Shown: positions 1 through 36,446 of the stretch, in pieces | Layout: every line of letters starts with the position of its first letter | Numbering within the stretch: the stretch's first letter is position 1 | Source of the DNA: a bacterium | GTDB lineage: Bacteria > Patescibacteriota > Minisyncoccia > Sungbacterales > HO2-52-23 | Assembly: GCA_030697525.1 (NCBI GenBank) | Contig: JAUYPW010000019.1 | Span: forward strand, 1-36,446 | Reading direction: 5' to 3' | Length of the DNA: 36,446 nucleotides | Program-made: the position numbers and the translations under genes | The notes under the pieces: model-generated | Told to the model about the DNA's origin: nothing | Seen by the model: only the letters and a program-made list of their open reading frames with translations | Database searches by the model: none

Positions 1-2
1 TA

Positions 3-273
3 GGAGACCAGGATTCGAACTAGCATCAAAGTTTAGAAGAGAGAATTTGAGCCAAGTTCTAGGAACGACGAGGAGATCGTGCATACATGCACCTCTCCGA
101 GGAGTGACGAAGAAATTGGCCAAATTCTCTCTTCCCTTCGGGTGATTCAATTCCCGCCCATCTTCTGCGTTACTCGTTGCTCGTGTATCTAAAGATACAC
201 TTCGCTCCTCGCGCCTTGAATCTGGGACGGGAATTGATTCACTAAATTGATGTTAGTTCGAATCCTGGTCTCC
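3..273. repeat. Large cloverleaf palindrome E1 with tRNA-3'-end-like termini
   Basis: The two ends (3-29 and 247-273) are a 27-bp inverted repeat with only one G:T pair. Inside are two arms. Arm 1 pairs 37-55 with 116-133 and is tipped by the hairpin GTGCATACATGCAC (79-92). Arm 2 pairs 143-156 with 228-241, one mismatch, and is tipped by GTGTATCTAAAGATACAC (183-200). A small CCCTTCGGG hairpin sits between the arms. The outer strand reads like the 3' part of a tRNA (GTTCGAATC followed by CTGGTCTCC), but no complete tRNA can be folded and the T-stem is mispaired. No ORF of interest is present. About 60 nt around the arm-2 tip (159-219) recur almost unchanged at 17846-17908, whereas the stems differ. 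The structure is seen directly; mobility or function is inference. Confidence 0.85.
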
Positions 274-286
274 GTAAGCTTTAAAC

Positions 287-313
287 AAAATCGCCCCTAC
301 TGTGGGCGATTTT
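287..313. terminator. Hairpin terminator
   Basis: AAAATCGCCC and GGGCGATTTT form a 10-bp stem with A and T tracts on the two sides, so it can work in either direction. It lies just outside palindrome E1 and upstream of the tRNA-Leu/parA region. Confidence 0.6.
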
Positions 314-327
314 AAAATGGGCAAGGT

Positions 328-402
328 GGGATTCGCCCCGTCATTCGACTGGACGCCCCGTCGAACCTGTGGGGTCGGATGACCCCATGACGGGGCGAAC
401 CC
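328..402. repeat. Compact cloverleaf palindrome E0
   Basis: The outer stem pairs 328-343 with 388-402 (GGGATTCGCCCCGTCA against TGACGGGGCGAACCC, one bulged base). It encloses two small hairpins: CGAC (347-350) with GTCG (360-363), and GGGGTC-GGAT-GACCCC (371-386). The outer stem plus two inner arms is a miniature of the larger elements in this window, without shared sequence. It fills the gap between the terminator and tRNA-Leu; no coding potential is seen. Confidence 0.7.
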
Positions 403-416
403 TAAAATTTTATAAA

Positions 417-500
417 TGCCGCGGGGGAGAGTTGAACTCCCATGAGGTTGCCCTCGCAGGATTTTGAGTCCTGTGTGTCTGCCAGTTCCACCACCGCGGC
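417..500 (-). tRNA. tRNA-Leu (anticodon CAA)
   Basis: On the minus strand the acceptor 5' half GCCGCGG (494-500) pairs with CCGCGGC (418-424). The anticodon arm is CAGGA-CTCAAAA-TCCTG, giving anticodon CAA, which reads UUG. A long variable arm (GCGAGGGCAACCTCAT) marks it as class II, and the T-loop TTCAACT is intact in GGGAG/CTCCC. The discriminator is A (417). CCA is not encoded, so it must be added by a nucleotidyltransferase. It is transcribed away from parA. Confidence 0.92.
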
Positions 501-537
501 GTTTTTAGATTATACATTAAGTTACCACTAATTTCAA

Positions 538-566
538 TTGAGTTTTTGGTCCGGATGTTTTAAAAT
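538..566 (+). promoter_or_regulatory. parA promoter (leaderless spacing)
   Basis: TTGAGT (538-543), a 17-nt spacer and TAAAAT (561-566). Only 7 nt separate the -10 from the ATG at 574, so the transcript would begin at or next to the start codon. The AGGAG directly abutting the ATG is too close to act as a Shine-Dalgarno sequence. Confidence 0.6.
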
Positions 567-573
567 CTAGGAG

Positions 574-1347
574 ATGGCTAAGATAATTACTCTTTGCAAT
601 GCCAAGGGCGGAGTTGGTAAATCAACAACGGCGCAGAACCTGGCCGCTTTTTTAACCGCTTTTGGGAAGAAAGTTCTTTTGACAGATTTTGATCCGCAGG
701 CCAACACGACCTCTGGTGTCGGTTTAAACCCCAGGCGTATGGAAAAATCGGTTTATCACGCGCTTATAGGAAAGGTTTCTGCCGAGTCGGTTATAAAAAA
801 TACATCAATTTTGGCCATGCACCTTCTGCCTTCCTCATCAGCCCTTACCGGCGCGGGTATAGAACTTATTGACTTGCCGCACAGAGAATATAAACTAAAA
901 GAGATTTTGGATTCTGTCAGACGAAGGTACGATTTTATAATTATTGATTCCCCGCCCAGCATCGGACTTCTAACAATCAACGCCTTGACCGCGTGCCAAA
1001 AAATTATAATTCCTGTACAATGTGAATATTATGCTCTTGAGGGTCTGGCTGATTTGATGCATACCATACGCATGATCAATGCCAATTTCAAAATGAAAAT
1101 TGGCATAATGGGCGCGCTGCTTACCATGTACGACCGCAAATCACGTTTGCACCGAGCCGTAGAGAAAGAAATAAGGCGTAAGTTTCCGGGGTATGTCTTT
1201 GAAACGGTTATCCCGCGCAATGTCAGTCTGGCCGAGGCTCCATCTTTTGGAAAAACTATTTTGCAGTATGATCCTTACTCGCACGGTGCGAAAGCATACA
1301 GGCAGCTTGCTCAAGAGGTGTTAAAATTAGAAAATAACAATAATTAA
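574..1347 (+). CDS. parA: ParA/Soj chromosome-partitioning ATPase
   Basis: This is the ATPase that positions ParB-bound origin regions during segregation and binds DNA non-specifically in its ATP form. The deviant Walker A motif KGGVGKST is at residues 11-18, including the signature first lysine. DFDPQAN follows near residue 39 and IIDSPPS marks the Walker B strand. The 257-aa length is typical of chromosomal Soj proteins without an N-terminal HTH. The start at 574 gives the standard MAKIITLCNAKGG opening and fits the promoter spacing. parB follows after 1 nt, so the two form an operon. No clear parS-like site (GTTTCACGTGAAAC type) was found in the window. Confidence 0.96.
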   Translation: MAKIITLCNAKGGVGKSTTAQNLAAFLTAFGKKVLLTDFDPQANTTSGVGLNPRRMEKSVYHALIGKVSAESVIKNTSILAMHLLPSSSALTGAGIELIDLPHREYKLKEILDSVRRRYDFIIIDSPPSIGLLTINALTACQKIIIPVQCEYYALEGLADLMHTIRMINANFKMKIGIMGALLTMYDRKSRLHRAVEKEIRRKFPGYVFETVIPRNVSLAEAPSFGKTILQYDPYSHGAKAYRQLAQEVLKLENNNN

Positions 1348-1348
1348 A

Positions 1349-2389
1349 ATGTCCGATTCTTTGGGTCGCGGTCTTGAATCTTTAATACCTGAAAAATCTC
1401 CGGAAGAAGTTCCGGAGTCTTTTACTGTTCCAGAAGAGGAAGCATCCAAGTCCGAACTGGCAATAGATCCACAGGCCTCGGTGGTACCGTCGGGGCAGGC
1501 ATTCTTAACTTCTAGCACACCAGCCGTCGAACAGATCTCTGCCCGAAGTTATCAGGACAACTTTACTCCCCGCCGAAGTGAGTCCGTCTTTTGGATTGAG
1601 ATTGAAAAAATAGAATCCAATCCTTTTCAGCCGAGGCGCGAGTTTGATCCCGAAGCGTTAAAGGATTTATCGTCTTCTATCCGAGAGCATGGAATTATTC
1701 AGCCGCTTTTGGTTACCAAAAGAGAATTTGAGACGCCCACGGGGCTAGAAGTGAAGTATCAGCTTATTGCCGGTGAGCGTCGCTGGCGCGCGGCGCAGCT
1801 TGCCGGACTCTCGCAGGTTCCGGCAGTAGTGCGCCGCGGTATGCCGGATGACCGCATAAAACTTGAGCTGGCTTTGATAGAAAATATCCAGAGGGAAGAC
1901 CTAAACGCGTTTGAACGCGCCAAAGCATTTAAGCAATTGATGGATGAATTTCATCTGATGCACAAAGAAGTTGCGGCTAGAGTGGGCAAATCAAGAGAAA
2001 TGGTTTCCAACACTCTCCGTCTTCTGACTCTGCCACAGGAGATTCAAGAAAGTCTTTCAAAAGGCAGGCTAAACGAAGGACAGGCACGCGCTGTTTTGAT
2101 GGTCGGAGATGATCAAAGTAAGCAGATGGAGGTATATACCGCCATTTTAAGTGATGATCTATCGGTGCGGGAGGCCGAAAATAAAGCTCGTCAGGTTGGT
2201 GGGCGAACCTTGGTTCCTCGCAAAAGACACTCACAGATCCAAGACCCCGAACTTAGAGATCTGCAAAATAAACTGCAAGAGAAACTCGGCACCAAAGTAC
2301 AGTTCCAAAAAATGGGCGACAAGGGCAAGATAGTGGTTGAGTTTTATTCGGAAGAAGAGCTTCGCAGTATTTTGGACAAACTAACTTAG
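1349..2389 (+). CDS. parB: ParB/Spo0J partition protein
   Basis: This is the centromere-binding partner of ParA, a CTP-dependent DNA clamp in characterised members. A low-complexity acidic N-terminus of about 75 residues is followed by the ParB N-terminal domain (ESNPFQPRREFDPEAL, then GERRWRAAQLAG, the CTP-binding signature). The helix-turn-helix (KEVAARVGKSREMVSNTLRLL) comes next, then a C-terminal dimerisation region. The length of 346 aa is slightly long because of the N-terminal extension. The gene starts 1 nt after parA. Its last 9 nt overlap the end of the convergent rel gene. Confidence 0.95.
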   Translation: MSDSLGRGLESLIPEKSPEEVPESFTVPEEEASKSELAIDPQASVVPSGQAFLTSSTPAVEQISARSYQDNFTPRRSESVFWIEIEKIESNPFQPRREFDPEALKDLSSSIREHGIIQPLLVTKREFETPTGLEVKYQLIAGERRWRAAQLAGLSQVPAVVRRGMPDDRIKLELALIENIQREDLNAFERAKAFKQLMDEFHLMHKEVAARVGKSREMVSNTLRLLTLPQEIQESLSKGRLNEGQARAVLMVGDDQSKQMEVYTAILSDDLSVREAENKARQVGGRTLVPRKRHSQIQDPELRDLQNKLQEKLGTKVQFQKMGDKGKIVVEFYSEEELRSILDKLT

Positions 2390-4111
2390 CAATTTAAAGC
2401 CAACCTCTTTCACCTCCTTTACTTCCTTAAGTTTTAGCATCAGTTTTTCTAATTCTCGGCGATTTTTTAAGGTGGCTTTAATGTTTATCAGAGGATAGTT
2501 TTTGTTTTTTTCATCCGTCAGCATACCCTGTATGCTGATTTTTTGTCTGGCAAAGATATCGGTTAGATCTCTTATAAGTCCCACTCGGTCTCTGGCTGTT
2601 ATCTTGAACTCCGCCTTTTCTCCTCCGTGTTTTTGAAAAAGTTTCTCGTCCTGCACTTTTCTTATGGTGCTCATAATTTTCCGGCGAGCCTCCCCGCTTT
2701 TAACGAATTTCAGCCAATCAGAACTTGGTTTGCGTCCCTTTTGAACCAGTATTTCTACCAGGTCGCCGACTTCAAGCTTGTGGTCTAGCGGCACCATCTT
2801 GCCGTTTACCTTAGCACCCGTGGCGGTGGTTCCCACGTCTGTATGAATATGATAAGCGAAATCTATAGGAGTTGATCCTTCGGGCAGATCCACCACATCT
2901 CCTTTGGGGGTGAGAACAAAAATGCGATCTTTAAAAAAATCTATTTTTAGAGATTCCAAAAATTCATCCGGATTTTCAATGTCTTTTTGCCATTCTTTAA
3001 TTTGGTTGATCCAAGAGAATTGTTTTTGGTCAGCGAAAGAAACTCCCCGTCTGTCACGGTTTTTATTTGAATCTTTTTTATATTCTGAATAGGCCCAGTG
3101 AGCGGCAATGCCATGCTCCGCCTCCTCGTGCATTTCTTTGGTTCTTAACTGTATTTCTACCAGATTGTTTTGTGGCCCGAAAACTGTAGTGTGCAACGAC
3201 CGGTACCCATTGGGTTTGGGCAGGGCGATATAGTCTTTTATTTGTCCCGGAACCGGCGGCCAGAGCTTATGGATTATGCCTAGAGCCGCGTAGCAGTCTT
3301 CCACCGAAGTTAAGATTATGCGCAGGGCCGCAATATCTGTAATTTTGGCCAGATCCATATCGTGTTTAAGAAGTTTGCGGTAAAGACTGTAATAGTGCTT
3401 GATTCGGGAATCCACATTCAAAAATTTTATTTCTTCCTTGAGAAGTTCTTCAACCAAAACAGGTTTTATTCTCTCTAAATACTTGCCCCAAGTTTGGTAT
3501 TTTTCTTTGGTCGTGCGTATTAGCCAATCATGCTCATCGGGATAGACATAAGGGAAAGAGAGGTCTTCCAGTTTGGAGGAAAGTTTGCTCATGCCGAGAC
3601 GATACGCCAAGGGAGCATATATTTCTAAAGTCTCCCGCGCAATTCTTTTTTGTTTTTCCGGCGGAAGATATTGCAAGGTCTCCATATTGTGCAGGCGGTC
3701 CACTAGTTTCAATAGAACTATGCGGATATCCTCACCGATCGCCAGAAACATTTTGCGCAGACTCTCGGCTGACCTCTCTGACCCTTTGTAGCGGATCTTA
3801 TCCAGCTTGGTGACACCTTCAACCAAAAAAGCTATTTCCTCTCCGAAAAGATTTTTTATGTGGGATCTGTTACAATCGCCGTCTTCGCAAGTGTCATGGA
3901 GTAGAGCGGCGGCAACTGTTTTGGTATCGAGCTGCATTTCGGCAAGTCTGGTGGCAGTAGAGAGAGGGTGGACAATAAAAGGATCTCCGGACTTTCTCTT
4001 CTGCCCCTGATGGGCCTGGGCCGCAAAATGATACGCCTTTTCAACAAATTCTAAATCTGCCGCTGGGCGGTTTTGTTTTTTTAGGATATCAATGAGTTTT
4101 CCAAAAGCCAT
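2381..4111 (-). CDS. Short Rel/SpoT (p)ppGpp synthetase/hydrolase
   Basis: RelA/SpoT homologue that makes and degrades the alarmone (p)ppGpp. The hydrolase HD domain (about 22-175) keeps H48, HDTCED (72-77) and KLVDRLHN. The synthetase domain (about 225-345) keeps YRSLHTTV and EIQLRTKEMHEEAEHGIAAHW. The motif that usually reads RFKD in bifunctional enzymes is QIKD (290-293). A TGS domain (about 395-458) and an ACT domain (about 500-574) follow. At 576 aa it is far shorter than the usual 700-750 aa: the helical/zinc-finger region between TGS and ACT is nearly gone. The start abuts the topA stop with no gap, so it is the last gene of dprA-topA-rel. Both catalytic activities are inferred from intact motifs. 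Confidence 0.92.
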   Translation of the reverse strand: MAFGKLIDILKKQNRPAADLEFVEKAYHFAAQAHQGQKRKSGDPFIVHPLSTATRLAEMQLDTKTVAAALLHDTCEDGDCNRSHIKNLFGEEIAFLVEGVTKLDKIRYKGSERSAESLRKMFLAIGEDIRIVLLKLVDRLHNMETLQYLPPEKQKRIARETLEIYAPLAYRLGMSKLSSKLEDLSFPYVYPDEHDWLIRTTKEKYQTWGKYLERIKPVLVEELLKEEIKFLNVDSRIKHYYSLYRKLLKHDMDLAKITDIAALRIILTSVEDCYAALGIIHKLWPPVPGQIKDYIALPKPNGYRSLHTTVFGPQNNLVEIQLRTKEMHEEAEHGIAAHWAYSEYKKDSNKNRDRRGVSFADQKQFSWINQIKEWQKDIENPDEFLESLKIDFFKDRIFVLTPKGDVVDLPEGSTPIDFAYHIHTDVGTTATGAKVNGKMVPLDHKLEVGDLVEILVQKGRKPSSDWLKFVKSGEARRKIMSTIRKVQDEKLFQKHGGEKAEFKITARDRVGLIRDLTDIFARQKISIQGMLTDEKNKNYPLINIKATLKNRRELEKLMLKLKEVKEVKEVGFKLLS

Positions 4112-6166
4112 TTAGGATTTATCTTGTCTGGGATCTTTCCACGAAGCAAAATCACACTTCGGATAATTTGAGCAGCCAAAAAAGTTTCTGCCGCGGCGGG
4201 TTCGTTTTATAATAACATCTCCTTCTATGCACTTGGGGCACTTCAGGCCAACCAGTAGTACTTCTTCTTTTATGGGCTTGGTGTTTTTACAATCGGGGAA
4301 ACCGGAACAGGCCATAAAGCGGCCAAATCTTCCAGTACGGATAATCATCGGCTTACCGCACTTTTCGCAAATCTCGTTAGTTTCTTCCACCACGGTTTTT
4401 TTCTCAACTTCTTCATATTTTTCTTCCAGATTTTTGGCGAAAGGGATATAAAATTCTTTAATAATTTTTTTCCACTCAACGGTTCCCTCGGCTATATTAT
4501 CCAACTCCTCCTCCATTTTGGCGGTAAATTGGATGTCCACTATCTGGGGGAAATGCTCAACTAGAATATCATTTACCAAAAATCCAGTTTCGGTGGGTGC
4601 AAGTCGCCTGCTTTCATTCTTTTGAACATAATTTCTGTCTTGAATAGTAGAAATGGTAGGGGCGTAAGTGGATGGGCGTCCAATGCCGTTTTGCTCCAAT
4701 ATTTTGATCAGCGAGGCTTCAGAATAACGGGCCGGAGGTTCAGTGAAGTGCTGTTCAGGTTTTAACTCCATAAGTTTTAAATTTTCTTCGGGCTTAATTT
4801 CCGGAAGTTCATTTTCGGTAAATTTGCTTGGATAGATCTTTAAAAACCCGTCAAATTTTAAAATTTGCCCATTGGCCCGGAAAGTATAATTGGCGGCTTT
4901 GATATCTACGGTGGTGGCGTCAAAAATCGCCGTAGGCATTTGGGTTGCCAAAAATCTGCGCCAGATTAAGTCGTATAGCTTAAATTGTCTGGCGTCCAAA
5001 AAGTTTTTTATGGAATCCGGAGTGCGCCAAGGGTCGGTTGGTCTGATGGCCTCATGCGCTTCCTGCGCGCCCTTAGTTTTGGTCTTAAAAATTCTTGGTT
5101 GTGGCAATGTGTATTTTTCTCCGACTTCCTTTTGCAGAAAAGACTTCGCTTCTTCCACGGCATCGGCGGATAAGTTAAGCGAATCAGTACGCATATAGGT
5201 TATGAGACCAACATGCCCATCTCCGACCTCAATTCCTTCGTAGAGCTGTTGGGCTAGCCTCATGGTTTGCTTGGCAGAAAAACCCAGCCGTTGGAAAGCA
5301 GCCTGCTGAAGAGTGGAAGTGGTGAAAGGCGGCAGGGGGTTTTTGCTGACAGATTTTTTCTCAACTTTTTCTACAACCCACTCCTCTTTGGGTAATCTTT
5401 CTACTATTGAAGTGGTGTCTTTTTCGTTTTTCAGATCAAATTTGTCCAAAGTCTTGTCGTCTTTTTTGTGCAAAAAAGCTTCAAATTTAAGATTATCTCC
5501 CAATTTGCTTAGCATTGCCGAAATGGTCCAGTATTCCTCGGGTTTGAATTTTTGAATTTCTCGTTCTCGTTCGACAATCAGCCGCACGGCTACCGATTGT
5601 ACGCGCCCGGCCGATAATCCTTTAAAAACTTTTTTCCATAGAAATGGTGAAAGTTTATAACCCACCAACCTATCTAAAATACGTCTTGCTTGCTGGGCGT
5701 TTACCAGTTTTTCATCTATTTCCCGCGGGTTTTTCAGCGCGTTATCAATCGCCTTTTTAGTGATTTCATGAAATACAATTCTTTCTACCTGTGGATTTGT
5801 TTTGGATTTTGGAATTTTGGAATTTTGAATTTGTTTAGAATTTAGAATTTCGGATTTCGGATTTCCCAGGCCTAAGGCCTGGGTGAGGTGCCAAGCTATT
5901 GATTCCCCCTCGCGGTCTTCATCAGTTGCCAGTATGACCCTTTTGGATTTAGCCACCTCTTCTTTAAGTCTTTTTATGACCGGTTTGGCTTTTACCGGAA
6001 TTACATATTTGGGTTCAAAATCGTTTTCGGTGTCTACTCCCAGTTTGGATTTTGGGAGGTCGCGGACATGTCCGTAGGAAGAATCCACAACAAAATCAGC
6101 TCCCAAAAATCGGGAGATAGTACGGGCTTTGGTGGGGGATTCTACGATGATTAAACTTTTAGGCAT
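4112..6166 (-). CDS. topA: DNA topoisomerase I (TopA)
   Basis: Type IA topoisomerase that relaxes negative supercoils through a 5'-phosphotyrosine link. The TOPRIM domain opens with LIIVESPTKARTI and carries TDEDREGE (81-88). The catalytic tyrosine is Y324 in GLITYMRTDS. The C-terminus has two four-cysteine zinc fingers (CEKC...CSGFPDC and CPKC...CSNYPKC). Residues about 102-126 are a lysine/asparagine/serine-rich insertion encoded by AT-rich mini-repeats, between WHLTQALGLG and VERIVFHEITKKAI; it should be a surface loop. The length of 684 aa is normal. It lies between dprA and rel in one minus-strand unit. Confidence 0.96.
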   Translation of the reverse strand: MPKSLIIVESPTKARTISRFLGADFVVDSSYGHVRDLPKSKLGVDTENDFEPKYVIPVKAKPVIKRLKEEVAKSKRVILATDEDREGESIAWHLTQALGLGNPKSEILNSKQIQNSKIPKSKTNPQVERIVFHEITKKAIDNALKNPREIDEKLVNAQQARRILDRLVGYKLSPFLWKKVFKGLSAGRVQSVAVRLIVEREREIQKFKPEEYWTISAMLSKLGDNLKFEAFLHKKDDKTLDKFDLKNEKDTTSIVERLPKEEWVVEKVEKKSVSKNPLPPFTTSTLQQAAFQRLGFSAKQTMRLAQQLYEGIEVGDGHVGLITYMRTDSLNLSADAVEEAKSFLQKEVGEKYTLPQPRIFKTKTKGAQEAHEAIRPTDPWRTPDSIKNFLDARQFKLYDLIWRRFLATQMPTAIFDATTVDIKAANYTFRANGQILKFDGFLKIYPSKFTENELPEIKPEENLKLMELKPEQHFTEPPARYSEASLIKILEQNGIGRPSTYAPTISTIQDRNYVQKNESRRLAPTETGFLVNDILVEHFPQIVDIQFTAKMEEELDNIAEGTVEWKKIIKEFYIPFAKNLEEKYEEVEKKTVVEETNEICEKCGKPMIIRTGRFGRFMACSGFPDCKNTKPIKEEVLLVGLKCPKCIEGDVIIKRTRRGRNFFGCSNYPKCDFASWKDPRQDKS
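5789..5863. repeat. AT-rich mini-repeat inside topA
   Basis: Tandem degenerate units of the type GGAATTTT / GAATTT / CGGATTT, read in frame as a low-complexity insertion in the TOPRIM region of TopA. The same style of unit recurs in the comEC metallo-beta-lactamase gene (25105-25139). Confidence 0.7.
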
Positions 6167-6184
6167 TTTTAAATGTTTAAATAT

Positions 6185-7279
6185 TTAAATTTTTTGGTAA
6201 GTGTCTCCTCCCATATTTTTTATTTTTCCCTTAAGCTCCAACATGGAAAGGGAAGACAGAAGTACGGAGGTATTTAGTCCAGTCTTTTCTACTAAAGCGT
6301 CAACGCCCAAAGGTTCTTCCAGCAACTGCAACACTGTCCATTCCTTTTCGTCTATGGGCTCGCTAGAGTTCAAACCTTCTAGTTCAGTATAGTCTAATCC
6401 GAGCTCGTCTAAAATGTCTTTGGCGCTCGTTACCAGTTTTGCTCCCTGCGAAATAAGCTGATTTGGTCCGAAGGACGCCAAAGAAAATATGGAGCCGGGA
6501 ACAGCAAAAACTTCTCGGTTTTGATCAAGGGCAAGACGCGAGGTAATAAGCGCTCCTGATCTTTCGCGGGCTTCAACCACCAGCACTCCTCGGGAAAGCC
6601 CAGAGATTATTCGGTTTCTTTGCGGGAAATGTTCTTTAACGCCCGGGGTTCCGGGCGAATATTCCGACAAAACAATTCCACCGCTTTCAATAATTTTTCG
6701 CGCGAGGCCCCTGTTCTCTGGAGGAAAAATTGAAGACTGATCCACGCCGCACCCAAGAACTGCCACGGTCTTTCCTTTTTCGGCCAAAGTCGTCTCATGC
6801 GCTTGCGAATCTATGCCGGTAGCAAGACCGCTTATTATGGTCAAACCCGCTCTTACTAACCCACTTACTATTTTTTGGACTACTTCTATTCCATAAGAGG
6901 TTGGCTTTCTGGTTCCCACAACCCCCACACTCATCCCCTTTTCTGTAAGCAGTTCCATACGCCCCCTTCCATATATAAGGAAAGGCGGCGATGGTATCTC
7001 TTTTAACACGGCGGGGAATTTTTTGTCCTCTTCATTTAAGAGCCAAATGTTCTCTTTGAATAATTTTTCTATTTCTCTATCCGGATTTAAAGAAGGTTTT
7101 TTCCAGGCAATACCCGCAAGCGCCGGTTGGTTTAAGCCCACTGCCTGCAAGTCGGAGGCGCTGGCCTGCCATGCATTGGCGAGATTTCCGAAGTGTTTTT
7201 TTAAAGTTCGCAAAGATCCTCCGCCTATGTTCGGTATGGCATTGAAAGCGTTAGCAAATTTTAGTTCCATAGCGTCCAT
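6185..7279 (-). CDS. dprA: DprA/Smf DNA-processing protein
   Basis: DprA binds incoming single-stranded DNA during transformation and loads RecA. An N-terminal helix-hairpin segment (AIPNIGGGSLRTLKKHFG) precedes the Rossmann-like DprA fold with VGTRKPTSYG, SGLATGIDSQAH, GCGVDQ, FPQRNRIISGLS and REVFAVPGS. A C-terminal winged-helix-like domain ends the protein. I place the start at 7279 (364 aa). A further in-frame ATG at 7306 (373 aa) lies upstream of the predicted -10 and is unlikely. ATG 7270 is a third option. It is the first gene of dprA-topA-rel. With comEC at 23009-25373 it suggests a DNA-uptake capacity. Confidence 0.93.
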   Translation of the reverse strand: MDAMELKFANAFNAIPNIGGGSLRTLKKHFGNLANAWQASASDLQAVGLNQPALAGIAWKKPSLNPDREIEKLFKENIWLLNEEDKKFPAVLKEIPSPPFLIYGRGRMELLTEKGMSVGVVGTRKPTSYGIEVVQKIVSGLVRAGLTIISGLATGIDSQAHETTLAEKGKTVAVLGCGVDQSSIFPPENRGLARKIIESGGIVLSEYSPGTPGVKEHFPQRNRIISGLSRGVLVVEARERSGALITSRLALDQNREVFAVPGSIFSLASFGPNQLISQGAKLVTSAKDILDELGLDYTELEGLNSSEPIDEKEWTVLQLLEEPLGVDALVEKTGLNTSVLLSSLSMLELKGKIKNMGGDTYQKI

Positions 7280-7285
7280 CAAATT

Positions 7286-7314
7286 AAAATATACCACAAA
7301 CGTCATTTTGGCAA
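7286..7314 (-). promoter_or_regulatory. dprA promoter (leaderless spacing)
   Basis: On the minus strand, TTGCCA (7309-7314), 17 nt and TATTTT (7286-7291), then 6 nt to ATG 7279. It is back-to-back with the promoter of the S41 protease pair. Confidence 0.55.
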
Positions 7315-7321
7315 ATTGTAC

Positions 7322-7350
7322 TTGACTTAATGTACATGAGATTATATAAT
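7322..7350 (+). promoter_or_regulatory. Promoter of the S41 protease pair
   Basis: TTGACT (7322-7327), 17 nt and a perfect TATAAT (7345-7350), one of the strongest-looking promoters in the window. The -35 is bracketed by TGTAC and GTACA (7317-7335), a possible operator. A leader of about 33 nt carries AGGAGG (7377-7382), 7 nt before ATG 7390. Confidence 0.7.
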
Positions 7351-7389
7351 TATTAGCGGAATCTTGAAAACCAAACAGGAGGTGTGATA

Positions 7390-8664
7390 ATGAGGCCTCT
7401 AAAGGTTATTTTGTTGATGACTTCGGGCTTGATCTTGGGATTTTTAGCTTGCTGGTCTCTTGCCTATTTTTTCAAAGTAGAACCAAGCACGCATGGCTTG
7501 TTTTATTATCAAAAGAGACATCCTTACGAAAAAAATCTTGGTAAAGATGAAATAGCTACAATGGACAGCTTGACCGTTATCTTTAGGCAGATTTTATACT
7601 ATACCTATAATTCGTATTACCGGGACATCAGTTTAGAAGATATTGCCGTTGATTTGTTTAAAAGAAGAAATACGGCTTTAGATCCTCACTCTTCATATTG
7701 GACTCCACAGGAAGTAACGTCACAATACGAAGTTCTTCTTAACAGAGATTTTAGCGGCATAGGAATAAAAATGATGGGCGAAAGATCTGATAGTAGTAGC
7801 GAAGAAAAGGCAAAAGTTACAGTGAATTTTGTTTTTCCAAAAACCCCAGCGGAACACGCTGGCGTCTTAAAAAGGGATACAATCATTACGGTGGACGGAA
7901 AAAAAGTCTTTTCAACTGGACAGGCCAAAAAATTAATCAGGGGTGAGACGGGCACTAAAGTGCTTTTGGAGATTCTCCGACCGGCACACAAAGAAGTTTT
8001 GCGGTTTAATATAGAGAGAAATAAAATCGTTGTTCCCTCCGTGACCTGGGATTTAATAGACAAAGACAAACTCATAGGTCTGGTCAAAATTCACTCTTTC
8101 GCCATGTTTGAGCCTCTGAATCTGCAACTTGCCCTGACCAGTTTGAAGGGGCTTGGAGTGAAAGATGTTGTTCTAGACCTTTCTGATGACAGTGGAGGAT
8201 TTGTTGAATCCTTTCTCCACTCGAGCTATTTGTTTATGAGCAAAAATGACACAATCGCCGTCTCTGTATCCAGAGAATCAAAAACGATTTATGACAGTCT
8301 TTATGTAGTTAGAGAATTTGGGAAGAGTAACTTCGGAAGATTTAAGGATTTGAGAATCGTCTGTATAGTAAATGGTAACACAGCTTCGGCTGCGGAGTTT
8401 TTTGCCAAGACCATGCAGCGTTGGGGATATGTCTTAGTTGGAGAGCCAACCGCCGGTTATAGCACCATGCTGAAGCCCTTCGTTCTAATGGGTGGATCCA
8501 GGATTAATATTGCCTCTCAAAAGACTTATTTTGGCGGCAGACAGGAGGAAATTCCGGCAACAGGAGTCAGGCCGGATATTTTAGTCGTTAGCCCATTAAT
8601 TTATAATTATGATTTGCAACTTGAAAAAGCGATAGAAATTTTGCAGAAAGGGGATAAGAAATGA
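7390..8664 (+). CDS. PDZ-containing S41 (Ctp-like) protein lacking the catalytic lysine
   Basis: Carboxy-terminal-processing-protease family protein, anchored or exported by an N-terminal hydrophobic segment (residues 5-28). A helical region is followed by a PDZ domain (about 122-212: FSGIGIKMMG, TPAEHAGVLKRDTIITVDGKKV, IRGETGTKV) and an S41 domain. The serine is present (TASAAEFF, S333), but the segment that should read GxKTFGKG is GEPTAGYST, with Tyr357 where the general-base lysine belongs and no K-x3-Q pattern. The usual DLRNNPGG is DLSDDSGG. This predicts a substrate-binding pseudoprotease. The ATG at 7390 was chosen over GTG 7384 because of AGGAGG 7 nt upstream. ATGA overlap with the next gene implies coupled translation. 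Confidence 0.85.
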   Translation: MRPLKVILLMTSGLILGFLACWSLAYFFKVEPSTHGLFYYQKRHPYEKNLGKDEIATMDSLTVIFRQILYYTYNSYYRDISLEDIAVDLFKRRNTALDPHSSYWTPQEVTSQYEVLLNRDFSGIGIKMMGERSDSSSEEKAKVTVNFVFPKTPAEHAGVLKRDTIITVDGKKVFSTGQAKKLIRGETGTKVLLEILRPAHKEVLRFNIERNKIVVPSVTWDLIDKDKLIGLVKIHSFAMFEPLNLQLALTSLKGLGVKDVVLDLSDDSGGFVESFLHSSYLFMSKNDTIAVSVSRESKTIYDSLYVVREFGKSNFGRFKDLRIVCIVNGNTASAAEFFAKTMQRWGYVLVGEPTAGYSTMLKPFVLMGGSRINIASQKTYFGGRQEEIPATGVRPDILVVSPLIYNYDLQLEKAIEILQKGDKK

Positions 8665-9740
8665 AGGGAGTTCTGTGTTTAAAATCGAAGATCTGGATTG
8701 CTATAGCCGCTTTCATACTTATCTCCTTGGTGGCAGTTTTAATTTGGCAATCGGACAAATGGTATGCTCTCTATACCGAAATGTCATTGCGCGTATTAAA
8801 GGAATTAAAAGGCGGAGAAATAAAACCCAGCGAAAAACTGGCAAGATATGACAATCTTCTTTTTGAATCTGACTTGACGTCAGAGCAACATAGCAAAATC
8901 AATGGTCTTGCTAGAAGCTTCAAGCAGATCCTTATACTCTTTGAACTAAAATCTATTAAAGATTCGGATGTGGAAGATTTTTCTCAAGAAATGTTTGCGG
9001 CCGAACGCAGTCCATACGGACGGGATAAATACTCGCGCTATCAAAGCCGGACGGGACTTAGGGAGGAAAAAGATACTGATTCATCGCTTGTCGGCACCCC
9101 GCCACCGAAGATAATTTTCAGTGGTGTGGATACTATTGCGCTAATTAAAATACCCAGTTTTTCTCCGGAACTTCCGGATAACCTTAAAAGAGATCTGGAT
9201 GTGGTTACCCAATTCGGAGTAAATAAATTTGTAATAGATCTGCGAAACGATCCGGGTGGTATTGATGAAAGCGCGATTCTGATACTCGGATTTTTTATGC
9301 GGCAGGATGATATCATCTGCACGCGCAGAGGTAGAGATAGAGAAACCATATATAACAGAAAATATCTAATCAAGACCCTAAAAGCTTTGGATGTCGGAAG
9401 ATATAAACATTTAAGACAAATCGTCCTGCTGGTCAACAGGAATACGGCATCGGCAGCAGAGATTTTTGCTGGCGTTATGCAGGAATGGGATTATGTCCTA
9501 ATAGGCGAAAAAACTTTTGGTAAAGGGGTTGGTCAGGAATATTTCAGTCTTCCGGCTCCTGCGGGGTCGGTATTTATCTTAACTACCCGAGAATATTTGA
9601 TTGGCAAGGGAAGGAAAAAATTGGACGGTGTGGGTGTCACTCCTGATATATTAGTTAGAAACTTAAAATCGAAAAAATCTCCAGATTTTCAAATGGAAGC
9701 GGCTATAAAATTTTTGCAAAACAATCCTCACCGGAATTAA
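8661..9740 (+). CDS. PDZ-less S41 (Ctp-like) serine protease
   Basis: Membrane-anchored S41 peptidase with one N-terminal membrane helix (about 10-29) and a helical region. No recognisable PDZ sits between it and the catalytic domain. The catalytic domain is canonical: DLRNDPGG (about 193-200), TASAAEIF with nucleophile S264, and GEKTFGKGVGQ with K288 and Q292. At 359 aa it is shorter than normal Ctp enzymes. It overlaps the preceding PDZ-bearing paralogue by 4 nt, which suggests equimolar synthesis and possibly a complex. The last codons lie in the terminator hairpin shared with convergent mfd. Confidence 0.88.
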   Translation: MKGVLCLKSKIWIAIAAFILISLVAVLIWQSDKWYALYTEMSLRVLKELKGGEIKPSEKLARYDNLLFESDLTSEQHSKINGLARSFKQILILFELKSIKDSDVEDFSQEMFAAERSPYGRDKYSRYQSRTGLREEKDTDSSLVGTPPPKIIFSGVDTIALIKIPSFSPELPDNLKRDLDVVTQFGVNKFVIDLRNDPGGIDESAILILGFFMRQDDIICTRRGRDRETIYNRKYLIKTLKALDVGRYKHLRQIVLLVNRNTASAAEIFAGVMQEWDYVLIGEKTFGKGVGQEYFSLPAPAGSVFILTTREYLIGKGRKKLDGVGVTPDILVRNLKSKKSPDFQMEAAIKFLQNNPHRN

Positions 9741-9752
9741 ACGGTGAGGATT
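9723..9752. terminator. Bidirectional terminator inside two convergent gene ends
   Basis: AATCCTCACCG (9723-9733) and CGGTGAGGATT (9742-9752) form an 11-bp stem followed by a T-run. The left arm encodes the last residues of the S41 protease (NPHRN) and the right arm encodes the last residues of Mfd on the other strand (ILTV). The two stop codons overlap in the loop. Confidence 0.75.
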
Positions 9753-11701
9753 TTTTCTTTCTCAACCGCCTCGCCGAGCATTTGGTAATATAAATTTAAG
9801 CCGATTTTGTTTATGGCCCCAGACTGCTCGCGGCCCAGAAGATTCCCCGCCCCGCGAATTTCCAAATCTCTTAATGCCAGTTCATAGCCCGCTCCCAGCT
9901 CTGAATACTCTTGCAGAGCCTCCAATCTTTCCGTGGATTTTTCGGTCATATTTTTGGATTTGTACAAAAAGTAAGCGTAAGCTTCTTTTTGGCCTCTTCC
10001 TATGCGCCCGCGCAGCTGATGCGCCTCCGCAAGCCCCAGACGGGTTGCGTCGTCTACAATCAAAGTATTGGCTGACGCGATGTCTAGGCCATTTTCAATT
10101 ATGGTGGTGGCTAGAAGTATTTTTATTTCCCCTTTACGGAATTTTTCCATGGTACAAATGATTTCTTTCTCCGGCATTCTCCCGTGCAGAACGCCGATCT
10201 GATTGGCATGACCCACATTTTTGATTAGTTTTTTCCTTACCTGTCCGATGGTTTCAATACGGTTATGCAAAAAATAAACCTGTCCATTTCGGTCAAGCTC
10301 TGTTCGTATGGCTTTGCCAATCATCTCTGCCGAGAAAGGGAGAACAAAGGTCTGTATTGGTATCCTCCCAGACGGAGGTGTTGATAGGAATGAAAACTCT
10401 CTTAATTTGCTTAAAACCATGTGCATGGTTCTGGGTATGGGGGTGGCCGACAAAGATAATATGTCCACGGCGCATCTCAATTCTTTTAACCTTTCCTTTT
10501 GTTTTACTCCGAATCTTTGCTCTTCATCTATAATCACCAGCCCTAAATTTTTAAAAATAATGTCACCGGAGATAAGGCGGTGAGTACCGATTATGCAGTC
10601 TATTTTACCTTCGGCCAATTCCTTTAAGATTATTTTTTCCTCTTTAGAGGATACAAGACGTGATAATAATTTTATATTTACGGGCAGGCTGGTAAATCTT
10701 TCTTTAAATGTTCTTTCGTGCTGGCAGGCTAGTATAGTCGTTGGCGAAAGAAGGGCTACTTGTCTGCCGGAAGCTATTACTCTGGCGGCGCTCCGCAGGG
10801 CGAGTTCGGTTTTCCCAAAACCGACATCTCCGCAGAGGACTCGGTCCATGGGCGTGTCTTTTTCAAAATCGGCCAGGATTTCCTGTTCGGCTTTTATTTG
10901 GTCTTCAGTTTCTTCATGGGGAAAAGAACTTCTCAACTCATCTTCCAGACTCTTATCTCCAAAGAGCGGTTCTCTCTTGGCTACGTTTCTTTGGGCGTAA
11001 AGTTGCGCCAATTCTTTGGCCAGTTTTTCCACGTCTTCTTTGGTCTTTCTTTTGGTCTTCTCCCAGAGACTTCCTCCGAGACGGTGAATTTTGGGAGTTT
11101 CAAAACCTATGTAAGGGGTGAGGCGATCTTTTTGAACTACGGGCACGAAAAGTTTGTCGGGTTCGGCATTTTCTCGCGGCGCGGCATACTCAATGACGTA
11201 AAAATTTTCTGCACTGCCGTTTAGCGATTCTTTGCTGATAATTTCTCGAAAAATTCCTATTCCGTGATCCTCGTGCACCACCAGACTTCCGGCCGTTAAT
11301 TCTTCAAGTCCGGTTTTTAAATTTAATCTGGGTTTAGCCTGCTCTGGTTTGTCCGAAAGCTCCTGGATGAGCGTTGGGTAGTTTCCGGTAAACTCCAGAA
11401 GATAAGGCTTGTCGCTATTAACAGGCCATATTTCTATAATCCCTCCGCGGACGGTAAAAAGTCCTTTTCCTCTGACATGAGAAACTCTTTCATATCCTAA
11501 ATCCAAAAATTTGCGGGCAAGTTCCGACATTTTGCAGAAATTATCTTTCTCTATAAATAAAGCATTTTTTTGCCACCACCCGTTGGTGATCAAAGCTCTT
11601 TTAATGGCTTGGTGATTTTCCGAAAACCACAAAACGCCCCTTTCCAGATTTTGGGGGGTGAGAGAGGCTATCAGAAGTTCATTATTATTGATTGTACTCA
11701 T
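9737..11701 (-). CDS. mfd: Minimal Mfd-type transcription-repair coupling factor
   Basis: Mfd displaces stalled RNA polymerase and recruits UvrA. At 654 aa this copy is little over half the usual ~1150 aa. The N-terminus keeps only the tail of the UvrB-like module (RGKGLFTVRGGIIEIWPV, about 77-94). The RNA-polymerase-interacting domain is present (about 130-205, HEDHGIGIFREI), then a complete translocase: GDVGFGKT Walker A (291-298), IIDEEQRFG, SATPIPRT, TATTIIENGLDIA and QLRGRIGRG. It stops just after the RGAGNLLG segment, so the C-terminal inhibitory domain (D7) is absent, as is the UvrA-binding region. It overlaps pth by 17 nt and probably depends on pth for expression. RecG is excluded by the polymerase-interacting domain. 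Confidence 0.88.
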   Translation of the reverse strand: MSTINNNELLIASLTPQNLERGVLWFSENHQAIKRALITNGWWQKNALFIEKDNFCKMSELARKFLDLGYERVSHVRGKGLFTVRGGIIEIWPVNSDKPYLLEFTGNYPTLIQELSDKPEQAKPRLNLKTGLEELTAGSLVVHEDHGIGIFREIISKESLNGSAENFYVIEYAAPRENAEPDKLFVPVVQKDRLTPYIGFETPKIHRLGGSLWEKTKRKTKEDVEKLAKELAQLYAQRNVAKREPLFGDKSLEDELRSSFPHEETEDQIKAEQEILADFEKDTPMDRVLCGDVGFGKTELALRSAARVIASGRQVALLSPTTILACQHERTFKERFTSLPVNIKLLSRLVSSKEEKIILKELAEGKIDCIIGTHRLISGDIIFKNLGLVIIDEEQRFGVKQKERLKELRCAVDILSLSATPIPRTMHMVLSKLREFSFLSTPPSGRIPIQTFVLPFSAEMIGKAIRTELDRNGQVYFLHNRIETIGQVRKKLIKNVGHANQIGVLHGRMPEKEIICTMEKFRKGEIKILLATTIIENGLDIASANTLIVDDATRLGLAEAHQLRGRIGRGQKEAYAYFLYKSKNMTEKSTERLEALQEYSELGAGYELALRDLEIRGAGNLLGREQSGAINKIGLNLYYQMLGEAVEKEKILTV

Positions 11702-12248
11702 TCATGGCTTTTTCCGGACTTTCTTTAATTGTTTGTTCTATGGCTACGACGGTTTTCTTAATTATTTTTTTTATAATCAACACTTCTTTGGGTGTAAATT
11801 TCTTCAAAATTATTTTTTCCGCTTCAACATGTTTTTTCCCACTTACCCCGATACGAAAACGCCAAAAATTTAGAGTTTTTAGAGATTTTATAACTGATTC
11901 TACTCCTTTATGTCCCGCCGAATGTTTGCCGAAAGACATCTTGGTACTGCCCAGAAGCAGGTCAGAATCATCATGCACCATCAAGATATTTTCCGGTTTT
12001 ATTTTATAAAATTTGGCCAGAGAAGCTGTGGCTAGTCCCGATTTGTTCATAAAAGTATTTGGGCAGACTACAACAACCTTCTCCTTTCCTGTTTTGCCTT
12101 CACTTATTTCGGCGTTAAATTTTTTGGAAAAAACAAAATCAGGGAAGTCCTGATTCGTACGGAAAGAATCACAAACCTCCCGGCCAATATTGTGGCGGGT
12201 GTTTTTAAACTCTTCCCCTGGATTTCCTAAGCCGATTATTAAGATCAT
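11685..12248 (-). CDS. pth: Peptidyl-tRNA hydrolase
   Basis: Releases tRNA from peptidyl-tRNAs that drop off ribosomes. The family signature IIGLGNPGEEFKNTRHNIG opens the protein, with catalytic His in TRHNIG. PNTFMNKSG carries the tRNA-contacting Asn, MVHDDSDL carries the catalytic Asp, and GKHSAGHKGVESVI follows. The length of 187 aa is standard. It is the first gene of pth-mfd. A TATATA-like -10 about 10 nt upstream of the ATG fits a short or absent leader. Confidence 0.95.
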   Translation of the reverse strand: MILIIGLGNPGEEFKNTRHNIGREVCDSFRTNQDFPDFVFSKKFNAEISEGKTGKEKVVVVCPNTFMNKSGLATASLAKFYKIKPENILMVHDDSDLLLGSTKMSFGKHSAGHKGVESVIKSLKTLNFWRFRIGVSGKKHVEAEKIILKKFTPKEVLIIKKIIKKTVVAIEQTIKESPEKAMNEYNQ

Positions 12249-12269
12249 GGCCAGTTTTTATATAATAGC

Positions 12270-12298
12270 TTGCGTAAAGCCCTAAAATAGTGTATAAT
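12270..12298 (+). promoter_or_regulatory. lepB promoter
   Basis: TTGCGT (12270-12275), 17 nt and TATAAT (12293-12298). The leader of about 50 nt is AT-rich with no visible Shine-Dalgarno sequence. Confidence 0.6.
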
Positions 12299-12352
12299 GC
12301 CTTAAATAAGACAAATTTTAAAGATTAAAAGATACATAAAAAATAACTAATT

Positions 12353-12943
12353 ATGGAGAATCAGTCAAATTTTGAAGAAAAGAGTAGTTTAACCAACAAG
12401 ATCCTGCTTGAGCTCTGGAGTGTGGTCAAAATTTTTTTGGTGGCGCTGGCCATTGTCATGCCCCTTCGCTATTATGTTGCCCAACCTTTTATAGTGCGCG
12501 GGTCTTCCATGGAGCCCAATTTCGTTAATAGAGAATACTTGGTGGTTGATGAGCTTACCTATCGTTTCCGCGAACCTCAAAGAGATGAGGCCATTGTTCT
12601 TCGTTACCCACAAAATCCAAATGAGTACCTTATTAAAAGGATAATAGGTCTTCCGGGGGAGGAGATAGAGATAGCCAGCGGAGAGGTGAAGATAAAAAAC
12701 AAAGAATATCCGGAAGGGCTCATGCTTGCCCAACCTTATCTAGAGGCGTCTAAAAGGCCAACTTACCCGGGGGTTAAAACAAGATTGGGGGAAGATGAAT
12801 TTTTTGTTTTAGGGGATAACCGACCATCTAGTTCTGATTCGAGAGCCTGGGGAGTTTTGCCGAAAAAATTTATTGTTGGAAGAGCTATGTTTACCGTTTT
12901 GCCGTTATCCAGATTTGGATTTGTATCAATTATCAATAATTAA
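12353..12943 (+). CDS. lepB: Signal peptidase I
   Basis: Membrane serine/lysine protease that removes signal peptides from exported proteins. A single N-terminal membrane helix (about 23-45) is followed by the catalytic serine in RGSSMEPN (S52) and the general-base lysine in YLIKRIIGLPGE (K95). The conserved FVLGDNRPSSSDSRAWG box is complete. The length of 196 aa matches Gram-positive-type enzymes. It starts a long plus-strand run that reaches ftsA. Confidence 0.95.
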   Translation: MENQSNFEEKSSLTNKILLELWSVVKIFLVALAIVMPLRYYVAQPFIVRGSSMEPNFVNREYLVVDELTYRFREPQRDEAIVLRYPQNPNEYLIKRIIGLPGEEIEIASGEVKIKNKEYPEGLMLAQPYLEASKRPTYPGVKTRLGEDEFFVLGDNRPSSSDSRAWGVLPKKFIVGRAMFTVLPLSRFGFVSIINN

Positions 12944-12947
12944 TTTC

Positions 12948-14276
12948 GTGGCTAGACCAAAAAAAATTTTAATACCCAGAGATAACTTTAATCAATTCGA
13001 CTGCTTTAACTCCAAAGAGCGGCTCATTAATATTTTTAGAAAAAAACTTGGATCACTGGCGGATTTTTATGGTTTTTCAAAAACTCACACCTCGCCTTTT
13101 GAAAACCACCGTTTTTTCAGTCCTCTGACTAAAGCGGGCTTGCTGGACGATCGGGAGTTTGTGATTCATAAAAACAAGATCAATGATTTTATAACCCTTC
13201 GGCCCTCAAGTATACTCTCAGCCCTTCGCGCTTACATAACCAACAAGCTCTTTGATCTTTCTCATCCGCTAAAGATGTCTGTTGACGAAGAGTGCTTTCG
13301 CGCGAACAGCAAAGAGGCGGCCGGTCTTGTAGTATATCCAGATTTTAGTCTGCTTATGTTCGGAGAGGCCAATGCGGTAGCTGAAGCCGAAATCTTTCAA
13401 GTGGTATGGCAGTCGGTGCGGGATCTGGGGTTTCCTACAGATAAATTAGAAGTAAAAATAAATAGTCTGGGTTGCAAAGAGTGTCGTCCGTCTTATCGCT
13501 CTACATTGTCAGCCTATCTTCGTTCTCGTCTTAGTCGTCTTTGCAAGAACTGCAAGAAAGATTTAAAAGTAAGTCCCACAAATATATTTTCCTGCGGTGA
13601 GGAGAAGTGCAAAATAGTGGCAGGGAACGCCCCTGCCGTTCTTGACTTTTTATGTGAAGCATGCAAGAAATACTTAAGAGAGTTACTTGAGTTTCTGGAC
13701 GAGATGTCTATACCTTACCTCCTGGACGGCAAATTTTTTAGAGATAGATCTCTGTATAATAAAATAATCTGGGAAATATGGGCGACCGGCACAGCTCAAC
13801 CAGTTGAGGAAGGTGGGGATAGCAACATCAAGGACTATTTAATTGGAGAGGGTGGTGGTCTTTCTGGTGTTTTTGAGATTTTGAGTGAAAGACCTCTGGA
13901 TGTATTTAGCGGAACGGTGTTTGTTGAAAATTTGGAAAGATTTGTTTTTCAGGAAAAATTACTGCTGGGCGGGAATCCAAAACCAAATATATTTCTTATC
14001 CAACTGGGAGAACTAGCGAAAAGAAAAAGTTTTGGTCTTATGGAAAATCTTCGCAAGGCAGGAATTGAAGTTGGAGAATCTTTAAGTAAAGATGCCATAA
14101 AGTCCCAGCTTAAAAGCGCGGAAGTGGCTGAAGTGGCCCTGATACTTGGGCAGAAGGAAGCTCTGGACAGGACTATAATTGTCAGAGACACACAATCAGG
14201 TATTCAGGAGACCGTACCACAAGACAAATTGATTGATTTTTTGAAGAGGAAATTAGAAAAACAAAATCAGTTATAA
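12948..14276 (+). CDS. Histidyl-tRNA synthetase-like protein with degenerate active site
   Basis: The order of segments matches class II HisRS. A motif-1/2 region reads ITLRPSSILSALRAYI then ECFRANSKEA. The HisRS-specific stretch KINSLGCKECRPSYRSTLSAYL continues with three more Cys pairs (CKNC, CGEEKC, CEAC). A C-terminal anticodon-binding domain spans about 335-440. Histidine-binding elements have decayed: LRPEGT is LRPSSI, RGLDYYTGTVFE is FRDRSLYNKIIWE (one Arg kept), and GGRYDG is GEGGGLSG. It may be a divergent synthetase, a HisZ-like regulator or an inactive paralogue. The start is GTG 12948, 4 nt after lepB (443 aa), giving VARPKKILIPRDNF; an ORF start at 12873 would run back into lepB. 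Confidence 0.72.
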   Translation: MARPKKILIPRDNFNQFDCFNSKERLINIFRKKLGSLADFYGFSKTHTSPFENHRFFSPLTKAGLLDDREFVIHKNKINDFITLRPSSILSALRAYITNKLFDLSHPLKMSVDEECFRANSKEAAGLVVYPDFSLLMFGEANAVAEAEIFQVVWQSVRDLGFPTDKLEVKINSLGCKECRPSYRSTLSAYLRSRLSRLCKNCKKDLKVSPTNIFSCGEEKCKIVAGNAPAVLDFLCEACKKYLRELLEFLDEMSIPYLLDGKFFRDRSLYNKIIWEIWATGTAQPVEEGGDSNIKDYLIGEGGGLSGVFEILSERPLDVFSGTVFVENLERFVFQEKLLLGGNPKPNIFLIQLGELAKRKSFGLMENLRKAGIEVGESLSKDAIKSQLKSAEVAEVALILGQKEALDRTIIVRDTQSGIQETVPQDKLIDFLKRKLEKQNQL

Positions 14277-14277
14277 A

Positions 14278-14619
14278 ATGGATTGCCTTTTTTGTAAAAT
14301 ATCATCCGGAGAAATCAAGTCCGACGCGGTTTACGAAGATGCCGAGGTTGTGGTTTTCAAAGATATTCATCCCAAAGCCCCGGTACATTTATTGGTTGTC
14401 CCAAAAGAACACATTCAATCCATAGCCCACCTAGAGGTAAACCACAACGATATAATTTCCAAACTTATATATACTGCCAAAAATACGGCAGCCAATCTAA
14501 AATTAAATGGCTATAAATTAGTTTTCAATGTTGGTCGAGAGGGGGGACAAGTTATAGATCATCTACATTTACATTTGCTGGGAGGATGGGGGAACGCCAA
14601 AGAAAGTTTAAATATTTAA
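14278..14619 (+). CDS. HIT family nucleotide hydrolase (HinT-like)
   Basis: Histidine-triad protein; relatives hydrolyse purine nucleoside phosphoramidates and aminoacyl-AMP adducts. The opening CLFCKISSGEIKSD with a CxxC pair, PVHLLVVPKEHI and the catalytic triad HLHLHLLGG near the C-terminus are diagnostic. The length of 113 aa is typical. It begins 1 nt after the HisRS-like gene, so co-translation is likely. The specific HinT substrate cannot be told from sequence. Confidence 0.93.
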   Translation: MDCLFCKISSGEIKSDAVYEDAEVVVFKDIHPKAPVHLLVVPKEHIQSIAHLEVNHNDIISKLIYTAKNTAANLKLNGYKLVFNVGREGGQVIDHLHLHLLGGWGNAKESLNI

Positions 14620-14630
14620 AAATTAATTAT

Positions 14631-14864
14631 ATGGTTCAGGTTCGAAAAAGAGAAGGAGAGACGGCGGGGGCAATGCTCCGCAGATTTACCCGACGAGTTC
14701 AACAGTCGGGAGCTTTAATTGAATCCCGCAAGAGACGTTTTTATAAATACCCGCCTACTAAGATAGAAAAGCGCGCCAGAGCCCTGCGTAGGATTAAAAC
14801 CACCAAAGAGAGAACTAGGCTGGCTAAATTAGGTAAACCGGTGGACGAAAGAAGACGAAAATAA
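14631..14864 (+). CDS. rpsU: 30S ribosomal protein S21
   Basis: Small basic ribosomal protein of the 30S platform near the anti-Shine-Dalgarno end of 16S rRNA. The sequence from MVQVRKREGETAGAMLRRF through the Arg/Lys-rich tail (LAKLGKPVDERRRK) matches bS21 over its full 77 residues. ATG 14631 was chosen because the in-frame ATG at 14586 lies inside the HIT gene and adds unrelated residues. The gene sits 11 nt after HIT and 9 nt before yqeY; rpsU-yqeY pairing is common in bacteria. Confidence 0.95.
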   Translation: MVQVRKREGETAGAMLRRFTRRVQQSGALIESRKRRFYKYPPTKIEKRARALRRIKTTKERTRLAKLGKPVDERRRK

Positions 14865-14873
14865 CAATCTTTA

Positions 14874-15329
14874 ATGCTTAAAGAAAAAATAGAAGCGGAG
14901 TTAAAGGACGCCATGAAAGAAAAAGCCGAGCTCAAAGTCTCGGTTTTGCGGATGTTTTTATCTTCTTTGCGGAATAAGGCCATTGAAAAAAGAGCTAAGG
15001 GTATGGAGATGACGGAAGATGATATGGTGGCCATAATGCGATCTGAAGTAAAGAAGCGAAAAGACTCTATCCAGGAGTTTAATAAAGGCGGAAGAAAAGA
15101 TTTGGTTGACAAAGAAGAAGCCGAGCTAAAGCTTTTAGAGAACTATCTTCCAGCTGAAATGTCGGATGAAGATTTAGAGAAAATAGTCAAAAAAGTTTTG
15201 GAAACTATAGGACCGGTTACTATCAAAGATTTCGGGCGAGTGATAGGACAAGTCATGAAAGAAACCAAAGGACAGGCATCCGGCGACAGAGTAAGCTCAA
15301 CGGTTAAGAAATTTTTGCAACCTGTTTAA
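14874..15329 (+). CDS. GatB/YqeY domain protein
   Basis: YqeY-family protein whose fold matches the tRNA-binding tail domain of the GatB amidotransferase subunit; its exact role is unknown. Typical features are the helical opening (LKEKIEAELKDAMKEKAELKVSVLRM), DKEEAELKLLENYLPAEMSDEDLEKIV, and a C-terminal GRVIGQVMKETKGQASGDRVS. At 151 aa it is full length. It lies in the rpsU-yqeY-ybeY series. Confidence 0.92.
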   Translation: MLKEKIEAELKDAMKEKAELKVSVLRMFLSSLRNKAIEKRAKGMEMTEDDMVAIMRSEVKKRKDSIQEFNKGGRKDLVDKEEAELKLLENYLPAEMSDEDLEKIVKKVLETIGPVTIKDFGRVIGQVMKETKGQASGDRVSSTVKKFLQPV

Positions 15330-15346
15330 CGTAGACAGACGAAATA

Positions 15347-15742
15347 ATGTTTAAAATAAAACCTATAATTGATCACATTAGAGCCATGCTCCCCAAGCGC
15401 TTATCTTCTAAACTTCCCCGGGAAATCGGGGTTGTTTTGTTAAAACCCGAAGAATCTGCCAAACTAAATATGATCTATCGGAACAAAAACAAAGCGACCA
15501 ACGTGCTTTCTTTTAATTACGGATCAGACTACGGCGAAATACTTATTTGTCCGGAAATTGTCAAGAAAGAAGCCAAAGAGGCTGGAAATACACAGGTGTT
15601 TCAGATGACATGGATGATGGTGCATGGTATGATTCATTTATCGGAATTACATCACGAAAAATCTCAAGTGGCAGATGGTGAGTTTGCTAAGTTGGAGGGA
15701 AAAATTTTGTCCCAAATTTTTAAGAAGAAGCCTAGAGTTTAG
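15347..15742 (+). CDS. ybeY: Endoribonuclease YbeY (rRNA maturation factor)
   Basis: Zinc endoribonuclease involved in 16S rRNA 3'-end maturation and ribosome quality control. The zinc motif HGMIHLSELHH keeps the three histidines of the family's H-x3-H-x5-H pattern. NVLSFN corresponds to the usual DVLSFP and YRNKNKATNVLSF to the preceding substrate loop. At 131 aa it is slightly short. It ends just before a mini-repeat that separates it from ftsA. Confidence 0.92.
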   Translation: MFKIKPIIDHIRAMLPKRLSSKLPREIGVVLLKPEESAKLNMIYRNKNKATNVLSFNYGSDYGEILICPEIVKKEAKEAGNTQVFQMTWMMVHGMIHLSELHHEKSQVADGEFAKLEGKILSQIFKKKPRV

Positions 15743-15797
15743 AACCTAGAATGAAGCTCCAGATTCTAGTTTCTGTATTCTAGATTCTGGTATAGAT
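15743..15797. repeat. CTAG-rich mini-repeat upstream of ftsA
   Basis: Degenerate direct and inverted units (AGATTCTAGTTTCTG, TATTCTAGATTCTGG) fill the whole ybeY-ftsA gap and run up to the ftsA start. Similar CTAGTTTCTAGTC-type tracts precede fusA and rpsJ and lie inside cobO. Confidence 0.65.
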
Positions 15798-17024
15798 CTG
15801 GCTCGCAACATTATAACAGCGCTAGATGTCGGCACCTCTACCGTACAGGTGGTTGTGGCCGAAAAGAAAAAGGAGGGTGGCCTCCAAATTTTAGGCACGG
15901 GCGCTTCTCCTTCTTATGGGGTTCGCCGAGGGGTCGTGGTTGATTTGGAGGATACAATCAGCTCTATTCGTCATGCGCTTGAGGATGCCAAAAAAGCGGC
16001 GCAAGTTTCAGTCAGGCGGACATGGCTTTCTATTGGGGGATCGCATGTATCAGTATCTTCCTCACGGGGGGTGGTGGCCGTGTCTCGTGCGGACGGAGAG
16101 ATTTCTCCTGAAGATGTAAACCGAGCTATTTCGGCAGCCGAAACTTTCATACCTAAAAATCCTAACAGGGAAATTATCCACATGATTCCTCGAGATTTCA
16201 GGGTGGATCATGAGCCTGGTATCAAAAACCCTATTGGTATGCATGGGGTAAGACTGGAGGTGGACACTCTAGTGATTGATTGCTCAACCCCGTTTCTAAA
16301 AAATCTTTTCAAGTGTGTGGAAGGGGCCGGTCTTGCTATTGAAGATTATGTTTTTTCTCCTCTGGCTGCTTCAGAGGTGGTCTTAAGCAAAAGGCAAAAA
16401 GAGTTGGGAACGGTTTTGGTGGATATCGGGGGAGGAACAGCTAGTTTTATAGTTTTTGAAGAAGGGGTTCCGATTCATGCCGGTGTTTTCCCTATAGGCG
16501 GAGGACATATAACCAACGATGTGGCTATCGGTTTCCGGACCCACGTGGATGTAGCTGAGAAAATAAAATTATCTTACGGTTCATGTTTCTCGCAGGAGTT
16601 TACCAAAAAAGACGCCATAAGACTTGCTGAATTTGTGGAGGGGGAGGAAGCTATTTTTTCCAGAAAAGAACTTGCCGAGATAGTTGAAGCCAGACTCAAA
16701 GATGTTCTTGAGTTGCTGCAAAAAGATTTACGGAGAATAAATAGAAACCAGCTTCTTCCGGCCGGAGTGGTTTTGGTTGGTGGCTCATCTCTTCTTCCCG
16801 GAGTTGTGGGTTTGGCCAAAAGAGAAATGAGATTACCAGTGGAGCTTGGAACTTTTCAAGATTTGGGGTCGGAATTTAGTCCGGAAGAGTCTCTTGGTCT
16901 GGCTACGGTTTTGGGCACGGTGCGCTGGGCCGAAAACCAGCTTGCCCAGCCAAGTTTTTGGGGCAGAGCCTCACGCCGAAGTCAGAATTCTTTCATGAAG
17001 TGGCTGAAGTCGTTGTTGCCATAA
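15798..17024 (+). CDS. ftsA: Cell division protein FtsA (non-ATG start)
   Basis: Actin-like protein that tethers FtsZ to the membrane. The phosphate-1 motif ITALDVGTSTV lies upstream of the first ATG/GTG/TTG available in frame (GTG 15849). The reading frame is open back to a TAG at 15747, so translation must begin at a non-standard codon. CTG 15798 gives LARNIITALDVGTS, matching typical FtsA N-termini; ATT 15807 or 15810 are alternatives. Later motifs are VDIGGGTASFIVFEEG (phosphate 2) and VVLVGGSSLLPGV (adenosine). A C-terminal amphipathic helix (RRSQNSFMKWLKSLLP) fits membrane binding. A terminator follows. ftsZ is not adjacent. Confidence 0.9.
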   Translation: MARNIITALDVGTSTVQVVVAEKKKEGGLQILGTGASPSYGVRRGVVVDLEDTISSIRHALEDAKKAAQVSVRRTWLSIGGSHVSVSSSRGVVAVSRADGEISPEDVNRAISAAETFIPKNPNREIIHMIPRDFRVDHEPGIKNPIGMHGVRLEVDTLVIDCSTPFLKNLFKCVEGAGLAIEDYVFSPLAASEVVLSKRQKELGTVLVDIGGGTASFIVFEEGVPIHAGVFPIGGGHITNDVAIGFRTHVDVAEKIKLSYGSCFSQEFTKKDAIRLAEFVEGEEAIFSRKELAEIVEARLKDVLELLQKDLRRINRNQLLPAGVVLVGGSSLLPGVVGLAKREMRLPVELGTFQDLGSEFSPEESLGLATVLGTVRWAENQLAQPSFWGRASRRSQNSFMKWLKSLLP

Positions 17025-17048
17025 TCAATTTATATTATTTGAAATCAA

Positions 17049-17072
17049 AAAACCCACCAAAAGGTGGGTTTT
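17049..17072. terminator. Bidirectional terminator between ftsA and the convergent gene
   Basis: AAAACCCACC-AAAA-GGTGGGTTTT, a perfect 10-bp stem with A/T tracts on both sides, lying between two convergent genes. Confidence 0.85.
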
Positions 17073-17076
17073 AAAA

Positions 17077-17484
17077 TTACCAACTTATTTCTATTTTGAG
17101 ATGGGTTTGGTTTCCATAGTCGTCATTACTTCCACATCTTGGATCATAGCTGGTTTTGAAAGTTGCTTTGTAGCTCTCTTTTTCCAGAAGTCGTACAGCT
17201 TCGCATACATAAAATGAATCTCTTTTGGGCACGGGACCATTACCTTCGTATGAGCCACAATGGATAACAGTATCTTTTTTTCCTTGAGCGACTGCCTCAT
17301 CAATTTCCTTTAGGCATTTGGGAAACAAATAACTCCTTGCTCTTTTTTTCATTTCTTTCAGCAGTGCAAGATTTTTTACCGCTTCTATACGACGTCTTTC
17401 CAGTCTATCTATTTCCAGTCGTTCTTGAGCCACGATTGTTTCCTCTAGGCTCAACCTGGCTCTACTCTTTTTTGTTTTAGCCAC
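17077..17484 (-). CDS. Unknown 135-aa basic protein
   Basis: No family recognised. The first ~70 residues are highly charged and helical (EETIVAQERLEIDRLERRRIEAVKNLALLKEMKKRARSY), a probable coiled coil. The second half is more polar with three cysteines (HCGSYEGN, YVCEAV, PRCGSND) and ends in a beta-like segment HLKIEISW. I prefer GTG 17484 (VAKTKKSRARL), which follows a G-rich Shine-Dalgarno-like tract; an ATG at 17514 would add 10 residues encoded by that tract. No signal peptide or membrane helix is seen. It sits alone on the minus strand between ftsA and palindrome E2. Confidence 0.65.
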   Translation of the reverse strand: MAKTKKSRARLSLEETIVAQERLEIDRLERRRIEAVKNLALLKEMKKRARSYLFPKCLKEIDEAVAQGKKDTVIHCGSYEGNGPVPKRDSFYVCEAVRLLEKESYKATFKTSYDPRCGSNDDYGNQTHLKIEISW

Positions 17485-17538
17485 GACACCCCCCCCTTTG
17501 TAAAAGAATGACAAAAATGGATAGCTACCTTAGATTAA

Positions 17539-17567
17539 CTAGTACTCTCTAGAAAAGACCAAGTCAA
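17539..17567 (-). promoter_or_regulatory. Possible promoter of the 135-aa gene
   Basis: Minus-strand TTGACT (17562-17567), 17 nt and TACTAG (17539-17544). The -10 is weak. It is followed by a leader of about 50 nt with the G-rich ribosome-binding tract. Confidence 0.4.
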
Positions 17568-17670
17568 GTCTATTAAACATTAGTGCATAACTTGTGGATT
17601 TTTTGTTTAAAAACAGTTGATAATTTTCCGTTTGTCAAGGGTTGTAAATGAAAAATCTATATGCTAGCTT

Positions 17671-17959
17671 GGAGAACAGGATTTGAACCAGTGTCAGCTT
17701 TAGAAGCTAAAAAATGAGATGATTTCGCGACACGACGACGAAGGTGTGTGTTTACACACACCGAGGAGGAGTAACAAACCTGCCTGCCGGTAGGCAGGGA
17801 AATCAACCATTTTTTAGCTTCCCCAGAGGGCGGGACAATTTTGACTATCTTCTGCGTTTCTTGTCGCTCGTGTATCTAAAGATACACTTCGCTCCTCGAG
17901 CCTTGAATATAGTCAAAATTGTCTCCGCTAAATTGATACTGGTTCAAATCCTGCTCTCC
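17671..17959. repeat. Large cloverleaf palindrome E2, relative of E1
   Basis: The outer stem pairs 17671-17696 with 17934-17959 (few mismatches) and again resembles a tRNA T-arm plus acceptor 3' strand (GGTTCAAATCC). Arm 1 pairs 17703-17716 with 17808-17821 (GAAGCTAAAAAATG, perfect). Its tip carries two hairpins: GGTGTGTGTTTACACACACC and CCTGCCTGCCGGTAGGCAGG. Arm 2 pairs 17834-17848 with 17909-17923 (GACAATTTTGACTAT, perfect) and is tipped by GTGTATCTAAAGATACAC (17870-17887). The arm-2 core is nearly identical to that of E1 (159-219), but all stems differ. The element occupies most of the gene-free stretch 17515-18025 between ftsA and ftsZ. Confidence 0.85.
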
Positions 17960-17988
17960 TTGGTGAATAGCTAAATCTAGGTGACTAT

Positions 17989-18017
17989 TTCAAATTTTTT
18001 GCTTTTAATTTTTTAAT
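17989..18017 (+). promoter_or_regulatory. Putative ftsZ promoter
   Basis: TTCAAA (17989-17994), 17 nt and TTTAAT (18012-18017), followed by 8 nt to the ATG. It lies just outside palindrome E2. The surrounding sequence is AT-rich, so the match is less specific than others. Confidence 0.4.
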
Positions 18018-18025
18018 TTGTCAAG

Positions 18026-19186
18026 ATGCCCCAGTCTAAACCAGACATAGAAACATATGCTCGGATAAAAGTAGTGGGTGTTGGCGGTGGCGGCGGTAAA
18101 GCGGTTAGCCGCATGATTGACCACAAAATTCATGGGGTGGATTTTATTACGATTAATACCGACGCCCAGGATTTACACTTTACTAAAGCCAAAACCAAAA
18201 TCCATGTGGGGAAAAATCTTACCAGAGGCTTGGGCGCTGGTATGAATCCGGAAGTGGGTAAACAGGCTTCCGAAGAAAACAGAGACGAAATTCATGAAGC
18301 TCTAAAAGGCGCTGACATGGTTTTTTTAACCTGCGGTTTGGGAGGAGGAACCGGATCGGGCGCCTCTCCTGTTGTAGCGGAAGTTGCGCGCGATGCGGGG
18401 GCTTTGACTATTGGCGTAGTTACTAAACCATTTTCTTTTGAGGGGGCGCAAAGAGCGCGAATTGCGGATGAGGCTTGGAATTTATTGCGGGAAAGAGTGG
18501 ATGCGCTTATTACTATTCATAATGACCGAATTATTAATTTGATAACCAAAGACACATCTTTACTTGACTCTTTTGTGGTTTGCGATGATGTTTTGCGTCA
18601 AGCCGTACAGGGAATTTCGGATCTGATAGTCACCCCCGGAATAATCAACGTTGATTTTGCCGACGTGCGGGCGATTATGCATGATACCGGATCGGCTCTT
18701 ATGGGTGTCGGTGTAGCTTCGGGCGAAGACAGGGCTATTGCCGCGGCCAAATCGGCAGTGAGTTCTCCCTTGCTTGATATTTCTATAAATGGAGCGCGAG
18801 GGGTTCTCTTTAATGTATCCGGTGGGCAAGATCTGACTATGTGGGAGATAAATGAAGCCGCCAAGGTCATAACCGAGAGTATTGATAAAGATGCTAAGGT
18901 TATTTTCGGAGCCGTGCATGATGATCGGCTCAAAAAGGGAGAGATAAAAATAACAGTTATTGCCACTGGTTTTAGCGGAGGGAGTAACAGCAATACCTCT
19001 TCTACAAATAGAAATTTTCAGCTACCTCTTGGTAAAGAAGAAAGAAGTCCGGAGGCAAGGAGGATGGAAACAATTCAGAGGCAAGATTTTTCCAAAGATC
19101 GTCCTACCAGTACACCTCCGGGCGGTAATCCAGGAGAAGAAGAGTGGGACATGGTACCGGCGTTTTTGCGACGCAAAGGTAAATGA
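18026..19186 (+). CDS. ftsZ: Cell division GTPase FtsZ
   Basis: Tubulin-like GTPase that polymerises into the division ring. The nucleotide-binding start IKVVGVGGGGGKAVSRM, the tubulin signature GLGGGTGSGASPV and the T7 loop NVDFADVRAIM are intact. After about 325 residues of core comes a linker rich in Ser/Asn/Pro/Arg. The protein ends with EWDMVPAFLRRKGK, matching the conserved FtsZ tail that binds FtsA. The length of 386 aa is normal. It has its own likely promoter, since a minus-strand gene, a terminator and palindrome E2 separate it from ftsA. Confidence 0.97.
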   Translation: MPQSKPDIETYARIKVVGVGGGGGKAVSRMIDHKIHGVDFITINTDAQDLHFTKAKTKIHVGKNLTRGLGAGMNPEVGKQASEENRDEIHEALKGADMVFLTCGLGGGTGSGASPVVAEVARDAGALTIGVVTKPFSFEGAQRARIADEAWNLLRERVDALITIHNDRIINLITKDTSLLDSFVVCDDVLRQAVQGISDLIVTPGIINVDFADVRAIMHDTGSALMGVGVASGEDRAIAAAKSAVSSPLLDISINGARGVLFNVSGGQDLTMWEINEAAKVITESIDKDAKVIFGAVHDDRLKKGEIKITVIATGFSGGSNSNTSSTNRNFQLPLGKEERSPEARRMETIQRQDFSKDRPTSTPPGGNPGEEEWDMVPAFLRRKGK

Positions 19187-19217
19187 CTCGCAAGCATGGA
19201 TCCCTATTACTGTTTCG

Positions 19218-19360
19218 CGGCTCTCGGGTATCCTGATTTCAGACACGACTCGGTTACTCCTGCGGTAGCCTCGCTAATAGTCGGACGAAGTTTTTGTGCT
19301 AAGAAGCACAATCCAAGCAAACTTCGTCCTCCGTTGTCTTCAACCAGGATACCCTCGCCC
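19218..19360. repeat. Cloverleaf palindrome E3 downstream of ftsZ
   Basis: The outer stem GGGTATCCTG (19226-19235) / CAGGATACCC (19345-19354) is perfect and continues inward with mismatches for about 10 more pairs. One arm is GGTTAC/GTAGCC (19252-19270, one mismatch). The other is GGACGAAGTTT (19283-19293) with AAACTTCGTCC (19319-19329), tipped by TTGTGCTAAGAAGCACAA (19294-19311). The architecture is like E1/E2 but the sequence is unrelated. It fills most of the 295-nt ftsZ to 19482 gap. Confidence 0.8.
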
Positions 19361-19421
19361 CGCTTGAATGTATGTTTGACCATATCTGCTCGCTCGAAGC
19401 ATTCTAGAAGAGGATTAGGAT

Positions 19422-19451
19422 TTGACAAAATAGCACCGATAGTGCTATTTT
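19422..19451 (+). promoter_or_regulatory. Promoter with embedded palindrome (or ftsZ terminator)
   Basis: TTGACA (19422-19427), 18 nt and TATTTT (19446-19451). The spacer holds AATAGCAC-CGATA-GTGCTATT (19429-19449), an 8-bp inverted repeat. Followed by a T-run, it could equally be a rho-independent terminator for ftsZ. GGAGGG lies downstream, 4 nt before ATG 19482. Confidence 0.5.
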
Positions 19452-19481
19452 TTGTTTGGATATTTAACAAAGGAGGGTTTA

Positions 19482-19802
19482 ATGGCTGTTGAAAGCATGG
19501 CTGAACAAGGGGTGGTAAAAGAAGATACGGTTGAGGCTTTTTGGGTGATTGAAGACAAAGACGATGAACGGGGAGGAGTTTACTCTACGGTTAAGGGTTT
19601 TCTGGTGCCATCCTTAAATAATCTTTTTTTCACTCCGGATCTCGGTGTGGTTGAGCAGGGTTACAGAGATCATGAAAGTGGTAAATGGGAAATCCGTTTG
19701 GGTGAAAAAATTATGGCTCCGACACATATAGTTTTTAAGGTGGTAAATATCGCCAATTTCCGTGGGCAGATTGATGGTTGGCTCAAACAAGTAAGACTTT
19801 AG
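19482..19802 (+). CDS. Unknown 106-aa acidic protein
   Basis: No family recognised. ATG 19482 follows AAAGGAGGG with a short spacer, one of the few strong Shine-Dalgarno sequences in the window. The protein is acidic at the N-terminus (GVVKEDTVEAFWVIEDKDDERGG) and predicted alpha/beta. It has a repeated hydrophobic pattern (GFLVPSLNNLFFTP, HIVFKVVNIANFRGQIDGW) and no signal peptide or membrane helix. A good terminator follows at once, so it is monocistronic. Its own promoter and strong ribosome-binding site suggest high or switchable expression. Confidence 0.75.
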   Translation: MAVESMAEQGVVKEDTVEAFWVIEDKDDERGGVYSTVKGFLVPSLNNLFFTPDLGVVEQGYRDHESGKWEIRLGEKIMAPTHIVFKVVNIANFRGQIDGWLKQVRL

Positions 19803-19820
19803 AAATTTTATAAAAATTTT

Positions 19821-19844
19821 AGTCCAGCATTGCTGGGCTTTTTT
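19821..19844 (+). terminator. Terminator after the 106-aa gene
   Basis: AGTCCAGCA followed by TGCTGGGCT forms a short GC-rich hairpin, then a run of six T. Confidence 0.75.
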
Positions 19845-19890
19845 GTTCCTGAAAACATCATAAGTGACGTGTAGAGTCAACAATTGGCAC

Positions 19891-19899
19891 TTATCCACA
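19891..19899 (+). promoter_or_regulatory. DnaA box 1
   Basis: A perfect TTATCCACA nonamer, about 155 nt upstream of the nrdJ start and in the same orientation as box 2. Confidence 0.6.
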
Positions 19900-19992
19900 G
19901 AAAATTTTTGTAGACTTTCGGTGGAAGGGTTAAGATAATTACTCAGTTTAATTTTTTTGATTGTTCTTTGATAAAAAACTGACCCAAAAATG

Positions 19993-20001
19993 TTATCCAC
20001 A
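19993..20001 (+). promoter_or_regulatory. DnaA box 2, next to the nrdJ -35
   Basis: A second perfect TTATCCACA, ending 8 nt before the -35 of the nrdJ promoter, a position suited to direct regulation by DnaA. Confidence 0.65.
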
Positions 20002-20009
20002 GGTAAATT

Positions 20010-20037
20010 TTGGCATCTGCCAAGGAAGGAGTAAAAT
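20010..20037 (+). promoter_or_regulatory. nrdJ promoter (near-leaderless spacing)
   Basis: TTGGCA (20010-20015), 16 nt and TAAAAT (20032-20037), then 9 nt to ATG 20047. The AGGAAGGAG at 20022-20030 lies upstream of the -10, so it would not be in the transcript. Confidence 0.55.
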
Positions 20038-20046
20038 AGTTCTACT

Positions 20047-22431
20047 ATGGACAACAAAAACAAAAAAAATCCGCTCCGCCAGTCGGCGGATGGCGGAAAA
20101 AATTCAAGCGGCGCGAAAGTAGCCGCTCAAAACATCTTCGGATCTATCCGCAAAAGGGATGGCAGGGTGGTTTCTTTCGATCAAGGACGGATCACCAGAG
20201 CCATTTATCGAGCTATGCAGGCTATCGGCGAAGGAAATCTTTCCAAAGACCCTGCTTTTATATCCGACAAGGTTATGAAGTCTTTGCTTAAGAAATTTCC
20301 GGCTACCTATACCCCTAATATTGAGGAAATACAGGATGCGGTGGAGGAAGCTTTGATCTTGTCAGATTTTCCCAAAACAGCCAAAGCATATATCCTCTAT
20401 CGTCAACAAAGATTTCAGGTGCGCGAAAAAGGAAAAATGATTCCGGAGAAGGTTAAAAAGCTGACTGAGGAATCTAAAAAATATTTCCGTAGTCCGCTGT
20501 CGGAATTTGTATATTATCGTTCATATTCCCGCTGGATTGAGGACGAAGGAAGGCGAGAGACGTGGATTGAAAGCATCGACCGTTATGTTAATTTCATGAA
20601 GGAAAATATCGGTGATTCTTTAAAGACGGAGGAATATGAGGAGATACGCGAAGCTATACTGCGCCAAGAAGTTATGCCCTCTATGCGCCTTGTCTGGAGT
20701 GCGGGCAGGGCGGCGCGTAAGACCAATGTCGCGGCTTATAACTGTTCTTTTATAGCTCCCACGCGCTTGCAAGATCTGCCGGAAATTATGTATTTATCCA
20801 TGTGTGGTACCGGAGTTGGCTTTTCAGTGGAAAGCCAAAATGTCCAGCGATTTCCTATTATAAAACTTCAACAGAATGGGAGAAAGATAAAAATTCCGAC
20901 ACACGTAGTTGAAGACAGCAAAGAGGGTTGGTGTGATGCCCTGAAGCTTGGTCTTAAAACTTGGTATAACGGTCAGGATGTGGTTTTTGATTATTCTAAC
21001 TTAAGACCGGCTGGCGCCCCCCTATTTACCATGGGAGGCAGAAGTTCCGGACCAGATCCTTTGCGTGCTTTGCTTGATTTTGCCCGTGCCAAAATACTAT
21101 CCAAGCAAGGCAAAAGGTTAAGTAATATAGATGTGCATGATGTCATCTGCAAGATAGGTGAAGTGGTGGTTTCTGGCGGAGTTCGTCGGAGCGCTCTTAT
21201 TTCTTTATCTGACTTGGATGATCAGGAAATGCGTTTAGCCAAGGCGGGCCAGTTCTGGCTGAATAATTCCCAGCGCTCTATGGCGAATAATTCGGCGGTT
21301 TATAATCACCGTCCGTCCGCTACTCAATTTATGGAGGAGTGGCTTTCTTTGGCTCAAAGCGGATCTGGCGAGCGAGGGATTTTCAATCGCGGCGGGTTAA
21401 AAAGCCAATTACCGGCTCGCCGCTGGAAAGTTTTTGAAAAATACGCAGGCAAAGCCGGCACAAATCCATGCGGAGAAATTATTTTGCGGTCCAAGCAATT
21501 CTGTAATTTATCCGAAGTTGTATCCAGAGTGGAAGACACGGAGGAAACTCTGCTTAAAAAAATAAAAATTGCTACAATTTTGGGAACTTACCAATCAACT
21601 CTTACCCACTTTCCGTATCTTTCCAAAGATTGGAAAAATAACTGCGAAGAGGAAAGATTGCTTGGCGTTTCGGTGACCGGACAGTGGGATTGTCCGGCTG
21701 CCCGTAATCCGGAAGTCTTGGAAAAGTTAAAAAAATATGCGGTGGAAGTAAATAAAATTTATGCCAAACGAATGGGAATAAATCAGTCCACCTGTATTAC
21801 TTGCGTTAAGCCTTCAGGAACTGTGTCTCAATTGGTGGATGCGGCGTCAGGCATGCATCCTCGGCACGCGCCTTATTATATTCGACGTATAAGAATTTCG
21901 GCTACGGACAGACTTTTTCATATGATGAAAGACCAAAAATTTCCTTATCATCCGGAAGTGGGGCAGGCAGAAGGCTCGGCCAATACTTATGTCCTGGAGT
22001 TTCCGGTCAAAGCTCCTAAGGGTGCCGTCTTCAAAAACGATCTTACCGCGCTAGAGCAGCTTGAACATTGGAAAGTGATTAAGCAAAATTATACCGAGCA
22101 CAATCCTTCAGTTACCATTTCAGTGGGTGAGGGTGAATGGATTGAAGTGTCTAATTGGCTTTATAAAAACTGGGAAATTTTGGGAGGACTTTCTTTCTTG
22201 CCCAGATCAGATTTTGTTTACCAACTGGCTCCTTATGAGGATATTGATGAGAAGAAATACAATGAACTTCTAGCCAAAATGCCGGCCATAGATTTCTCTC
22301 AAATAATTGCTTACGAGGAAGAAGATGTTACGGAAGGAGCTAAAGAACTTGCCTGTGTGTCAGGGGTTTGTGAAATAGATTTTTCTACCGAAATGAAAGA
22401 CACCAAAGCGGAAGTCACAGTAGAAACTTAA
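20047..22431 (+). CDS. nrdJ: Adenosylcobalamin-dependent (class II) ribonucleotide reductase
   Basis: Converts ribonucleotides to deoxyribonucleotides with adenosylcobalamin as radical source. It has an N-terminal ATP-cone (about 34-125, KRDGRVVSFDQGRITRAI), then the ten-stranded barrel with YNCSF (first redox Cys), NPCGEI (C475 thiyl radical, E477) and KQFCNLSE (second redox Cys). A C-terminal C-x4-C shuttle (CVSGVC) resembles monomeric triphosphate reductases. 794 aa. The first ~30 residues are low-complexity and partly encoded by a short palindrome (20075-20090). It is probably co-transcribed with cobO 13 nt downstream. DnaA boxes lie upstream; I see no cobalamin riboswitch. Confidence 0.95.
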   Translation: MDNKNKKNPLRQSADGGKNSSGAKVAAQNIFGSIRKRDGRVVSFDQGRITRAIYRAMQAIGEGNLSKDPAFISDKVMKSLLKKFPATYTPNIEEIQDAVEEALILSDFPKTAKAYILYRQQRFQVREKGKMIPEKVKKLTEESKKYFRSPLSEFVYYRSYSRWIEDEGRRETWIESIDRYVNFMKENIGDSLKTEEYEEIREAILRQEVMPSMRLVWSAGRAARKTNVAAYNCSFIAPTRLQDLPEIMYLSMCGTGVGFSVESQNVQRFPIIKLQQNGRKIKIPTHVVEDSKEGWCDALKLGLKTWYNGQDVVFDYSNLRPAGAPLFTMGGRSSGPDPLRALLDFARAKILSKQGKRLSNIDVHDVICKIGEVVVSGGVRRSALISLSDLDDQEMRLAKAGQFWLNNSQRSMANNSAVYNHRPSATQFMEEWLSLAQSGSGERGIFNRGGLKSQLPARRWKVFEKYAGKAGTNPCGEIILRSKQFCNLSEVVSRVEDTEETLLKKIKIATILGTYQSTLTHFPYLSKDWKNNCEEERLLGVSVTGQWDCPAARNPEVLEKLKKYAVEVNKIYAKRMGINQSTCITCVKPSGTVSQLVDAASGMHPRHAPYYIRRIRISATDRLFHMMKDQKFPYHPEVGQAEGSANTYVLEFPVKAPKGAVFKNDLTALEQLEHWKVIKQNYTEHNPSVTISVGEGEWIEVSNWLYKNWEILGGLSFLPRSDFVYQLAPYEDIDEKKYNELLAKMPAIDFSQIIAYEEEDVTEGAKELACVSGVCEIDFSTEMKDTKAEVTVET
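20075..20097. repeat. Short palindrome in the nrdJ N-terminal codons
   Basis: TCCGCC-AGTC-GGCGGA followed by a partial third copy, TGGCGGA. It encodes part of the non-conserved PLRQSADGG segment before the ATP-cone and looks like a small repeat insertion tolerated near the start. Confidence 0.55.
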
Positions 22432-22444
22432 GAGGTCTCTAAAA

Positions 22445-22972
22445 ATGCTCTATATATTTACCGGAAACGGCAAGGGAAAAACGACTGCGGCACTGGGTGC
22501 GGCCATGCGTGCGGTTGGCGAAGGAAAGAAGGTTTTGATGGTGCAGTTTATAAAAGGGCCGTGGAAATCGGGGGAAGATGAAGCTTATAAAAAGCTTGCC
22601 CCCGATTTTAAATTGGTGAAAATGGGGAAGGGTTTCGTGGGAATTCTGGGAGACAAACTTCCCCGCGAAGAGCATGAAAAGGCGGCGGAAGAAGCTTTGA
22701 AATATGCCCAGCAGGAAGCTGAAAGTAAAAACTGGGATATTCTAATTTTAGACGAAATCAACAACGCTGTTAGTTTAAATTTGATTTCTGTCCAAAAGGT
22801 TTTGGATTTTTTAGAACTAGTCGCTAGTCGCTATCCACTAGTCACCATTATCCTCACCGGTCGCGATGCTCCGATTGAATTTATAGATAGAGCCGATTTG
22901 GTGACCGAAATGAAAGATATTAAACATCCTTTTTATGAAGGAATAAAAGGAAAGCGGGGGTTGGAATATTAG
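22445..22972 (+). CDS. cobO: ATP:corrinoid adenosyltransferase (CobO/BtuR type)
   Basis: Transfers the adenosyl group of ATP to cob(I)alamin or cobinamide, forming the coenzyme that NrdJ needs. It has the family P-loop GNGKGKTTAALGAAMRA near the N-terminus, VLMVQFIKGPWKSGEDEA, and the Walker B-like DILILDEINNAVSLNLI. The length is 175 aa. Codons for about residues 123-134 (LELVASRYPLVT) are made of CTAGTCGCTAGTC-type mini-repeat. It directly follows nrdJ with an AAGAGG ribosome-binding site. No other corrinoid gene is in the window, consistent with salvage. Confidence 0.92.
   Translation: MLYIFTGNGKGKTTAALGAAMRAVGEGKKVLMVQFIKGPWKSGEDEAYKKLAPDFKLVKMGKGFVGILGDKLPREEHEKAAEEALKYAQQEAESKNWDILILDEINNAVSLNLISVQKVLDFLELVASRYPLVTIILTGRDAPIEFIDRADLVTEMKDIKHPFYEGIKGKRGLEY
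22813..22844. repeat. CTAGTC mini-repeat inside cobO
   Basis: GAACTAGTCGCTAGTCGCTATCC then ACTAGTCAC. The sequence style is the same as the tracts upstream of rpsJ (35681-35725) and fusA (31793-31843), here translated in frame within CobO. Confidence 0.6.
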
Positions 22973-23008
22973 GTCGCTATCGTTTAAATCTCATGTTACT
23001 ATATCCGC

Positions 23009-24508
23009 GTGACAAAATCGCGGATATTTTTATATCTTCTGCTGGCTTTTATAGCAGGAATTGCCCTAGAATCTTTTTTCAAAATACCCAAAATTTTTAT
23101 TTGGTCCGGTTTGTTTCTGGGATTGATTTTCGGCTCAATAAATATCTTCAGAGGAAACAAAACTAAGGCAGTTTATGGTTTTTTAATTTTTGTATTTTTT
23201 GTGGGAGTTTTACGGCTTAATTTGGCCGAAAGCACGGTACCCGACTTGAGTGTATTTTTTGGGAAAAATGTTCTGGTAGAGGGCGTAGTTTGGGATGAAC
23301 CGGATGTAATAGAGGACAAAACAAGGCTAAAAATCCACATATCCAAAATAGACAACCAAGAACTTAAAAATAAGTTTTTTATTCTGGCAACATTTCGCAA
23401 ATACCCGGCTTTTAGTTTGGGAGACGAACTGGCTCTAGAAGGAAAAATTGAGGAACCGGTCAAATTTGAAGATTTTGATTACAAATCTTATTTGGCCCGT
23501 CAGGATATTTTTGCTGTGAGTTATTTCCCAAAAGTTGATAAAATAAGCGAAAGAAAAATGGGTCGAGCTCGTTTGGCGCTCGCGAACATAAAAAATTTAT
23601 TTGAAGAGAAGATTGAGTTGGCACTTCCCGAACCCCACGCCGCCTTTCTTAAGGGTTTGTTGCTTGGCGAAAGACAGTCTCTGCCCGAAGATGTAGTCCA
23701 GGACCTAAAGACCACCGGCACTACTCATATTATTGCCTTGTCTGGCTACAACATCACCATGGTCGGCAGAGTTTTTCTTGCCTCGCTCACAGCCCTTGCC
23801 ATGCCTTTTGCGGTTTCTTTTTGGGCGGCTATAATTGCCATAATTTTGTTTGTGATTATGACGGGAGCGTCAGCTAGTCTTGTGCGCGCGGCTATCATGG
23901 GTATCTTGGTTCTCGTGGCCAGACGCGAGGGGAGGCTTTATCATATGACCAACGCCTTAATTTTTGCCGCGGCTCTAATGATACTACAAAACCCCAGAAT
24001 TTTAAGATTTGATGTCGCCTTTCAGCTCTCTTTTTTGGCTACCACTGGTCTTATCTATATTTCTCCAAAACTGGAAAATTTTTTTAACAAAAAACTATTT
24101 AGAACACGGGAAAAAGAAGCTACTGACTGGACAAAAGAAAAATTCCTAAGTTTCAAAAGGACATTTATTGAAACTTTGTCGGCACAGATAGCTGTCCTAC
24201 CTCTTTTGATTTATATCTTCGGACAGATTTCTTTAATCAGTCCCCTTACTAATATCTTGGTGCTGGAAGCTGTTCCCTACACCATGACTTGGGGGTTTGT
24301 TATGGCCATGGTCGGTTTTCTGTCTGTTTTTTTAAGCAGGATTTTGGGTTGGCTGGTTTGGATTTTATTGGAATATAAAATTTTGGTTATAAGTATTTTC
24401 GCCAAAATCCCCTTCGCTTCAGTTGGTTTGGGCAAATGGATTTTACTGCCGGTTTTGGCAATTTATGTTTGGTTTTGGCTAAAAATAGTTCGCACAAAAC
24501 ATGTCTAA
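23009..24508 (+). CDS. comEC: ComEC/Rec2 channel protein (without metallo-beta-lactamase domain)
   Basis: Inner-membrane channel for single-stranded DNA uptake. N-terminal membrane helices (about 5-75) precede a soluble OB-like DUF4131 region (about 80-175). The competence domain has the hallmark THIIALSGYNITMVGRV and many membrane helices up to the C-terminus. The start is GTG 23009, with a possible -10 (TACTAT, 22997-23002) 6 nt upstream. At 499 aa it lacks the C-terminal metallo-beta-lactamase domain of full ComEC, which is encoded separately by the next gene, overlapping by 8 nt. Each half is intact, so this is a gene split rather than decay. Confidence 0.92.
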   Translation: MTKSRIFLYLLLAFIAGIALESFFKIPKIFIWSGLFLGLIFGSINIFRGNKTKAVYGFLIFVFFVGVLRLNLAESTVPDLSVFFGKNVLVEGVVWDEPDVIEDKTRLKIHISKIDNQELKNKFFILATFRKYPAFSLGDELALEGKIEEPVKFEDFDYKSYLARQDIFAVSYFPKVDKISERKMGRARLALANIKNLFEEKIELALPEPHAAFLKGLLLGERQSLPEDVVQDLKTTGTTHIIALSGYNITMVGRVFLASLTALAMPFAVSFWAAIIAIILFVIMTGASASLVRAAIMGILVLVARREGRLYHMTNALIFAAALMILQNPRILRFDVAFQLSFLATTGLIYISPKLENFFNKKLFRTREKEATDWTKEKFLSFKRTFIETLSAQIAVLPLLIYIFGQISLISPLTNILVLEAVPYTMTWGFVMAMVGFLSVFLSRILGWLVWILLEYKILVISIFAKIPFASVGLGKWILLPVLAIYVWFWLKIVRTKHV

Positions 24509-25373
24509 AAAACTTCAGCCAATTTTTCTTTTGGCTCTTATGGTATTGGTGGCAGTTATTTGGTACACGGTTTTTTATTTCGAAGAACACCAAAACCTGC
24601 TTGTTACTTTTTTCGATATCGGACAGGGAGATGCCGCTCTGGTGGAAATTCCAGGAGGAAATCAAATTTTGATTGACGGCGGACCCAGTTCACAAATTTT
24701 ATCCAAAATCGGGAAGACTCTTCCTTTTTGGGACAGAAGTATTGATCTGCTTATTTTAACTCATCCGCACGCTGATCATCTGGATGGACTACTGGAGATC
24801 CTAAAGAGATATGAGATAGATATGGTTATTGAATCAGGCGTGGATCATTCTATACCGGAGTATAAAGAGTGGCAGGATCTTTTAGAGGACAAAAAAACTA
24901 AAGTAATTATTGCCAAAGCGGGACAGAAAGTTAAGCTTGGCCGAAGCACAGAACTACAAATTTTATCCCCATTTAAAAATTTTACTAGCCAGACGGTAAA
25001 AAATATCCACGAAGCGGTAGTAACTGCTCGCCTGAAACACAACCAAAACTCGATTTTATTTATGGGCGATGCTGAAAAATCTACTGAATATCGTCTATTG
25101 TTTGAATCCCTTAATTCTAAATTCTTAATTCTTGATTCCAGTGTTTTAAAAGTTGGCCATCACGGTTCCAAAACTTCTTCGGCGGAAGAATTTCTAAAAG
25201 CCATTTCCCCAAAATACGCGATAATTTCTGCAGGAAGAAAAAACCGCTATGGACATCCGCATCAAGAAGTTTTGGATAGATTTGAAAAACTTGGGATTAA
25301 AATTTTTAGGACAGACTTGGTGGGTGATGTGCATTTAATCAGTGATGGAATAAGCTATGTTTTTGGCAAATAG
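24501..25373 (+). CDS. Membrane-anchored ComEC-type metallo-beta-lactamase protein
   Basis: This is the nuclease-like domain that ends normal ComEC proteins, here a separate 290-aa protein with its own N-terminal membrane helix (about 8-28). Motifs are FFDIGQGDAALVEIPGGNQILIDGG, the metal-binding THPHADHLDG, MGDAEKSTE, and VGHHGSKTSS. Codons for about residues 202-213 (ESLNSKFLILDS) are an AT-rich mini-repeat inserted just before VLKVGHHGS. It overlaps the channel gene by 8 nt, so translational coupling is likely. It presumably faces the outside and degrades one DNA strand. Confidence 0.92.
   Translation: MSKKLQPIFLLALMVLVAVIWYTVFYFEEHQNLLVTFFDIGQGDAALVEIPGGNQILIDGGPSSQILSKIGKTLPFWDRSIDLLILTHPHADHLDGLLEILKRYEIDMVIESGVDHSIPEYKEWQDLLEDKKTKVIIAKAGQKVKLGRSTELQILSPFKNFTSQTVKNIHEAVVTARLKHNQNSILFMGDAEKSTEYRLLFESLNSKFLILDSSVLKVGHHGSKTSSAEEFLKAISPKYAIISAGRKNRYGHPHQEVLDRFEKLGIKIFRTDLVGDVHLISDGISYVFGK
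25105..25139. repeat. AATTCTTAATTC mini-repeat inside the ComEC nuclease gene
   Basis: Degenerate tandem units (TTAATTCTAAATTC, TTAATTCTTGATTC) read in frame between two conserved motifs. The style matches the insertion in topA. Confidence 0.65.
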
Positions 25374-25399
25374 ACTTTTTCATAGATTTTTGCTAAGAT
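25371..25399 (+). promoter_or_regulatory. Putative ndk promoter
   Basis: TAGACT (25371-25376), 17 nt and TAAGAT (25394-25399). The -10 overlaps the ATG at 25398, so translation more likely begins at ATG 25416. Confidence 0.45.
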
Positions 25400-25415
25400 G
25401 ATTTTAAATAAAAAT

Positions 25416-26012
25416 ATGAACAAAGCTGACTTAAAACAAGAAAGAACTTGTGTAATTATAAAACCTGACGGAGTTAAAAGGGGATTGGTTGGAGAATGTA
25501 TAAAGAGAGTAGAGCAGAGGGGATTGAAACTGATTGCCACGAAGATGATGCGGGCAAGTGAGATCCAAGCTGAAAAGCATTATCCTGGAACAAAAGAGTG
25601 GCTGGTTGGCATGGGCGGCAAGACTTTGGAAACATACGCCAAGTATGGCAAAGACGCTAAGAAAGAATTGGGAACAAACGACCCTCTTAAAATCGGCCAA
25701 ATGGTTTATGAGTGGAACACCGAATTTCTAACTTCTGGACCGGTGGTGGTGATGGTTTTTTCCGGAATACATGCCATAGATATGGTTCGCAAAATCGTGG
25801 GTAAGACTCTGCCGGTATTTGCCGAGATGGGGACTATACGAGGTGATTTTTCGGTGGATTCTCCGGCGCTGGCCAATGCCGGCAAAAGAGCAGTTCATAA
25901 TCTAATACACGCCTCCGGCGATCCGGAAGAAGCCGAAAGAGAAATAAAACACTGGTTTACGGAAAAAGAAATTCATGATTATAAAAGAGCAGAGGAGGAT
26001 ATAATGTTTTAA
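25416..26012 (+). CDS. ndk: Nucleoside diphosphate kinase with insertions
   Basis: Transfers gamma-phosphates between nucleoside tri- and diphosphates through a phosphohistidine. ERTCVIIKPDGVKRGLVGE, TSGPVVVMVFSGIHAIDMVRKIVGKT and GTIRGDF are canonical. The active-site stretch is NLIHASGDPEEAEREI instead of NIIHGSDSxESAxxEI, with the histidine kept. At 198 aa it is longer than the usual 140-150 aa. The extra residues are mainly a ~40-aa insertion between the HY helix and TSGPVV (KYGKDAKKELGTNDPLK region), plus a few before the active histidine. Start 25398 would add six residues. With NrdJ nearby it completes local dNTP supply. Confidence 0.93.
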   Translation: MNKADLKQERTCVIIKPDGVKRGLVGECIKRVEQRGLKLIATKMMRASEIQAEKHYPGTKEWLVGMGGKTLETYAKYGKDAKKELGTNDPLKIGQMVYEWNTEFLTSGPVVVMVFSGIHAIDMVRKIVGKTLPVFAEMGTIRGDFSVDSPALANAGKRAVHNLIHASGDPEEAEREIKHWFTEKEIHDYKRAEEDIMF

Positions 26013-26013
26013 G

Positions 26014-26042
26014 AAAAACACCGCGACAATCGCGGCGTTTTT
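26014..26042. terminator. Bidirectional terminator
   Basis: AAAAACACCGCG (26014-26025) and CGCGGCGTTTTT (26031-26042) form an almost perfect stem with A/T tracts, between ndk and the convergent peptidase gene. Confidence 0.85.
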
Positions 26043-27377
26043 CTAATTTCTACTTAGTTCTACTGTCCCCGACGACTCTAAAATTTCTTTAATCTCTTTT
26101 CGTAGGGATCCATCTGATTCTTTGAGTGACACAGAAGGGTCAATAGACACACCGAAAAAAGGAGAGCCCTTTTGTAAACCTTCTTTGATTTGGGAAAGTA
26201 TCTCGTCATATTCGCGCAAAACAAAATCATGATCCTCATATCTGAACCTTACAAGGACACCTTGGGCGGTTGATATCCACATATCTCCTTCTGTTTTTAA
26301 AGGAGGTTTCTCTGTAGTTTTATCAAAGTAGACTAGACCCTCATCCCATTTCAGGATGCCAAGATTTTTCTCGGTTATATCTAGGAAATATTTAGTTCTT
26401 AATTCCTTATAGGCTTTCTTTACGGAGTCCATGCCCCGTATTGAAATCAGGTGTCTCAAAACTGTTAAAACTTCGGAGGAGGTTAGTTGGCCATCAGTTC
26501 CAATATCTTTATGGATTATCATGTGCAATTTCTGGCTTGCCCCGGCTATTCCGTCATAGCTCATAAAATCATTGGCGCCGGCATAATATTCTTTTAATAC
26601 ATTTTGTTTTTTGTATAAAAGGTCAATCATGGCGGCTAGAAGAGTTTCTCCGCTGTATGCATTTTCTGTGTTTGGTTTCAACCTGGTCTTTATTTCTTTA
26701 TCATCCACCCCTTTTTTGCTAAAGTTATCTTTCATAAACTTCCAGGCCCCCCAATTGGCCAGCCCTTCTTCTATAACAAGTTGAGGAATGGAAAACTTCC
26801 TCCTTCTTACAAAGTGTCCCACCTCATGCGTTGAAACAAACCCAACCATAGTGGTATCGGTGGGAGACATAAGGGCCGTGTTAAATTCAATAACTCCCTT
26901 TTTTCCTGTTTCGGGCTTCCAAGAAATTACAGTGGCAAAACAACCAGACCCCTCCTCATGTACGGGCAAAAACCTAAAATCTTTTTGTCCGGGAGTAATA
27001 GATCCGAAGTCTACTCCGTAAGACTCCAAATATGCGCCGAGATCTTTTACGGGAACCAACTGGAGAAGAGAATCCAGTCTGGTATTGTAGGAACGATAAG
27101 CGCGTAGATATTTAATCATATCTTCAGATTTGGCGGATCTTTCAGTTACAGTTGAGCCGATTTCAACGGCGTTTTCTCTGCCGCTGGTTAGGGTCTTCCA
27201 GACATCCTCAAATTTAACCGGCTCTTTGGCTTCTGCCACAGAAGGGATCGCGACTACGAGTGACGCAAACCAAAATTTCTTCAATAAATCATAAGTTCCC
27301 TTGGACCATCTTTCTTTCTTAGCTTCTTTTGTTTCGGTTTCTGGGCGCGTCTCTTGAGGAAAATTAATCTTTTCCAT
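26043..27377 (-). CDS. Putative exported gluzincin metallopeptidase (uncharacterised)
   Basis: I do not recognise a named family. After a charged 34-residue N-terminus comes a hydrophobic segment (FWFASLVVAIPSVAEA, about 35-50) ending in an A-x-A-like site, so it is exported or anchored. HEVGH at 184-188 is followed by EEGLANWGAW (203-212). This HExxH...EGLA(x)W arrangement is typical of peptidase-MA-like gluzincins, where the second Glu binds zinc. C-terminal of it are a helical region and a beta-rich tail (STAQGVLVRFRYEDHDFVLREY). 444 aa. It is transcribed after the tRNA-Pro/hydrolase/pepA run. Substrate unknown. Confidence 0.75.
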   Translation of the reverse strand: MEKINFPQETRPETETKEAKKERWSKGTYDLLKKFWFASLVVAIPSVAEAKEPVKFEDVWKTLTSGRENAVEIGSTVTERSAKSEDMIKYLRAYRSYNTRLDSLLQLVPVKDLGAYLESYGVDFGSITPGQKDFRFLPVHEEGSGCFATVISWKPETGKKGVIEFNTALMSPTDTTMVGFVSTHEVGHFVRRRKFSIPQLVIEEGLANWGAWKFMKDNFSKKGVDDKEIKTRLKPNTENAYSGETLLAAMIDLLYKKQNVLKEYYAGANDFMSYDGIAGASQKLHMIIHKDIGTDGQLTSSEVLTVLRHLISIRGMDSVKKAYKELRTKYFLDITEKNLGILKWDEGLVYFDKTTEKPPLKTEGDMWISTAQGVLVRFRYEDHDFVLREYDEILSQIKEGLQKGSPFFGVSIDPSVSLKESDGSLRKEIKEILESSGTVELSRN

Positions 27378-27396
27378 AGAAATTATTTTAATTTAA

Positions 27397-27467
27397 TCGG
27401 GCTGCCGGGAGTTGAACCCGGGCTCCAAGACCCCCAGCCTTGTGTACTACCGCTATACTACAGCCCG
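27397..27467 (-). tRNA. tRNA-Pro (anticodon GGG)
   Basis: The minus-strand acceptor CGGGCTG (27461-27467) pairs with CAGCCCG (27398-27404). The anticodon arm is CAAGG-CTGGGGG-TCTTG, giving GGG, which reads CCC/CCU. The T-arm GCCGGGAG side with loop TTCAACT is intact. The discriminator is A and no CCA is encoded. The first 10 nt overlap the 3' end of the upstream alpha/beta hydrolase gene. Confidence 0.93.
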
Positions 27468-28315
27468 TTTTTTGTAAAACTGATCATTTCTTCAGATACT
27501 TCTTTCTCTTTTTTACGAAAACCATGATCTGCTCCTTTAATTATAATACCGGCAAATCTTTCTGTCGCTTGAGCTTTTTTGGCAAAAATTTCAATAAATT
27601 TAACAGTTGGTCTGTCTAAATATTCATCTTTACCGCCCACGATGACGGCCACGGGAATTTTTACGCTTTTTAATTCTTTCCAGCCAGCCTCTGGATTATA
27701 ATAGGGGAACACGTCCTCCGCGCTCCCGGGTGTGTGCAAACTCAAGTAACGATCAGCAGAATATAAACCAAATTCCAGAGGTGCCAGCGTCTTCGGATTT
27801 TTATTTTTTATTTCTTGCACGATTTTCACTCTTCTGTCCAACTCCTTCTGGCCGATTTTCTTCGCCATGGCTGTTAGATCACAGATTGGCCCAAGCAAAA
27901 TGAGTTTCTTCACTGCCCTGTCTTTAGTTTTGTAAACATAGTAAAGGGCTTTGTTGGCTCCGGTAGAATGTCCAGCCAGAATTATATTTTTGTACCCAAG
28001 TTTTTTAGCAAATTGAATGACAGCTTTTATGTCCAATATGCAATCTTCAAACTTTTCAAAACCGGCTCCTATCATGCCGATATCCTCCACATCGGCTACG
28101 TCATGTCCGCGGTTATTAAACTTAAAATAACCAATGCCTGCTTTTTGGCAAACGGAAGATAATTCTTTGATAAGAGTTTGTCCCGAAGAAAATTTGGAGG
28201 AAAGACCATGAAGCCACACCAAAGCAGTTTGGCTTTTGTTTTTTGGCTCAATGACTATTCCCTCCAGCACAAGTCCGTCCCCAGTTTTTATTTTAGTTAA
28301 ATATACAGGCAACAT
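27458..28315 (-). CDS. Alpha/beta hydrolase
   Basis: Serine hydrolase of unknown substrate. It shows LVWLHGLSSKF (oxyanion region), NNRGHDVAD, the nucleophile elbow GHSTGANKA, the acid in VIVGGKDEYLDRP, and the catalytic histidine in GADHGF. 286 residues. I place the start at ATG 28315 (MLPVYLTKIKTGDG). An upstream ATG at 28405 would add 30 residues that are read entirely from palindrome A, so they are unlikely to be native. The TAG stop lies inside tRNA-Pro. No signal peptide is evident. Confidence 0.88.
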   Translation of the reverse strand: MLPVYLTKIKTGDGLVLEGIVIEPKNKSQTALVWLHGLSSKFSSGQTLIKELSSVCQKAGIGYFKFNNRGHDVADVEDIGMIGAGFEKFEDCILDIKAVIQFAKKLGYKNIILAGHSTGANKALYYVYKTKDRAVKKLILLGPICDLTAMAKKIGQKELDRRVKIVQEIKNKNPKTLAPLEFGLYSADRYLSLHTPGSAEDVFPYYNPEAGWKELKSVKIPVAVIVGGKDEYLDRPTVKFIEIFAKKAQATERFAGIIIKGADHGFRKKEKEVSEEMISFTKNGL

Positions 28316-28323
28316 AATGATTG

Positions 28324-28481
28324 TTTTAGCGGTCGAAGGTAATGCTCGTAGAAAACCATTGAAAGTTTGGTTAGCATGGTTTCTGCCTCTTGGCAGAATA
28401 ACCAAACTTTCACTGAGTGAGATTTCTCGCTGGAGAAATCGAACGTGTTTTCGAGAGCGTTACCGAAGGGAACCGCTAAAA
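28324..28481. repeat. Cloverleaf palindrome A, overlapping the pepA stop
   Basis: The outer stem TTTTAGCGGT (28324-28333) / ACCGCTAAAA (28472-28481) is perfect. Arm 1 is GAAAGTTTGGTTA (28361-28373) / TAACCAAACTTTC (28399-28411), tipped by TTCTGCC-TCTT-GGCAGAA. Arm 2 is GATTTCTC-GCTG-GAGAAATC (28421-28440). Further complementarity (GTAATGCTCGTAGAAAAC against GTTTTCGAGAGCGTTAC) extends the outer stem. The same element occurs in reverse orientation at 36097-36267. The end of A encodes the last residues of PepA and its TAA stop (28460-28462). Confidence 0.9.
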
Positions 28482-29959
28482 TCTTTATAATTTTTTGCCA
28501 GTTCCACAATGTATCTCACCCCCACTCCGCTTGCTCCTTTAGCGAGATGGTCGTGTTCGTTTGTGGTCATGCGCGGCGCAATGTCCAAGTGTGCCCAAGG
28601 GGTGTTATCTACAAACTGCTCCAAAAATTTTGCTCCATGAGTTGCTCCTCCGTAGCGATCATTTTTACCCGTGTTGGCCAGGTCTGCGAAAGTTCCTTTT
28701 ATATCATTTAGATATTCATCCCACAAAGGCAAGGGCCAGACATAATCTCCAGAATTTTCTCCAATCTCTATCAATTTTTCCTGCAATTTGGGCTGGTTTG
28801 TAAACAAAGCTGAACAATAATTTCCCAAAGCCACGTGCGCGGCTCCAGTAAGAGTGGCAAGGTCCAAAATAAATCCAGGCTTGTACCGCAGAGCGTAGAC
28901 AAGAGCATCGGCCAAAATTATTCTTCCTTCAGCGTCGGTATTTAATACTTCAATAGTTTTTCCGGATAAAGATTTTAAAATATCTCCCGGACGAAAACTT
29001 GAACCCGAGGGCATATTTTCCACGGCGGGAATTATTCCTATTGCATTGATTGGCAAATTGAGTCTGGCTATGGCCGCCATGCCGTGTATTACTGCCGCGC
29101 CTCCGGACATATCCATGTGCATTTCATACATATATTGCTCCGGTTTCAAGCTCAATCCTCCAGTATCAAAGGTTACCCCCTTGCCGACAAAAACCAAAGG
29201 TTTCTGCTCTTTCGGTCCTTTTAGATATTCTAGAATTATAAACCTCGGTTTCTCTGTTGACCCCTTGCTTACTCCCAAAATCCCTCCCATGCCGATTTTC
29301 TGTATTTCTTTCTCGTCAAAACTTTTTATAGAAATTTTGTTTTGGCCAGCGGTTTTTTTTGCTTCTTCGGCCAGCTTTTGTGGAGTGATATCTCCGCCAG
29401 GTGTATTGGCAAGTTCTCGGCAAAAATTTGTTTCCTCCCCGATTATTACGCCCCGAGTAAGACCCGTCTTGGCTTCGGCCGTGTCTTTTTTATCCACTAC
29501 CAAGAGAACCTTTTTTATTTCCGGCCATCCATTTTTAGGCTTTTCCTTGTATTTATTAAATTCAAAATTTGCCGCCAAAATATTGGTTGCAAAAAGACTT
29601 GAAGTATTTTTGGTATCTCCGAAATCATTTCGGAGGATTATGGAAAGTTCTTCAATTTTTCCGTTTTTGGCGTGGCGCGCCATACGCCGCGCGATGGTCT
29701 GTAATTTTCTTTGATTAAATTTATCTTTCTCCCCCAGACCAAAAAGAGTTATGGTCTGCTTGGCGTCAGTTGAATGGAAGGTTTTTATTTCTCCTTCCTC
29801 TCCCTCAAATTCTTTTTCAAAGGCGGGAGTAAGTTTACGAAACCAATCCGGCGTATATGAAAAAAATTCCTCTTTGGTTAGAGGCTTGTTTTTGAAAAGT
29901 GGTACAAAAATATTTTTACCCGTTTTTAAATTTTCCAGCGGAGAAGTATTTATCCTCAT
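28460..29959 (-). CDS. pepA: Leucyl aminopeptidase (M17, PepA)
   Basis: Two-metal cytosolic aminopeptidase that removes N-terminal residues from peptides. The C-terminal catalytic domain has VFVGKGVTFDTGGLSLKP, MDMSGGAAV, and the signature NTDAEGRIILADAL with metal-binding Asp and Glu. The less conserved N-terminal domain covers about the first 170 residues. 499 aa, normal length. It starts within the last 4 nt of rpmB (ATGA overlap). The final residues (DFSGSLR) and the stop codon come from palindrome A, so the original C-terminus has been replaced. Confidence 0.95.
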   Translation of the reverse strand: MRINTSPLENLKTGKNIFVPLFKNKPLTKEEFFSYTPDWFRKLTPAFEKEFEGEEGEIKTFHSTDAKQTITLFGLGEKDKFNQRKLQTIARRMARHAKNGKIEELSIILRNDFGDTKNTSSLFATNILAANFEFNKYKEKPKNGWPEIKKVLLVVDKKDTAEAKTGLTRGVIIGEETNFCRELANTPGGDITPQKLAEEAKKTAGQNKISIKSFDEKEIQKIGMGGILGVSKGSTEKPRFIILEYLKGPKEQKPLVFVGKGVTFDTGGLSLKPEQYMYEMHMDMSGGAAVIHGMAAIARLNLPINAIGIIPAVENMPSGSSFRPGDILKSLSGKTIEVLNTDAEGRIILADALVYALRYKPGFILDLATLTGAAHVALGNYCSALFTNQPKLQEKLIEIGENSGDYVWPLPLWDEYLNDIKGTFADLANTGKNDRYGGATHGAKFLEQFVDNTPWAHLDIAPRMTTNEHDHLAKGASGVGVRYIVELAKNYKDFSGSLR

Positions 29960-30147
29960 GATGCTTTTGCCCTAGTTAGTGTTTTCAAACATCTTACGCA
30001 GATTTTAGCACGCTTGCCGGACGCCAATTTAGCCCACTGGAGATTGGGATATTTGCGGACTTTGCATGTAGGGTTATAATGACTGCGAAGAAAAGACCTG
30101 CGACCCCCCATGACCGAACTCTTGTCACATATTTTACAGGCACGCAT
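29956..30147 (-). CDS. rpmB: 50S ribosomal protein L28
   Basis: Small basic protein of the large subunit. It has a zinc-ribbon-like C-x2-C at the start (CKIC) and near the end (CVRC), with GGRRSFLRSHYNPTCKVRKYPN typical of bL28. 63 aa, full length. It leads the rpmB-pepA unit and is divergent from the site-2 protease gene across a 23-nt gap. Confidence 0.95.
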   Translation of the reverse strand: MRACKICDKSSVMGGRRSFLRSHYNPTCKVRKYPNLQWAKLASGKRAKICVRCLKTLTRAKAS

Positions 30148-30158
30148 GGGGGATATGT

Positions 30159-30164
30159 TATCAT
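30159..30164 (+). promoter_or_regulatory. Possible -10 of the site-2 protease gene
   Basis: TATCAT, 6 nt before ATG 30171, the same spacing as at dprA. No convincing -35 is seen at 17 nt. Confidence 0.3.
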
Positions 30165-30170
30165 AAGTTC

Positions 30171-30815
30171 ATGAATGAAGCAATCCCCTTTATTTTTAAT
30201 ATCGCTATCCTGATTTTTTCCATCGTCGTGCATGAGGTCTCGCATGGTTATGCGGCCCTGATGCAAGGAGATAAAACCGCCCAATACGAAGGCAGGCTTA
30301 CTTTGAATCCACTGAAACACCTGGAGTGGTTTGGTTCGGTTTTGCTGCCAACCATTTCTTATCTAGCCGGCGGATTTATTTTTGGCTGGGCGAAGCCTGT
30401 TCCGTATAATCCTCACAATCTTCGCAACAAAAGATGGGGTCCTGCATATGTGGCGGCGGCTGGACCTTTAGTAAATATATCCATTGCGGTTGTTTTTGGA
30501 TTGATCATAAGATTTTTGCCTGGACTTGGCGGTATTTTGCCGGGAGATTTTATTTTAAACTTTTTAAACATTGCCAGCCTGATCGTCTTATTGAACTTAG
30601 TGCTGGCATTTTTTAATCTTGTCCCCATCCCTCCGTTGGACGGCTCCAAACTTCTTTTTGCTTTTCTGCCTTATCGTTGGCATCATGTCCAGATTTTCAT
30701 GGAGCAGTACGGCCTCTTTCTTTTTCTGATGTTCATTTTTTTCTTTTCGCGCCTGATTTTCCCAATAGTTATTTTTTCTTTTAAGCTGATAACCGGATCT
30801 CTGCCGATTTTTTAG
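30171..30815 (+). CDS. Site-2 protease family (M50) membrane metallopeptidase
   Basis: Intramembrane zinc protease. HEVSHGYAA lies in the first membrane helix and gives the two zinc-binding histidines. NLVPIPPLDGSKL gives the third ligand Asp in the late membrane segment. There are about five hydrophobic segments and no PDZ domain, so it is the short type unlike RseP. 214 aa. In this window it may act after another protease on membrane proteins, but no substrate can be named. Confidence 0.93.
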   Translation: MNEAIPFIFNIAILIFSIVVHEVSHGYAALMQGDKTAQYEGRLTLNPLKHLEWFGSVLLPTISYLAGGFIFGWAKPVPYNPHNLRNKRWGPAYVAAAGPLVNISIAVVFGLIIRFLPGLGGILPGDFILNFLNIASLIVLLNLVLAFFNLVPIPPLDGSKLLFAFLPYRWHHVQIFMEQYGLFLFLMFIFFFSRLIFPIVIFSFKLITGSLPIF

Positions 30816-30836
30816 GAGGTGTCTAAACTTTTAAAA

Positions 30837-30860
30837 AAAATCCCGCCGTGGCGGGATTTT
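30837..30860 (+). terminator. Terminator before the str cluster
   Basis: AAAATCCCGC-CGTG-GCGGGATTTT, a 10-bp perfect stem with A/T tracts. Its last TT forms the first bases of the rpsL -35. Confidence 0.8.
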
Positions 30861-30887
30861 GACTTAAACCACAACATCTGTTATCCT
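30859..30887 (+). promoter_or_regulatory. rpsL promoter (near-leaderless)
   Basis: TTGACT (30859-30864), 17 nt and TATCCT (30882-30887), then 10 nt to GTG 30898. It directly abuts the preceding terminator. Confidence 0.6.
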
Positions 30888-30897
30888 ACTCCGTATT

Positions 30898-31314
30898 GTG
30901 CCAACAATAACCCAACTAGTTAAAAGAGGTAGAAATTTTCGTAAATACAAGACCAAAGCTCCGGCTTTGGGGCACAGTTTTAACGCGCTTAAAAATAGGC
31001 CGGTTTTTCATTCCTCTCCATTCAAAAGAGGGGTATGTATAAAAGTAACTACTGTCACCCCCAAGAAACCAAACTCTGCCTTGAGAAAAGTAGCCAGGGT
31101 CCGGCTTACCAACGGGATGGAGGTTACGGCCTATATTCCGGGTGAGGGCCACAACCTTCAGGAACACTCCGTGGTAGTTATCCGCGGCGGAAGAGTTAAA
31201 GATCTTCCGGGTGTGAGGTATCACATTGTGCGAGGCGTTTTGGACACCACTGGAGTTGAAGGTAGAAAACAACAGAGAAGTAAGTATGGAGCTAAACGGC
31301 CCAAAAAGATATGA
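30898..31314 (+). CDS. rpsL: 30S ribosomal protein S12
   Basis: Decoding-centre protein. It starts with GTG 30898 to give [12 protein letters not shown], matching the universal [32 protein letters not shown] contains the classical streptomycin-site lysine (PKKPNS), and [29 protein letters not shown] is intact. 138 aa. It is the first gene of rpsL-rpsG-fusA and overlaps rpsG by 4 nt. Confidence 0.97.
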
Positions 31315-31778
31315 GACGCAAACGAAACGTAAAAAGAGAAATAATACCAGACCCTAAATATAGCAGTGCGGTTGTAGCCAAGTTTATAAATTATGTAATG
31401 CGCAAGGGTAAAAAATCGGTGGCCCAGGGGGTGGTCTACCGGACTTTTGATACTCTTCAGAAAAAGCACAATCAGGATCCGATGGTAATATTTGATACCG
31501 CCTTGAAAAACGTGGGTCCCACGCTGGAAATAAAATCTCGGCGAATCGGCGGGGCTACTTATCAGGTTCCCCGAGAAGTAAAAGGAGAGCGCAAAATGGC
31601 TTTGACCTTCCGCTGGATCATTGATGCCGCCAGATCCAAAAAAGGGAAACCCATTCATGAAAGATTGGCCGAGGAACTGATTTTGGCTTCCAAAAATGAA
31701 GGGTCGGCTATAAAGAAAAAATTAGACACACACAGAATGGCAGAAGCAAATAAGGCGTTTGCCCATTTTGCTTGGTAA
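31311..31778 (+). CDS. rpsG: 30S ribosomal protein S7
   Basis: Primary 16S rRNA-binding protein of the 30S head near the E site. It matches uS7 from [36 protein letters not shown] through [19 protein letters not shown] and the C-terminal [21 protein letters not shown]. 155 aa, standard. ATGA overlap with rpsL shows translational coupling. Confidence 0.97.
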
Positions 31779-31792
31779 AACGTAGGCCGGTT

Positions 31793-31843
31793 ACTGGATA
31801 CTAATTAACTACTAGTTTCTGGTCTCTGGTCTATTTTAAATAC
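31793..31843. repeat. CTAGT mini-repeat upstream of fusA
   Basis: Degenerate tract containing TACTGGATACTAATTAACTA, CTAGTTTCTGG and TCTCTGGTCTA. It fills the rpsG-fusA gap, with the TTG start of fusA immediately after it. No Shine-Dalgarno sequence is visible. Confidence 0.65.
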
Positions 31844-33958
31844 TTGTCCAGAGAATATCCTCTAGAACGTACTCGCAATATCGGCATAATCGCCCACATT
31901 GATGCCGGAAAAACAACCGTAACGGAACGGGTTCTTTTTTATACCGGAGTTTCGCATAAAATCGGGGAAGTACACGAGGGTACAACCGTCATGGATTGGA
32001 TGGAACAGGAAAGAGAGCGGGGAATAACTATTACCGCCGCGGCCACCACCTGTTTCTGGAAACCCACTTATTTGCCTTCTGAAAAACAAACCAAAGACAA
32101 CGAATATAGGATAAATATAATAGATACTCCCGGGCACATAGATTTTACTGTAGAAGTGCAGAGGTCCTTAAGAGTTTTGGATGGGGCAGTGGTGGTCTTT
32201 GACGGTGTTGCCGGAGTGGAGCCTCAATCCGAAACTGTTTGGCGCCAAGCTGACAAATTTCATGTTCCCCGAATATGTTTTATAAACAAGCTGGATCGCA
32301 TGGGAGCGTCTTTTATAAGATCACTCAACTCTATATATGAAAGGCTAACTACCAATGCAGTGCCCATCACTATGCCGATTGGTCTTGAGCAAGAATTTGC
32401 CGGTGTTATTGATCTTATGAAAATGAAGAAGGTGCAGTTCGTTGGAGATCATGGAGAGAAGATAGAGCTGGAAGAAATACCGGAAAATTTAAAAAAAGAA
32501 GCCGACCAGTGGCGTCATAATATGGTAGAAAAAATAGCCGAGAGCGACGATGCGCTAACCGAAAAATATCTTGAGGGCAAGGAAATTACTTTAGAGGAAC
32601 TTAAAGAGGCTTTAAGGAGAGCGACTCTTTCATATAAATTAGTGCCTGTTTTCTGCGGCTCGGCTCTGAAAAACAAAGGAGTTCAGCTGGTGCTGGACGG
32701 AGTTGTGGACTACCTGCCTTCTCCGGAAGACTGCCCGCCAATCAAAGGAATTAATATAAAAACAGGAGCTGAAGAAAATCGAGAGACGGCGGATGAAGCT
32801 CCTTTTGCCGCTTTGGCATTTAAATTACAAAGCGATCCTTATGTGGGACAGCTTACGTTCTTTAGAGTTTATTCCGGGACGCTCAAAGCCGGTTCCTATA
32901 TTCTCAACTCTACAAAGGGCGATCAGGAAAGAGTCGGTAGAATTTTGCGAATGCACGCCAACACTCGCGAAGAGCTTAAAGAAATTCAGGCAGGGAACAT
33001 AGGGGCTCTCGTCGGTCTTAAAAATACTCATACTGGTGACACTCTTTGCGATCCGGAACACCCCATAATCTTAGAAAAAATTGTTTTTCCCGAACCGGTA
33101 GTTTCTTTGAAAATAGAACCCAAGACCAAGGCCGATCAAGAAAAAATGGGTCTGGCCTTGCGCCGGCTTTCCGAGGAGGACCCAACCTTCCGGCTTAAAG
33201 GAGACACCGAAACTGGCGATACCATAATATCCGGTATGGGCGAGTTGCACTTGGAAATTATTGTGGACCGAATGAAAAGAGAATTTAACGTGGGAGCCAA
33301 TGTCGGTCGGCCGCAGGTAGCCTACAAAGAAACTATTAAAAAAGAGGCGGAAGCCGAAGGTAAATACATACGTCAATCAGGGGGTCGTGGTCAATACGGT
33401 CATGTTTGGCTAAGAGTAGAGCCGAACGAAAGAGGCAAAGGATTTGAATTTATAAATGAAATAAAAGGCGGGGTTATACCGCAAGAATTTATAGCGCCCA
33501 CAGAGAAGGGTATAAAAGAAGCTATGGAAAAAGGAGTTCTGGCGGGGTATCCGGTGGTAGATATTAAGGTTGCTTTATATGATGGTTCTTATCACGAAGT
33601 TGATTCGTCCGAAGCGGCTTTCAAAATTGCAGGTTCCATGGCCTTCCAAGAAGCGACTAAACGTGGAGTCCTGGTTATGTTGGAGCCGATAATGAAAGTT
33701 GAGGTTGTAACTCCGGAAAATTTCCTTGGCGAGGTGACCGGAGATCTTAATTCCAAGAGAGCCAGAATTGAACAGATGGAGGATCGCGGGATGGGTATCA
33801 AAACCATAGACGCCAAGGTTCCTTTGGCGGAAATGTTCGGCTATGTAACTACTTTGCGTTCCTTGACTCAAGGGAGAGCTTCTTTTACCATGGAGTTTGA
33901 TCATTATGAAGAAGTGCCCGCCAACGTGGCTAAAGTAATAATAGAAGGCAAGAAATAG
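31844..33958 (+). CDS. fusA: Elongation factor G
   Basis: Translocase GTPase. The TTG start at 31844 gives [24 protein letters not shown], the normal EF-G opening with P-loop AHIDAGKTT. Other G motifs are RGITITAA (switch I), DTPGHIDFT and NKLDRMGA. Domains II-V follow to [20 protein letters not shown]. 704 aa, full length. It is in the rpsL-rpsG-fusA operon, separated from rpsG by a mini-repeat. Confidence 0.97.
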
Positions 33959-33985
33959 TTCGTTCGCCCTCATCCCTCCCGCTCA

Positions 33986-34118
33986 AGAGCTCCGACGCGG
34001 ACAAATTCACTCGCTCGGAATGGGAATCCTTCCGCTACTAATCGCGGTTTTCCTCATTCCTGCGCAGCGTGAATTTATACCCGCGTCTCCGCTATTTCGC
34101 GGTCGGGACGAAGAGCTC
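33986..34118. repeat. Cloverleaf palindrome C between fusA and the 97-aa gene
   Basis: GAGCTC boxes at 33987-33992 and 34113-34118 delimit the element. Inside them GACGCGG (33994-34000) pairs with CCGCGTC (34081-34087) and AAATTCAC (34003-34010) with GTGAATTT (34069-34076). Extra hairpins are CCGC...GCGG at 34088-34102 and an inner GGAATG/CATTCC arm (34017-34060) with a CCGC...GCGG tip. The architecture recalls the other elements but the sequence is distinct. Confidence 0.75.
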
Positions 34119-34129
34119 ACTCAATTAAC

Positions 34130-34423
34130 ATGAATCTAGAAAAAATAAAAAATTTGATAAAAAAGAACGGCGACAAATTTATTTTGGTGGAAAACGATGC
34201 GCCTGAAATAGTAATGATGTCTTTCCAAGAATATGAAAAACTAGCTGGTTCAACCAGCAAGCCTTACAGCGCGGTTACCCGTCTTCCTTTCAAGGCCGAG
34301 AGCGACATTTCGGACATTGAACCGGCCGAGACAGAATTTGTCATTCCCCTGGGTCCGGCCGAGCGCCACCCCGCCAAACCTATGCGGCTGGAAGACATAA
34401 GTTTAGAGGATTTGCCTTTATAG
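34130..34423 (+). CDS. Unknown 97-aa protein with Phd/YefM-like N-terminus
   Basis: Residues 1-40 (INLIKKNGDKFILVENDAPEIVMMSFQEYEKL region) resemble the N-terminal fold of Phd/YefM antitoxins, where a residue string ends in xSxEEYExL. The C-terminal half is Pro/Glu-rich and probably disordered (ISDIEPAETEFVIPLGPAERHPAKP). No toxin gene is adjacent, so an antitoxin role is doubtful; a transcriptional or ribosome-associated role is equally possible. It sits between fusA and tuf, an unusual place for a non-ribosomal gene. Confidence 0.7.
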   Translation: MNLEKIKNLIKKNGDKFILVENDAPEIVMMSFQEYEKLAGSTSKPYSAVTRLPFKAESDISDIEPAETEFVIPLGPAERHPAKPMRLEDISLEDLPL

Positions 34424-34448
34424 ATGCTTTTTGGTAATATATAGTCTA

Positions 34449-34454
34449 TATAAT
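34449..34454 (+). promoter_or_regulatory. -10 of the probable tuf promoter
   Basis: Perfect TATAAT within an AT-rich stretch, 27 nt before ATG 34482. The -35 is unclear (TTTTTG-like sequences 15-18 nt upstream). Confidence 0.45.
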
Positions 34455-34481
34455 ATTTAATAATAAACTTAATAAAAAACT

Positions 34482-35681
34482 ATGGCAGAAGCCAAAAAAT
34501 TTGAAAGAACTAAACCCCATATCAATGTAGGCACCATTGGGCACGTTGATCATGGTAAAACCACCCTAACTGCGGCTATAACCAAAGCCCTCCATCTTAA
34601 GGGTTTTCCTTCCCGTGTGGAATCTGTAGATCAGATAGATAACGCTCCGGAAGAGAAAGCAAGAGGCATTACTATTGCTCTGCACCATTCGGAATACGAG
34701 ACTGCAAAAAGGCACTATGCTCACATTGATGCCCCGGGGCATGCGGACTATATAAAGAACATGATCACTGGAGCCGCTCAAATGGACGGAGCTATTTTGG
34801 TTGTGTCTGCAACTGATGGCCCTATGCCACAGACCCGTGAGCACATTCTTTTGGCTCGCCAGGTAGGCGTTCCTGCTGTTGTGGTGTTTTTAAACAAAGT
34901 GGATATGGTGGATGATCCGGAATTGATTGACTTGGTTGAGGCGGAGATTCGTGAACTTTTGAAAAAATATGAATTTCCCGGAGACGAGACTCCTGTTATT
35001 CGCGGATCTGCTCTAAAAGCTCTGGAAGCCAATTCACCTGATGACGAGTGGGTGAAAAAAATTCTGGAACTGACCAACGCCTTAGATACATATATCCCCG
35101 ACCCAGTTAGAGATATCGACAAACCATTTCTTATGCCGGTTGAGGACGTATTTTCCATAGAAGGAAGAGGTACAGTTGTAACCGGTAGGATTGAGAGAGG
35201 TAAGGTAAAGGTAAACGAAGAAGTATCCATAATTGGTATTAAAGACACCCAAAAGACTACCATTACCGGTATTGAGATGTTTAATAAGTCTTTAGACGAA
35301 GGAATGGCTGGAGATAATGCCGGTCTTCTTCTGCGTGGTCTCAAGAAAGAAGATGTTGAGCGTGGACAAGTAATAGCCAAGTCCGGGTCAGTTACGCCTC
35401 ATACCGAATTTGAATCAGAAGTGTACATTCTGACTAAAGAAGAAGGCGGAAGACATACTCCATTTTTCGCAGGATATAAACCACAGTTTTATATAAGGAC
35501 AACCGATGTTACCGGAGAAGTTACGCTACCGCAAGGTACGGAGATGGTTATGCCGGGAGACACGATTAAATTTGTAGTTAAATTGATTGTGCCAGTCGCC
35601 CTGGAAGAAAAACAAAGATTCGCTATTCGTGAAGGTGGCAAAACGGTCGGCGCAGGAGTGGTAACGAAGATTATAAAATAG
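34482..35681 (+). CDS. tuf: Elongation factor Tu
   Basis: GTPase that delivers aminoacyl-tRNA to the ribosome. It has GHVDHGKTT (P-loop), [18 protein letters not shown] (switch I), DAPGHADY (G3), NKVDM (G4) and GSALKALE (G5), then domains II and III ending [10 protein letters not shown]. 399 aa. G3 reads DAPGHADY rather than the common DCPGHADY, a Cys-to-Ala change also known as natural variation in GTPases of this family. It is between the 97-aa gene and rpsJ. Confidence 0.97.
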
Positions 35682-35725
35682 CTACTAGTTTCTAGTCGCT
35701 AGACACTAATTGCTATCAAAGTTCC
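35682..35725. repeat. CTAGT mini-repeat upstream of rpsJ
   Basis: CTACTAGTTTCTAGTCGC then TAGACACTAATTGC fills the tuf-rpsJ gap. The TTG start of rpsJ follows. Confidence 0.65.
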
Positions 35726-36064
35726 TTGGTAACCAAAACAAAAACCGAAGAAGAGGTTAAATCGCGCCTAAGGATTAAGGTTCGGGCTTACGACTCGAAG
35801 ATAATTGATAATTCAGTAAAACAGATTGTGGATACGGCTATCCGCAACGACGCTGAAGTTGTAGGTCCGGTACCTTTACCTACCGAAATTCACAAATATA
35901 CTGTGAATCGTTCCAGTTTTGTCCACAAAAACGCCCGCGAACAGTACGAAATAAGAGTACATAAAAGACTGATTGACATTATCAATCCCAGCCCCAAAAC
36001 GATCAACGCGCTTACTAATTTAAACTTACCGGCGGGGGTGGATATTGAAATAAAAATGATGTAA
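35726..36064 (+). CDS. rpsJ: 30S ribosomal protein S10
   Basis: Ribosomal protein of the 30S head and NusG/NusE partner in antitermination. [66 protein letters not shown] and the C-terminal [11 protein letters not shown] are canonical. TTG 35726 gives a 10-residue extension before the conserved core; 112 aa against about 102 usual. No better start exists. In many genomes it opens the S10 operon, but a palindrome rather than rplC follows here. Confidence 0.95.
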
Positions 36065-36096
36065 TTTCGCTCGCTTAGATGGTTCTCTTGATACTC

Positions 36097-36267
36097 ATAA
36101 GCGCGGTTTTCTCGGTAACGCTCTCGAAAACACACTCGCCTCGTCCAGCGACTCGGCTCGTTCAGTGAAAGTTTGGTTACCGAGCACTCAACAAAGCTTG
36201 AGTGCTCGGACCATGCTAACCAAACTTTCAATGGTTTTCTACGAGCATTACCTTCGACCGCGCTTAT
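36097..36267. repeat. Cloverleaf palindrome B, inverted relative of A
   Basis: The outer stem is ATAAGCGCGGT (36097-36107) / ACCGCGCTTAT (36257-36267). Arm 1 is GAAAGTTTGGTTA (36167-36179) / TAACCAAACTTTC (36217-36229), tipped by a perfect 12-bp hairpin CCGAGCACTCAA / TTGAGTGCTCGG (36180-36209). Arm 2 (36134-36160) pairs GCC--GTC with GAC--GGC around CAGC. It matches element A in reverse complement over GGTCGAAGGTAATGCTCG, TAGAAAACCATTGAAAG and TTTTCGAGAGCGTTACC, while the outer stem and hairpin tips differ on both sides. Confidence 0.9.
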
Positions 36268-36305
36268 CATAGCCTCGACCGCCCTACTCGCTTAAAGCAT
36301 TAAAG

Positions 36306-36356
36306 ATGGATAATTCAAGTCTCTTTCGACATCCGAGATAGACTTGAGTGATCCAT
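36306..36356. repeat. Small palindrome at the window end
   Basis: ATGGATAATTCAAGTCTC against GAGATAGACTTGAGTGATCCAT forms an imperfect stem-loop. The remaining bases to 36446 hold no supported gene; only a 9-codon ORF from ATG 36380 is seen. Confidence 0.55.
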
Positions 36357-36446
36357 AATCACTCAGAGGTTGTTGTCATTATGGAACTTAATACAAAACA
36401 AATTTAAGGAAAAACACCGGTTATCTTTTGGTACGCCGGGAAACCG

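Follow-up and report, generated by a model that had tools for sequence, protein, structure and literature searches.

What are the two DNA elements, E1 and E2, that lie some 17 kb apart in the window analysed here (positions 1 to 36,446 of contig JAUYPW010000019.1 of the Sungbacterales assembly GCA_030697525.1), and how can they carry one near-identical core on arm stems that differ completely and still pair? A preliminary description, made from the letters of the window, had proposed an undescribed mobile or structural element in which either both stem strands are rewritten together, as by template copying or strand-switching repair, or the core moves into palindromes that were already there. 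We followed these proposals through the fold of the two elements, their further copies, their insertion sites, the variation of their stems and the transposase genes of the genomes that carry them.

Two cloverleaf elements with constant arm tips

E1 and E2 are confirmed at the positions first described (Table 1), and the hairpin of the common core, GTGTATCTAAAGATACAC, is exact in both, against a chance expectation of 0.01 matches. The folding energies are -144.6 kcal/mol for E1 and -142.9 kcal/mol for E2, where shuffled sequences average about -75 and -73 (z-scores of -13.4 and -14.5), and 0 of 200 shuffles folded as well. The unit measures about 260-330 bp, begins with G, ends with C and combines two arms with an outer stem about 27-33 bp long; it is non-coding, and apart from the repeat itself no ORF of its own recurs. 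As had been described, E1 and E2 have arm stems of unrelated sequence that are paired in each element, and this divergence stops at the outer stems, which are clearly related between the two (GGAGACCAGGATTCGAAC / GGAGAACAGGATTTGAAC).

Table 1. Features of E1, E2 and the adjoining target dinucleotide in the window
Feature	Positions	Strand	Basis and remarks
TA on left flank of E1	1-2	.	contig start; target dinucleotide; all there is of the left flank, because E1 begins at the contig edge
E1	3-273	+	complete two-armed cloverleaf, G...C; strand follows the orientation of the preliminary description
E1 outer stem, left strand GGAGACCAGGATTCGAACTAGCATCAA	3-29	+	folding
E1 arm 1, tip CGACGAGG-hairpin-CGAGGAGTGACG	36-134	+	folding; minus-strand match of model R1 at 33-137, E 3.6e-9
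E1 arm 2, stem GTGATTCAATTCCCG / CGGGAATTGATTCAC	141-243	+	folding and covariance model
E1 constant core TTCTGCGTT...CTCCTCGCGCCTTGAA	162-220	+	core search; exact hairpin at 183-200
E1 outer stem, right strand	247-273	+	folding
E2	17671-17959	+	complete two-armed cloverleaf; folding
E2 arm 1	17703-17821	+	folding; contains the 20-nt palindrome CCTGCCTGCCGGTAGGCAGG at ~17779-17798
E2 arm 2, stem GCGGGACAATTTTGACTAT / ATAGTCAAAATTGTCTCCGC	17830-17928	+	folding and covariance model
E2 constant core	17850-17907	+	core search; exact hairpin at 17870-17887

The related block that had been noted at the tip of the other arm is present, and it is no separate feature, since each arm is an inverted relative of the other: a covariance model (R1) derived from arm 2 matches arm 1 on the opposite strand of the same copies at E ~1e-7 to 1e-12. 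The constant part of the element is an arm-tip motif, which in arm 2 reads TTC.GCGTT.CT.GTC-hairpin-CTCCTC..GCCTTGAA and in arm 1 is the inverted relative of that motif; on the purine strand the arm-1 tips are CGACGACGA-hairpin-GAGGAGGAG, and arm 2 has the halves swapped. The outer stem, the arm stems and the tip hairpins all vary with their pairing kept, and the 20-nt palindrome in arm 1 of E2 is missing from the other copies. In most elements the tip strands of one arm are complementary, in direct order, to those of the other arm. Pairing between the tips across the arms was considered and set aside, since the excess of direct-order over cross-order complementarity, seen in 23 of 30 elements, is not strong enough and follows in part from the motif itself.

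Copies in the source genome and in distant phyla

The source genome was taken whole (746,117 bases in 36 contigs) and gave 17 matches in the core search, down to E 7e-4, and 15 with a stricter core pattern, whose reversed control gave 0. Two-armed copies, full or split, number about 16 and form three subfamilies, with truncated and one-armed copies besides; further copies exist both here and in other phyla. The count of about 16 includes mutually matching contig-end halves (for example C8 with C14 and C28 with C31), some of which were joined across contigs by inference, because the copies break the assembly of this genome and 12 of its 72 contig ends fall inside them. The copies are intergenic. 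Model R1 also detected three one-armed relatives, at C3, C19 and C23 (E 3e-5 to 7e-3), and the copy at C30:2870 has lost its interior, with a bare terminal hairpin left. Judged by eye, the longest large repeats of the source genome held no transposase. A tRNA origin of the element ends, suggested by the resemblance of CPR copies to a T-loop with an acceptor end, was rejected, as many copies have broken T-loop positions and the element ends differently in other lineages.

A gapped core pattern searched in the GTDB representatives recovered 49 stretches, and nearly all of those with enough flank have the same cloverleaf fold. The carriers comprise Berkel-, Staskawicz-, Harrison-, Wolfe-, Yanofsky- and Buchananbacteria, Elusimicrobia and Endomicrobiales, MAGs of Pseudomonadota, a single MAG of Acidobacteria, Obscuribacterium and several unnamed MAGs, with the proviso that single-contig assignments may be wrong because most carriers are metagenome bins. 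The distribution is patchy and spans several distant phyla. Two genomes, G014 and G015, hold about 90 element matches each, and in a sample of 380 genomes of the phylum the stricter pattern was positive in the source genome alone, with 0 matches in the other 379. The phages, plasmids and viral contigs searched gave no match, and no neighbour gene recurs among the 49 loci.

Empty sites and insertion beside TA

The joined flanks of copies were searched in sister genomes, in the two sister pairs G014/G015 and G017/G018. The whole cloverleaf is missing from the sister at 13 loci, nine in the former pair and four in the latter (L036 included), and the empty sites are ordinary sequence, with no palindrome in the clean ones. 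Six loci (L246, L036, L204, L163, L045 and L226) are clean enough for junction arithmetic; at the remaining loci there are small indels, or a flank has diverged. At L036 the two flanks are adjacent in G018 without the element (filled GGGCTAG[..]CTAGTCGCGG, empty AGGCTAGGCGCGG), L204 has the flanks ATAG/CTAG and the empty site AGTATAGCCCG, and L163 has CGATAG/CTAACTC and CTGTAACTC. These comparisons show that the element is mobile and was inserted whole beside TA, and we read the unit as G...C. Together with the patchy spread over several phyla they also bear out the suggestion of an undescribed mobile element, for which the open literature (most subscription journals lie outside this coverage) gave no description; a literal search of papers for the core letters returned one match, which is unrelated.

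The end bases never vary, with G in 42 and C in 42 of the 42 unique flank pairs, and TA stands directly outside the left end in 19 pairs and the right end in 24, compared with 0-5 at any other offset. The clean sites fit a 2-bp TA duplication; the element being palindromic, the TA may equally be its own end. At the duplication register the two flank 2-mers agree in 11 cases, no more than the 11.7 expected from their frequencies given how common TA is on both sides, so that the case for duplication comes from a small number of clean empty sites. A 4-bp CTAG duplication, which L036 had first suggested, was discarded: L204 and L163 fit the TA duplication and not the longer one, and flank 4-mers are identical in 1 of 42 pairs, against 1.4 expected.

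The copies in G014/G015 are old and their flanks often mutated, so that they testify to past movement. At L198 and L203 the sister retains the bare terminal hairpin only, the interior being missing, and such remains are best explained by decay of old copies through one-sided mutation and loss of the palindrome interior until the terminal hairpin is left. The terminus-only matches in G017/G018, pursued as a possible autonomous parent, proved to be bare termini or interior-deleted remnants.

Variation on both sides of the stems

Covariation was measured in 31 diverse arm-2 sequences picked by the core pattern, a choice that partly imposes the constancy of the core; the constancy of the pattern letters is no evidence because of this selection, which does not act on the stems and hairpins. 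In this set 88.9% of cells are paired and 21 of the 31 pairs vary on both sides, and there are 166 two-sided cells against 54 ± 6 in shuffles and ≤49 in slid versions, relatedness inflating counts of this kind. The E2 subfamily of the source genome shows 194 two-sided and 152 one-sided differences, where about 35 two-sided differences are estimated had the sides changed independently at the same divergence; in the E1 subfamily one-sided differences (90) exceed two-sided ones (43). Mismatches were counted on a chosen strand of bounded elements, with G-U pairs disallowed in the fold, and summed over three sets, and the unique stem mismatch contexts came to 45 for G-T and 44 for A-C.

Competing explanations

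We consider it probable that E1 and E2 are copies of a MITE-like, TA-targeted, non-autonomous and non-coding transposable element. The stems could also owe their pairing to fold-back (template-switch) repair that keeps rewriting one strand from the other, a process compatible with the MITE-like reading: two-sided changes lie far above expectation and show no strand bias, and the copy C7b has one 5-bp block altered on both sides. The joint rewriting of the two strands envisaged in the preliminary description stands as a pattern, with template copying as a candidate cause; a single-tract exchange of contiguous arm tips yields the same picture and can explain much of it, one-sided differences persist, and outer-stem changes 260 bp apart are a hard case; we regard such repair as possible, if rather doubtful. 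Insertion of the core into existing palindromes would account for a single core with unrelated stems, including the one-armed relatives with another outer stem, yet it is contradicted at the cleanly resolved loci, where the stems arrive together with the core at sites devoid of a palindrome, and it is hardly credible. A structured non-coding RNA gene or cis-regulatory RNA would suit the very strong fold, the covariation and the position of the source-genome copies between genes, and is very improbable for an element that reaches about 16 copies per 746 kb or about 90 matches per 3 Mb, has a patchy distribution over phyla and leaves empty sites in sister genomes. Nor did any Rfam model match it above a gathering score, and the near-equality of G-T and A-C mismatches argues against a strand-specific RNA, which should favour G-U. 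Both strands of the element fold alike, so either single strand could be used in turn.

Two further readings name a mover. In a REPIN-like system a Y1/HUH transposase (RAYT or TIRYT) would move two inverted REP hairpins in single-stranded form, and the inverted arms with conserved tips and a structure-based recognition recall that logic; the right-hand TA might be where the element itself is cleaved, and of 15 element-bearing genomes tested 10 have Y1_Tnp genes, while the source genome has one such gene. We judge this reading unlikely, as Y1_Tnp was not found in five carriers (possibly incomplete), an element lies within ~1.5 kb at 0 of 28 Y1 loci, where the linked REP-type transposase raised in the preliminary description was looked for, and the Y1 genes are flanked by repeats of their own that are unrelated to the cloverleaf (TGTGCCAAGCTTAGTTTGACAC in the source genome, mostly GGGACGG-type in others). 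The cloverleaf ends, G...C beside TA, carry neither a GTAG nor a CGTC tag. An ordinary MITE of an IS630/Tc1-mariner transposon, which targets TA, would resemble RUP; TA at both ends, inverted termini and the lack of genes speak for it, and small bacterial MITEs (Correia, RUP, ERIC and others) are mostly described as ending in TA (PMC2229807). This too seems improbable to us, since a search of 16 element-bearing genomes for DDE_3 (PF13358), the catalytic family of IS630, was positive in 1 and gave nothing in G014/G015, for all their element matches, and since termini that differ wholly between lineages around a common interior are the opposite of a MITE defined by its terminal repeats. A MITE of IS5 or IS701 with a CTAG-type target was rejected on the lack of an identical 4-bp duplication and on DDE_Tnp_1 (PF01609) in 3 of 9 carrier genomes and DDE_5 (PF13546) in 0 of 9. 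The IS4/IS5, IS701 and IS630 catalytic families were thus set aside as movers, not being found in most carriers; a mobiliser was not found among the four catalytic families tested, and because the search covered these four and the carrier MAGs are incomplete, 'not found' does not equal absent. Near one Y1 pseudogene, at L093, lies a terminus-like stretch.

A proposed mechanism and its relation to known systems

In the best reading the MITE-like element departs from a usual MITE in what it conserves across phyla, namely the interior arm tips and not the terminal repeats. A trans-acting enzyme would recognise the folded arms, through their conserved tips and paired stems, in place of a fixed terminal repeat, and would join the element to a TA and duplicate it. 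Pairing might persist in two ways, with only those copies mobilised whose strands still match, and with arm tips, as contiguous DNA, exchanged between copies as units. The outer stem, with its strands 260 bp apart, is the part that this mechanism explains least. More tentatively, and as a proposal that may well prove wrong, the element could stand for a class of mobile elements recognised by shape, in which some enzyme reads the folded two-armed cloverleaf with conserved tips and the termini vary in matched pairs, permitting spread between phyla.

The element belongs with bacterial MITEs, whose general properties it shares, and recalls REPINs; it fails the defining tests of the REP/RAYT and IS5/IS701 types and the transposase test of IS630. 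Like bacterial MITEs (PMC2229807, PMC10969869) it is short, non-coding and intergenic, with inverted termini, TA ends and movement inferred in trans, but it differs in its two arms, in interior tips conserved across phyla and in termini that change freely provided both sides match, and no parental IS was found among the families searched. With REP/REPIN elements and their RAYT (PMC3733652) it has in common paired inverted hairpin units, a conserved motif beside the hairpin, many intergenic copies and one-armed relatives; unlike a REP, which is 20-40 bp long (PMC3733652), it is far longer, lacks the end tag and a linked Y1 gene, and enters TA sites as a unit. Bacteria commonly harbour small palindromic repeats, whose mobility is mostly just inferred and whose mover is mostly not known. 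The cloverleaf reverses the usual transposon layout, its ends being free and its interior conserved, and so makes it testable whether folding or end sequence is the mover's cue. Integron attC sites, which are recognised as a folded single strand and vary in sequence while staying paired, offer a possible analogy and no more than that, for the cloverleaf, as read from its sequence, has no attC core sites, integrase or cassette arrangement. Mitochondrial double-hairpin and repetitive hairpin elements are likewise palindromic, gene-free and probably mobile by a mover that is not known (PMC2800124). Those of sponges have conserved stems and variable loops (PMC2800124), whereas the cloverleaf has variable stems and constant tips, is bacterial and two-armed, and has empty sites at TA.

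Arm-tip relatives and other palindromes

Three one-armed loci of the same genome (L135, L116 and L145) have the arm-tip motif in common with the two-armed cloverleaf, the 260-330 bp non-coding element represented in the window by E1 and E2, and differ from it in their outer stem (AAACTGTCTGTAAAGTCC / GGACTTTACAGACAGTTT). A structured palindrome family of ~160 nt, which has two members in the window and further matches on contigs C10, C23, C27 and C32, bears no sequence relation to the cloverleaf. The 20-nt palindrome CCTGCCTGCCGGTAGGCAGG within arm 1 of E2 is absent from the other cloverleaf copies and has near matches at three further genome sites.

Palindromic features and the REP-type transposase gene (Y1_Tnp) of the genome (G000)
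Feature	Location
~160-nt structured palindrome	window 28317-28474
~160-nt structured palindrome	window 36112-36261
Further long palindrome family	C21:3398-3562
Further long palindrome family	C27:10133-10298
One-armed relative L135	C3:35418-35580
One-armed relative L116	C23:9751-9913
One-armed relative L145	C19:29846-30006
Sole Y1_Tnp gene, L018	C33:411-632
20-nt palindrome, E2 arm 1	window 17779-17798

Gene and repeat neighborhoods

The Y1_Tnp gene has its own repeat, TGTGCCAAGCTTAGTTTGACAC, several copies of which flank it. tRNA genes adjoin some cloverleaf copies (L005, L014). The outer-stem ends of E1 (window 3-20 and 256-273) look like the T-loop and acceptor 3' end of a tRNA (GGATTCGAAC), a likeness also seen in other CPR cloverleaf copies. 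At loci of the sister genomes G014 and G015 (for example L222, L243 and L248), cloverleaf copies are arranged in tandem or separated by a few bases, and ~40 places in this pair carry a common stretch in which a cloverleaf terminus adjoins TAGAGGATAGAGGCTAGAGG.
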